Notes under the pieces: model-generated
What the model was told of the DNA's origin: nothing
What the model saw: only the letters and a program-made list of their open reading frames with translations
Databases searched by the model: none
Program-made: the position numbers and the translations under genes
From: Flavobacterium psychrophilum
GTDB lineage: Bacteria > Bacteroidota > Bacteroidia > Flavobacteriales > Flavobacteriaceae
Assembly: GCA_945905915.1 (NCBI GenBank)
Contig: CAMDQL010000005.1
Location: 1 to 44,702, forward strand
Reading direction: 5' to 3'
DNA: 44,702 bases
Shown here: piece after piece, positions 1 through 44,702 of the stretch
Position numbering within the stretch: position 1 is the stretch's first letter
Layout: every line of letters starts with the position of its first letter

Positions 1-29
1 TTCTGAAAGAATCTAAGCACCCCTTTGAG
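1..29 (-). promoter_or_regulatory. 5' part of a probable TPP (thi-box) riboswitch, cut by the window edge
   Basis: On the minus strand, just downstream of a good promoter, the sequence reads CTCAAAGGGGTGC, followed by a small hairpin TTCT-TTC-AGAA that runs to the window edge. GGGGTGC preceded by CTC/A is the 5' half of the TPP-binding element, and a P3a-like hairpin is expected next, followed by CTGAGA outside the window. This predicts a thiamine biosynthesis or transport gene to the left. Only about a third of the aptamer is visible, so the call rests on one conserved block plus position. Confidence 0.55.
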
Positions 30-35
30 ACATGA

Positions 36-67
36 CAAAGATAAAACTCTTTCGGTTAAAATTCCAA
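36..67 (-). promoter_or_regulatory. Bacteroidetes-type promoter for the riboswitch transcript
   Basis: Minus-strand TATCTTTG (36-43) matches the Bacteroidetes -7 consensus TAnnTTTG exactly, with TTG at 65-67 as the -33 element and 21 bp between. The expected transcription start lies within a few bases of the CTCAAAGGGGTGC block, which is where a 5'-UTR riboswitch should begin. Confidence 0.6.
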
Positions 68-76
68 GCTTACCTT

Positions 77-478
77 TTAAAAATTTGGTTTTTTTCTGTT
101 TTGTTTCAAAACACTCATGACTTTTTTAGCATTAAGTCGCTTTTCTTTAATACCTCTCGGAACTTTAGTTTCTTTACGGGGCTTATCAATTTTTAGACCA
201 TTTTCAAGAATTTTCAAGAATTTTTTTAGTGCAATTTCTTTGTTTTTGATTTGGCTTCTGTTTTCTTGGCTTGTTATTAATAAGATGTTTTCTTGCGATA
301 ATTTTGATGCCAGTTTAATTTGTAAAAGTGCTTTTTCATTTTCTGATAAAGCATTTGAAAGCAATAAATCGAATGATAAAATGACTTTTGATGCTACTTT
401 ATTTACATTTTGTCCTCCTGGTCCACTACTCCTAACCGCTTTAAAAGTTACTTCTGATATGAGTAGTGCTTTATCCAT
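77..478 (-). CDS. arfB: Alternative ribosome-rescue factor ArfB (peptidyl-tRNA hydrolase)
   Basis: ArfB enters the A site of ribosomes stalled on mRNAs without a stop codon and hydrolyses peptidyl-tRNA. The 133-residue protein has the class I release-factor core with the catalytic GGQ at residues 21-23 (SGPGGQNVNK). The lysine/arginine-rich C-terminal tail (roughly 95-133) is the part that enters the empty mRNA channel in ArfB. Its length matches the family, and it lacks the codon-recognition domain of RF1/RF2. The start codon overlaps the end of the DUF4301 gene by 8 nt, so the two are probably translationally coupled. Confidence 0.93.
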   Translation of the reverse strand: MDKALLISEVTFKAVRSSGPGGQNVNKVASKVILSFDLLLSNALSENEKALLQIKLASKLSQENILLITSQENRSQIKNKEIALKKFLKILENGLKIDKPRKETKVPRGIKEKRLNAKKVMSVLKQNRKKPNF

Positions 479-2009
479 TATTTTCGGGTTGATGTGCAGG
501 TTTTAGCAAATCATTTACATTTTTTACTGGATTAAACGTTTCTATTGGAACTTCAACAAAAATGGTAGTCCACTTAGCCATGGCACCATTCCATAAACCA
601 GGAAGTTCAATAGCTTTATATGGTTTTCCGTTTTTGTTTTTTGAAACGATAAATCCTGTATTTTCATTTACAAATTGAAGTAAATCAAATTTATTTCCTT
701 GAAAATCTTTGATTGCACAAACGATATCAACTGGATTAAAAAATTTAGCCTCATTTGCAATATCTTTCTGGATATTATTATTAAAATCTATTTGTGAGGT
801 TTCAACTATTTGAAGTGTTTGTCTACCTTTTTCATCTTGTACCCAAAAAGGTCCTCCGCCTGGTTCGCCTTCGTTTTTTACTATTCCACATACACGAATA
901 GGTCTATTTAAAACTTTGATTAAATAATCTACTTTATATGCTTTTTGAAAATAATTAAACTCTTCGGGTAATAAAAACGCTAATTTAGTTTCTGTAAAAT
1001 GTTTAATTTCTTTTATTTCTAATTCTGTTACATCACCTTCTGAAAGTTTTCTTAAATAATTAAACGTTTGAAATTGTGTTTGCATCAAAACGCCACCGAT
1101 AAGTTTTTTATTTTTAGCAATAATCCATTTATTGTTTTGAGAAACATTATCAATATTTTTGATGTAAATAAGATCTGAATTTAATGAATTTAAATTTTCG
1201 ATTAAAGCACCATGTCCGCCTGGTCTAAAAAATAATGAGCCATCTTCTAATCTAAAAGGGATGTTATCATCGGTAACCGCAAGCGCGTCCGAAGACTGAT
1301 TTTGATAGGAAAAGCTAATATCGAAGTCTTCAAAAAGGTTGGTTATTTTTTCAAAATAAGGCTGAAATTTTTGGGTAATGGTAAAATGAATTTTAGTTTT
1401 TTTATTTTGAATCTTAAAAAAATCAGCTTCAATGATGTTTTCCTCAACTGGAGTAAGAAATTTTTCTTCTTTCAAATGAAAGGGTATAATTCCTTTAGGC
1501 TGATTAGCAAAATTTAACCCTTCACTACTGAGTAACGTTTTAATTAAAAGATAATATTTTGTATCGCTAGATTGCGAATAATAATCAGGGTATAATTGAA
1601 CCGTTTTTTCTTTTACAAGCTTATAAAAAGGGAAGTTTCTGATTCCGAAAATAAACAAAGAGACGTCTTTTGCCTTATGTTTATTAATGTAACTATTTAT
1701 CGTATCATTTTGAATATCGAATTCATTTAAGAACTCATTCAAAAATTTAAACATTCGGGTAGCAGCACCAGAAGCGGGCACAAATTTTTCAATGTTGAAA
1801 TGTGCTTTGTTTTTATCAAAATAATCAACATAGAAATCAACTTCGTTTTCTGTAAAACTATAAATTCCATCGTTCACCGTAGCCGATCTGACAAGGTTAA
1901 TTTTAGGAATTCCTTGTTTGAAAAAATCTAATTGTTGCTTAATTTTTTCAACAGAACTTCCTTTACTGTTTATGTAATTTATATCTTCTTTTGTAAAAAT
2001 ATTTTCCAT
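471..2009 (-). CDS. DUF4301 family protein
   Basis: A 512-residue protein that I recognise as the Bacteroidetes-specific DUF4301 family, which is about this length. Function is unknown. No signal peptide or membrane segment is visible, so it is probably cytoplasmic. A glycine-rich segment FRPGGHGALIENLN lies mid-protein and a GEPGGGPFWV motif further on. Its start lies 31 nt inside the end of pnuC, in another frame, and its end overlaps arfB, which suggests coupled translation in one operon. The family often sits next to PnuC in Flavobacteriia, which hints at a link with NAD precursor metabolism; that is inference only. Confidence 0.8.
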   Translation of the reverse strand: MENIFTKEDINYINSKGSSVEKIKQQLDFFKQGIPKINLVRSATVNDGIYSFTENEVDFYVDYFDKNKAHFNIEKFVPASGAATRMFKFLNEFLNEFDIQNDTINSYINKHKAKDVSLFIFGIRNFPFYKLVKEKTVQLYPDYYSQSSDTKYYLLIKTLLSSEGLNFANQPKGIIPFHLKEEKFLTPVEENIIEADFFKIQNKKTKIHFTITQKFQPYFEKITNLFEDFDISFSYQNQSSDALAVTDDNIPFRLEDGSLFFRPGGHGALIENLNSLNSDLIYIKNIDNVSQNNKWIIAKNKKLIGGVLMQTQFQTFNYLRKLSEGDVTELEIKEIKHFTETKLAFLLPEEFNYFQKAYKVDYLIKVLNRPIRVCGIVKNEGEPGGGPFWVQDEKGRQTLQIVETSQIDFNNNIQKDIANEAKFFNPVDIVCAIKDFQGNKFDLLQFVNENTGFIVSKNKNGKPYKAIELPGLWNGAMAKWTTIFVEVPIETFNPVKNVNDLLKPAHQPENNG

Positions 2010-2593
2010 TCTATATAGCCTAAAATAGCAATAATTGTGAATACTATAAATTGCAAACTGCTAACGGTTAATCCTTTATAAAAATACAAAGGAACAGAAA
2101 TAATATCTGCAATAATCCAAACAATCCAGTTTTCAATTTTACGTTTTGCCATGAGCCACATTCCCACAAAAAATAGTGCTGTTGTAAATGCGTCAACATA
2201 TGCTGTTAAATCTGTAAATTTATCAAAAAAATGGTAAACTAAAGCAATAAATAATAAGGTTACTGTAAAAATTAAACCCGAAATTTTATACTCTTTTGAA
2301 TTCATAATCGAAATCGGAAATTCTTCTTGACCATTATTCCTTCTTGACCATAAATACCAACCTAAAATACTCATCACCGAATAATAAATATTGATTATAA
2401 ATTCTCCATATAATTTAAAATTATACAAGATGTAAATAAAAATGAGTGTGCTTATCAATCCGGTTGGATAAACTAATATGTTGTTTTTTCTTGCAAACAA
2501 AACACTAATAATCCCAAAAACAACAGCGGTTATTTCAAGTATAATGAAAAAAAAGGAATACCCTTTATATTGTGCAAATAGTAAATCGAGCAT
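1979..2593 (-). CDS. pnuC: Nicotinamide riboside/mononucleotide transporter PnuC
   Basis: An inner-membrane facilitator for vitamin B3 compounds, usually nicotinamide riboside. The 204 residues form about seven hydrophobic segments, and the PnuC signature WxxWxxxN is present as W79, W82 and N86. Length is normal. It starts 10 nt after the phosphopantetheinyl transferase stop and overlaps the DUF4301 start by 31 nt. PnuC uptake depends on intracellular phosphorylation by a NadR/NRK-type kinase. No such gene is next to it here, although in related genomes a NadR-like ATPase is often adjacent (from memory). Confidence 0.9.
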   Translation of the reverse strand: MLDLLFAQYKGYSFFFIILEITAVVFGIISVLFARKNNILVYPTGLISTLIFIYILYNFKLYGEFIINIYYSVMSILGWYLWSRRNNGQEEFPISIMNSKEYKISGLIFTVTLLFIALVYHFFDKFTDLTAYVDAFTTALFFVGMWLMAKRKIENWIVWIIADIISVPLYFYKGLTVSSLQFIVFTIIAILGYIEWKIFLQKKI

Positions 2594-2603
2594 ACTTTTA
2601 ACT

Positions 2604-3296
2604 TTATTCCATTAGAATTTTAGAAAAAACAAAAACATAACCTTCAATCAGATGAAATTGAACCTGAAATTTTTCAATTTGGTTTTTAAAATGTAATTCG
2701 GCAGTGCAATTACCCGCTTCTATATCAAATGTATCTTCAAAAATATGCTCTGGAAAACTAATTCCTTTTTCGTTCTTAATTTTAAATATAGATTCTTTAA
2801 TTCCCCAGACAATAGTTGTTTTAGTAACTTGATCTGCAATTGAAAGTCCTTGTAAATGAATAACATCCATAAATCTAGGTGCAATTTTCAACGACTTCTC
2901 TTTTATTAACTCTAAATCAATTCCAATTACCTCATCGCTAATACAAATACATGAAAACTCGTGTGAATGTGAAATAGAGATATGTTGAGTGATGGGTGAT
3001 GGGTGATGGTTGACGGATTCACTACTTTTATCTTCTAACTTTTGCCTATTAACTTGTAAATGCGGTTTTCCGGCAGCATCATACGTTAAATCATTATCTG
3101 AAAAATCTAAATATTGAAGCAACATTCTAACGGCTAAAAACCCTTTTTGATGCGCCTCCGACTTCATCCCCTCTAATCGTTTTATAGATGCATCGCTTAA
3201 TGAAACCGCTCTAAATAAAGAAGTTACGTCTTCGGTAATGTGCCAAAAGTACGCCGTAGTCGTTTCATTAATTGTTATAGTTTTATATAATGGCAT
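2604..3296 (-). CDS. 4'-phosphopantetheinyl transferase superfamily protein, with a repeat-derived insertion
   Basis: Transfers phosphopantetheine from CoA to a carrier-protein serine. The 230 residues contain the superfamily motifs: HISISHSHE (from 105), GIDLELI (the Mg2+-binding Asp/Glu pair) and WGIKESIFK (W-x-x-KE). It is Sfp/AcpT-like rather than AcpS. It is longer than usual because residues about 81-104, between GKPHL and the first His motif, are encoded by ten consecutive 7-bp repeat units (2984-3053). The motifs on both sides are intact, so the enzyme is probably active. It is divergent from ahcY and leads the pnuC-DUF4301-arfB group. A weak -7 match (7/8) lies at 3342-3349. Confidence 0.88.
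   Translation of the reverse strand: MPLYKTITINETTTAYFWHITEDVTSLFRAVSLSDASIKRLEGMKSEAHQKGFLAVRMLLQYLDFSDNDLTYDAAGKPHLQVNRQKLEDKSSESVNHHPSPITQHISISHSHEFSCICISDEVIGIDLELIKEKSLKIAPRFMDVIHLQGLSIADQVTKTTIVWGIKESIFKIKNEKGISFPEHIFEDTFDIEAGNCTAELHFKNQIEKFQVQFHLIEGYVFVFSKILME
2984..3053 (-). repeat. Ten-unit heptanucleotide repeat inside a coding sequence
   Basis: Ten contiguous 7-bp units in phase. At one end are GTGATGG copies at 2989-3009, and at the other end degenerate units such as GTTAATA and GGCAAAA on the minus strand. The block keeps the reading frame of the phosphopantetheinyl transferase and encodes a polar linker that includes NHHPSPITQ. Confidence 0.75.
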
Positions 3297-3358
3297 CTAT
3301 AGTATGTTGTTTTTCAAATCATTAGAAAGCTAAACATTTCACAAATTAATAGAAATCT

Positions 3359-3390
3359 TTGTTAAAATAAAAAGTTATTTTGTAATTTTG
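3359..3390 (+). promoter_or_regulatory. Promoter of ahcY
   Basis: TTG (3359-3361), 21-bp spacer and TAATTTTG (3383-3390), a full match to the Bacteroidetes -33/-7 consensus. The leader is about 30 nt and starts with a short TCTAA-TT-TTAGA hairpin. Confidence 0.75.
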
Positions 3391-3426
3391 CGCTCTAATT
3401 TTAGAACATACAAATATACATAATAG

Positions 3427-4743
3427 ATGAGTACACAAACATTACCTTTTGTAGCTTATAAAGTGAAGGATATTTCGCTTGCAGCTTGGGGAAGAAAAGA
3501 GATTGAATTAGCAGAAGCTGAAATGCCAGGCTTAATGGCTTTACGTGCAGAATATAGTGCGAGCCAACCATTAAAAGGTGCTAGAATTGCAGGATGTTTA
3601 CACATGACGATTCAAACGGCAGTTTTAATTGAAACTTTGATAGCTTTAGGCGCAGAAGTTACTTGGTCATCTTGTAATATTTTCTCAACGCAAGATCAGG
3701 CTGCTGCTGCAATTGCTGCTGCTGGAATTCAAGTTTATGCTTGGAAAGGATTAAATGAAGAAGATTTTGATTGGTGTATTGAGCAAACGTTATTCTTTGG
3801 CGAAGACAGACAACCCTTAAACATGATTTTAGATGATGGTGGCGATTTAACAAACATGGTTATCGACCGTTATCCAGAATTAGTTGCTGGAATCAAGGGT
3901 TTATCTGAAGAAACTACAACTGGAGTTCACCGTTTATATGAGAGAGTTAAAGCAGGAACATTACCAATGCCAGCAATTAACGTAAATGATTCGGTTACTA
4001 AATCTAAATTTGATAACAAATACGGTTGTAAAGAATCGGCAGTAGATGCTGTTCGTCGTGCAACTGATATTATGTTAGCTGGAAAAAGAGTAATCGTTTG
4101 TGGATATGGAGATGTAGGAAAAGGAACTGCCGCTTCTTTTAGAGGTGCTGGTTCTATTGTAACTGTTACTGAAATTGATCCAATTTGTGCTTTACAAGCG
4201 GCAATGGACGGTTTTGAAGTAAAAAAATTAAATACAGTTATTGGAACTGCTGATATTATTATCACTACTACTGGAAATAAAGATATTGTGTTAGGATCTC
4301 ACTTCGAACAAATGAGAGACAAAACGATAGTTTGTAACATCGGTCACTTTGATAACGAAATTGATATGGCTTGGTTGAACAAAAACTTTGGTCACACAAA
4401 ATCTGAAGTAAAACCGCAAGTGGATATTTACAACGTAAACGGAAAAGATATAATCATCTTAGCTGAAGGGCGCTTAGTAAACTTAGGTTGTGCTACAGGT
4501 CACCCAAGTTTTGTAATGAGTAACTCATTTACCAACCAAACATTAGCGCAAATTGAATTATGGAAAAATAGCGCAGCTTATAACAACGACGTTTATATGT
4601 TACCAAAACATTTAGATGAAAAAGTAGCGATGTTACACTTAGCTAAATTAGGTGTGGAATTAGAAACATTACGTCCAGAACAAGCAGAATATATTGGTGT
4701 AGAAGTTCAAGGTCCATTCAAACCTGAGTATTACAGATACTAG
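3427..4743 (+). CDS. ahcY: Adenosylhomocysteinase (S-adenosylhomocysteine hydrolase)
   Basis: Reversibly splits S-adenosylhomocysteine into adenosine and homocysteine, removing the inhibitory product of methyltransferases. It is cytoplasmic and NAD-dependent. The 438-residue protein has the family's usual length. Visible hallmarks are [16 protein letters not shown] near residue 60, a [11 protein letters not shown] substrate segment, the NAD-binding glycine-rich loop [12 protein letters not shown], and the C-terminal FKPEYYRY tail characteristic of SAHH. It is monocistronic, with its own promoter and an intrinsic terminator just downstream. Confidence 0.98.
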
Positions 4744-4776
4744 TATTAAGATAAAAGTATTAAGTATTAAGACTAT
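4742..4776 (+). repeat. Heptanucleotide repeat, five units
   Basis: Five consecutive 7-mers between the ahcY stop and its terminator. AGTATTA occurs three times, interrupted by AGATAAA and followed by AGACTAT. All units begin with AG. Confidence 0.7.
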
Positions 4777-4778
4777 AG

Positions 4779-4808
4779 AAACCCTTGCAGTAATGTGAGG
4801 GTTTTTTT
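4779..4808 (+). terminator. Intrinsic terminator of ahcY
   Basis: AAACCCT (4779-4785) pairs with AGGGTTT (4798-4804), followed by a run of T. It lies between the convergent ahcY and mmcQ-like genes. Confidence 0.8.
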
Positions 4809-5172
4809 AGGATCCAAAAATTTCTTGTTGCGCTTTTTTTGTTAAACTTTTGAAAACAAGTTCGTACGAATGATTAATCAATTCGCACATCATTTTATCG
4901 GAAACATCGCTTTGGAAATGAATGGTGTTCCAATGCACTTTACTCATATGATAACCCGGTTCAATGGCTTCATATTCGGGTCGAAGTTCCAAGGCGCGTT
5001 CGGGATCGCATTTTAAATTTAGACTTGGCGTTCCTTTTTCCCAATCGGATAACGAGGTTAGACAAAACATTTTTCCACCTACTTTAAACACCAACGTATC
5101 TTCATCAAACGGAAAATGTTCGGTGACGGCTTTTTTGCTCAAACAGAACTCATATAATTGTTGAATATCCAT
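4807..5172 (-). CDS. MmcQ/YjbR family protein
   Basis: A 121-residue cytoplasmic protein of the MmcQ/YjbR fold (double-wing DNA-binding-like). Recognisable features are the start MDIQQLYEFCLSKKAVTEHFPFDEDTLVFKV, a GTPSLNLKCDPERALELR segment, YHMSKVHWNTI, and the final SYELVFKSLTKK. Some members have been linked to DNA binding, but no precise role is known. It is the last gene of a minus-strand series and is separated from the four-helix-bundle gene by a heptanucleotide repeat. It converges on ahcY. Confidence 0.85.
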   Translation of the reverse strand: MDIQQLYEFCLSKKAVTEHFPFDEDTLVFKVGGKMFCLTSLSDWEKGTPSLNLKCDPERALELRPEYEAIEPGYHMSKVHWNTIHFQSDVSDKMMCELINHSYELVFKSLTKKAQQEIFGS

Positions 5173-5178
5173 GACAAT

Positions 5179-5213
5179 AGTTGGGAGTAATGAGTTTTTA
5201 GTTAGGAGTTTTT
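5179..5213 (+). repeat. Heptanucleotide repeat, five AGTnnnn units
   Basis: Five units in phase: AGTTGGG, AGTAATG, AGTTTTT, AGTTAGG and AGTTTTT. It fills most of the gap between the mmcQ-like and four-helix-bundle genes. Confidence 0.75.
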
Positions 5214-5224
5214 TATCGTTTAAT

Positions 5225-5596
5225 TTATATTTTACTTGAACCGAATTTATCTGGATTATTCATCATATAATAAATTAGTTTCCCAACTTCTGTATTCAGA
5301 GCAGTGAGTTCGTTGTATTTTATTTCTTCCAAATAACCACATGCTAATGAAAAATCTAACCACACTTGAGTTTCAGAATTTTCTGCTTCTGCATCAGTAA
5401 GTTTACTCAAGAAATTTTTGGGATAAACTCTTTTTCTATATGATTCTGTAATTGTTACTGATACACTTCTTGAACTTCTCCTAATCTGATCGGTTAATGA
5501 ATATTTTTCTTCTTTTGGAAAATTTTTGGATACATCAAAAACAAACATGGCTAAAGCGAACGATTTTTTATAGGCTAATAAATCTTTATAATCCAT
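5225..5596 (-). CDS. Four-helix-bundle protein (S23/IVS-encoded protein family)
   Basis: A 123-residue helical protein that matches the family often called 23S rRNA-intervening-sequence or 'four helix bundle' protein. It opens with YKDLLAYKKSFALAMFVFDVSKNFPKEEKYSLTDQIRRSSRSV and continues with a central NFLSKLTDAEAENSETQVWLDF. In other bacteria the gene may sit inside 23S rRNA or be free-standing, as here. The biochemical role is unknown. It lies between two heptanucleotide repeat blocks, and no promoter is evident, so it probably shares a transcript with the cyclase gene upstream. Confidence 0.85.
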   Translation of the reverse strand: MDYKDLLAYKKSFALAMFVFDVSKNFPKEEKYSLTDQIRRSSRSVSVTITESYRKRVYPKNFLSKLTDAEAENSETQVWLDFSLACGYLEEIKYNELTALNTEVGKLIYYMMNNPDKFGSSKI

Positions 5597-5612
5597 AATT
5601 TACACTTTTTAA

Positions 5613-5654
5613 AACTTGCAACTCCAAACTTGCAACTCTAAACTCCTTACTCCA
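5613..5654 (+). repeat. Heptanucleotide repeat, six units, overlapping a stop codon
   Basis: Units AACTTGC, AACTCCA, AACTTGC, AACTCTA, AACTCCT and TACTCCA, in perfect 7-bp phase. The last unit and a half code on the other strand for the final residues and stop of the cyclase-family protein. Confidence 0.75.
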
Positions 5655-6402
5655 AACTATACAAAACCGGCTTACTGGGACTCGCGTCATTCTCAAACGA
5701 AGCAAATTGTAAATTCAAAATATAACTTCCGTCTTTAACTGAATCGTCTACATAAATCATTTCGGTAATCGTACAATTAAATCGAGCGTCGTCATTAGCT
5801 TGATTTATGTCTTTCACATTCCAAAAGGCTTTATGCGCCAACAATTTTCCTTCATCGTGTTCTCTGTCAACACTTGGTAAATCAATGAGCAAATGCTGAA
5901 TTTCTTTTTCTCTGATAAAAATAGCTGCCGCTTCTTCTAAATAAGGCGGATTCGTATTCGAATAATTTAAATGTTTTTTGCTTTCTGGATTTGGCAATGT
6001 TCTAATAATGATGGCTTGTGGTGTAGTTGTGCCCAAAGCAATTTCAATTTGCGCTTTCGTAATGATTAAATCTTCTCCAACGCTTTTTGGTTCTACCGAA
6101 ATCAATTCAGCAGTAAAGAAAAACTGTTTTAAACATTGATTAATGGAATAAAAATCACGGGTAATATGCCCCAAACATTCCGTATGAGTCCCATGGGCAT
6201 GCGGATTGAAGAAAATATTATTGAAATTTGTGGACGATTTTCCTTCCGAAACTTTTCCAATCCAGTCACCCATAGTTACCGGTTCAATTTCGGGCACGTT
6301 TTGATACCAAGCAATCGGATTTTTATCATTATTAGTCAAAGGAATAGAGATATCAATTGGCTTTGATAAATCGATTTGTATGTTGTTTATTGTTGCTTTC
6401 AT
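5647..6402 (-). CDS. Cyclase family protein (kynurenine formamidase-like metal hydrolase)
   Basis: A member of the Cyclase superfamily, which includes bacterial kynurenine formamidase and isatin hydrolase. These are metal-dependent hydrolases of amide bonds. The motif HAHGTHTECLGHI corresponds to the metal-binding HxGTHxDxPxH of the family, with Glu where many members have Asp. Downstream, a DLPSVDREHDEG segment carries further conserved acidic and His residues. I start it at the ATG at 6402 (251 aa); an in-frame TTG 15 nt upstream is less likely. The substrate cannot be told from sequence. Its 3' end lies within a heptanucleotide repeat. Confidence 0.82.
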   Translation of the reverse strand: MKATINNIQIDLSKPIDISIPLTNNDKNPIAWYQNVPEIEPVTMGDWIGKVSEGKSSTNFNNIFFNPHAHGTHTECLGHITRDFYSINQCLKQFFFTAELISVEPKSVGEDLIITKAQIEIALGTTTPQAIIIRTLPNPESKKHLNYSNTNPPYLEEAAAIFIREKEIQHLLIDLPSVDREHDEGKLLAHKAFWNVKDINQANDDARFNCTITEMIYVDDSVKDGSYILNLQFASFENDASPSKPVLYSLE

Positions 6403-6406
6403 ATTT

Positions 6407-6518
6407 TTTAAACGCAAAGAATTAAAGATTATTCGTTTTCTGTCATACTATTTATTTTGGCGTGTATAATTAAATTGTTGCGTCCTTTGCGAAAAACTTT
6501 GCGGTCTTTGCGTTTAAA
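6407..6518. repeat. 112-bp segment bounded by 13-bp perfect inverted repeats
   Basis: TTTAAACGCAAAG (6407-6419) and its exact reverse complement (6506-6518) flank the whole hemW-cyclase gap. Further CTTTGCG copies lie inside the right half (6484-6512). No open reading frame and no target-site duplication are seen. Confidence 0.5.
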
Positions 6519-7676
6519 CTACTCCAAATTTAATAAAAACAAATCACTCGCAATTCCATCACACAAAAACTTTCCGTTTTTTGTAGTTCGTAAAATGTTC
6601 TCGTCAACAAATAATAAATGGTCTTCAATGAATTTTGCTGCTTGTTGATTCAGATAATCTAAATAAGTTTTTCCAAATTCTTCTTCAATTCGATCCAACG
6701 AAACGCCCCAAATTGTGCGTAAACCGGTCATAATATATTCGTTATAACGATCGGTTTTAGTTAATGTTTCAATTTCAATGGGTAATTTATTTTCTTGAAT
6801 CGACTTTATGTACAATGCATTATTTGACACATTCCAACCTCTATTTTTTCCATCATAACTGTGTGCAGAAGGACCAATGCCAATGTATTTTTTTCCCAAC
6901 CAATAACTAGAATTGTTTTTTGAAAAATAATTTTCTTTTCCAAAATTCGATAATTCATAATGAATAAAATCGTTTTCCGAAAGTTTGTCTACCAAAATTT
7001 GAAAATGGGCTGCAGCCACTTCGTCATCGGGTTGCGGAATAATCGCTTTTTGAATGAACGAATGCAGCGCTGTTTTGGGCTCAACCGTTAAAGCATAACT
7101 TGAAATATGCGGCACATTAAACGACAGCGCGGTTTCGATGTTTTGCAACCATTTTTCATTGGACATATTCGGAATTCCGTAAATCAAATCAATGGAAATA
7201 TTATTAAAGTATTGCGTGGCGATTTCTAAACATTTTTTGGCTTCTTCCATATTGTGCGCTCGATTCATCAACTTCAAATCGTCTTCAAAAAACGATTGAA
7301 TTCCGATAGACAAACGATTTACAGGTGAATTAGCTAATTGACGAATTGTCTCATAACTTAAGTCATCTGGATTGGCTTCAACTGTTATTTCTGGAGTTGA
7401 AACAACTTTATAGTTTCTATATACCTCATCAATCAAAAATTTCAAATCCGAAATTTCTAAAATACTTGGCGTTCCTCCACCAAAATAAATAGTTTCAATA
7501 ACTTCGTTGTGGGGAGTTGGGAGTTGGGAGTTAGAAGTGCTTTTACTTCGCAGTTCAATTTCTTTTGCCAATGCCTGAACCATTTCGTCTTTCTTCTTCA
7601 ACGAAGTAGAAAAATGAAAATCACAATAATGACAAGCTTGCTTGCAGAATGGGATGTGGATGTATATGCCTGACAT
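6519..7676 (-). CDS. hemW: Radical SAM heme chaperone HemW
   Basis: HemW binds heme and a 4Fe-4S cluster and delivers heme to respiratory enzymes. It was formerly annotated as oxygen-independent coproporphyrinogen oxidase. The 385-residue protein has the radical SAM cysteines C11, C15 and C18 (CKQACHYC), the FGGGTPS loop, and the IGIQSF and LIYGIPN segments of the HemN/HemW family. Its length is normal apart from an unusual linker, STSNSQLPTPH at residues 46-56, encoded by 7-bp repeats. It follows ruvC across a repeat-filled 62-bp gap. A true HemN is longer and has an N-terminal extension that is missing here. Confidence 0.92.
   Translation of the reverse strand: MSGIYIHIPFCKQACHYCDFHFSTSLKKKDEMVQALAKEIELRSKSTSNSQLPTPHNEVIETIYFGGGTPSILEISDLKFLIDEVYRNYKVVSTPEITVEANPDDLSYETIRQLANSPVNRLSIGIQSFFEDDLKLMNRAHNMEEAKKCLEIATQYFNNISIDLIYGIPNMSNEKWLQNIETALSFNVPHISSYALTVEPKTALHSFIQKAIIPQPDDEVAAAHFQILVDKLSENDFIHYELSNFGKENYFSKNNSSYWLGKKYIGIGPSAHSYDGKNRGWNVSNNALYIKSIQENKLPIEIETLTKTDRYNEYIMTGLRTIWGVSLDRIEEEFGKTYLDYLNQQAAKFIEDHLLFVDENILRTTKNGKFLCDGIASDLFLLNLE
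7508..7542 (+). repeat. Heptanucleotide repeat inside hemW, five units
   Basis: Units TGTGGGG, AGTTGGG, AGTTGGG, AGTTAGA and AGTGCTT. On the coding strand they give the peptide SNSQLPTP. The reading frame is kept. Confidence 0.7.
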
Positions 7677-7688
7677 TTTATTAGTATT

Positions 7689-7738
7689 CAGTCGCAGTCG
7701 CAGTTTACAGCACTGAGACTGAAAACTGAGACTAAAAA
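7689..7738 (+). repeat. Mixed 6/7-bp tandem repeat between ruvC and hemW
   Basis: Starts with CAGTCG twice and CAGTTTACA (7689-7709), identical over 21 nt to 17992-18012. It continues as two near-identical 13-mers (ACTGAGACTGAAA and ACTGAGACTAAAA). Confidence 0.65.
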
Positions 7739-8293
7739 CTATTTTTTAATTCTCGATTCATTTTGTTTCACAAAAGCATCCCAACCCGAATAGCTTTTGC
7801 CAATTTCCACTCTTCCCGAATTGAAAAAATGACAAACTGCTGCTGCTAAACCATCGGTTGAATCAAGGTTTTTTGGTAATTCTTTTAAACCTAGTAGTTG
7901 TTGTAGCATTTTAGCCACTTGCTCTTTACTCGCATTTCCATTGCCAGTAATCGCCATTTTTATTTTTTTGGGTTCGTATTCTGTAATAGGAATATCTCTG
8001 GAAAGTCCGGCCGCCATGGCAACACCTTGCGCTCTTCCCAGTTTTAACATGGATTGCACGTTTTTACCAAAGAAAGGCGCTTCGATAGCAATTTCATCAG
8101 GATTATGGGTGTCAATTAATTCAATGGTACGTTCAAAAATGACTCTCAACTTTTGATAATGATTATCGTATTTAGATAAAATCAATTCGTTCAATTGTAC
8201 AAATTCCATTTTTTTATTGACCACCTTTATCAATCCGAAACCCATTATGGTGGTTCCAGGATCAATACCTAATATGATGCGTTCGTTTGCCAA
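7739..8293 (-). CDS. ruvC: Holliday-junction resolvase RuvC
   Basis: The endonuclease that cuts Holliday junctions after RuvAB branch migration. The four catalytic acids are all visible: D11 (GIDPGTT), E71 (AIEAPFF), and D143 and D146 (LDSTDGLAAA). The 184-residue length is normal. The gene begins 6 nt downstream of the lipoprotein gene's stop, so the two are probably co-transcribed. No ruvA or ruvB lies nearby. Confidence 0.97.
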   Translation of the reverse strand: MANERIILGIDPGTTIMGFGLIKVVNKKMEFVQLNELILSKYDNHYQKLRVIFERTIELIDTHNPDEIAIEAPFFGKNVQSMLKLGRAQGVAMAAGLSRDIPITEYEPKKIKMAITGNGNASKEQVAKMLQQLLGLKELPKNLDSTDGLAAAVCHFFNSGRVEIGKSYSGWDAFVKQNESRIKK

Positions 8294-8299
8294 TTGAAT

Positions 8300-8779
8300 T
8301 TATTTTTGAACTTTAATAATCACTGGAAGAATAAACTGGGTTTTTACTTTTATTCCTCGTTTAATTGCGGGTTCGACTTTTGGAAAATCTGCTAAACGGG
8401 CGGTTAAAATACTGTCGGCTTTTACTTTGTCGTAAGCCACACTGTCTTTAGAAAATTGCGGTTCAAATTGCAAACTCGAATCTGGATTAATCGTTACTTT
8501 TACAGAAATCGTATCGGTTTCAGGATATAACATTTGTAAGGTATCGATTCCTATACGCTCTTGAATGGTTTGTGATAAATAATCGAAAAAACATTGTTTC
8601 TTAACCGCTATGTCTTTTATGGTGTCGCATTGCATCACTGATGGCAATTCGTCTACTTCTTCCCAATTAATTTTTTGCAATTCTTGTTGCAATAATTGGT
8701 TTTCATCCGGTACTTTTTTGTCAAATAATTGACAAGAAGTTGCTAAAAGCACTAAAAATAATAATCCAACTTTATGCAT
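8300..8779 (-). CDS. Putative lipoprotein of unknown function
   Basis: I use the ATG at 8779 (159 aa), because MHKVGLLFLVLLATSC is then a clean lipoprotein signal peptide with Cys16 as the lipidation site. An upstream in-frame ATG would add 12 residues before the signal. The mature part is acidic and rich in Asp/Val/Lys, with the C-terminal segment RGIKVKTQFILPVIIKVQK, vaguely like TonB-C-type ends. I do not recognise a domain. It lies just upstream of ruvC and diverges from the DUF456 gene. Confidence 0.7.
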   Translation of the reverse strand: MHKVGLLFLVLLATSCQLFDKKVPDENQLLQQELQKINWEEVDELPSVMQCDTIKDIAVKKQCFFDYLSQTIQERIGIDTLQMLYPETDTISVKVTINPDSSLQFEPQFSKDSVAYDKVKADSILTARLADFPKVEPAIKRGIKVKTQFILPVIIKVQK

Positions 8780-8796
8780 TTGAAATAGAATAACTT

Positions 8797-8804
8797 TAAA
8801 TTTG
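8797..8804 (+). promoter_or_regulatory. -7 promoter box before the DUF456 gene
   Basis: TAAATTTG matches TAnnTTTG exactly, 31 nt before the ATG at 8836. A correctly spaced -33 TTG is not obvious. Confidence 0.5.
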
Positions 8805-8835
8805 TAAAAATACATTGTAAAAATAGAAATAATTT

Positions 8836-9336
8836 ATGGAATACTTTTTATTATTGATTGGTTTTTGCTTAATGCTTGTTGGAATTGCGGGCAGCTTACT
8901 TCCTGCATTGCCTGGACCGCCCTTAAGTTGGGTTGGTCTCTTACTTTTATATTTTTGTCCAACCATTGAAACAAATTATTGGTTGCTTGCCATTACGCTG
9001 ATGATTGCAATAATAATTAGTATTTTAGACTATGTGATACCTGCTCAGGGAACTAAATTTTTCGGAGGAAGTAGTTATGGGATTTGGGGAACCAATATAG
9101 GTTTAATTGTAGGGCTTATCTCACCTATTCCTTTTGGCTTCTTAATTGGGCCTTTTCTGGGGGCATTTATAGGTGAGTTATTATATAATTTCAATGAAAA
9201 AGAACGCGCCTTAAAAGCCGCTTTGGGTTCGTTTATAGGTTTTGTTGCCGGAACGTTTATGAAGTTATTTGTTTGTGTGCTGTTTTTAATTTTGTTCTTG
9301 ATTATTGTTTGGCAAAATAAATCGATTTGGATTTAA
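8836..9336 (+). CDS. DUF456 family membrane protein
   Basis: A 166-residue integral membrane protein with about four to five hydrophobic segments and the glycine-rich loops typical of DUF456: GIAGSLLPALPGPPLSWVGLL near the N-terminus, then TKFFGGSSYGIWGTNIGLIVGL, and GFLIGPFLGAFIGEL. Function is unknown; the repeated glycine motifs resemble those of small transporter-like proteins. It is probably monocistronic, with its own -7 box and a terminator downstream. Confidence 0.87.
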   Translation: MEYFLLLIGFCLMLVGIAGSLLPALPGPPLSWVGLLLLYFCPTIETNYWLLAITLMIAIIISILDYVIPAQGTKFFGGSSYGIWGTNIGLIVGLISPIPFGFLIGPFLGAFIGELLYNFNEKERALKAALGSFIGFVAGTFMKLFVCVLFLILFLIIVWQNKSIWI

Positions 9337-9343
9337 TACAATC

Positions 9344-9374
9344 AAAAAAGCCCTGCATAAATGCAAAGCTTTTC
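9344..9374. terminator. Bidirectional intrinsic terminator after the DUF456 gene
   Basis: AAAAGC and TGCA pair with TGCA and GCTTTT around a short loop. A-rich and T-rich flanks make it work in either direction. On the minus strand it would also end any transcript running through 9378-9417. Confidence 0.65.
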
Positions 9375-9377
9375 ATT

Positions 9378-9413
9378 GGTCTAACTACTAAACCTTATCC
9401 CAATTGCTTGGGA
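9378..9413 (-). ncRNA. Candidate structured RNA: two hairpins next to a terminator
   Basis: Two compact stem-loops lie side by side: TCCCAA-TTGC-TTGGGA (9398-9413) and, on the minus strand, GGTTTA-GTAGT-TAGACC (9378-9394). The terminator hairpin at 9344-9374 follows on the minus strand. No good -7 box is seen just upstream, so this may be a processed piece of tRNA-Asp read-through, a 3' UTR structure, or nothing functional. I do not recognise a family. Confidence 0.3.
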
Positions 9414-9450
9414 ATAAACAACACAACTATTTTAAATATCTTAAGAGGGC

Positions 9451-9478
9451 AAAAAAGCCTTTCATAAAAGAAAGGCTT
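9451..9478 (-). terminator. Intrinsic terminator of tRNA-Asp
   Basis: On the minus strand AAGCCTTTC pairs with GAAAGGCTT across a CTTTTATG-type loop and is followed by a T run. It lies 10 nt beyond the tRNA 3' end. Confidence 0.85.
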
Positions 9479-9487
9479 CCTCTTTAC

Positions 9488-9564
9488 TGGCGGTCTGGAC
9501 GGGACTCGAACCCGCGACCCCATGCGTGACAGGCATGTATTCTAACCAACTGAACTACCAAACC
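9488..9564 (-). tRNA. tRNA-Asp (anticodon GTC)
   Basis: A 77-nt cloverleaf read on the minus strand. The acceptor stem GGTTTGG pairs with CCAGACC with one T-G wobble, and the discriminator base is G. The anticodon arm CATGC-CTGTCAC-GCATG gives anticodon GTC. A standard T arm with GGTTCGAGTCC is present, and the 3' CCA is encoded in the DNA. It is a single gene with its own promoter and terminator, with no rRNA or other tRNA beside it. Confidence 0.97.
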
Positions 9565-9621
9565 AGTGCATTTTCACTTATTCTTTATTGCTAAAGCAGT
9601 CCGTGAACTTGATTGCGAGTG

Positions 9622-9651
9622 CAAATATACTACGCTTTTTGATTCCTGCAA
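9622..9651 (-). promoter_or_regulatory. Promoter of tRNA-Asp
   Basis: Minus-strand TTG (9649-9651), 19-bp spacer and TATATTTG (9622-9629). This implies a precursor with a 5' leader of about 50 nt. The sequence after the box reads CACTC, close to the CACC after the -7 box of rpsP and hemD. Confidence 0.72.
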
Positions 9652-9688
9652 ATATTTTTTAAAAAAAAGGTAAAGTTTTTTGAGCGAT

Positions 9689-10627
9689 CTAGGCAAACTT
9701 TTGTTTCTCAACCAAATAAGAAGTCATAATTTTTTCAAATTTTTCATCTATTGCTACCGGAATATATTTGATTTGATATTGCAAACATGTAGCTTCTATT
9801 GTTTTAAAATAGTTTGAAATGACTTTTTGATAGGCTTCTTGACTGTTTTCGGCAAATAATTGAATGGTTTCGCCAGTTTCAACATCAATAAATTTTCTGG
9901 GAGCAGCATCAAAATTAAAGTTCAATTCGGTTTTTTGATCATACACATGAAAAACCACTACCTTATGTTTATTATGTTTTAGATGCTGAAGCGCTCTAAA
10001 AATTTTGTCGTTGTCTTCCTCCGACCCTTGGGAATGAAATAAATCGGTAAATAAAATTACCATAGAACGACGGTGTAAATTCTCAGCAATTTGATGTAAA
10101 TAAGTTACTGTGTCTGTGGTTTTTGTGTTGGAATTATTTTTTAAAACTCCTTCTAAAGTATTTAAAATCATGCGATGATGACGATCGCTTCCTTTTTCGG
10201 GCGCATAATATTCATACGTATCTGAATAAATACTTAACCCCACAGCATCGCGTTGTTTTTTTAATAAATTCATTAAAACCGCCGAAGCTAATGCCGAAAA
10301 ACCAATTTTATTTTCATAAAATGGCTGATTTGCTTTCAATTTTGGATAATGCATTGATGAGGAATTATCAAGAATCAAATGGCACCGTAAGTTAGTTTCT
10401 TCTTCATATCGCTTGGTATATAAACGATCGGTTTTAGCAAATAATTTCCAATCAATATGCTTGGTGCTTTCGCCTTGATTATAGGTTTTATGTTCAGCAA
10501 ATTCAGCTGAAAAACCATGAAAAGGTGATTTATGCATGCCAGAAATAAAGCCTTCGACAATTTGATTTGCTAAAAGTTCTAAATGTTCAAAACTGGAAAT
10601 TTTTTCTATTTGCTGCTCTAAATTCAT
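9689..10627 (-). CDS. DUF58 domain protein (vWA-like, MoxR-system associated)
   Basis: A 312-residue cytoplasmic protein of the DUF58 family, commonly found with MoxR AAA ATPases and Bat aerotolerance proteins in Bacteroidetes. The DUF58 core STKHIDWKLFAKTDRLYTKRYEEE is at about residues 54-78. A von Willebrand A-type MIDAS DxSxS follows at D87-S89-S91 (LDNSSSM). No moxR or bat gene is adjacent here. A TATCTTTA box (10632-10639, 7/8 match) ends only 4 nt before the ATG, so the mRNA may be leaderless. The family-typical N-terminus supports this start. Confidence 0.9.
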   Translation of the reverse strand: MNLEQQIEKISSFEHLELLANQIVEGFISGMHKSPFHGFSAEFAEHKTYNQGESTKHIDWKLFAKTDRLYTKRYEEETNLRCHLILDNSSSMHYPKLKANQPFYENKIGFSALASAVLMNLLKKQRDAVGLSIYSDTYEYYAPEKGSDRHHRMILNTLEGVLKNNSNTKTTDTVTYLHQIAENLHRRSMVILFTDLFHSQGSEEDNDKIFRALQHLKHNKHKVVVFHVYDQKTELNFNFDAAPRKFIDVETGETIQLFAENSQEAYQKVISNYFKTIEATCLQYQIKYIPVAIDEKFEKIMTSYLVEKQKFA

Positions 10628-10631
10628 ATCG

Positions 10632-10639
10632 TAAAGATA
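10632..10639 (-). promoter_or_regulatory. -7-like box directly before the DUF58 gene
   Basis: TATCTTTA on the minus strand matches TAnnTTTG at 7 of 8 positions. Only 4 nt separate it from the ATG, the same spacing as before the epimerase and LuxE-like genes. Confidence 0.45.
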
Positions 10640-10659
10640 GGGAAAGATTTTATTTTGTA

Positions 10660-10694
10660 GGTGAAAGGTTATGGGTAAATGGTTATGGATAAAA
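10660..10694 (+). repeat. Heptanucleotide repeat, five units
   Basis: Units GGTGAAA, GGTTATG, GGTAAAT, GGTTATG and GATAAAA between the DUF58 gene and the trxA terminator. Four of the five start with GGT. Confidence 0.72.
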
Positions 10695-10720
10695 AAAGGC
10701 TCAACTTTCGTTGAACCTTC
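10691..10720 (-). terminator. Intrinsic terminator of trxA
   Basis: On the minus strand GGTTCAAC-GAAA-GTTGAGCC is followed by seven T. It lies 22 nt after the thioredoxin stop. Confidence 0.88.
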
Positions 10721-10741
10721 AATATGTGTTTTTTAAAACTA

Positions 10742-11059
10742 TTATAATAATGCATCAATTGCATCAGTATAGGTTTTTTTAGGAGCCACCCCAACTTGTC
10801 TTCCTACTACTTCTCCGTTTTGGAAAATTAATACCGTTGGAATATTTCTTACTCCATATTTTGCTGCAAATTCTTGGTTTGCATCTACATCTACTTTTCC
10901 TACAACTGCTTTTCCTTCATATTCGCTGTGAATTTCATCGATAACTGGTCCAACCATTCTACATGGTCCACACCAAGCTGCCCAAAAATCTACTACTACT
11001 GGTTTGTCTGATTTCAAAACTACTTCGTCAAAAGTAGCATCTGTTATTGCTAATGCCAT
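10742..11059 (-). CDS. trxA: Thioredoxin
   Basis: A small cytoplasmic disulfide reductase of 105 residues with the classic WAAWCGPCRM active site (C30, C33), VDFWA before it, and the cis-proline loop NIPTVLIF. No signal peptide is present, so it is the cytoplasmic type. It has its own -7 box upstream (11094-11101) and a strong terminator, so it is monocistronic, just downstream of dnaE on the same strand. Confidence 0.97.
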   Translation of the reverse strand: MALAITDATFDEVVLKSDKPVVVDFWAAWCGPCRMVGPVIDEIHSEYEGKAVVGKVDVDANQEFAAKYGVRNIPTVLIFQNGEVVGRQVGVAPKKTYTDAIDALL

Positions 11060-11093
11060 ATTTTTCTATTTAATTTTATAATTATTTGAATTG

Positions 11094-11101
11094 CAAATTT
11101 A
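11094..11101 (-). promoter_or_regulatory. -7 promoter box of trxA
   Basis: Minus-strand TAAATTTG is an exact TAnnTTTG match, 34 nt before the ATG. The nearest upstream TTG is too close (12 bp) to be a standard -33. Confidence 0.55.
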
Positions 11102-11170
11102 GGAATTTATTACCAATGAAAGTATGTTTTAAGATTACTTTTAACTATAGTCTTATATTTAGAATTTATA

Positions 11171-14100
11171 TTAATTCAGTTTGAAACTTACTTGCATTTT
11201 GTCTAATTCCTGAAGCAATTCAGACGAAATCTTAACTTTTAATTTTCGGCTTGGCATAGAAAGCTTGGTTTTAACTACAATTTCTTCCTTTTCAACAGGA
11301 ATATCGAGTTCCATTTCAGATACTTCTTCTCCGTCATCTGTACTTACAATTTCATCTTCAACAATAACCGGACTCATCTCTAAGGTTTTTTTAATGCGTT
11401 CTAATTCCATAACTTCAAAGGTTACCGAATTTTCGCCTTTGTTTGCTGTAAACAATTTATTTAATTCGGTCACAAAATTGGAATGTAACTCTTTAATATC
11501 TAAATGAATGATCAATTTTTTAGCAAATGAAGGCAATACATCGGCCAACATTTTTGCGTCTATAAATTGAATTCTAGGATCTGATTTTTTACCCGTTTCG
11601 CGATTAACCCAACCTTCTTTTACATTAATTTTAAAAAACACGAACTGGTTTTGCAACAAGAAATGACGGTATTTTAAATAATCTTCGTCAAAAATTCGGA
11701 ACTCATAACTTTCGTCATAGCCTTCTAAAACAAAGGTTGCCCATCCTTTACCGTTTTTGGCAGTTCGATGCTGTACATTGGTTACAATTCCGCCAAAAGA
11801 AAGGTTTTTACCCAAATGCTGTGCTAAGTTTTTTAGCGTTTCCAATTTTGCAGAGCAGAAATATTTCATCTCAAATTTATATTCATCTAATGGATGACCC
11901 GAAATGTAAATTCCGACAACTTCTTTTTCTTTGGCTAATTTTTCCATCGTACTCCAATCTTCACAAGGAGGCACAGTGGGTTCTGCAATTTGTACTTCAG
12001 AAGCATCGCCAAACAAACTTACTTGCGATGAATTCTCATTTTCTTGAAATTTGGATCCATAACGAATCGCCTTTTCTAAAAACGTAATTCCGTCGCCATC
12101 ATGATGAAAATATTGTGCGCGGTGGGTTTCAACAAAACCATCAAAACCTCCTGCTAATGCTAAATTTTCAAATGCTTTTTTATTCGCTGCACGCAAGTCA
12201 ATTCGCTTCGAAAAATCAAAAATAGATTTATAGTTACCCTCTTTTCTGTTCTCAACTATAGTTTGAACGGCTCCTGCCCCTACTCCTTTAACGGCTCCCA
12301 TTCCAAAACGCACAGCATAATTTTCGTTTACCGTAAATTTATAGAACGATTCATTCACATCTGGCCCTAAAACGTCTAATCCCATGCGTTTACATTCTTC
12401 CATAAAGAAAGAAACTTGTTTGATGTCGTTCATATTATTTGAAAGCACCGCAGCCATATATTCTGCTGGATAATGTGCTTTTAAATAAGCAGTTTGATAA
12501 GCAATCCAAGCATAACAAGTGGAATGCGATTTGTTAAACGCATAACTAGCAAACGCTTCCCAGTCTTTCCAAATTTTCTCTAAAATAGTCGAATCATGAC
12601 CCTTTTCTGAAGCTTGCTCGATGAATTTAGGTTTCATTTTATCCAAAACAGGTTTGTCTTTTTTACCCATTGCTTTTCGAAGTACGTCGGCATCACCTTT
12701 TGTAAATCCAGCTAATGATTGAGACAAAAGCATTACTTGTTCTTGATAAACAGTAATTCCATAGGTTTCTGCTAAGTATTCTTCACAGGCTTTTAAATCG
12801 TATTTGATTTCTTCTTCGCCATTTTTTCTTCGAACGAATGAAGGAATGTATTCCAATGGTCCCGGACGATATAGTGCATTCATAGCAATTAAATCGGCAA
12901 AAACAGTTGGTTTTAAGTCCTTCATGTATTTTTGCATTCCAGGAGATTCATATTGAAATATCCCTACCGTTTCGCCTCGTTGGAATAACTCATATGTTTT
13001 TGCATCGTCAATTGGGAAATTATCTGGATCCAAATCGATATTTAAACGGTATTTGACCAATTTAACCGTGTCTTTTATTAAGGTTAGGGTTTTTAATCCT
13101 AAAAAGTCCATCTTTAACAAACCAGCGCTTTCGGCTACCGAGTTGTCAAATTGCGTAACATATAAATCGGAATCTTTTGCGGTTGTAACGGGAACGAAAT
13201 TGGTTATATCACTAGGTGTAATGATCACTCCACAGGCATGAATTCCGGTATTTCGGATCGAGCCTTCTAATACTTTTGCTTGCTGAATGGTTTCTCCTGC
13301 TAAATCTTCAGAATTGGCAATTCCAATTAGTTCTTTTACTTTTTCAAATTCTTCCGAACGCAATGCTTTTTTGACTTCGCTTTCGTCTTCTGCTAAAAAC
13401 CGAGCTAAATTCCATTTGGCAGGCATCATTCCTGGAATCAATTTGGCAATTCGATCCGCTTCAAACAATGGTAAATCTAGCACACGAGCAGTATCTCTAA
13501 TGGCAGATTTTGTAGCCATTTTACCATAGGTAATGATTTGTGCTACCTGATTTGAACCGTATTTATTAATAACATAATCCATAACGCGACCGCGGCCTTC
13601 ATCGTCAAAATCGATGTCGATATCGGGCATGGAAACACGATCGGGATTTAAGAAACGCTCAAAAAGTAAATCGTATTTAATAGGGTCAATATTGGTAATT
13701 CCTAAACAATAAGCCACAGCTGAACCCGCAGCCGAACCACGACCTGGTCCAACGGATACGTCCATTTTTCGGGCTTCGGCAATAAAATCTTGAACAATCA
13801 AAAAATAGCCTGGATAACCCGAATTAGCTATCGTAAGTAATTCAAAATCCAAACGTTCTTTGATATCATCGGAAAGTTCTGGATATCGTTTTTCGGCACC
13901 TTTGTAGGCTAAATGTCTTAAATAATTATTTTCGCCTCGCACGCCACCGTCTTCGGCATCTTCTGAAACTTCAAATTCATCAGGAATCTTAAATTTGGGA
14001 AGTAAAACATCGCGATACAAGGAATAAATTTCTACTTTATCGATGATTTCCTGAATATTGATAATCGCTTCGGGTAAATCAACAAAAAGTTGCTTCATTT

Positions 14101-15688
14101 CGTCACCCGATTTAAAATAATACTCCTGATTAGGCAATCCATATCGATATCCGCGACCGCGACCAATTGGCGTTGCTTGTTTTTCGCCTTCTTTTACACA
14201 CAATAAAATATCGTGTGCGTTGGCATCTTCTTTATTAACGTAATACGTATTATTGGTTGCAACCAACTTCACATTATGCTTTTTTGCGAAAGCTATTAAT
14301 GTTTGATTTACTCGAATTTCATCCTCTTGCTTGTGTCGCATGACTTCCAAATAAAAATCAGCACCAAATTGCTGCTTCCACCAAATCAAAGCTTCTTCGG
14401 CTTGACTTTCCCCAACATTTAGAATTTTACTCGGAATTTCTCCGTATAAATTACCCGATAAAACAATGATGTCTTCTTTATATTGCTCAATAATTTTTCT
14501 ATCGATACGCGGCACATAATAAAAACCATCCGTGTAGGCAATAGATGACATTTTGGCTAAATTATGATAGCCTTTTTTGTTTTTTGCCAATAAAACAACT
14601 TGATAACCGTTGTCTTTTTTGGTCTTATCTTTATGATCGTCACAGATATTGAATTCGCAACCTACAATCGGCTTGATTTCGGTTTCTGTCGAAATTTCGC
14701 CCGCTTCAATTGACGCTTCAATTTTTGTTTTTGCAGCTTTGTTATGATTCATTACTGCACTTACAAAATGGAAAGCGCCCATCATGTTACCTGTATCTGT
14801 GATAGCAACTGCAGGCATATTAAATTTAGCTGAAGCGCTTACCAAATCATTTACCGCAATAGTTGATTGCAATACCGAAAATTGCGTATGATTGTGTAAA
14901 TGTGCAAAAGCAGCGTCTTTTAAATCTGATTTTATATCGTCTGAAATTGTGGTTTGAACTTCTTCTTGTTCAATTTTTTTCAAACGCGCTCTAATTTCGT
15001 CAGAAGCTTGTTTTAGATTAATATGTTGTAATCCGATTAATTGAATTTCGCCAAGGTTTTTTTCTTTGAAACTTCTAAAATAGTCGGGAGTTACATCAAG
15101 TTCTTCTTTGGTAAAAATTTCTCTTTTGATTAACTCCAGAAAACAGCGCGTTGTAGCTTCCACATCGGCAGTTGCATTGTGTGCTTCTGCAAAAGGTTGG
15201 TTAAAAAGATATTGATGTAATTCGGTTAATGTTGGTAATTTAAACTTTCCGCCTCTTCCACCGGGTAACTTCAATAAATTAGCTGTTATTTCGGTACACG
15301 TATCTAAAACAGGCATTTTAATCATATCCGAACCAATGTTCATTCGATGAAATTCACATCCCATTATATTGACATCAAATCCTACATTTTGCCCAACAAT
15401 GAATTTAGTTTTGGAAAGTGCAATATTGAATTTTTCTAATGCTTCCGATAACAAAATTCCTTGCTCTATTGCTAATTCGGTAGAAATACCATGAATTCGT
15501 TCGGCATCATACGGAATATTAAAACCTTCGGGTTTTACCAAATAATCTTGGTGCTCGATTAAATTTCCCATGTCATCGTGCAACTGCCAAGCTATTTGAA
15601 TACAACGAGGCCAGTTATCAGTATCTGTAATAGGTGCTGACCAACTTCTAGGTAATCCGGTGGTTTCGGTATCGAAAATTAAATACAT
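11171..15688 (-). CDS. dnaE: DNA polymerase III alpha subunit with fused N-terminal DEDDh exonuclease
   Basis: The catalytic subunit of the replicative polymerase. The 1505 residues are longer than the roughly 1160 of E. coli DnaE because an epsilon-like exonuclease occupies residues 1 to about 190. All five DEDDh residues are present: D6 and E8 (DTETTG), D105 (GFDVNIM), and H170 and D175 (HNATADVEA). The PHP domain starts near 260 with HLHNHTQFS. The polymerase catalytic motif PDIDIDFDDEGRGR lies at about 686-699, preceded by GPGRGSAAGSAV. The C-terminal third carries the tau-binding/OB-type region. The gene has its own promoter and a 65-nt leader that contains heptanucleotide repeats. Exonuclease-DnaE fusions are, to my knowledge, usual in Flavobacteriia. 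Confidence 0.97.
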   Translation of the reverse strand: MYLIFDTETTGLPRSWSAPITDTDNWPRCIQIAWQLHDDMGNLIEHQDYLVKPEGFNIPYDAERIHGISTELAIEQGILLSEALEKFNIALSKTKFIVGQNVGFDVNIMGCEFHRMNIGSDMIKMPVLDTCTEITANLLKLPGGRGGKFKLPTLTELHQYLFNQPFAEAHNATADVEATTRCFLELIKREIFTKEELDVTPDYFRSFKEKNLGEIQLIGLQHINLKQASDEIRARLKKIEQEEVQTTISDDIKSDLKDAAFAHLHNHTQFSVLQSTIAVNDLVSASAKFNMPAVAITDTGNMMGAFHFVSAVMNHNKAAKTKIEASIEAGEISTETEIKPIVGCEFNICDDHKDKTKKDNGYQVVLLAKNKKGYHNLAKMSSIAYTDGFYYVPRIDRKIIEQYKEDIIVLSGNLYGEIPSKILNVGESQAEEALIWWKQQFGADFYLEVMRHKQEDEIRVNQTLIAFAKKHNVKLVATNNTYYVNKEDANAHDILLCVKEGEKQATPIGRGRGYRYGLPNQEYYFKSGDEMKQLFVDLPEAIINIQEIIDKVEIYSLYRDVLLPKFKIPDEFEVSEDAEDGGVRGENNYLRHLAYKGAEKRYPELSDDIKERLDFELLTIANSGYPGYFLIVQDFIAEARKMDVSVGPGRGSAAGSAVAYCLGITNIDPIKYDLLFERFLNPDRVSMPDIDIDFDDEGRGRVMDYVINKYGSNQVAQIITYGKMATKSAIRDTARVLDLPLFEADRIAKLIPGMMPAKWNLARFLAEDESEVKKALRSEEFEKVKELIGIANSEDLAGETIQQAKVLEGSIRNTGIHACGVIITPSDITNFVPVTTAKDSDLYVTQFDNSVAESAGLLKMDFLGLKTLTLIKDTVKLVKYRLNIDLDPDNFPIDDAKTYELFQRGETVGIFQYESPGMQKYMKDLKPTVFADLIAMNALYRPGPLEYIPSFVRRKNGEEEIKYDLKACEEYLAETYGITVYQEQVMLLSQSLAGFTKGDADVLRKAMGKKDKPVLDKMKPKFIEQASEKGHDSTILEKIWKDWEAFASYAFNKSHSTCYAWIAYQTAYLKAHYPAEYMAAVLSNNMNDIKQVSFFMEECKRMGLDVLGPDVNESFYKFTVNENYAVRFGMGAVKGVGAGAVQTIVENRKEGNYKSIFDFSKRIDLRAANKKAFENLALAGGFDGFVETHRAQYFHHDGDGITFLEKAIRYGSKFQENENSSQVSLFGDASEVQIAEPTVPPCEDWSTMEKLAKEKEVVGIYISGHPLDEYKFEMKYFCSAKLETLKNLAQHLGKNLSFGGIVTNVQHRTAKNGKGWATFVLEGYDESYEFRIFDEDYLKYRHFLLQNQFVFFKINVKEGWVNRETGKKSDPRIQFIDAKMLADVLPSFAKKLIIHLDIKELHSNFVTELNKLFTANKGENSVTFEVMELERIKKTLEMSPVIVEDEIVSTDDGEEVSEMELDIPVEKEEIVVKTKLSMPSRKLKVKISSELLQELDKMQVSFKLN

Positions 15689-15697
15689 AGTGGTAAA

Positions 15698-15725
15698 ATT
15701 CCAAGTTCAAAAATTCAAATTCCAA
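15698..15725 (+). repeat. Heptanucleotide repeat in the dnaE 5' leader, four units
   Basis: Units ATTCCAA, GTTCAAA, AATTCAA and ATTCCAA, in phase, between the dnaE promoter and start codon. They would therefore be transcribed. Confidence 0.65.
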
Positions 15726-15753
15726 TGCTTAACAATACGAATTTGAGATTTAT

Positions 15754-15784
15754 CAAAATTACATTTTAAGTCGTTAAGGAGCAA
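15754..15784 (-). promoter_or_regulatory. Promoter of dnaE
   Basis: Minus-strand TTG (15782-15784), 20-bp spacer and TAATTTTG (15754-15761), an ideal Bacteroidetes promoter. Confidence 0.75.
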
Positions 15785-15798
15785 TTTTAGTTATTAAC

Positions 15799-15830
15799 AA
15801 AAAACCACTTGAATTTCTTCAAATGGTTTT
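15799..15830 (-). terminator. Intrinsic terminator of the DUF6252 lipoprotein gene
   Basis: On the minus strand AAACCATTTGAA-GAAA-TTCAAGTGGTTT is followed by a T run. It lies 25 nt after the lipoprotein stop and separates that gene from dnaE. Confidence 0.85.
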
Positions 15831-15854
15831 ACTATGTGATATTATTTTATTTTT

Positions 15855-16544
15855 TTATTGCCCTAATGGTATTTTATAAAAATTGCCTTCAGACATGGTT
15901 ACTACTTCTCCATCTGCATTAGTAGCGTTTAATTTAAATGTCCCTGTAAACAAGCCTCCAGAAATATCTTCAATTTCTATTTCGCCATTACTTTGCTGTA
16001 CATTTTCAATACGAACCGTTGCGTTATTATTACCTCCTTGAATTGTTACCACATCTCCTGAAACATATCCTAATCCTCTTGAAACCACCGTAACCTTAGT
16101 AACTGCACCTGATAAAGTAGTTAAAGCTAATCGCAATCCAGATCCCGAACCGCCACTTGTATGGGCTGCAGCAGAAGTTGTGTATCCTGTTCCAGCTGTT
16201 AATAAATTTGATAAAAGATATGCTGGCCCTTCTACAACACTTGTGTCATAAAAATCTGGAAATCCAGGAGCATTTGAAGTATATGAAGCAAAATTATTTG
16301 CGTTTTGTGTGCCTAAGTAATATGTACCAACATTTGTAGCATTAGTTTTTAAAACAACCGTTTCAGAAGATGAATATGCGGTAATAGTCATTCCTCCAGT
16401 TGCGTCGACAGCAACACTTGCATTATTTGCTCGCCATTGAACATCATTTAGTTTGGCTTGAAAACCAGGAGTATTGGTCTGAATATCTTGCTCACAGGCA
16501 CTAAATAAAGCAACGATAGCAAAGAAAGAAAGGATTTTTTTCAT
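15855..16544 (-). CDS. DUF6252-type lipoprotein with an inserted glycine-rich module
   Basis: A 229-residue lipoprotein with signal peptide MKKILSFFAIVALFSAC (Cys17 lipidated). Residues about 22-98 and 185-227 resemble DUF6252 family proteins of Bacteroidetes, with FQAKLNDVQWRA near the start and GTFKLNATNADG and FYKIPL near the end. Between them, residues about 116-181 form a separate module, GTGYTTS, then GGSGSGLRL, then VTVVSRGLGYVSGDVVTI. This resembles the GSGYT/GGSGSGA/GDV repeat common in phage tail-fibre and other extended surface proteins. The role is unknown. The gene has its own promoter and terminator. Confidence 0.72.
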   Translation of the reverse strand: MKKILSFFAIVALFSACEQDIQTNTPGFQAKLNDVQWRANNASVAVDATGGMTITAYSSSETVVLKTNATNVGTYYLGTQNANNFASYTSNAPGFPDFYDTSVVEGPAYLLSNLLTAGTGYTTSAAAHTSGGSGSGLRLALTTLSGAVTKVTVVSRGLGYVSGDVVTIQGGNNNATVRIENVQQSNGEIEIEDISGGLFTGTFKLNATNADGEVVTMSEGNFYKIPLGQ

Positions 16545-16573
16545 TTTTGTGGGTTTATTATATGTTGGGGAAA

Positions 16574-16605
16574 CAAAAATAAGTTTTTTATCGAAACAAA
16601 CACAA
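16574..16605 (-). promoter_or_regulatory. Promoter of the DUF6252 lipoprotein gene
   Basis: Minus-strand TTG (16603-16605), 21-bp spacer and TATTTTTG (16574-16581), 29 nt before the ATG. Confidence 0.65.
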
Positions 16606-16660
16606 AATCTATTAAAAAATATTTTTTACAGAGATAGGTTATTTATATTACAAAGTTTTA

Positions 16661-16668
16661 TATATTTG
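16661..16668 (+). promoter_or_regulatory. -7 promoter box of rpsP
   Basis: TATATTTG followed by CACCCTTAAATAACC. The same run, with one indel and one mismatch, follows the -7 box before hemD (42467-42490). A -33 TTG is not obvious. Confidence 0.65.
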
Positions 16669-16683
16669 CACCCTTAAATAACC

Positions 16684-16698
16684 AAGGTCGAGTACCTT
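16684..16698 (+). other. Small hairpin in the rpsP leader
   Basis: AAGGT-CGAGT-ACCTT forms a 5-bp stem in the 5' UTR, about 17 nt before the ATG. It could take part in r-protein autoregulation, but no known element is recognised. Confidence 0.3.
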
Positions 16699-16715
16699 AA
16701 ATTAATCACAAGATT

Positions 16716-17444
16716 ATGTCAGTAAAAATTAGATTACAAAGACACGGAAAAAAAGGGAAACCTTTTTATTGGGTTGTTGCAGCAGATGCACGATCAAAAA
16801 GAGATGGTAAATTCTTAGAAAAAATCGGAACTTACAATCCAAACACCAATCCAGCAACTATTGATTTGAACTTAGAAAGTGCTGTTCAATGGTTACATAA
16901 TGGAGCTCAACCAACCGATACAGCAAGAGCTATTTTATCTTACAAAGGTGCTTTATTAAAACACCATTTAGATGGAGGAGTTCGTAAAGGTGCTTTAACT
17001 CAAGAACAAGCAGATGCTAAATTAGCCGCTTGGTTAGATGAAAAAGCAAACAAGGTTGACACTAAAAAAGCAGGATTATCAAAAGCGGATGAAGCAGCAA
17101 AAGCAAAAGCTTTAAAAGCTGAAAAAGAAGCTAACGCAAAACGTATTGCAGCTCAAGCTGAAGCATTGAAAGTTGAAGTAGAAGCTCCAGCAGAAGTTGA
17201 GGAAACTGTAGTTGAGGAAACTCCAGCAGTTGAAGCAGTAACTGAAGAAGCAGCTCCAGAAGTTGAAGCAGTAGCTGAAGTAGAAGCTCCAGAAGAAGTT
17301 GTTGAAACTGTAGTTGAGGAAACTCCAGAAGTTGAAGCAGTGGCAGAAGTTGAAGAAACTGTAGTTGAGGAAACTCCAGCAGTTGAAGCAGTAGCTGAAG
17401 AAGCTCCAGCAGTTGAAGAAAGCAACGAAGAAACAGAAGCTTAA
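16716..17444 (+). CDS. rpsP: 30S ribosomal protein S16 with a long acidic repetitive tail
   Basis: S16 is a small-subunit assembly protein. Residues 1 to about 80 are the S16 core: VKIRLQRHGKKGKPFYWVVAADAR, then KIGTYNP and AILSYKGAL. The protein is 242 residues, two to three times the usual bacterial length. Beyond a Lys/Ala-rich helical stretch (about 95-155), residues 163-230 are four 17-residue repeats based on ETVVEETPxVEAVAEx. At DNA level three copies start at 17202, 17304 and 17355, which are multiples of 51 bp apart. Bacteroidetes S16 proteins are often extended, but this tail is nearly all E/V/A/T/P. It leads the rpsP-rimM pair. Confidence 0.95.
   Translation: MSVKIRLQRHGKKGKPFYWVVAADARSKRDGKFLEKIGTYNPNTNPATIDLNLESAVQWLHNGAQPTDTARAILSYKGALLKHHLDGGVRKGALTQEQADAKLAAWLDEKANKVDTKKAGLSKADEAAKAKALKAEKEANAKRIAAQAEALKVEVEAPAEVEETVVEETPAVEAVTEEAAPEVEAVAEVEAPEEVVETVVEETPEVEAVAEVEETVVEETPAVEAVAEEAPAVEESNEETEA
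17202..17405 (+). repeat. 51-bp period minisatellite within rpsP
   Basis: A 25-nt unit starting GAAACTGTAGTTGAGG recurs at 17202, 17304 and 17355. The copy expected at 17253 has diverged. It encodes 17-residue acidic repeats. Confidence 0.75.
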
Positions 17445-17459
17445 TCATACAGCGATTAC

Positions 17460-17987
17460 ATGCGTAAAGAAGATTGTTTCTATTTAGGTAAAATCGCAAA
17501 AAAATTTAGTTTCAAAGGGGAAGTATTAGCGTATTTAGATACCGATGAACCCCAATTGTATCAAAATTTGGAATCAGTATTTGTTGAACTCAACAAAACA
17601 CTGGTTCCATTTTTTATTGAAAGTAGTTCGCTTCATAAAGAAAAATTTCTTCGCGTTCGTTTTGAAGACATTCAAACTGAAGAAGATGCCGACGAAATCA
17701 TGGGCAGCGAAATCTATCTTCCACTTTCTATGTTACCAAAATTAGAAGGCACCCAATTCTACTTTCACGAAGTAATAGGATTTGATGTGATAGACACCAT
17801 AAGAGGTAACATTGGAAAAATTACTGCTATTAATGATAGCGGTGCGCAACCTCTTTTTGAAATTGACAAAAACGGAACTGAAATTTTAATTCCGCTAATT
17901 GATGATTTCATTATTGCTTTAGACCGAAAAAACAAAACCATTACTTTAGAAACTCCTGAAGGTTTGGTTGATTTATATTTACAATAG
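17460..17987 (+). CDS. rimM: Ribosome maturation factor RimM
   Basis: Helps 30S head assembly and 16S processing and binds S19. The 175-residue protein has the N-terminal RimM domain (YLGKIAKKFSFKGEVLAYL, typical of the family) and a C-terminal PRC-barrel with IGFDVIDTIRGNIGKI and LIPLIDDFI. It begins 15 nt after rpsP, the common rpsP-rimM order. trmD, which usually follows, is absent here; a tRNA methyltransferase of another type comes next. Confidence 0.94.
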   Translation: MRKEDCFYLGKIAKKFSFKGEVLAYLDTDEPQLYQNLESVFVELNKTLVPFFIESSSLHKEKFLRVRFEDIQTEEDADEIMGSEIYLPLSMLPKLEGTQFYFHEVIGFDVIDTIRGNIGKITAINDSGAQPLFEIDKNGTEILIPLIDDFIIALDRKNKTITLETPEGLVDLYLQ

Positions 17988-17991
17988 TTTA

Positions 17992-18012
17992 CAGTCGCAG
18001 TCGCAGTTTACA
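17992..18012 (+). repeat. 21-bp repeat identical to one at 7689-7709
   Basis: Begins CAGTCG CAGTCG and ends TTTACA. It lies in the rimM-trmN6 gap in the same orientation as its copy between ruvC and hemW, 10 kb away. Confidence 0.65.
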
Positions 18013-18048
18013 ATTTTTTAAGTTGATTAAATTCTATCTTTATTCATT

Positions 18049-18753
18049 TTGTTCAAATTCAAACAATTCCACGTTAATCAAGATCGATGTGCAATGAAAA
18101 TTGGCACCGATGGTGTTTTATTGGGGGCATGGACTCCGTTAATTAATAATCCTTATAACATATTAGATATTGGGGCAGGAACCGGAATTTTGTCTTTAAT
18201 GTTAGCACAAAGAAGCAACGCTGAACAAATTGACGCTATCGAAATTGACGAAGAAGCTTACGAACAATGTGTTGAAAATTTTGAAACTTCACCTTGGGGC
18301 GATAAATTATTTTGTTTTCACGCAGGATTAGATGAATTTGTGGACGAACCCGAAGATGAGTATGATATAATTATTTCCAATCCGCCTTTTTATGCTGAAG
18401 ATTTTAAAACCGATGATTCGCAACGTGATAGGGCACGATTTCAAGACGCAATGCCTTTTGAAGAATTGATTGAAGCGGCTGCTTTATTACTTTCGGATAA
18501 CGGAATATTTTCGGTAATTATTCCTTTTAAAGAAGAAGCAAAATTTGTTTCAATGTGTAAAGAATTGGATTTATTCCCATTCAAAATTACTCGAGTAAAA
18601 GGCACACCAACTTCAGAAATTAAAAGAAGTTTATTAGCTTTTTCTCGGATAGAACAAACTCCGTTGATTGATGAACTCACCATTGAAATTTCACGTCATC
18701 AATACACTCCAGAATATATCGAATTGACCAAGGATTTCTATTTGAAGATGTAA
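18049..18753 (+). CDS. tRNA1(Val) (adenine(37)-N6)-methyltransferase, TrmN6/YfiC-like
   Basis: A SAM-dependent N6-adenine methyltransferase expected to modify A37 of tRNA-Val. The 234-residue protein has the TrmN6 start FKFKQFHVNQDRCAMKIGTDGVLLGAW, SAM motif I DIGAGTGILSLMLA, and the catalytic NPPF tetrapeptide in IISNPPFY. The start is TTG. It is supported by the family's conserved N-terminus and by the lack of an in-frame ATG before it. TATCTTTA at 18035-18042 (7/8 match to the -7 box) ends only 6 nt upstream, so the message may have almost no leader. Confidence 0.9.
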   Translation: MFKFKQFHVNQDRCAMKIGTDGVLLGAWTPLINNPYNILDIGAGTGILSLMLAQRSNAEQIDAIEIDEEAYEQCVENFETSPWGDKLFCFHAGLDEFVDEPEDEYDIIISNPPFYAEDFKTDDSQRDRARFQDAMPFEELIEAAALLLSDNGIFSVIIPFKEEAKFVSMCKELDLFPFKITRVKGTPTSEIKRSLLAFSRIEQTPLIDELTIEISRHQYTPEYIELTKDFYLKM

Positions 18754-18776
18754 ATTTAAATTATAACATTCGTTCA

Positions 18777-18807
18777 TTGATTTGTTAAAAATCTTTACTT
18801 ACTTTTG
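18777..18807 (+). promoter_or_regulatory. Promoter of the acyl-CoA dehydrogenase gene
   Basis: TTG (18777-18779), 20-bp spacer and TACTTTTG (18800-18807). The box overlaps a possible TTG start at 18805, so translation must begin at the ATG at 18829. Confidence 0.75.
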
Positions 18808-18828
18808 TTCCTTTCAAAATATCAATTT

Positions 18829-20007
18829 ATGAAACCAGACTTATTTCAATCGCCAGATTACTATTTATTAGACGAATTATTATCTGACGAACATAAAATG
18901 GTGCGTGATGCTGCACGTGCTTGGGTTAAAAAAGAAGTTTCTCCCATCATTGAAGAATATGCTCAAAAAGCTGAATTTCCTAAACAAATCGTGAAAGGTT
19001 TGGGCGAAATTGGAGGTTTTGGTCCCTACATTCCTGTTGAATATGGTGGTGCTGGATTAGACCAAATTTCGTATGGCTTAATCATGCAAGAAATTGAAAG
19101 AGGAGATTCGGGCGTTCGTTCTACTTCTTCTGTTCAATCTTCATTGGTTATGTATCCTATTTGGAAATACGGAAACGAAGAACAACGCATGAAATATTTA
19201 CCAAAATTAGCCACTGGAGAATTCATTGGTTGTTTTGGTTTAACCGAGCCTGATCACGGTTCAAACCCAGGTGGGATGACGACTAATTTTAAAGATAAGG
19301 GAGATCATTATCTTTTAAATGGTGCAAAGATGTGGATTTCAAATTCCCCTTTTGCTGATATTGCTATAGTTTGGGCGAAAAATGAAGAAGGAAGAATTCA
19401 TGGTTTAATTGTAGAAAGAGGCATGGAAGGTTTCTCTACTCCCGAAACACACAATAAATGGTCATTGAGAGCTTCTGCTACTGGAGAACTTATTTTTGAC
19501 AACGTAAAAGTGCCAAAAGGAAATTTATTACCAAACAAATCTGGATTAGGAGCGCCGCTAGGTTGTTTAGATTCAGCACGTTATGGAATTGCTTGGGGTG
19601 CTATTGGAGCTGCCATGGATTGTTATGATACTGCTTTACGTTATTCAAAAGAACGTATTCAGTTTGATAAACCTATTGGAGCAACACAATTACAACAAAA
19701 GAAATTAGCCGAAATGATTACCGAAATCACCAAAGCACAATTGTTAACTTGGAGATTGGGTGTTTTAAAAAATGAAGGAAAAGCAACTACGGCTCAAATT
19801 TCGATGGCAAAAAGAAACAACGTGGATATGGCCTTAACCATTGCTCGTGATGCCCGTCAAATGCTTGGAGGAATGGGAATTACTGGTGAATATTCCATAA
19901 TGAGACATATGATGAATTTAGAATCGGTGGTGACTTATGAAGGAACGCACGACATTCACTTGTTAATTACAGGTATGGATGTAACTGGTTTTTCTGCTTT
20001 TAAGTAA
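18829..20007 (+). CDS. Acyl-CoA dehydrogenase, glutaryl-CoA-dehydrogenase-like
   Basis: An FAD enzyme that oxidises acyl-CoA esters. The closest subtype by eye is glutaryl-CoA dehydrogenase of lysine/tryptophan breakdown, which also decarboxylates. The 392-residue protein has CFGLTEPDHGSNPGGM (FAD/substrate region), the WISNSPFAD segment, an R-x-QFDKPIGATQLQQKKLAEM helix, and the catalytic base Glu in VTYEGTHDIHLLITG, as in GCDH. The substrate cannot be proven from sequence. The ATG at 18829 is chosen because the promoter lies over the longer frame. The gene is monocistronic, with a terminator at 20033-20060. Confidence 0.92.
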   Translation: MKPDLFQSPDYYLLDELLSDEHKMVRDAARAWVKKEVSPIIEEYAQKAEFPKQIVKGLGEIGGFGPYIPVEYGGAGLDQISYGLIMQEIERGDSGVRSTSSVQSSLVMYPIWKYGNEEQRMKYLPKLATGEFIGCFGLTEPDHGSNPGGMTTNFKDKGDHYLLNGAKMWISNSPFADIAIVWAKNEEGRIHGLIVERGMEGFSTPETHNKWSLRASATGELIFDNVKVPKGNLLPNKSGLGAPLGCLDSARYGIAWGAIGAAMDCYDTALRYSKERIQFDKPIGATQLQQKKLAEMITEITKAQLLTWRLGVLKNEGKATTAQISMAKRNNVDMALTIARDARQMLGGMGITGEYSIMRHMMNLESVVTYEGTHDIHLLITGMDVTGFSAFK

Positions 20008-20032
20008 TTAAACAATATTTAAAATTGATATA

Positions 20033-20060
20033 AAAAGCTTCTCTGTTTGGAGGAGCTTTT
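20033..20060 (+). terminator. Intrinsic terminator after the acyl-CoA dehydrogenase gene
   Basis: AAAAGCTTCTC pairs with GAGGAGCTTTT around TGTTTG, with one mismatch, and is followed by a weak T run. Confidence 0.7.
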
Positions 20061-20083
20061 ATAATTTTACAAAAAAATCAAAA

Positions 20084-20866
20084 ATGAGAACCGCACAAAT
20101 CAATCGCGCCATACAAAATCAAAAAGAACAATTATTAAGTCATTCGTTATACAACAAAGTAAAAACGATTGACGACTTGCATTGTTTTTTAGAAAATCAT
20201 ATTTATGCGGTTTGGGATTTTATGTCGCTTTTAAAAGCATTGCAAAATAAATTGACTTGTACAACTACGCCTTGGTTACCTATTGGAAATCCTGAAATTC
20301 GTTATTTGATTAATGAAATTGTTGTTGCAGAAGAAACCGATTTAACATTAGATGGAACGCGTCAAAGTCATTTTGAAATGTATTTAGATGCCATGAAACA
20401 AAGTGGTGCTTCGACTTCTCAAATAGCTGCTTTTTTGAAGAATGTTGAAGAAACGAAAAACATATTTGTATCGATAAAACAAAGTGATTTACACCCGAAT
20501 GTTAAAGCGTTTTTAGATTTTACATTTCGAGTAATTGAAGAAGGCAAACCACACGAAATTGCGGCTGCTTTTACTTTTGGTAGAGAAGATTTGATTCCGA
20601 ATATGTTTACTGAAATTTTAAAGAACTTTCAGCAAAACTTTCCAGAAACTGATTTATCCAAACTGATTTATTATTTTGAAAGACATATCGAATTAGATTC
20701 CGACGAACACGGACCAATGGCCATGCAAATGATCGCTGAACTTTGTGGAGATTCAGATCAAAAATGGAAGGAAGTAGAAGAAGTGTCGGTTTTAGCTTTA
20801 GAAAAAAGAATCGGGCTATGGAACGCTATTGAAGCCCAAATGGAACTCAAACATGAATTAGTATAA
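20084..20866 (+). CDS. DUF3050 family protein (heme-oxygenase-like fold)
   Basis: A 260-residue cytoplasmic helical protein that I recognise as DUF3050, placed in the heme-oxygenase-like/TENA-like helical superfamily. Characteristic parts are HCFLENHIYAVWDFMSLLKALQ, PWLPIGNPEIRYLINEIVVAEE, SHFEMYLDAM and the C-terminal FERHIELDSDEHGPMAMQM. Several His/Glu pairs (HxxxE, ExxxD) could bind metal, but no reaction is known. The gene is bounded by terminators on both sides. Confidence 0.87.
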   Translation: MRTAQINRAIQNQKEQLLSHSLYNKVKTIDDLHCFLENHIYAVWDFMSLLKALQNKLTCTTTPWLPIGNPEIRYLINEIVVAEETDLTLDGTRQSHFEMYLDAMKQSGASTSQIAAFLKNVEETKNIFVSIKQSDLHPNVKAFLDFTFRVIEEGKPHEIAAAFTFGREDLIPNMFTEILKNFQQNFPETDLSKLIYYFERHIELDSDEHGPMAMQMIAELCGDSDQKWKEVEEVSVLALEKRIGLWNAIEAQMELKHELV

Positions 20867-20869
20867 AAC

Positions 20870-20898
20870 AAAAAGCGAGAAGAAATTCTCGCTTTTTT
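20870..20898. terminator. Bidirectional terminator between the DUF3050 and ferredoxin genes
   Basis: AAAAAGCGAGAA-GAAA-TTCTCGCTTTTT, with A and T tracts on either side, serves both convergent genes. Confidence 0.88.
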
Positions 20899-21229
20899 AT
20901 TGTTCAGGTGCTATTTCAATTTCTAATCCTTCTATATCTTCTGTAATTGGAATTTGACATCCTAATCTAGAATTATCTTTTACATGATAGGCTTCCCAAA
21001 GCATCGCTTCTTCATCAGGATTGCGTTCTAAAGAAATAACGTCATTTAAAACATAACATTGGCACGAAGCACACATGGCCATTCCACCACAAACACCAAT
21101 AGTTCCTTCTTCGGCTAATTCATAAGAACGAATTAACTCCATGATATTCATGTTCATGTCGGTTGGAGCTAACACTTCATGTCTTACACCGTTTCTATCG
21201 GTTATGAAAATGGTTACGTCTTGTGGCAT
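20897..21229 (-). CDS. fdx: 2Fe-2S ferredoxin, adrenodoxin type
   Basis: An electron carrier of 110 residues. The cluster ligands are C47, C53, C56 and C91 (CGGMAMCASC and LGCQI), the CX5CX2C...C spacing of adrenodoxin/ISC-type ferredoxins; C58 is an extra cysteine. It is the last gene of the mrp-nifU-FNR-fdx series, and the reductase next to it is a likely partner. Its start codon lies 6 nt after a 60-nt repeat hairpin, so its expression could be set separately from the upstream genes. Confidence 0.93.
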   Translation of the reverse strand: MPQDVTIFITDRNGVRHEVLAPTDMNMNIMELIRSYELAEEGTIGVCGGMAMCASCQCYVLNDVISLERNPDEEAMLWEAYHVKDNSRLGCQIPITEDIEGLEIEIAPEQ

Positions 21230-21235
21230 TTTTTA

Positions 21236-21295
21236 GTTTCAAGTTTCAGGTTTCAAGTTTCAGGTTCGCTTAACTTGAAACCTGAAACTTGAAAC
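21236..21295 (-). repeat. Palindromic heptanucleotide repeat between FNR and ferredoxin genes
   Basis: GTTTCAAGTTTCAGGTTTCA and onward (21236-21259) is the exact reverse complement of 21272-21295, giving 24-bp arms around a 12-nt loop. Both arms are made of TTTCAAG/TTTCAGG heptads. No T run follows on the minus strand, so it is not a standard terminator. Confidence 0.8.
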
Positions 21296-21305
21296 AAAAT
21301 TTTAT

Positions 21306-22358
21306 TTATTCTATCGATTTTACAACGGCTTTTTCGGCTTCTTTTCTGGTGCCGTCAAAACCATTTACTCCCGAAACAGTGGTGTATTTCAACACATAAC
21401 GTTTTCCAGGATTGATTCTGTTGTAGATACTTTGACACATTAATGTAGCTTCGTGGAAACCACATAAAATTAATTTTAATTTTCCAGGATAGGTGTTTAC
21501 ATCACCAATAGCGTAAATTCCGTCAATATTAGTTTGATAATCTAAAGCGTTATTTACTTTGATGGCGTTTTTTTCGATTTCTAAACCCCAGTTGGCAATA
21601 GCGCCAAGCTTTGGTGTTAATCCGAAAAGTGGAATAAAATAATCGGTTTTAAATTCTTCTACAACACCATCTCTATCTAGGGTAATACTCTCAACATGAC
21701 GTTCACCTTGAATTCCTACAACTTCAGCCGGAGTAATCAAATTGATTTTGCCTGAAGCTTTTAATTCCTGCACTTTTTCAACCGAATCTAAAGCTCCTCT
21801 AAACTCATTTCTTCTATGAACTAGTGTTACTTTTTTAGCTACATTTGAAAGGAAAATACTCCAATCTAACGCAGAATCGCCTCCACCAGCAATTACAATT
21901 TCTTTATCTCTAAATAATTCTGGGTCTTTTACAAAATATTCAACCCCTTTTTCTTCGTAAAAAGAAATATTTTCTAGGGCTGGTTTTCGTGGTTCAAAAG
22001 TACCTAAACCACCTGCTATGGCAACTGCTTTTGCGTGGTGTTTTGTTCCTTTATTTGTAGTAACGATAAAAGTTCCGTCGTCCAATTTTTCAATAGTTTC
22101 AGCGGTTTCTGATAACGTAAAACCCGGTTGGAATTGTTTAATTTGTTCCATTAAATTGGTAACCAATTCGCCGGCTAAAACTTCTGGATAACCCGGAATA
22201 TCAAAAATGGGTTTTTTAGGATATAGTTCTGCTAATTGTCCGCCAGGTTGAGGAAGTGCATCAATAATATGACATTTTAATTGTAGCAATCCTGCTTCAA
22301 AAACAGTAAAAAGTCCTGTAGGACCTGCGCCAATAATTAATATATCTGTTTCAATCAT
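21306..22358 (-). CDS. Ferredoxin--NADP+ reductase, thioredoxin-reductase-like type
   Basis: A flavoprotein of 350 residues that moves electrons between NADPH and ferredoxin. It has the FAD-binding DILIIGAGPTGLFTVFEAG at the N-terminus, PGGQLAELYPKKPIFDIPGYP, the NADPH-binding IVIAGGGDSALDW, and the C-terminal IYAIGDVNTYPGKLKLI. It lacks the redox CxxC of thioredoxin reductase, which identifies the YumC/FNR-like group. The ferredoxin gene downstream is its likely partner, and upstream are the Fe-S genes nifU and mrp. Confidence 0.92.
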   Translation of the reverse strand: MIETDILIIGAGPTGLFTVFEAGLLQLKCHIIDALPQPGGQLAELYPKKPIFDIPGYPEVLAGELVTNLMEQIKQFQPGFTLSETAETIEKLDDGTFIVTTNKGTKHHAKAVAIAGGLGTFEPRKPALENISFYEEKGVEYFVKDPELFRDKEIVIAGGGDSALDWSIFLSNVAKKVTLVHRRNEFRGALDSVEKVQELKASGKINLITPAEVVGIQGERHVESITLDRDGVVEEFKTDYFIPLFGLTPKLGAIANWGLEIEKNAIKVNNALDYQTNIDGIYAIGDVNTYPGKLKLILCGFHEATLMCQSIYNRINPGKRYVLKYTTVSGVNGFDGTRKEAEKAVVKSIE

Positions 22359-22385
22359 TTCAATTACGTCTTAATGTAAAAAGTC

Positions 22386-22441
22386 CAAAGTTTACTGTAA
22401 AGCTTTCTGATATTTAGCTTTTAAACTTTCGACTAATGACT
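22386..22441 (+). repeat. Degenerate heptanucleotide repeat, eight units
   Basis: In-phase units such as TTAAACT, TTCGACT and AATGACT (complement AGTnnnn) fill the gap between the nifU-like and FNR genes. The last unit runs into the nifU-like stop codon. Confidence 0.55.
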
Positions 22442-22679
22442 ATTTAATATTTTCTACTGTTTCAATTTGTGGTACATACTTTTTAATGGTAGTTTCAACT
22501 CCCGCTTTCATGGTACTAATACTAAAATTACAACTGGTACAAGCTCCTTCTAAGCGCACTTTTACATGCTTATCGTCTATTATTTCTACCAATGATATAT
22601 TACCTCCATCAGAATTTAAAAACGGGCGAATTTCATCTAATGCTTTTTCAACATTCTCTTTAATTTCTATTGCAGTCAT
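22440..22679 (-). CDS. NifU-domain iron-sulfur scaffold protein
   Basis: A 79-residue stand-alone NFU/NifU C-terminal domain that carries or transfers a 4Fe-4S cluster. The cluster cysteines are C47 and C50 in EGACTSCNFS, with the family's FLNSDGGNISLVEI before and MKAGVE after. Length is normal for a single-domain Nfu. It starts 1 nt after the mrp stop, so the two are almost certainly co-translated, which fits cooperation in Fe-S delivery. Confidence 0.95.
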   Translation of the reverse strand: MTAIEIKENVEKALDEIRPFLNSDGGNISLVEIIDDKHVKVRLEGACTSCNFSISTMKAGVETTIKKYVPQIETVENIK

Positions 22680-22680
22680 A

Positions 22681-23823
22681 TTATTTTCCTTTAACAGCAG
22701 AACATCCTGCCATTGTTGTTATTTTGATTGCTTCTGTGGGAGCCAAATTTTCATTACGGGTAACTGTTTCTTGCACTACATTTCGAGTGATAGATTCAAA
22801 AATAGATTCTAAAATAGATGCTGTTTGCAATGCTGCTGGTCGGCCATAATCTCCGGCTTCGCGAATACTTTGCACTAAAGGAACTTCACCTAATAGCGGC
22901 ACTTGTAAATCAGCGGCTAAATTTTTTGCGCCTTCTTTTCCAAAGATATAATATTTATTTTCAGGGAGTTCTTCAGGTGTAAAATAAGCCATGTTTTCAA
23001 TAATTCCCAAAACAGGAACATTTATTGCATCAGATAAAAACATTGAAACTCCTTTTTTAGCATCGGCTAAGGCAACCGCTTGTGGTGTACTGACAACAAC
23101 TGCACCGGTTATTGGCAACGATTGCATAATAGATAAATGAATATCTCCTGTTCCTGGAGGTAAATCGATAAGCATGAAATCTAATTCGCCCCAATTTGCA
23201 TCAAAAATCATTTGGTTTAAAGCTTTCGCTGCCATTGGACCCCTCCATATTACCGCTTGATCGGGTTTGGTAAAAAATCCGATGGATAAAATTTCAACAC
23301 CATAACTAGAAATAGGTTGCATTTTAGATTTTCCATCTACTTCAATTGAAATTGGTTTTGCCGACTCCACATCAAACATAATCGGCATCGATGGACCATA
23401 AATATCGGCATCTAAAACCCCTACTTTGAATCCCATTTTTGCTAAAGAAACGGCTAAATTTGCAGTAATTGTAGATTTTCCAACTCCGCCTTTTCCTGAA
23501 GCTACTGCAATAATATTTGAAATCCCTGGAATAGCTTTTCCTTTTATTAAATTAGGATTTTCAGTTTTTTCTGGCGCTTCAACTTTGATATTGACTTTAA
23601 CTTTGGCTTTTTCATACACTTTTTCGTGAATGACTTTAATAATATCAACCTCAGCACGTTTTTTAATATGTAGTGCTGGCGTTGTTAAAAGTACGTCTAC
23701 TACCACCTCATCACCAAAAGTAATTACATTTTGAATGGCACCACTTTCCACCATATTTTTTCCTTCTCCTGCAACCGTTATGGTTTCTAATGCGGTAAGT
23801 ATCTCTTTTCTATCTAGTTTCAT
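22681..23823 (-). CDS. Mrp/ApbC-family Fe-S carrier ATPase
   Basis: A P-loop ATPase of the Mrp/NBP35 group that delivers Fe-S clusters. The 380-residue protein has an N-terminal MIP18/DUF59 domain (about 1-85), the deviant Walker A ASGKGGVGKST at about 108-118, and the Mrp signature VVVSTPQAVALADAKKG. The CxxC pair that bridges a cluster in typical Mrp proteins, after GIIENM, is replaced by AYFTPEELPENKYY. Only one cysteine is left near the C-terminus (AGCSAVKGK). It leads the nifU-FNR-fdx series and has a TATCTTTG box upstream. Confidence 0.92.
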   Translation of the reverse strand: MKLDRKEILTALETITVAGEGKNMVESGAIQNVITFGDEVVVDVLLTTPALHIKKRAEVDIIKVIHEKVYEKAKVKVNIKVEAPEKTENPNLIKGKAIPGISNIIAVASGKGGVGKSTITANLAVSLAKMGFKVGVLDADIYGPSMPIMFDVESAKPISIEVDGKSKMQPISSYGVEILSIGFFTKPDQAVIWRGPMAAKALNQMIFDANWGELDFMLIDLPPGTGDIHLSIMQSLPITGAVVVSTPQAVALADAKKGVSMFLSDAINVPVLGIIENMAYFTPEELPENKYYIFGKEGAKNLAADLQVPLLGEVPLVQSIREAGDYGRPAALQTASILESIFESITRNVVQETVTRNENLAPTEAIKITTMAGCSAVKGK

Positions 23824-23848
23824 TTTTATTCAGACTGATTTTAGATTG

Positions 23849-23856
23849 CAAAGATA
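23849..23856 (-). promoter_or_regulatory. -7 promoter box of the mrp-nifU-FNR-fdx series
   Basis: Minus-strand TATCTTTG is an exact match, 25 nt before the ATG. The next upstream TTG is 24 bp away, slightly too far. Confidence 0.55.
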
Positions 23857-23922
23857 GTAATATGTTTATGAGTTTTAAAACAACATTTGCTTAAAGTTAA
23901 AGCTAACAATTGTTAAATAATA

Positions 23923-24258
23923 CTAAAGTTGGTTTGGATTCCAAAAATGGTTTTCAAACTCGATAATTTGGTTGTTTTCAACTTTTATTCCTTCGCTTTC
24001 TAAAAGTTGTTGCATTAGATTTGTTCCGTCAAAATGGTGCTTGCCCGAAAGTAAGCCATTTCTGTTTACAACACGATGTGCGGGTACATCTTCTAAATGA
24101 TGAGAAGCATTCATTGCCCAGCCAACCATTCTTGCAGAGCGTGCAGTCCCCAAAGCTTTTGCAATTGCGCCATAAGATGTAACTCTGCCATATGGAATTT
24201 GCCTAACAATAGCATAAACGCGTTCGAAAAAATTATCATTAGTAGAATTTGCTTTCAT
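23923..24258 (-). CDS. Alkyltransferase-like (ATL) DNA-repair protein, MGMT family
   Basis: A 111-residue MGMT-fold DNA-binding domain with PYGRVTSYGAIAKALG and the arginine-finger region SARMVGWAMNA. The active-site PCHR is PAHRVV here, so the alkyl-accepting cysteine is alanine. It cannot remove alkyl groups itself and should act as an ATL protein that flags O6-alkylguanine for nucleotide excision repair. Thermus ATL also has Ala here, while others have Trp. The start overlaps the LysE-type gene stop by one base (TAATG). Confidence 0.9.
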   Translation of the reverse strand: MKANSTNDNFFERVYAIVRQIPYGRVTSYGAIAKALGTARSARMVGWAMNASHHLEDVPAHRVVNRNGLLSGKHHFDGTNLMQQLLESEGIKVENNQIIEFENHFWNPNQL

Positions 24259-24887
24259 TACTGAAAATACATTTTATAAAGAGATGAAATGGCAACTAAA
24301 CCGGTTAAAAAAGCAATAAAAAAATTGATGTTTTGCACTATAAAAGATAATTTATGTTCAATTTTTTTAAAATATAAGGCATAGAGGTAAAACACAAAAT
24401 AAGTTCCGGATGCGGCTGATAAAGAAAACAAAACAATAGACAGTAAATCATAAACAAACCAATCTTTTGATGCCATCATTAAACTCGTAAAAGCATACCA
24501 AGGAATTGCAAACATATTTAAAGAAGACATTACTACACCATACAAAAATCGATTTTTTTTAGTTTCAATAGTCACCTTTTTTCTTTTTTTACTTTTTGCT
24601 TTAAATCCCATTATGATAAAAGCAATCGTTAATCCGATAAAAATAAAGGTGCCTATTTTTTTTAATCCTTCGCTAAAAAAAGGATGAGCGTCTAAAAATT
24701 TGGCAAAATATGTGCCCAAAAAAGCTTGAAAAAAAACTACCACAACTGCTCCAAAAGCAAAGTTCAAGGCCTGTTGTTGATTCTCTTTGACACTTATTTT
24801 AGCAATAGTCATGTTTAACATTCCCGGAATAATAATTCCGATTATGGAAACGAAAAGACCTAATACTAGTACTAAAGCAAACATCAT
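24258..24887 (-). CDS. LysE-family transporter
   Basis: A 209-residue inner-membrane protein with about six hydrophobic helices, of the LysE/RhtB exporter type. The N-terminal helix contains the conserved IIPGMLNM-type proline/glycine turn, followed by AKISVKENQQQALNFAFGA. A basic loop KSKKRKKVTIETKKNR divides the two halves. The substrate, possibly an amino acid, cannot be told. It sits 9 nt after trmB and overlaps the ATL gene, making a three-gene operon. Confidence 0.82.
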   Translation of the reverse strand: MMFALVLVLGLFVSIIGIIIPGMLNMTIAKISVKENQQQALNFAFGAVVVVFFQAFLGTYFAKFLDAHPFFSEGLKKIGTFIFIGLTIAFIIMGFKAKSKKRKKVTIETKKNRFLYGVVMSSLNMFAIPWYAFTSLMMASKDWFVYDLLSIVLFSLSAASGTYFVFYLYALYFKKIEHKLSFIVQNINFFIAFLTGLVAISSLYKMYFQ

Positions 24888-24896
24888 AAAATCGTA

Positions 24897-25571
24897 TTAT
24901 TTTATTTTAAATTGAATATAAGTAATTGGTTTGTTGACTTCTAAATATTGACTTTCATAAAATGTTTGAATTTCGGTAACTTCTGCAGGAGCGCCTTCGT
25001 TTATATAAACAGTATGATTAGCATAAAGTACTTCATGACCCGCGCCGTGTAACAAACCTAGGGTATAACCATGCATAAATTCGGAATCTGTTTTTAAATG
25101 CATTAAACCATTTGGTTTAAGAATTTTTTTATAATTTTCGAGAAAAGTAGCATTGGTCATTCGATGCTTCGTTCTTTTGTATTTGATTTGCGGATCGGGA
25201 AAGGTTATCCAAATTTCCGAAACTTCATCCGTTGCAAAACAATGTTCAATTAACTCAATTTGGGTACGCAGAAAGGCTACATTATGCAATCCGTTTTCAA
25301 CAGCGGTCTTAGCGCCACGCCAAAAACGAGCTCCTTTAATATCGATTCCAATAAAATTTTTATTTGGGCTTCGTTCGGCTAAACCCACAGAATATTCTCC
25401 TTTTCCACAGCCTAATTCTAAAACAATGGGGTTTTCATTTTTAAAGAAATCGCTATTCCATTTTCCTTTCAGCGGAAATTGATTTGAAACGACTTCTTCT
25501 CTTGTTGGTTGAAAAACATTTTGGAATGTTTCGTTTTCTTTGAATCGCTTTAATTTATTTTTACTTCCCAC
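24897..25571 (-). CDS. trmB: tRNA (guanine-N7-)-methyltransferase TrmB
   Basis: Makes m7G46 in tRNA using SAM. Key segments are VLELGCGKGEYSVGLA (SAM motif I), NFIGIDIKGARFWRGAK, and WITFPDPQIKYKRTKHRM, which carries the catalytic/tRNA-binding Asp and Arg/Lys residues. I place the start at the GTG at 25571 (224 aa, MGSKNKLKRF), the usual N-terminus. The longer frame starts at a TTG (25592) that lies inside the promoter's -7 box. It leads the trmB-lysE-ATL operon. Confidence 0.93.
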   Translation of the reverse strand: MGSKNKLKRFKENETFQNVFQPTREEVVSNQFPLKGKWNSDFFKNENPIVLELGCGKGEYSVGLAERSPNKNFIGIDIKGARFWRGAKTAVENGLHNVAFLRTQIELIEHCFATDEVSEIWITFPDPQIKYKRTKHRMTNATFLENYKKILKPNGLMHLKTDSEFMHGYTLGLLHGAGHEVLYANHTVYINEGAPAEVTEIQTFYESQYLEVNKPITYIQFKIK

Positions 25572-25589
25572 GCTTTTTTCAATTTTAGG

Positions 25590-25597
25590 CAAAATTA
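25590..25597 (-). promoter_or_regulatory. -7 promoter box of trmB; decides its start
   Basis: Minus-strand TAATTTTG is an exact match. It covers the alternative TTG start at 25590-25592, ruling that codon out if this is the main promoter, and leaves 18 nt to the GTG. Confidence 0.6.
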
Positions 25598-25689
25598 AGG
25601 TAAATAATCATTATTTGAAATAATGTTTTAATAATGTTAAAGTAACTCAAACTAAATATAGTTTTTATTGATTTGTAAAAACTAATATT

Positions 25690-26508
25690 TTGAAAAAAAG
25701 AAAAGTAGATCTTGTAGTTATCTCTGATGTTCATTTAGGAACTTATGGATGTCATGCAAAAGAATTGTTAGCTTATTTATCTTCTGTAAAACCCAAAACC
25801 TTAGTTTTAAACGGTGATATTATTGACATCTGGCAATTTAGAAAATCATATTTTCCTGCAACCCATCTTAGTGTAATAAAAAAAATTATTTCCATGAGTA
25901 CAAAAGGAACTAGAGTATATTACATAACAGGAAATCATGACGAATTTTTACGAAAATTTACCGATCTTAATTTAGGTAATATTAATTTGGTAGATAAACT
26001 AGTTATAGAACTCCATAAAAAAAAGGCTTGGATATTTCACGGTGATGTATTTGATGCTTCAATTACTCATGCAAAATGGCTTGCAAAACTAGGCGGATGG
26101 GGTTATGATCTTTTAATTTTAATTAATCGATTTATTAATTGGATTCTTGCAAGATTTAACAAAGAACCTTATTCCTTGTCAAAAAAAATAAAAAACAATG
26201 TAAAATCGGCGGTAAAATTTATTTCAAATTTTGAAAATGTTTGTACTGAATTAGCCATTGAAAATAAATTTGATTATGTGATTTGCGGACACATTCATGA
26301 ACCCAAAATTGAAACAATTAAAAACGAAAAAGGTGAAACATTGTATTTAAATTCGGGCGATTGGATTGAAAATTTAACCGCTTTAGAATATCATAAAAAA
26401 CAATGGAAACTGTATCGCCATGATGTAAACGCCATAGATGTTGTGGAAGAATATGATTTTGAGCGAGAAAATAAGTTAGCCGAAGAATTTATTTCCATTC
26501 TTAAATAA
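25690..26508 (+). CDS. UDP-2,3-diacylglucosamine diphosphatase-like metallophosphoesterase
   Basis: A calcineurin-type phosphoesterase resembling LpxH, the lipid A pathway enzyme. The 272-residue protein has the metal-binding series ISDVHLG, NGDIIDIW, GNHDE, FHGDVFD and CGHIHEP in order. It begins at TTG, directly before KKRKVDLVVISDVHLG, the family's usual N-terminus; no ATG is available nearby. It overlaps the following glycosyltransferase gene by one base (TAATG). A role in lipid A or another envelope lipid is likely by family, but the specific substrate is not shown. Confidence 0.85.
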   Translation: MKKRKVDLVVISDVHLGTYGCHAKELLAYLSSVKPKTLVLNGDIIDIWQFRKSYFPATHLSVIKKIISMSTKGTRVYYITGNHDEFLRKFTDLNLGNINLVDKLVIELHKKKAWIFHGDVFDASITHAKWLAKLGGWGYDLLILINRFINWILARFNKEPYSLSKKIKNNVKSAVKFISNFENVCTELAIENKFDYVICGHIHEPKIETIKNEKGETLYLNSGDWIENLTALEYHKKQWKLYRHDVNAIDVVEEYDFERENKLAEEFISILK

Positions 26509-27560
26509 TGAAAATGAAAAAAAATATACTTGTTGCTCCCTTAAATTGGGGTTTAGGTCACGCTACTCGATGTATTCCAATAATTAAAGCGTTGGAGGAA
26601 AACAATTTTAATCCGGTTATTGCTTCTGACGGAGTTGCCTTGGCGCTATTAAAAAAAGAATTTCCTCATTTGGTTTCAGTTGAATTACCGCCTTATGATA
26701 TTTCCTATGCCGAAAAAGGAAAAAATTTCAAATGGAAATTATTGGCACAAATGCCTAAAATGTTTAAAGCAGTTTATAACGAAAGAAAAATAGTAAATCA
26801 AATTATTGAAACCCATGCGATTGACGGAATCATTTCAGATAATCGACTTGGTGTTTATTCAAGAAAAATCCCTTCTATTTTTATGACCCACCAATTAAAT
26901 GTATTATCTGGTAATACCTCATGGTTTACAACTAAAATACATTCAAAATTTATTTCAAAATTTAATCAGTGTTGGGTTCCAGATAGCGATTCTTCATCAA
27001 ATTTAACTGGAAAATTAGGTCATTTGAAAAAACCATTAAAAAATGTAATCTATATTGGTCCGTTGAGTAGATTTGAGAAAAGAAGAAGGAAAAAAGTGTT
27101 TGATTTAATGGTTATTTTATCAGGTCCTGAACCTCAAAGAACATTCTTAGAGCAAAAAATAATAAAGGAACTAGATTCTTATACAGGAAACGTGGTTTTT
27201 ATAAAAGGTGTCGTTCAAGAAAAACAAACCAGCCATGCACAAAATCATATTACCTATTACAATTTTATGAATTCTGAGCAAATAGAAAATACTTTCAACC
27301 AAAGTGAAAAAGTGCTTTGTCGCTCTGGATATACTACAGTAATGGATTTGGCTAAATTAGGTAAAAAAGCATTTTTTATTCCAACTCCAGGTCAATACGA
27401 GCAAGAATATTTGGCAGAAAAATATAAAACTGAAGGAATTGCACCTTGTTGTAATCAAGAAGAATTTACAATTGATCAACTGTTGACTATTGAAAACTAT
27501 AATGGATTAGAGAATTTTTCAACTGAAATAAACTGGAATTATTTATTCCGCCTTTTCTAA
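26508..27560 (+). CDS. Glycosyltransferase-like protein (GT-B fold, MurG-related)
   Basis: A 350-residue predicted GT-B glycosyltransferase. It starts with NILVAPLNWGLGHATRCIPIIKAL, whose GxGHxxR motif is typical of MurG/GT28-like enzymes. The C-terminal half has a nucleotide-sugar-binding LCRSGYTTVMDLAKLGKKAFFIPTPGQYEQEYLA, like the GGxxT/EQ region of MurG. No signal peptide is seen. It is translationally coupled to the LpxH-like gene, so both probably act on an envelope glycolipid. Its last 18 nt overlap the end of the convergent histidine kinase gene. Confidence 0.83.
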   Translation: MKMKKNILVAPLNWGLGHATRCIPIIKALEENNFNPVIASDGVALALLKKEFPHLVSVELPPYDISYAEKGKNFKWKLLAQMPKMFKAVYNERKIVNQIIETHAIDGIISDNRLGVYSRKIPSIFMTHQLNVLSGNTSWFTTKIHSKFISKFNQCWVPDSDSSSNLTGKLGHLKKPLKNVIYIGPLSRFEKRRRKKVFDLMVILSGPEPQRTFLEQKIIKELDSYTGNVVFIKGVVQEKQTSHAQNHITYYNFMNSEQIENTFNQSEKVLCRSGYTTVMDLAKLGKKAFFIPTPGQYEQEYLAEKYKTEGIAPCCNQEEFTIDQLLTIENYNGLENFSTEINWNYLFRLF

Positions 27561-28586
27561 TGTAAATGAAAATTCAGAACCTTTTCCAAACTCACTTTCT
27601 ACATTTATTTTTTCATTGTGGCGTTCAATGATGTGTTTCACAATGGCTAGTCCAAGTCCTGAACCTCCTTCGCTTCTTGCACCGCTTTTATCAACGCGAT
27701 AAAAACGTTCAAACAACCTAGGTATGTGATGGTTTTCAATTCCTTCACCATTATCAATTACTTTAATGATGACTTTATTATTGACAAAATCTTCAATACT
27801 CACTTCGGTAGTGCCATTTTCTTTGCCATATTTAATAGAATTTTCGACTAAATTGGTAACTACTTGCTGAATTTTTTCTAAATCGGCGACGACTTTAATT
27901 GGACGAACATATTTCATGTCAAAGGTTAACAAAATGTTCTTTTTGGAAGCCCTCATTTCAAGCAAGTCCAACACATTTTGAATCACATCAACAATATTAA
28001 ATTCTGAAGTTTCTATACCCAGTGTATCCAATTCTAATTTGGTAATCATGTCTAAATCGTTCACAATATACACAAGTCGTTCTACTCCTTTTTCAGCTCT
28101 TTGAAGGTATTTTTTTCGGATATTTTTATCGTCTATTGCGCCATCTAAAAGCGTTAGAATATATCCTTGAACCGTAAATAATGGTGTTTTTAATTCGTGC
28201 GATACATTGCCAAGGAATTCTCTTCGGTATTCCTCTCTCACTTTTAGTGATTCAATCTCCATTTTTTTATCCCGAGCAAATTTTTGTACTTCACTGGTTA
28301 GTGTTTCCATATCGGTGGTAATGGATTGATTTCTAAAATCGGTATTGTCTAATAAAGACACATCATCATATATTTTCTTTACCCTTTTGTAAATAAAATT
28401 TTCAACCCTATATTGTAACACAAAAAATGAAAAAACAGATAGTGATAGAATAAATAGCAGTATATAAAACAGCGGTAATTGCAACAAGAAATAATTAACT
28501 ATGGCTAAAAAGCCAAAAGAAAAAAGAGCAATATAAAAGGAGGATTTTATTGCAAACTTGTATGATTTTTTAAATTTTAGGGTCAT
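27543..28586 (-). CDS. Sensor histidine kinase, PhoR-like
   Basis: A 347-residue membrane kinase. Two transmembrane helices lie close together (about 13-32 and 37-57) with almost no periplasmic loop, so it has no external sensor domain. Next come a HAMP-like linker, the H-box FLGNVSHELKTPL with phospho-acceptor H130, the N-box NLVENSIKYG, and G-boxes DNGEGI and GGSGLGLAIVKH. It lies 3' of the response regulator and shares its boundary base (28586), so the two are one operon. With so little outside the membrane, it probably senses through a membrane partner, as PhoR does through the Pst/PhoU system. Confidence 0.93.
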   Translation of the reverse strand: MTLKFKKSYKFAIKSSFYIALFSFGFLAIVNYFLLQLPLFYILLFILSLSVFSFFVLQYRVENFIYKRVKKIYDDVSLLDNTDFRNQSITTDMETLTSEVQKFARDKKMEIESLKVREEYRREFLGNVSHELKTPLFTVQGYILTLLDGAIDDKNIRKKYLQRAEKGVERLVYIVNDLDMITKLELDTLGIETSEFNIVDVIQNVLDLLEMRASKKNILLTFDMKYVRPIKVVADLEKIQQVVTNLVENSIKYGKENGTTEVSIEDFVNNKVIIKVIDNGEGIENHHIPRLFERFYRVDKSGARSEGGSGLGLAIVKHIIERHNEKINVESEFGKGSEFSFTLEKAE

Positions 28587-29269
28587 TAAAATTCAATTTT
28601 ATAACCTACTCCCTTAATGGTTTTAAAAAAATCATCACCAATTTTTTCTCGTAATTTTCGAATATGTACATCAATAGTTCTTCCACCCACAACCACTTCA
28701 TTACCCCAAACTTTATCTAAAATTTCTTCTCTTGTAAATACTTTGCCCGGTTTAGTAGCTAACAAATAAAACAATTCAAATTCTTTTCGTGGTAAAATTA
28801 TTTCTTTTCCGTTATTAATAATTTTATATTCTTCTCTATTGATTTCAATGTTACCTACATTTAAAGTAGTGCTTGTTTTGGTGTCATCTTTCAATCTTCT
28901 CAATAATGCCTTAACCTTGCTAACTAATACTTTCGGTTTGATAGGTTTTGTAATGTAATCATCGGCACCCGCATCAAAACCGGCTACTTGAGAATAATCT
29001 TCTGAACGAGCCGTTAAAAAAGTAATTATTGTATTCTGAAGTTCTGGAATTTTTCTGATATTTTCACACGCTTCAATGCCGTCCATTTCGGGCATCATCA
29101 CATCTAAGATGATTAGCTGTGGCAATTCTTTTTTGGCTTTAGCAATTGCTTCTCTTCCATTTGAAGCCGTTGAAATTTGATACCCTTCTTGCGATAGATT
29201 GTAACCTACGATTTCAAGGATATCTTTTTCATCATCAACCAATAAGATCTTAATATCTTTCTTTTTCAT
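28586..29269 (-). CDS. Response regulator, PhoB/OmpR family
   Basis: A 227-residue regulator with a receiver domain (KILLVDDEKDILEIV; phospho-acceptor D56 in LIILDVMMPEMDG; K in YITKPIKPKVL) and a C-terminal winged-helix domain ending RTIDVHIRKLREKIGDDFFKTIKGVGYKIEF. I start at the ATG at 29269, which gives the usual MKKKDIKILLVDD. A second ATG 18 nt upstream is too close to the presumed transcription start. It is divergent from the TonB receptor, and three similar A/T-rich motifs lie between them, suggesting it controls both directions. Confidence 0.92.
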   Translation of the reverse strand: MKKKDIKILLVDDEKDILEIVGYNLSQEGYQISTASNGREAIAKAKKELPQLIILDVMMPEMDGIEACENIRKIPELQNTIITFLTARSEDYSQVAGFDAGADDYITKPIKPKVLVSKVKALLRRLKDDTKTSTTLNVGNIEINREEYKIINNGKEIILPRKEFELFYLLATKPGKVFTREEILDKVWGNEVVVGGRTIDVHIRKLREKIGDDFFKTIKGVGYKIEF

Positions 29270-29296
29270 AATATGATTTAGTTGCATTTCTGATGG

Positions 29297-29304
29297 TAAA
29301 GATA
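29297..29304 (-). promoter_or_regulatory. -7-like box of the two-component operon
   Basis: Minus-strand TATCTTTA (7/8 match), 27 nt before the chosen ATG. It overlaps the first TAACGAT motif by two bases. Confidence 0.45.
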
Positions 29305-29364
29305 ACGATTAATTAAAACGAATGAATAGCTTAACGATAATTTAATCTGTTAACAATTTAATAA
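29303..29364. promoter_or_regulatory. Candidate operator: three related 14-mers
   Basis: TAACGATTAATTAA (29303), TAACGATAATTTAA (29332) and TAACAATTTAATAA (29351) lie between the divergent regulator and TonB-receptor genes. TTAACA at 29350 and ATAACA at 29361 are 11 bp apart, the repeat period of PhoP/PhoB-type boxes. Binding by the adjacent regulator is inference. Confidence 0.4.
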
Positions 29365-29450
29365 CAAAACAGAAACTTATTGATAATAAACCAATAACAC
29401 CTGAGTAACTTATTAACTCGTTATTTGCAACAAAATAATATTGTAATAAT

Positions 29451-32216
29451 ATGAAGATAAAATTTCTACTTTTAACAGTACTTTTTTCGGCGATATCTTT
29501 TGCTCAAAACGCAACGGTAAGCGGACAAATTTTAGACAAAGAAATGAACAACGAACCGCTTCCTTTTGCAACGGTTCTTATAAAAGAAACAAAACAAAAT
29601 ACTGCTACCGATGAAAATGGTAAGTATTCATTTTCAATTCAGCCTGGAAATTATACTTTAGTACTTTCCTATTTAGGTTATGCTACAAAAGAAATTCCTT
29701 TTGCAGTAAATGCTGGCGAACTTAAAACCATTAACCATACATTAGCTTCAACAGGTGGAGAAGAATTAAAAGAAGTAGTAATTGAAGTTCAATATAGTAA
29801 AGAGAAAGAAAGTGCTTTGTTACAAGAACAACAAAAAGCGGTAGAAATTAAACAAAGTATAGGATCGCAAGAATTATCAAGAAAAGGAATTAGTGACGTA
29901 GAAGAAGGATTAACTAAAATTACCGGAATCTCAAAAGTAGAATCAAAAGGTCTTTTTATTAGAGGATTAGAAGATCGTTACAATAATTTACTTATCAATA
30001 ATTTAGCAGTTCCTTCAAACAGTCCATTCAAGAAAATTGTACCTCTTGATCAATTTCCAACAGATGTTGTAGGTTATATTGATGTTTTTAAAACCTTCAA
30101 TCCTAATATATATGGAGATTTTGCAGGAGCAACTATTGATGTTAAAACCAGTCAAAGCACAAAAGAACAAACAAAAATTTCGTTTGGAACAGGTTTTACA
30201 ACCAATAACAATTTAAGCGATTTTTTATTGTCGGAAGATGCTGATAATACTAAAAGTAAATTTGGATTTGGAGGTCAAGAACGAGCGTTACCTGTTGGTT
30301 ATGGAAGTATTCCTGCGGGAAGAATTAATAATGATTACACATCAAGCTGGAATGTAAACAAATTTAAATCACCTTTAAACACTAGTACAGGAATAAGTCA
30401 CACAGGTAAATTTGATGTTGGATCAAATAAATTATACTATGTTTTTGCTACAAATTTTGATAACAAATATCAAGTAAGAGAAGGAGTTGATAGAACTTTT
30501 TCGCAAGGACAAGGAATTTATGATAATAATCTAACTAAAAAACAATACAAATTTCAAACTCAAGCATCGGCTTTAATAGGATTACAATTTAAAGCAGACC
30601 GTTTTAAATTTAACTATACTGGTTTGTATTTAAAATCAACTGAAAATTTAATTCAAGACCAAGTAGGATACACTCGAACTGCTGTTCAAAATCCAAATGA
30701 ATTTATTCGATTAAATCAATATGAACAATCGGATTATTTTGCAAATCAATTTTTTGGAAGTTACAAACTTTCAAAAGATGACAAACATTCGATAAATGGA
30801 GGTTTATCATACACGAAAACAAAATACAGCCAGCCAGACAGAAAATTTATCACTGGAACAAAAATTTCTGATACTGAAATTAACACACAATACGGAAGTA
30901 ATAATTTATTACGTCAGTTTTTTAATATTGACAACAATTTCCATATGTCGGGCAATTTAGAATACAATTATAAATTTGGAAAAAACGAAAATCGATTAAA
31001 TAAACTGTCAGTAGGTTATAGCGGTTTTGCTGAATATATGGTTTCTAAATTCCGATTCACATTCGGAAATCCAAATAATGGCGCCATTCCATATAATGTT
31101 CCTGTTAATGACATTGACGCTTTCATTCAAAACGATATTGCAAGTAATTTTATTTCGTTCACAGAACAATCTACTGCAGAATGGAAAACAAAAGTATTTC
31201 AAAGAGCTGATGGAGCATACACTAATTTACTTTTAAATGTAAACGAAAAATTAGAATTTAACGTAGGTCTTCGTGCTGAAAATACAATTAGAGAGTATAA
31301 ATACAAGTCTATTGTTGACCCTATTTCAAATCCTTATCGCACTAAAACAAATGAGAATTTGTATATTTTACCTTCCTTAAATGTAAAATATGCCATTAAA
31401 GATGATCGTAATTTACGTTTAGCAATTTCAAAAACATATACAAAACCAGTTCTTTTTGAAAGTCTAGACATTAACTTAATTAATGCCGATGGAACTACAG
31501 AATTAGGAAATTCAGATTTAGAAAATAGTCAAAATTATAATGCAGACTTAAAATTTGAAGTATTCCCAACGAGTAAAGAAATGTTTGCAGCTACTGTTTT
31601 TGCAAAATACATCGATCAACCTATTGAGAGAACAATTTTAGCAAGTGCTACTGGAAGTGGACAAACGATTACTTATTTTAATAATGAAAGCGCAACTTTG
31701 TTTGGCGCCGAATTTGAAGCTATAATTCAACTAAGTAGATTAAACGAAAATTTAGAAGGCTTTTCTTTCGGATTTAATACTTCGTTAATGATAACCGAAT
31801 CTACTATCGACAAAAAGAGACCTGGTTCGGACTTTGATACGTTTACCAAAAGAAATTTACAAGGAGCTTCAAATTGGTTATTAAACTCAGATCTTAAATA
31901 TGAATTTGATTTGGGTAGTACTTGTAAAAATACTGCTTCATTAGTATATAATGTTTATGGCGAACGTATTTATGCAGTAGGTGTTGCGGGATATGACCAT
32001 ATCTATGAAAAACCATTTCATAAACTAGATTTTGTTTGGGGAAGTTCAATCAATAAAAAATGGGATCTTAAATTTTCAGTAGATAATATATTAAATCCAT
32101 TGTACACTAGAGAACGTGGAACTGAAAATAAAATTTCTATCGAAGAATCATCTTTAGTAGAACAATCTTATAAAAGAGGCGTTGGATTTTCAACCAGCAT
32201 TTCTTATTCATTCTAA
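29451..32216 (+). CDS. TonB-dependent outer-membrane receptor
   Basis: A 921-residue outer-membrane transporter. It has a signal peptide (1-19, ending FAQ), a carboxypeptidase-regulatory-like beta domain (about 20-105, with ATVSGQILDKEMNNEPLPFATV), and a plug (about 125-240, with RGLEDRYNNLLINNLAVP and DFAGATIDVKTS). A long beta-barrel follows and ends SISYSF with a terminal Phe. No susD gene follows, so it is not a SusCD-type glycan importer. It faces a PhoB/PhoR-like system, and a surface lipoprotein and T9SS-secreted proteins follow. A phosphorus-related ligand is possible but unproven. Confidence 0.93.
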   Translation: MKIKFLLLTVLFSAISFAQNATVSGQILDKEMNNEPLPFATVLIKETKQNTATDENGKYSFSIQPGNYTLVLSYLGYATKEIPFAVNAGELKTINHTLASTGGEELKEVVIEVQYSKEKESALLQEQQKAVEIKQSIGSQELSRKGISDVEEGLTKITGISKVESKGLFIRGLEDRYNNLLINNLAVPSNSPFKKIVPLDQFPTDVVGYIDVFKTFNPNIYGDFAGATIDVKTSQSTKEQTKISFGTGFTTNNNLSDFLLSEDADNTKSKFGFGGQERALPVGYGSIPAGRINNDYTSSWNVNKFKSPLNTSTGISHTGKFDVGSNKLYYVFATNFDNKYQVREGVDRTFSQGQGIYDNNLTKKQYKFQTQASALIGLQFKADRFKFNYTGLYLKSTENLIQDQVGYTRTAVQNPNEFIRLNQYEQSDYFANQFFGSYKLSKDDKHSINGGLSYTKTKYSQPDRKFITGTKISDTEINTQYGSNNLLRQFFNIDNNFHMSGNLEYNYKFGKNENRLNKLSVGYSGFAEYMVSKFRFTFGNPNNGAIPYNVPVNDIDAFIQNDIASNFISFTEQSTAEWKTKVFQRADGAYTNLLLNVNEKLEFNVGLRAENTIREYKYKSIVDPISNPYRTKTNENLYILPSLNVKYAIKDDRNLRLAISKTYTKPVLFESLDINLINADGTTELGNSDLENSQNYNADLKFEVFPTSKEMFAATVFAKYIDQPIERTILASATGSGQTITYFNNESATLFGAEFEAIIQLSRLNENLEGFSFGFNTSLMITESTIDKKRPGSDFDTFTKRNLQGASNWLLNSDLKYEFDLGSTCKNTASLVYNVYGERIYAVGVAGYDHIYEKPFHKLDFVWGSSINKKWDLKFSVDNILNPLYTRERGTENKISIEESSLVEQSYKRGVGFSTSISYSF

Positions 32217-32247
32217 AAAAAAGAGCAGTTTATAACTGCTCTTTTTT
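32217..32247 (+). terminator. Intrinsic terminator of the TonB-receptor gene
   Basis: AAAAGAGCAGTT-TAT-AACTGCTCTTTTTT begins immediately after the stop codon. Confidence 0.9.
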
Positions 32248-32340
32248 GTTTACATAAAAGCAACATTGTATTTACGATTATATGATTTTTCAATAACCTT
32301 TTTATAATAGTAAAAAAACATTCATAAAACATACCCTGAC

Positions 32341-32348
32341 TAAATTTG
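32341..32348 (+). promoter_or_regulatory. -7 promoter box of the surface lipoprotein gene
   Basis: TAAATTTG, an exact match, 26 nt before the ATG. No clear -33 TTG is present, which would fit activator dependence. Confidence 0.5.
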
Positions 32349-32374
32349 TAAAAACAATTAAAAAACAAACACAA

Positions 32375-33535
32375 ATGAAAAATTTATTTTTAAGTCTAAT
32401 TATTTTAGGAACTTTATTTACAGGTTGTTCAACCGATGATGAAGAAGGTACAATTGCACCAGTTCAAGGAGAACTTACAGGTTCTATCACCACAAACAGA
32501 ACACTAGCTTATGGAAACTACACTTTAAACGGTATTGTTACCATAGAAAATGGTGTAACCGTAACTTTTGACGCTGGTTCTACAGTTACTGCAAACGCAA
32601 CTAATGGTGTTGACGCTATTGTGGTAAAAAATGGCGGTAAATTAATTATGAACGGAACGGCTGCTCAACCAATCGTTTTAACTGAATCTTCTGCTGTTCC
32701 AGGATCATGGGGTGGTATTATTATGTATGGTGATGCACCTATTAATGGATCTGGTGGAACAACTACTAGAGCATCAGAAGATGGTTTAAATTTAATGTAT
32801 GGTGGAACAAACGCATCTCATAATGGTGGAACACTTCGCTATGTAAGAGTAGAATATGCTGGAAAGAAAATTACTGACGGAACTAGCGAAATGAATGGTT
32901 TTTCTTTCTATTCAGTAGGTTCAGGAACTATTTTAGAAAATTTAGTGTCTTACAAAGGAGCCGATGATGGTTACGAATTTTATGGAGGAACAGTAAGTGG
33001 AACAAACTTAATTTCTTACGGTAATTTTGATGATTCATTTGACTGGCAAGATGGATGGAAAGGACAAAACAATTCTAACTGGTATGCTTACCAAACTGGA
33101 ACTGGTAACTTTGGAATGGAAATTGAAGCTTCTAATAACAATAATTCTTATTTCCCAGTAGTTACAAATATTACTTTAAAAAGAGCAGCTGGTACAATAA
33201 CAGAAGGTGGTTCATCTGCTGCAGAATATGATGCTATCCAATTTAAAAAACAAGGAAACGGAGATTTTTCAAATATTCTAATTTCTGGATACACAACTTC
33301 AGGAGCAACAGCTGTTAGAATTCAAGATGCTGCAACAAATACTGATCAAGTGAATGGTAGTAAAATTAAATTAACGGCTGTTAAAATTAATGATGGTACT
33401 TCACAATTTGCAGGAGCAGGTGTAATTAGCGTTACTTTCCCAACAGGTCAATACACTACAAGCACAACTGCAACTGGTGCAAACATAACAACTGGCGCTT
33501 GGGCTACAGTAGGTGGTGTAAATTTATTACAATAA
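32375..33535 (+). CDS. Surface-exposed lipoprotein, probable right-handed beta-helix
   Basis: A 386-residue lipoprotein. The signal peptide MKNLFLSLIILGTLFTGC has the lipobox FTGC (Cys18), followed by STDDEEG. A Ser/acidic cluster at +2 to +6 fits the lipoprotein export signal that sends Bacteroidetes lipoproteins to the cell surface. The rest is repetitive, rich in G/N/T, with short strands such as GIVTIENGVTVTFDAGSTV and GTILENLVSYKGADDGYEFYGG, typical of a parallel beta-helix. No catalytic site is recognised. It follows the TonB receptor but has its own promoter and terminator; a ligand-capture partner role is inferred. Confidence 0.78.
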   Translation: MKNLFLSLIILGTLFTGCSTDDEEGTIAPVQGELTGSITTNRTLAYGNYTLNGIVTIENGVTVTFDAGSTVTANATNGVDAIVVKNGGKLIMNGTAAQPIVLTESSAVPGSWGGIIMYGDAPINGSGGTTTRASEDGLNLMYGGTNASHNGGTLRYVRVEYAGKKITDGTSEMNGFSFYSVGSGTILENLVSYKGADDGYEFYGGTVSGTNLISYGNFDDSFDWQDGWKGQNNSNWYAYQTGTGNFGMEIEASNNNNSYFPVVTNITLKRAAGTITEGGSSAAEYDAIQFKKQGNGDFSNILISGYTTSGATAVRIQDAATNTDQVNGSKIKLTAVKINDGTSQFAGAGVISVTFPTGQYTTSTTATGANITTGAWATVGGVNLLQ

Positions 33536-33553
33536 TCAATATTATAAATATTA

Positions 33554-33583
33554 AAAATCCCTCTAAAAGAGGGATTTTTTTTT
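33554..33583 (+). terminator. Intrinsic terminator of the surface lipoprotein gene
   Basis: AAAATCCCTC-TAAAA-GAGGGATTTT followed by further T. Confidence 0.92.
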
Positions 33584-33640
33584 GGCATTGTATTTGTTTT
33601 CCTTTTTTTTAATATCTTTACAGTTATATTTTAGTTGCTG

Positions 33641-33982
33641 ATGAAAAAAAAATACTCTTTTATTCTTTTATTGTTGTTGGTTTTAGGCTCTTTTAGTGTA
33701 CAAGCACAAGAAAGCAAATCAACTGCAACCTCTAAAACTCAAGAGTCTATCATTGAGGGACTAACTATTTACCCAAACCCTACAAACAGCGGAAGAATAT
33801 ATATTTCAACTAAATTATCCTTAGATAAAAAGGTAGAAATATTTAATGTGTTAGGAAAAAAAGTGTTAGAAACAGTCATTACTTCAAAAGAAGTAAACGT
33901 AAGCAACCTTACCGCTGGCGTTTACATCATTAAAATCAAAGAAGGAGAAGCAACTGCCACCCGAAAACTCATTATAAATTAG
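33641..33982 (+). CDS. Small protein made of a signal peptide plus T9SS type A sorting domain
   Basis: A 113-residue protein from the ATG at 33641; a TTG two codons upstream is less likely. Residues 1-23 are a signal peptide ending VQAQ. About 17 polar residues follow, and the rest (about 42-113) is a T9SS type A C-terminal domain with LTIYPNPTNSGRIYI, VEIFNVLGKKV, LTAGVYIIKIKEG and the KLIIN end. There is essentially no cargo. It could be a free sorting domain with its own function or a remnant of a larger protein. A TATCTTTA box lies at 33613-33620. Confidence 0.88.
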   Translation: MKKKYSFILLLLLVLGSFSVQAQESKSTATSKTQESIIEGLTIYPNPTNSGRIYISTKLSLDKKVEIFNVLGKKVLETVITSKEVNVSNLTAGVYIIKIKEGEATATRKLIIN

Positions 33983-34042
33983 TTGCTCTATTAAACAACA
34001 ATTTGTTAACACACAATAACAACTAAAACTCCCTAAAATAAA

Positions 34043-34050
34043 TACTTTTG
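34043..34050 (+). promoter_or_regulatory. -7 promoter box of the large T9SS protein gene
   Basis: TACTTTTG, an exact match, 23 nt before the ATG at 34074. No -33 TTG is seen at the right distance. Confidence 0.5.
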
Positions 34051-34073
34051 TCTTATAATTTAATCTTATTCAT

Positions 34074-35843
34074 ATGAAAAAACTTTACTTTTTATTATTG
34101 ACAATTTTAATGTCACTTTATTCCTTTGGTCAAGCAACTGATCTATATTTCAGTAAATATGGAGAAGGTTCTAGTAATAATAAATTTTTAGAAATTTATA
34201 ATGGTACAGGAGCGGCAGTTGATTTAAGTAATTATTCCATTGAACTTTATGCTAACGGCGCTGCTACTGCCTCAAATACTCAAACTTTTACAGCAGGCAC
34301 AATGATTGCAGCAGGTGATGTTTATGTTTTAAGAAATAGTGGTGCTGCTTTAACTGCTATTTTAAACGCTTCTGATATTTCATCTTCCGTTTGTAATTTT
34401 AATGGGGATGATGCAGTTGCTTTAAAAAAACTTGGAGTTGTTTTAGACGTAATTGGACAAATTGGAGCTGACCCTGGAACAAGTTGGCCTGTAGCAGGAA
34501 CAACTGTAGGCACATTAGACCATACATTAATTAGAAAACTATCTGTTTGTAGTCCAAATGCGGTAAATTTATCTTCCTTTGGTACTGATGCAACCAATTC
34601 TGAATGGATTGTATATGCAAGTGATGGTGAATTAGGTCAATTAGGAAGTTACGCTGGTTGCTCTTCAACCCCATCTTTAACAATATCTTCTCCAGCTTCC
34701 GCAACAATTTTTAATCCACTTACAACATCTGTAAATATTTCATTAGCAATAAGTAATTTCAACGTTGCTAGCGGAACAGGAGATGGACACATTCATTACA
34801 CTATTAATGGTGGTTCAGTTGTAATGAAATACGATACAACTCCAATTGCCATTCCGGTAACAGCTGGAAATACGTACATAGTGGCAATTGAATTAGTAAA
34901 CAATACTCATCAACCATTATCGCCAGCTGTAGGAGTTACTGTTACTTTTACCGTTGACTCATTTGTTACTGTTGCAGATTTAGCCGCTTTAAGAGCTCAT
35001 GTAGCTGCAAACAGCGCTGGAAAATATTATCAAGTTTCAAGTAGTCCTGTTGTTACCTACACTAGAACAACTCGTAATCAAAAATATGTTCAAGACACCT
35101 CTGGAGGTATCTTAATTGACGATAATGTAACTGCGCCAGGTGTAATCACAACTTCATTAACTGCTGGAGATGCTATTTCAGGATTAAAAGGACAGGCATC
35201 TTTGTTTAACGGTTTTTTACAACTTTTACCATTAGAAAATGTAACTGTTGCATCATCTGGAAATACAGTTACTCCGCAAGTGGTTACAATAGCTGAGTTA
35301 AATAACGCTACCGCAATTTTAGCGGGTACTTATGAAAGTGAATTAGTACAAATAAATGGTGTTACTTTTGACACAACAACAGCTAACTTTCCTTTAAGCA
35401 CAGACTTTGCAGCTAATATAAATTTAACTATTGGTTCTGATGTGTTAACATTTAGAACTGCTTTCTCGGAAGCAAATTATATGGGAACAGCTAAACCAAC
35501 AAGCGCAACAAACATTATTGCTTTAGTTGGAAGATTTAATGCAACCTCTCAAGTTACTTCTAGAAACACTACTGATTTGAATGCTCCTTTATCATCATCT
35601 TCATTTGACAACATCAACGGTTTAACAATGTATCCAAATCCAGTATCTGGAAACACATTGTATTTGAATTCTACTGCAAACGCAGAGATGGCAGTTCAAA
35701 TCTTTGATTTATTAGGTAAAGAAGTGTTGAAAGCTACTGTAGTGAACAACACAGTAAACGTAGCAAAATTAACGGCTGGTGTTTATGTAGTTAAAATTAC
35801 CGAAGAAGGTAAAACTGCTTCAAGAAAATTAGTTATTCAATAA
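34074..35843 (+). CDS. Secreted T9SS protein with lamin-tail-like and DUF5689-like domains
   Basis: A 589-residue protein with a signal peptide (1-20, ending FGQ). A lamin-tail-domain (LTD)-like beta sandwich spans about 22-140 (ISKYGEGSS-type start as FSKYGEGSSNNKFLEIYNGTG, and GDDAVALKKLGVVLDVIG). An Ig-like segment covers about 200-293, and a DUF5689-like OB-type region about 298-500 (VADLAALRAHV, GGILIDDNV). A T9SS type A sorting domain follows from about 511 (LTMYPNPVSGNTLYL to KLVIQ). It should be exported by T9SS and attached to the surface or released. Proteins of this plan often accompany secreted nucleases or phosphatases, but no catalytic domain is visible here. Confidence 0.82.
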   Translation: MKKLYFLLLTILMSLYSFGQATDLYFSKYGEGSSNNKFLEIYNGTGAAVDLSNYSIELYANGAATASNTQTFTAGTMIAAGDVYVLRNSGAALTAILNASDISSSVCNFNGDDAVALKKLGVVLDVIGQIGADPGTSWPVAGTTVGTLDHTLIRKLSVCSPNAVNLSSFGTDATNSEWIVYASDGELGQLGSYAGCSSTPSLTISSPASATIFNPLTTSVNISLAISNFNVASGTGDGHIHYTINGGSVVMKYDTTPIAIPVTAGNTYIVAIELVNNTHQPLSPAVGVTVTFTVDSFVTVADLAALRAHVAANSAGKYYQVSSSPVVTYTRTTRNQKYVQDTSGGILIDDNVTAPGVITTSLTAGDAISGLKGQASLFNGFLQLLPLENVTVASSGNTVTPQVVTIAELNNATAILAGTYESELVQINGVTFDTTTANFPLSTDFAANINLTIGSDVLTFRTAFSEANYMGTAKPTSATNIIALVGRFNATSQVTSRNTTDLNAPLSSSSFDNINGLTMYPNPVSGNTLYLNSTANAEMAVQIFDLLGKEVLKATVVNNTVNVAKLTAGVYVVKITEEGKTASRKLVIQ

Positions 35844-35848
35844 TTTAG

Positions 35849-35869
35849 ATGCTGAACTTGGTTCAGCAT
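35849..35869. repeat. Short palindromic intergenic element
   Basis: ATGCTGAAC-TTG-GTTCAGCAT, a perfect 9-bp stem with a 3-nt loop, followed by GACA. It resembles a palindrome seen often between genes in Flavobacteriia (from memory). It lies before the true terminator. Confidence 0.6.
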
Positions 35870-35881
35870 GACAAATAAAAG

Positions 35882-35911
35882 AAAAGCATCAACGAAAGTT
35901 GGTGCTTTTTT
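35882..35911 (+). terminator. Intrinsic terminator of the large T9SS protein gene
   Basis: AAAGCATCAAC-GAAA-GTTGGTGCTTTTTT, one G-T pair, good T run. Confidence 0.88.
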
Positions 35912-35932
35912 AATTTTGACCAATTTGTTTCC

Positions 35933-35940
35933 TATTTTTG
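35933..35940 (+). promoter_or_regulatory. -7 box 4 nt before the LuxE-like gene
   Basis: TATTTTTG, exact, ends 4 nt before the ATG. A second exact box, TAATTTTG (35911-35918), lies upstream and would give a 20-nt leader, so either could be used. Confidence 0.45.
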
Positions 35941-35944
35941 TACC

Positions 35945-36946
35945 ATGGTTTCACACGAGGATATCTTCCAAATTAGTTCTAAAAAAGAATTTGAAAAAAT
36001 TACTTTAAAAGTATTTCGTCATCAGTACGATAATAATTTGGTATACCAACAATTTTGCAACTTCTTGAAGAAAGATAAAACCAATGTAAAATCGTTATCT
36101 GAAATTCCGTTTTTGCCCATTCAATTTTTTAAAAGTCACGATGTCATTAGTTCGAACGAACCCGTTCAACAAACGTTTACGAGTAGTGGCACAACTGGAA
36201 TGCAAACCAGTAAACATTTAGTTACTGATGTCAATTGGTACGAACAAAGTTATCGCCTGGGCTTCTCTCAGTTTTACGGAAACATTGAAGATTATTGTGT
36301 ATTGGCATTGCTTCCTTCTTATTTAGAGCGCGAAGGTTCTTCTTTGATTTATATGGTAGAAGATTTAATTGAAAGCAGTAATCATGCAGATTCTGGGTTT
36401 TATTTGAATAATCACAGTGCGCTTTTGCAAAAAATTGAAAAACTAAACAAAGAAGGACAAAACATAATTCTTATTGGAGTAACCTATGCTTTATTAGACC
36501 TTATCGAATATGCACAAGCTACTTCATTTCCGCTTCGGGAATTAGGGAGCAACCTCATCATCATGGAAACGGGTGGCATGAAAGGAAAACGAAAAGAACT
36601 AATTCGCGAAGAATTACATACTATTTTATGCAACGGTTTTGGAGTGGCTAAAATTCATTCCGAATATGGGATGACCGAATTACTTTCGCAAGCCTATTCT
36701 TTAGGCGATGGAGTTTTTGAATGCCCTCCTTGGATACAAGTATTCATTCGCGATACCGAAGATGCATTTACATATGTTGCTGATGGTAAAACAGGTGGGA
36801 TAAACGTGATTGATTTGGCAAACATTAATTCGTGTTCGTTCATCGCTACACAAGATTTAGGCAAAAAAAATCCCAACCATTCGTTTGAAGTGTTGGGACG
36901 TTTTGATCATTCTGATATTCGAGGTTGTAACCTGATGGTTATCTAA
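35945..36946 (+). CDS. LuxE-like acyl-protein synthetase/acyltransferase
   Basis: A 333-residue member of the LuxE acyl-protein synthetase family, which activates fatty acids with ATP. Visible are the adenylate-forming-type loop [15 protein letters not shown] (about 80), [18 protein letters not shown] and [15 protein letters not shown], the order seen in LuxE and related ligases. luxC, luxD and luciferase genes are absent, so this is not a lux operon. In Bacteroidetes such single genes have been linked to envelope or surface-polymer acylation only by context. Its end overlaps the convergent tyrS by 8 nt. Confidence 0.85.
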
Positions 36947-38228
36947 CTTTTATCACATAATAATTTTTCTTTCCTTTTTGTAATAACAAAAACTGATTGT
37001 TGATTAAATCTGATGATGTAATTTTATAATCTTCAGCCACTTTCTCTTTATTCAAAGAAATAGCATTCTGTTTTAATTCTCTTCGTGCATCACTATTTGA
37101 AGCCAAAAAGTTGGTTTTTGCAGAAAGTGCAGCAATCATATCCAAACCTTCACTTAAATCTTCTTTTGAAATTTCTGCTTGTGGCACACCATCAAACACT
37201 TCTAAAAACGTTTTTTCGTCTAACTTTTTCAATTCTTCCATTGACGGACTAAAGAATGCATTTGAAGCCGCAATTGCGTTTTCTAAATCAGCTTGTGAAT
37301 GCACCATTACGGTAATTTCTTCTGCTAATCGCTTTTGTAACACTCTTAAATGAGGTGCTTCGCTGTGTTCAGCAATAAGTTTTTCAATAGTTTCTTTAGC
37401 TAAGAATGTGAAAATCTTGATGTATTTTTCGGCATCAACATCTGACGTATTCAACCAATATTGATAAAATTTGTAAGGCGAAGTTCGTTCGGCATCCAAC
37501 CAAATATTTCCACCTTCCGATTTTCCGAATTTCGTTCCATCGGCTTTTGTAATTAGTGGACAAGTTAACGCATAGGCTTTCCCAGATTCAATTCTTCGCA
37601 CTAATTCAGTACCAGTAGTAATGTTTCCCCATTGGTCACTTCCGCCCATTTGCAACGTACATTTTTTAGCTCGGTACAAATGTAAAAAGTCATATCCTTG
37701 AACTAATTGGTATGTAAATTCGGTAAACGACATTCCTTCCGAAGTATCACCCGTCAAACGCTTTTTAACCGAATCTTTTGCCATCATGTAGTTAACGGTA
37801 ATGTGTTTTCCTACATCACGAATAAAATCAAGGAATGAAAACTCTTTCATCCAATCGTAATTATTTACCAACTCAGCCGCATTAGCTTCGGCAGAAGTAA
37901 AATCTAAAAAACGAGCCAGTTGTCCTTTAATAGCTTCTTGATTATGTCGCAATGTAGCTTCGTCCAATAAATTTCGCTCATTTGACTTTCCTGATGGATC
38001 GCCAATCATTCCGGTTGCTCCACCCACTAGCGCTAAGGGTTTGTGACCACTCAATTGAAAATGTTTTAACAACATTACTCCAACTAAATGTCCTATATGC
38101 AATGAATCAGCTGTTGGATCAATTCCCACATACGCCACACGCATTTGCTCCATCAAATGTTCTTCTGTACCTGGCATAACGTCGTGGAGCATTCCTCTCC
38201 AAGTCACTTCTTCTATAAAATTCTTCAT
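36939..38228 (-). CDS. tyrS: Tyrosyl-tRNA synthetase
   Basis: Charges tRNA-Tyr. The 429-residue class I synthetase has the HIGH motif at 44-47 ([10 protein letters not shown]) with VGIDPTA before it, the tyrosine-binding GGSDQWGN, and the KFGKS loop ([13 protein letters not shown]). A C-terminal S4-like RNA-binding domain starts near 365 and ends [12 protein letters not shown]. Length is normal for TyrS. An exact -7 box (38248-38255) lies 19 nt before the ATG. Confidence 0.98.
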
Positions 38229-38247
38229 GATTCAATAATAATTTAAG

Positions 38248-38255
38248 CAAAGATA
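38248..38255 (-). promoter_or_regulatory. -7 promoter box of tyrS
   Basis: Minus-strand TATCTTTG, exact. The upstream side, where the -33 should be, is the heptanucleotide repeat block; no TTG falls at 19-21 bp. Confidence 0.55.
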
Positions 38256-38256
38256 G

Positions 38257-38333
38257 TTTTTAGTCTTAAAGTTTAAAAGTTTTATTCAAAATTCAAAAAC
38301 AAATCTTCCAACAGCCAGCTTCCAGCTTCCATC
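38257..38333 (+). repeat. Heptanucleotide repeat between divergent tyrS and epimerase, eleven units
   Basis: Eleven contiguous 7-bp units in one phase. Examples are GTTTAAA and AGTTTTA, then TTCAAAA twice, then TTCCAAC, AGCCAGC, TTCCAGC and TTCCATC. It fills the whole space between two divergent promoters. Confidence 0.75.
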
Positions 38334-38341
38334 AAAAATAG

Positions 38342-38349
38342 TATCTTTA
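38342..38349 (+). promoter_or_regulatory. -7-like box 4 nt before the epimerase gene
   Basis: TATCTTTA (7/8 match) followed by CATC and the ATG. Confidence 0.45.
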
Positions 38350-38353
38350 CATC

Positions 38354-39337
38354 ATGATTTTAGTTACAGGCGCAACAGGTTTAGTCGGTTCACATTTATT
38401 AGTGCAACTTCTTCAAGAAAATGAGGAAGTAAAAGCTATGTTTCGTTCTGAAAAACAAATTGAACAGACAAAAAAAATATTTAAACATAAAAACCAAATT
38501 GCTTTATTTGAAAAAATCAATTGGGTAAAAGGCGATATAACGGATATTCCATCGCTGGAAAAAGCATTTGAACAAGTAACTCATGTGTACCATTGTGCAG
38601 CCGTAGTTTCTTTTGAACCTAAAGAAGAAACCCTTATTCGAAAAGTCAATATCGAAGGAACTGCCAATGTTGTAAATTGTTGCATTGATTTTAAGGTGAA
38701 AAAGTTGTGCCATGTAAGTTCAATTGCTGCACTTGGAGACAAAAAACAATCGGAACATTTGATTACTGAAGCCACCGAATGGAACGCTGAAAAACAACAC
38801 AGCGATTATGCCATAACTAAATATGGTGCCGAAATGGAAGTTTGGCGTGGTTTTCAGGAAGGGCTTGATGTGGTAATTGTAAATCCAGGAGTGATTTTTG
38901 GCTTCGGTTTTTCAAACCTTGGAAGTGATTTGTTCATTCAATGGGTAAAAAATAACATTCCGTTTTATACTAATGGAACTATTGGAATTGTGGGGGTTCA
39001 TGACGTAGTCACAGTAATGCACACATTGATGAAAAGCGCTGTTTCTGGTGAACGATATATTGTTGTGGGAGAAAACTGTACTTATAAAGAGTTATTTTAT
39101 TATATAGCAACTTTATTGAACACAAAGCCTCCGTATATTTATGCTTCAAAAACGATGACTGTTATAGCTTGGCGCATGGATTGGTTGTGGTCAAAAATAA
39201 CTAATAGCAAAAGAAAATTAACAAAATCAACGTCTGCATCATCTCACGAAAATGACAGCTATTCTTCAGAAAAAATAGAAAACGCCATAAACATAACGTT
39301 TCAAAAGAAAGAAGTGTTTTTAAAAGATGTTATTTGA
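38354..39337 (+). CDS. NAD-dependent epimerase/dehydratase (extended SDR)
   Basis: A 327-residue extended short-chain dehydrogenase. The NAD(P)-binding TGATGLVG is at about 5-12, CHVSSIAALG supplies the catalytic Ser region, and the YxxxK catalytic pair is in DYAITKYGAE. NPGVIFG follows, as in nucleoside-sugar epimerases and dihydroflavonol-reductase-like enzymes. The substrate is unknown. The 4-nt distance from the -7 box suggests a leaderless mRNA. Its stop overlaps the end of the DUF4296 gene by 8 nt. Confidence 0.88.
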   Translation: MILVTGATGLVGSHLLVQLLQENEEVKAMFRSEKQIEQTKKIFKHKNQIALFEKINWVKGDITDIPSLEKAFEQVTHVYHCAAVVSFEPKEETLIRKVNIEGTANVVNCCIDFKVKKLCHVSSIAALGDKKQSEHLITEATEWNAEKQHSDYAITKYGAEMEVWRGFQEGLDVVIVNPGVIFGFGFSNLGSDLFIQWVKNNIPFYTNGTIGIVGVHDVVTVMHTLMKSAVSGERYIVVGENCTYKELFYYIATLLNTKPPYIYASKTMTVIAWRMDWLWSKITNSKRKLTKSTSASSHENDSYSSEKIENAINITFQKKEVFLKDVI

Positions 39338-39689
39338 TTTTTTCTTTGCCTGGAGAAGCAATTGAATCGGCTGCGACTTCTTCATCTAAACGGTCTAGCA
39401 CTTCCTGATACATTTTTTTGTATTGCTTAACATCTGCAGCATAATAACGCTGATTTTGATGAAAAGTGAGACTATCAATAGCATATTTTTTATAAATGTA
39501 AGTACTGCTATTGATTTGCTTTTCCGATAATTTTAAAGGCATTGAACCATCGGCAGCTTGCAAAATAGCAATATCAAATAAAATATTGGTCATTACTTCT
39601 TCGTCCAATAAATTATCGGGCTTAGGCACCGGATTATTGGAACAAGCTAGCAAACAAATTGCGCATAAACCTAAAACTAACTTTTTCAT
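39330..39689 (-). CDS. DUF4296 family lipoprotein
   Basis: A 119-residue lipoprotein that I recognise as DUF4296, found in Bacteroidetes. The signal peptide MKKLVLGLCAICLLAC puts the lipidated Cys at 16. The mature part has PDNLLDEEVMTNILFDIAILQAA and HQNQRYYAADVKQYKKMYQEVLDRLDEE, the family pattern. It has no acidic cluster after Cys, so it probably faces the periplasm. Function is unknown. It begins directly after the dihydroorotase stop; the order mannosyltransferase-dihydroorotase-DUF4296 is, to my knowledge, conserved in Flavobacteriia. Confidence 0.85.
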   Translation of the reverse strand: MKKLVLGLCAICLLACSNNPVPKPDNLLDEEVMTNILFDIAILQAADGSMPLKLSEKQINSSTYIYKKYAIDSLTFHQNQRYYAADVKQYKKMYQEVLDRLDEEVAADSIASPGKEKIK

Positions 39690-41036
39690 TTATACAGTTC
39701 TTTCAAATAATAAACGTAGGCCGGCATTTTTTTCTTTGATTTTGCCATTAGCGTAAACTAACTTTCCATTGACAAAAGTATGTGTTACTCGTGATTTGAA
39801 ATTATACCCTTCAAAAGGAGACCAACCACATTTTGCTAAGATATTTTCTTTTTTAACGTTCCAAGGTAAATAAGCATTTATAATGGCAATATCTGCAAAA
39901 TAGCCTTCTTTTATAAATCCGCGTTTTTCAATTTTGAATATTTTTGCTGGATTATGACAAAATTTTTCTACAATTTTTTCTACTGATATTTTTCCTTGAT
40001 GATGCGCTTCAAACAATGCTACAAGCGCATGTTGCACTAAAGGACCGCCCGAAGGACAAGTAGTATATGGATTTGATTTTTCTTCTAATGTATGTGGCGC
40101 GTGATCGGTTGCAATAACATCTATTCGATCATCTAATAACGCTTTCCAAAGCGCGTCTTTATCTGCTTGTGTTTTTACAGCCGGATTCCATTTAATAAGC
40201 GAACCTTTTGTTTCATAATCGGCATCAGTAAACCATAAGTGGTGAATACAAACTTCGGCCGTAATTTGCTTTTTTTCTAACGGAATTTTATTGGTAAATA
40301 AATCCAATTCTTTAGCGGTTGACAAATGAAAAACATGTAAACGTGCGCCTGTTTTTTTTGCCAATGCTATTACTCTTTCTGTAGATTTATAACACGCTTC
40401 AACACTTCTAATTTCGGGATGTTTATCAACAGGAATATCATCGCCATAAATTTCCTTAAATTTAGCTAAGTTATTCTTTACAATTTGTTCGTCTTCACTA
40501 TGTACTGCAATTAATAACTTAGTATTGGAAAATATTTTTTCTAACGACGCGGTACTGTCTACTAACATATCACCTGTTGAAGAACCTAAAAACAATTTTA
40601 ATCCAGCAACATTTCGCGGATTTGTTTTTAGAATTTCTTCTAAATTATCATTTGTCCCGCCCATCATAAAAGAATAATTAGCGTAAGATGATTGGGCTGC
40701 AATTTGGTATTTATCTTCTAAAAGTTCTTGTGTAACCGCATTTGGAACGGTATTGGGTTGTTCAATAAAGGATGTAATTCCACCAGCCACTGCTGCTCTA
40801 CTTTCGGTTTCAATGGTGCCTTTATGGGTAAGTCCTGGTTCTCTAAAATGCACTTGATCATCAATAGCACCCGGAATAACATAACTCCCTTCGGCGTCAA
40901 TAATTACGCAACTTGAGGATTTAGGACTAATTTTTTGGGCAATTTCAGTAATTAATTCATTTTCAATTAATATATCCCCTTCAAAAACGACACCTTCATT
41001 TACAATTTTGGCATTTCTAATTAAATATGTACTCAT
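39690..41036 (-). CDS. Dihydroorotase or dihydroorotase-like amidohydrolase
   Basis: A 448-residue amidohydrolase-superfamily protein of the long (class I) dihydroorotase group, which closes carbamoyl-aspartate to dihydroorotate in pyrimidine synthesis. Visible are DDQVHFREPGLTHKG, the Lys of GLKLFLGSSTGDM (carbamylated metal ligand), AVHSEDE, LHVFHLST, and the catalytic Asp in DVIATDHAPHT. The first HxH zinc motif reads Q61-V-H63, so one metal ligand is Gln. It shares its boundary with the mannosyltransferase upstream (41036) and abuts DUF4296. Activity is likely but not certain because of that change. Confidence 0.87.
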   Translation of the reverse strand: MSTYLIRNAKIVNEGVVFEGDILIENELITEIAQKISPKSSSCVIIDAEGSYVIPGAIDDQVHFREPGLTHKGTIETESRAAVAGGITSFIEQPNTVPNAVTQELLEDKYQIAAQSSYANYSFMMGGTNDNLEEILKTNPRNVAGLKLFLGSSTGDMLVDSTASLEKIFSNTKLLIAVHSEDEQIVKNNLAKFKEIYGDDIPVDKHPEIRSVEACYKSTERVIALAKKTGARLHVFHLSTAKELDLFTNKIPLEKKQITAEVCIHHLWFTDADYETKGSLIKWNPAVKTQADKDALWKALLDDRIDVIATDHAPHTLEEKSNPYTTCPSGGPLVQHALVALFEAHHQGKISVEKIVEKFCHNPAKIFKIEKRGFIKEGYFADIAIINAYLPWNVKKENILAKCGWSPFEGYNFKSRVTHTFVNGKLVYANGKIKEKNAGLRLLFERTV

Positions 41037-41758
41037 TATAATCTATTAAATATTTTTCGTAATCGAAGCATTATTACTCCTACTACAGCTTCGCGAATAA
41101 TTCCGCTACTCATTTTTGATTGTCCTTTGGTTCTGTCGGTAAAAATAATTGGAACTTCTTCAATTATAAATTGATTGGTGAACGCTCTATATTTCATTTC
41201 TATTTGGAAAGCATATCCGACAAATTTAATTCGGTCGAGATTAATATGCTCTAAAACAATTCGTTTATAACATTTGAAACCTGCGGTTGCATCTGCAATT
41301 TTCATTCCCGTTATCATTCGCACATAAACCGATGCAAAATAAGAGAGCAATACTCTACTCAAAGGCCAATTTACCACATTAACACCGTTTGAATATCGCG
41401 AACCAATAGCAAGATCAGCTCCGTTTTCACAAGCAAATAATAGCTTTTCTAAATCGGTTGGATTGTGAGAAAAATCGGCATCCATTTCAAAAATATAGTC
41501 ATACCCTTTATTAAGCGCCCATTTAAAACCGTGCACATAAGCAGTTCCTAAACCCGCTTTCTTTGTGCGTACTTCCAAAAATAATTGGTCTTGAAATTGA
41601 TCTTGAAGTTCGGCTACTTTTTGAGCCGTTCCATCTGGTGAATTATCATCAACAATTAACACATGAAAAGTGGTGGGCAATGCAAAAACTGCCGTAATTA
41701 TTGCTTCAATATTTTCGATTTCATTGTAAGTAGGAATGATGACAATACCTTTGGCCAT
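41036..41758 (-). CDS. Polyprenol monophosphomannose synthase (GT2)
   Basis: A family 2 glycosyltransferase expected to move mannose from GDP-mannose to a polyprenyl phosphate, giving the donor for protein O-mannosylation or glycan assembly in the periplasm. The 240-residue form from the ATG at 41758 starts MAKGIVIIPTYNEIENI. It has VDDNSPDGT, the DxD motif in EMDADFSHNP, and the TDRTKGQSKMS segment of the DPM1 type. No C-terminal membrane domain is seen. An ATG 24 nt upstream overlaps the -7 box (41780-41787) and so is rejected. Confidence 0.92.
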   Translation of the reverse strand: MAKGIVIIPTYNEIENIEAIITAVFALPTTFHVLIVDDNSPDGTAQKVAELQDQFQDQLFLEVRTKKAGLGTAYVHGFKWALNKGYDYIFEMDADFSHNPTDLEKLLFACENGADLAIGSRYSNGVNVVNWPLSRVLLSYFASVYVRMITGMKIADATAGFKCYKRIVLEHINLDRIKFVGYAFQIEMKYRAFTNQFIIEEVPIIFTDRTKGQSKMSSGIIREAVVGVIMLRLRKIFNRL

Positions 41759-41779
41759 TTCAAGTATACTATTATGGAA

Positions 41780-41787
41780 CAAAAATA
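41780..41787 (-). promoter_or_regulatory. -7 promoter box of the mannosyltransferase-dihydroorotase-DUF4296 operon
   Basis: Minus-strand TATTTTTG, exact, 21 nt before the chosen ATG. It overlaps the alternative upstream ATG and so decides the start. Confidence 0.6.
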
Positions 41788-41848
41788 AGCTATTTTCGTT
41801 TGAAAATTCTTAATAATTTTATAATAATTATTATCATAGTATTTTTTG

Positions 41849-41856
41849 TAATTTTG
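41849..41856 (+). promoter_or_regulatory. -7 promoter box of the DUF4271 gene
   Basis: TAATTTTG, exact, followed by CACC; only 7 nt to the ATG, so the leader is very short or absent. Confidence 0.55.
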
Positions 41857-41863
41857 CACCAAT

Positions 41864-42529
41864 ATGTTAGGAATAGAATTACACGAACGAATTATCGAAA
41901 GCAAAGATTGGGCTACCCTATTATTTGTGCTATGTCTCGTTATCGTTACCGTGAATAAATCTATTTCATGGGTTCGATTTTCAGAGTTTATTCGATTGGC
42001 TTATTCTACAAAATACAATAAAATCTATCGCGATAGCGGAAACTTACTCGATGGCTTTACGGTTTCTATGTTTGTTTTACAATTGATTTCGTTTTCATTT
42101 TTTATTTTATTAGTAGTTCAGCAATTTGAAACGCAACAAAAAGATCCAATCATACTTTACATTCAAGTTTTTACTCTGTTAAGCGTATTCGTTCTATCAA
42201 AGTATTTAATTGAAAAAATTATTGCTACGGCTTTTAAAATTGAAGCTTTTTCCGAACAATTTAACTTACTGAAAGTGAATTACAGAACGTATTTGAGTTT
42301 GCTTCTTCTACCTATTAATATTATAATTTTTTATAATCCCATTGATTCAAATCTATTTTTCTGGGTTTTAATTAGTTTGCTGTTTGGAATAAATGTCATT
42401 ACCTACATTATTGCACTTAAATTATATCAAAATTTACTGTTACGCAAAATATTTTATTTTATTTTGTATCTTTGCACCCTTGAAATAGCCCCTTACTATT
42501 TCATTTATAATTGGTTTACAAAAAATTAG
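41864..42529 (+). CDS. DUF4271 family membrane protein
   Basis: A 221-residue integral membrane protein with about six hydrophobic helices, matching the Bacteroidetes DUF4271 family by its layout. A first helix lies at about 18-32, a cytoplasmic segment SEFIRLAYSTKYNKIYRDSGNLLDGFTVSMFVLQLISF follows, and the C-terminal end is EIAPYYFIYNWF. Function is unknown. It directly precedes hemD, an order I know as common in Flavobacteriia, which may point to heme-related membrane work; this is inference. Confidence 0.85.
   Translation: MLGIELHERIIESKDWATLLFVLCLVIVTVNKSISWVRFSEFIRLAYSTKYNKIYRDSGNLLDGFTVSMFVLQLISFSFFILLVVQQFETQQKDPIILYIQVFTLLSVFVLSKYLIEKIIATAFKIEAFSEQFNLLKVNYRTYLSLLLLPINIIIFYNPIDSNLFFWVLISLLFGINVITYIIALKLYQNLLLRKIFYFILYLCTLEIAPYYFIYNWFTKN
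42467..42474 (+). promoter_or_regulatory. Internal -7 promoter box before hemD
   Basis: TATCTTTG inside the 3' end of the DUF4271 gene, followed by CACCCTTGAAATAGCC, nearly the same run as after the rpsP box. It would give a leader of about 60 nt. Confidence 0.55.
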
Positions 42530-42538
42530 AGAGAAATT

Positions 42539-43297
42539 ATGTCAAATTTGAAAGTGAAAACAATTTTAGTTTCACAACCAGAGCCTAAAGTAGAAAATTC
42601 TCCTTATTTTGAGTTGCAGAATAAACTCAAGGTAAAAGTTGATTTTAGACCTTTCATTCATGTAGAAGGTGTTCCGGCTAAAGAGGTAAGGGCTCAGAAA
42701 ATCGACTTAAACAATTTTACTGCTATTATTTTAACCAGTAGAAATTCGGTTGACCATTTTTTTAGAGTGGCAGAAGAAATGCGCTATAAAGTTCCTGAAG
42801 ATTTGAAATATTTTTGTCAGTCTGAAGCGGTTGCGTTTTATCTACAGCGATATGTGGTGTACAGAAAAAGAAAGATTTATGTGGGTCAAAAAGATTTTGC
42901 CGATTTATCTCCATTGATAAAAAAATACAAAGACGAAAAATTCTTATTACCTTCTTCAGATCAATTGAATGCTGATGTTCCGCCAACACTTGATGCATTG
43001 AAAGTAGATTGGACTAAAGGAACTTTCTATAAAACAGTAATGAGTGATTTGTCAGATTTGAAAGACGTTTATTATGATGTGTTGGCCTTTTTTAGTCCAA
43101 CAGGAATTAAATCATTGTTTATGAATTTTCCAGATTTTAAACAAAACAATACTCGAATAGCTGTTTTTGGAAGTACTACTCAAAAAGAAGCATTAGAACA
43201 CGGATTACGTATAGATATTATGGCGCCTAGCCCAGGAACACCTTCTATGACTGGTGCGCTTGAAAAGTATGTAGCCGAAGCCAATAAAGGAAAATAA
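42539..43297 (+). CDS. hemD: Uroporphyrinogen-III synthase
   Basis: Cyclises hydroxymethylbilane to uroporphyrinogen III with inversion of ring D, in heme and siroheme synthesis. The 252-residue protein has the two-domain HemD layout: TILVSQPEP near the start, ALILTSRNSVDHFF-type segment as AIILTSRNSVDHFF, LPSSDQLNADVPPTLDAL in the middle, and the C-terminal YDVLAFFSPTGIKSLF and IAVFGSTTQKEALEHGLRIDIMAPSPGTPSM. Sequence is poorly conserved in this family, but these landmarks fit. It starts 9 nt after the DUF4271 gene. Confidence 0.92.
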   Translation: MSNLKVKTILVSQPEPKVENSPYFELQNKLKVKVDFRPFIHVEGVPAKEVRAQKIDLNNFTAIILTSRNSVDHFFRVAEEMRYKVPEDLKYFCQSEAVAFYLQRYVVYRKRKIYVGQKDFADLSPLIKKYKDEKFLLPSSDQLNADVPPTLDALKVDWTKGTFYKTVMSDLSDLKDVYYDVLAFFSPTGIKSLFMNFPDFKQNNTRIAVFGSTTQKEALEHGLRIDIMAPSPGTPSMTGALEKYVAEANKGK

Positions 43298-43310
43298 TTA
43301 ATGGTATATA

Positions 43311-43341
43311 AAAAAAGTCCCGAAAATTTCGGGACTTTTTT
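43311..43341. terminator. Bidirectional terminator between hemD and pckA
   Basis: AAAAAGTCCCGAAA-ATTTCGGGACTTTTT: a long stem with A and T tracts on both sides, serving both convergent genes. Confidence 0.92.
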
Positions 43342-43358
43342 GTGAAATACTATTTCGA

Positions 43359-44702
43359 TTATCCTAATTGCGGACCAGCAGCAACTAGGTTTTTACCTTC
43401 TTCGTTATCAGTATATTGGACAAAGTTTTTAACAAATCTTGAAGCTAAGTCATCGGCCTTAGTTTGCCATTGCGTTGCGTCAGCATACGTATCTCTTGGA
43501 TCTAAAATAGCAGGATTTACATCATGTAAAGCAGTTGGCACTTCAAAGTTGAATACTGGAATTATTTTTGTTTCTGCCTTTTCGATAGAACCCTCTAAAA
43601 TTGCATCAATAATTGCTCTAGTGTCTTTAATTGAAATACGTTTTCCTGTTCCATTCCAGCCCGTGTTGACCATGTAGGCAGTGGCGTTGTGTTGCTCCAT
43701 TTTTTTAACCAATTCCTCGCCATATTTAGTAGGATGTAAGGATAAAAATGCTTTTCCAAAACAAGCCGAAAAAGTTGGTTCTGGTTGGGTTACTCCTCTT
43801 TCTGTGCCCGCTAATTTTGCAGTAAACCCAGATAAGAAGTAATATTTTGTTTGCTCAGGTGTTAATTTAGAAACTGGAGGCATTACTCCGAATGCATCTG
43901 CTGTTAAGAAAATAACTTTGGTAGCGTGTCCTGCCTTTGAAACCGGGCGAACAATATTATCAATATGGTAAATAGGATAAGAAACACGTGTGTTTTGCGT
44001 AACCGAACCGTCTTTAAAATCAATTTTTCCTGAGGCGTCTAACGTTACATTTTCTAAAAGAGCGTCTTTTTTGATAGCTCCGAAGATATCTGGCTCATTT
44101 TCAGCACTCAAATCAATGGTTTTAGCATAACAGCCACCTTCAAAATTAAACACTCCCGAATCGTCCCATCCGTGCTCATCATCGCCAATTAACTCGCGTT
44201 TTGGATCTGTAGATAAGGTTGTTTTTCCAGTTCCAGATAATCCAAAAAATACCGCTACATCTCCAGCTGCACCTTTATTAGCAGAACAGTGCATAGAAGC
44301 CATACCTTTAAGTGGTAAATAATAGTTCATCATAGAAAACAAACCTTTTTTCATTTCGCCACCATACCAAGTTCCACCAATCAATTGAATTTTTTCGGTT
44401 AAATTAAACGCAACGTATACTTCCGAATTTAATCCGTGAGCAGCGTAATCTTTAAAAGATGTTTTAGAACCGTTCATCACTACAAAATCTGGTTCGCCAA
44501 AGTTTTCTAATTCAGCATCTGTAGGACGAATGAACATGTTTTTTACAAAATGTGCTTGCCAAGCCACTTCCATAATAAACCGTACTTTTAAACGAGTATC
44601 TTCATTTGCGCCACAAAACGCATCCACTACATATAGTTTTTTTCCAGAAAGTTGTTGAACTGTATTCTCTTTTAAAGCATTCCAAGTGGTTTGAGAAATG
44701 GG
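43359..44702 (-). CDS. pckA: Phosphoenolpyruvate carboxykinase (ATP), 5' end beyond the window
   Basis: Converts oxaloacetate and ATP to phosphoenolpyruvate and CO2, the entry step of gluconeogenesis. The reading frame stays open to the right edge (codons for [13 protein letters not shown] precede the visible VVDAFCGA), so about 447 residues are present and roughly the first 90 are missing. Seen are the kinase-1a P-loop [13 protein letters not shown], the kinase-2 metal motif [11 protein letters not shown], the [12 protein letters not shown] lysine/Arg region, and the C-terminal [20 protein letters not shown]. The subtype is the ATP-dependent bacterial enzyme. It ends at a shared terminator with hemD. 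Confidence 0.96.

Follow-up and report, generated by a model that had tools for sequence, protein, structure and literature searches.

The analysed window, a whole stretch of 44,702 nucleotides from Flavobacterium psychrophilum (contig CAMDQL010000005.1), contains on its minus strand a gene for an IVP/S23 four-helix-bundle protein, located between a cyclase gene (5647-6417) and yjbR (Table 1). The gene is flanked by inverted heptamer arrays. A preliminary description had listed the sites 5179 and 5613 as separate loci, but they are the two arms of this one element; the AGTnnnn and nnnnACT patterns reported there were correct and reflect the opposite arms. The IVP protein matched the profiles PF05635 (E 7.6e-28; 97.3 bits, with a curated cut-off of 33.8), TIGR02436 (E 4.1e-25) and the bAvd-like PF22296 (E 3.5e-10), and solved relatives were found by sequence match in PDB entries 2rld (E 5.5e-8) and 2gsc (E 2.3e-5), with five chains per entry.

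The 5' arm begins within the final cyclase codons and provides the stop codon of that gene, and the 3' arm adjoins the start of yjbR. The junction between the cyclase gene and the 5' arm is the same in the related locus L021, whose IVP is 88% identical to that of the window; in L001 stop and start are 8 nt apart. The complementarity of the two arms scored 42 against a shuffle mean of 18.7-21.0, a value reached by 0 of 1000 shuffles. The whole element folded as DNA was mildly special (z -1.97, equalled by 5 of 100 shuffles).

Table 1. Repeat features and the IVP gene in the window
Feature	Position	Strand	Description
ACCCATC array	2985..3016		inside phosphopantetheinyl-transferase-like gene 2604-3296
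AGTATTA array	4742..4771		continues from ahcY stop codon
3' arm of IVP element	5179..5214	-	nnnnACT type; + strand AGTTGGG AGTAATG AGTTTTT AGTTAGG AGT
IVP/S23 four-helix-bundle protein gene	5225..5596	-	123 aa
5' arm of IVP element	5611..5658	-	AGTTTGG AGTAAGG AGTTTAG AGTTGCA AGTTTGG AGTTGCA AGTTTT
AACTCCC array inside hemW	7508..7541		encodes NSQLPTP
IVP-less hairpin, ruvC-hemW	7677..7741	-	AGT units, mixed 6/7 spacing, facing ACT units
CAGTCG hexamer run	17988..18007	+	3' of rimM stop
IVP-less hairpin	21235..21295		GTTTCAA/G array 21235-21266 faces AACTTGA array 21272-21295

Period-7 repeats in the window

Lag-7 matches at the 12 sites named in the preliminary description were compared with local dinucleotide shuffles (120-nt stretches, 500 shuffles each, p uncorrected). 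Seven sites gave p <.05: 2984 (.002), 4742 (.008), 5613 (.018), 7508 (.002), 21236 (.002), 22386 (.006) and 38257 (.012). Marginal values were obtained at 10660 (.064), 7689 (.088), 15698 (.108) and 5179 (.120), while site 17992 showed no period 7 (.93) and holds a 6-bp CAGTCG run instead. Over the whole window, 5 arrays reached 16 or more of 21 lag-7 matches vs 0.25 per shuffled window; the other periods gave 0-1 arrays at 4-6 and 8-11, and 4-5 arrays at 12, 14 and 15. Intergenic autocorrelation showed only a modest excess (z 2.8 at lag 7, z 3.1 at lag 21). The period-7 signal therefore exceeds that of dinucleotide-shuffled DNA and is real, but its extent had been overstated. To describe them as strictly phased runs of 4-11 contiguous 7-mers is too strong, since perfect heptamer runs have at most 3.0 copies and Tandem Repeats Finder gave 2.1-4.6 copies at 88% matches or more and 4.3-5.6 copies at 65-76%. 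That program gave no period-7 or period-14 array at 5179 and 22386, and no period-7 array at 10660 and 15698. In 81 Flavobacterium-like sequences (80 related loci and the window, 1.58 Mb), 127 degenerate period-7 arrays were counted vs 6-48 per period at 4-6 and 8-13.

The repeats at 7689 and 21236 had been recognised, but RNA folding revealed that both sites are hairpins, which had been missed. The one at 21235..21295 sits between two minus-strand genes, has period 7 by Tandem Repeats Finder and folds at -35.8 kcal/mol (z -9.8), with an inverted partner score of 52 against null 95th percentiles of 26 and 20. The ruvC-hemW hairpin (RNA fold z -4.0) includes the ruvC stop codon TAG.

The claim that repeats had entered two genes was borne out. 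Among 81 HemW rows, only those of the window and L021 carry the AACTCCC array, an insertion, and a search for its inverted partner found none. The ACCCATC array lies in a gene whose profile score for the phosphopantetheinyl-transferase-like family is below the cut-off; the window and L006 have the array, and L001, L002, L003 and L005, which are all the other orthologues available, lack it. By RNA fold, the array after ahcY gave only a terminator-like stem (z -1.7), and the CAGTCG run, similar to one arm of the ruvC-hemW hairpin, is without partner or fold (z +0.9). Several other listed sites have only an isolated array or a weak signal, and membership of one family is not demonstrated for all of them: no link to an IVP gene or to a hairpin was found for 10660, 15698, 17992, 22386 and 38257.

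IVP elements in related genomes

Three sets of IVP loci were used: 70 distinct genes from 80 IVP places in Flavobacterium, 30 Bacteroidota loci (best matches, one per genome) and 16 of 19 matches on cyanobacterial plasmids. Complementary flanks, with at most 1 of 100 shuffles scoring as well, were found at 58 of the 70 Flavobacterium genes vs 18 of 150 control genes, at 13 of the 16 cyanobacterial loci and at 16 of the 30 Bacteroidota loci, the other 14 failing the test. In 65 elements the own-arm match score averaged 21.1 vs 9.8 between elements, the highest of 5000 permutation means being 11.8. A period-7 array lay in the flank at 54/70 Flavobacterium and 22/30 Bacteroidota loci vs 34/150 controls, and the IVP gene was co-directional with both neighbours in 63/70 cases vs 760/1511 ORFs. 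Arrays flank the IVP genes in inverted order in most of the cyanobacterial loci, with a period nearer 8 than 7. We are highly confident that the complete element consists of an IVP (S23) gene flanked by inverted short tandem arrays, usually of 7 bp, in a gap between co-directional genes.

Most arrays are not beside IVP genes. In the 80 loci and the window, only 3 of the 127 period-7 arrays lie within 200 bp of one (1.4 expected by area), and a significant inverted partner was found for 14 of 45 non-coding arrays and 5 of 82 arrays in ORFs; the proposition that every array is an IVP arm was therefore rejected.

The ruvC-hemW gap holds an IVP-less hairpin or an IVP-bearing element depending on the species. 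An IVP gene occupies it in 16 of the 80 related loci, another gene in 10, and a solo hairpin in 19 gaps (window included); for 18 of these, no more than 1 of 100 shuffles folds as well. Relatives do not carry identical unrepeated sequence at the repeat sites: their units differ there, an IVP gene is present, or the repeat is missing.

The units are locus-specific, drift, and change jointly in both arms. The arms of one element were more alike than orthologous arms in 64 of 68 pairs, a comparison that covered elements passing the complementarity test, with arms trimmed by their own match. Arms from different sites were no closer within a genome (14.9) than between genomes (15.0), and the spread of one unit within a genome was looked for and not seen. 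In one coding array the unit changed but the length did not.

The IVP tree groups by site, with 17 changes vs 45.6 when shuffled, although 45 of its 115 rows lie outside any site group of at least 3, groups S3, S4 and S9 cluster poorly, and 5 of the 21 rows in the largest site group are duplicate records of the same locus. The best of 165 within-genome IVP pairs had an identity of 0.74; there are no near-identical copies within a genome, so no recent mobility was seen. With this value and the grouping by site, recent transposition and membership in the MITE-REP type were rejected. No transposase family match of the IVP gene appeared in the profile scans run. Median dN/dS was 0.09 (86 of 210 pairs) and 0.15 (15 of 36) at two sites and 0.46 (4 of 36) at a third; the other pairs were left out for saturation, too little divergence or insufficient length. 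Purifying selection acts on IVP at two of the sites.

A first genome-level contrast, using 20-kb Bacteroidota samples, was set aside: it was confounded by GC (0.54 vs 0.39), and one genome contributed 12 of its 21 arrays. The contrast was therefore repeated within Flavobacteriaceae at matched GC (0.34 vs 0.35), with the absence of IVP genes from the IVP-free samples judged by an HMM made from Flavobacterium sequences. With IVP, 22 period-7 arrays were found in 718 kb (12 of 20 genomes), and without IVP 4 in 670 kb (4 of 20 genomes), which gave p.0026 by Mann-Whitney and p.022 by Fisher, kinship and genome reduction being uncorrected. The 11 IVP-free genomes of at least 2.8 Mb had 2 arrays together.

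Candidate mechanisms

The best explanation as a whole, to which we give a probability of about 0.55, is an intergenic relative of the rRNA intervening sequences, with heptamer arms that undergo local rewriting as DNA. Units would be evened out within an arm via 7-nt misalignment, and template switching across the inverted repeat would transfer a unit from one arm to the other. Rewriting at the DNA level has even odds. That IVP is the agent is a more tentative suggestion: the protein would bind the inverted-arm structure and favour its copying, and might promote the emergence of arrays at other genomic positions. The element would be slow, site-bound and possibly selfish, a counterpart in protein-coding operons of the rRNA intervening sequences. 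Solo hairpins would be its IVP-less forms, and lone arrays may stem from the same process. The broadest version, which we think unlikely, makes IVP/S23 a trans-acting factor of sequence-independent DNA copying in a 7-nt register, such that the scattered heptamers of Bacteroidota, cyanobacteria and perhaps xanthomonads would be one phenomenon; copying would keep inverted arms complementary, rewrite the unit and seed solo arrays over the chromosome.

Plain polymerase slippage would produce neutral repeats with 7 nt as a favoured length, IVP genes merely sharing the tolerant gaps. It accounts for most arrays being solo and for units that drift locally and are not common to the loci of one genome, and in many genomes no long simple repeat is commoner than the heptamer (Mrazek 2007, as cited in excerpts of PMC4679880 and PMC4692102). 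However, the arms are inverted and covary, arrays flank IVP genes far more often than control genes, and arrays are few in genomes of the same family that lack IVP. Slippage, a possible driver in the preliminary description, does not by itself account for the joint change of opposite arms or for the kept length of the coding array with its new unit, and we regard plain slippage as rather doubtful. Selection of the arms as RNA, for mRNA pairing, RNase III cutting or cistron protection or separation as in rRNA intervening sequences, is a second alternative. Mismatches numbered 87 G-U vs 113 A-C in the arms (24/21 and 17/23 in further sets), whereas 322 terminator-like stems had 100 G-U vs 33 A-C. 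Since the arms, unlike terminators, have no G-U excess, their complementarity looks DNA-level, which disfavours the mRNA-structure role considered in the preliminary description. The window element, folded as DNA, also does only mildly better than shuffles. The RNA reading is thus quite unlikely, despite the operon-internal position, the strong RNA folds at 21236, 7689 and the solo gaps, and the RNase III cleavage of the rRNA version (PMC4990558, excerpt).

Two further readings give the protein other roles. If each heptamer were bound by one subunit of an IVP oligomer, on single- or double-stranded DNA and with no role in copying, the regular register, inverted layout, DNA-like mismatches and five chains of the solved relatives would be expected; but the units vary from locus to locus in one genome and also among orthologues with a conserved IVP, which a fixed sequence specificity does not allow, and this ring-binding array is very improbable. 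Scarcely plausible is a process like that of diversity-generating retroelements, in which IVP, as an Avd relative, would act with a reverse transcriptase that writes the arrays in trans. PF05635 resembles Avd (PMC10053308, excerpt), the window IVP matches the bAvd-like profile, and reverse transcriptase (RVT_1) was found in 10/20 IVP-rich vs 2/20 IVP-free genomes. However, RVT_1, the reverse transcriptase expected of a diversity-generating retroelement, was unmatched in the other 10 IVP-rich genomes (drafts may miss some), a set that does not include the genome of the window, and an obligate partner of this kind was rejected.

Relation to known repeats and significance

The repeats resemble several known systems in part. 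Cyanobacterial STRR heptanucleotide repeats, as in Calothrix, are short tandem repeats of intergenic DNA. REP and MITE types are intergenic inverted repeats with the gene present or absent. The latter resemble our elements in occurring with and without a gene, but the terminal sequence is not common to our loci, the arms are tandem arrays and a transposase match is missing. The likeness to STRRs, which are mentioned in PMC4692102 (excerpt), was rightly drawn before: tandem 7-bp units fill intergenic gaps, enter genes and change fast at fixed sites. Unlike STRR, TAACTGA and GGGAATC repeats, no unit is shared across loci here.

In the available excerpt of PMC4990558, the 23S rRNA intervening sequence of Coxiella burnetii has an S23 ORF, described as decaying, between complementary arms, with GACAGAT heptamers in strain-variable number beside it. 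The window element likewise has an S23/IVP ORF between complementary arms with adjacent tandem heptamers, but it lies between the cyclase gene and yjbR, outside any rRNA gene, and in contrast to the Coxiella case purifying selection acts on IVP at two sites. The arm mismatches look DNA-like. TAACTGA repeats of Beggiatoaceae, Cyanobacteria and five Bacteroidetes (PMC4679880, excerpt) are also intergenic heptamer arrays, mixed with other heptamers and missing in relatives, but they have one fixed unit and are direct repeats 5' of start codons; an S23/IVP gene is unmentioned in that excerpt. Xanthomonas GGGAATC heptamers form inverted pairs, 70 in one genome and 75 in another, and occupy the same gaps in both species with varying length and sequence, as here, but they are a fixed G-rich unit for which quadruplexes were proposed (PMC4692102, excerpt); neither 'four helix' nor 'hypothetical protein' occurs in the text. 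In the titles and abstract openings listed by searches of the open-access literature, a published link between heptamer arrays and IVP was not found.

There has so far been no agreed explanation for either heptanucleotide repeats or the S23/IVP protein. The present data join them by a common anatomy, a genome-level co-occurrence and a discriminator of DNA-like vs RNA-like mismatches, and so make it a testable question whether IVP makes or maintains the repeats. A widespread protein family with solved structures and purifying selection, but no known function, thereby gains a candidate substrate.

Heptamer arrays and the IVP element of the window

The heptamer pattern of the window is real and partly degenerate, but its length was overstated in the preliminary description, which had claimed runs of 4-11 strict-phase 7-mers; perfect runs reached at most 3.0 copies. 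Lag-7 similarity exceeded that of dinucleotide shuffles of the local sequence at seven of the 12 listed sites (p < 0.05, uncorrected) and was marginal at four, while the site at 17992 turned out to be a 6-bp run instead of a heptamer run. At the 16/21 threshold, 5 period-7 arrays were found in the window against 0.25 expected, and periods 12, 14 and 15 likewise reached 4-5 arrays; across 81 sequences period 7 was clearly dominant, with 127 arrays.

A single element accounts for the sites at 5179 and 5613: they form its arms, on either side of a 123-aa gene of the 23S rRNA intervening sequence protein family (IVP/S23, PF05635). The 5' arm has the minus-strand sequence AGTTTGG AGTAAGG AGTTTAG AGTTGCA AGTTTGG AGTTGCA; this arm begins inside the final codons of the cyclase gene, whose stop codon it provides. 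The 3' arm belongs to the nnnnACT type and its end adjoins the yjbR start. The arms share 35 nt of complementarity, which was matched by 0/1000 shuffles.

Features of the window and of a related locus
Feature	Position	Strand	Remark
5' arm of IVP element	~5611-5658		AGT-type units on minus strand
3' arm of IVP element	~5179-5214		nnnnACT type
Second hairpin without IVP gene	7689		fold z -4.0; ruvC-hemW gap
Hairpin without IVP gene	21236		fold z -9.8
ORF adjoining rimM	16716-17444		acidic tandem repeats at its end
Acidic 51- and 102-bp tandem repeats	17174-17434		
Glycosyltransferase gene in L001 (related locus)	7150-8253	minus	between g8300 and ruvC

At the junction holding the element, the stop-to-start distance was just 8 nt in the related locus L001, with gaps of equal size in L002, L004, L006 and L009. 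The same element was found at the same junction in F. ichthyis (L021), where the arms were complementary too (reached by 0 or 5/1000 shuffles, depending on flank length). An IVP gene in the cyclase-yjbR gap was restricted to the window and L021, as was an AACTCCC insertion in hemW among 81 HemW rows, and these features may be inherited from a shared ancestor or result from a transfer of this region. The window comes from a Flavobacterium: its HemW shares 86% identity with the F. lacisediminis protein and, in the HemW tree, falls into a small clade of Flavobacterium. HemW proteins of three loci titled Rhizobium, Sphingobacterium and Chryseobacterium (L016, L069 and L019, respectively) also lay among Flavobacterium, and these are possibly misnamed metagenome assemblies. 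Another repeat-like insertion (LDSARSD-type) was observed near hemW codons 45-55, in the same HemW loop, in several species (L025, L036, L054, L063, L067 and others).

In the ruvC-hemW gap, 16 of the 80 related loci carried an IVP gene flanked by an AGT-type and an ACT-type arm, and 19 sequences were of a solo hairpin type; 18 of the 19 were beaten in folding by at most 1/100 shuffles. IVP presence in this gap required 13 changes on the HemW tree, only slightly below the 14.9 of shuffled labels (41/500 shuffles were as low), and closely related sisters (e.g. L053 and L057) disagreed. A second gap type, AATT-rich and partly with 8-bp spacing, was seen in 16 loci (e.g. L043, L053); folding was better than shuffles in 7 of them.

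IVP genes and their flanks in other genomes

The comparisons drew on 80 loci related to the window, on IVP loci from 14 of those genomes and on broader samples. PF05635 was detected in all 14 Flavobacterium genomes of the comparison set (80 places, 75 without internal stops), in 90/118 Bacteroidota and 145/199 Flavobacteriaceae, and in 0/14 control genomes. Among the 70 distinct IVP genes analysed from these 80 places, 63 were co-directional with both neighbours versus 760/1511 ORFs. Mean complementarity to the own arm was 21.1 versus 9.8 between elements (65 elements), and the top mean of 5000 permutations was 11.8. Using fixed 160-nt flanks, the shuffle test of flank complementarity was passed by 58/70 Flavobacterium, 16/30 Bacteroidota and 13/16 cyanobacterial plasmid IVP loci versus 18/150 control genes. 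The passing arms had a period of 7 in Flavobacterium and Bacteroidota and of 8 in cyanobacteria, and complementary control flanks had neither. A period-7 array in at least one flank accompanied 54/70 Flavobacterium and 22/30 Bacteroidota IVP genes versus 34/150 controls.

A plasmid search with the window IVP gave matches only in cyanobacteria (19 records), and most of the 16 loci fetched carried inverted GCAGGGG-type arrays. In five of these plasmids (L181, L185, L186, L188, L195) a gene annotated as tyrosine recombinase or integrase directly followed the IVP gene. In L154, L169 and L177, long ORFs resembling, by eye, DNA-methyltransferase or restriction genes apparently contained the IVP gene or had it at their end, with arrays in coding sequence. 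In L165, the 3' arm of an IVP element overlapped the beginning of a gene that looked, by eye, like a sulfate adenylyltransferase, and N-terminal residues are therefore encoded by the repeats.

Evolution of arms and of solo and coding arrays

IVP proteins clustered by chromosomal site (17 changes versus 45.6 shuffled), with some groups lacking clustering. Purifying selection acted on them, with a median dN/dS of 0.09 at one site, 0.15 at another and 0.46, from four pairs, at a third; the arms at these sites were not conserved in sequence. In 64/68 orthologous pairs an arm matched its own opposite arm better than its orthologue (46.7 versus 29.5), a comparison biased by the trimming of arms on their own match and by its restriction to passing elements. 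Arms were no more alike within than between genomes, and therefore each locus drifts alone. G-U/A-C mismatches numbered 87/113 in Flavobacterium, where base composition predicts about equal numbers, 24/21 in Bacteroidota and 17/23 in cyanobacteria. Because the arms have no G-U excess, unlike terminator-like stems of the same loci (100/33), their complementarity looks like that of DNA.

Most arrays lay away from IVP genes (3/127 near them versus 1.4 expected by area), and a significant inverted partner was identified for 14 of 45 non-coding arrays. In relatives (L001-L073), a family 2 glycosyltransferase gene (PF00535) near ruvC carried a coding array at one site. Many Flavobacterium species had a heptamer-derived segment at ~0.22 of the length of this gene; a further array site lay near 0.78, and another array near 0.52 of an adjacent ORF (about 310-330 aa). 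Lag-7 identity of the glycosyltransferase array was at least 0.6 in 31 of 44 species with identical segment length. In those 31, within-array identity was ~0.67 throughout and orthologue identity dropped to 0.52 where divergence was greatest; at flank identity of 0.80-0.85 the two were equal (0.68 and 0.70). Such concerted change without a change in length would not easily arise through single slips of 7 nt within a reading frame.

In Flavobacteriaceae samples of similar GC, all of them free of IVP genes by HMM, period-7 arrays numbered 22 in 718 kb from IVP-rich genomes with at least 7 IVP genes (12/20 genomes) and 4 in 670 kb from IVP-free genomes (4/20 genomes; Mann-Whitney p =.0026, Fisher p =.022; kinship and genome reduction uncontrolled).

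Known systems and the proposed rewriting of arms

The rRNA intervening sequence is the nearest known kind to the window element: both have an ORF and arms, but the rRNA location is absent from the window element. The published intervening sequence of Coxiella has a 28-bp stem and is cleaved by RNase III, and tandem GACAGAT heptamers of strain-dependent number lie alongside the S23 ORF (PMC4990558). Units of the TAACTGA and GGGAATC families are fixed; for GGGAATC, 70 and 75 inverted pairs are given in two Xanthomonas genomes (PMC4692102). A link of S23/IVP genes to intergenic heptamer arms was not found in the open-access literature searched.

RNA processing, plain slippage, a reverse-transcriptase partner and a fixed-specificity binding array were weighed as alternatives, and each met a contrary result. 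We favour local DNA rewriting of the arms, with copying steps suggested by the sequence patterns: 7-nt misalignment would occur inside an arm, and template switching would lead from an arm to the opposite arm. From its association with the arms, IVP would be the likely binding partner.
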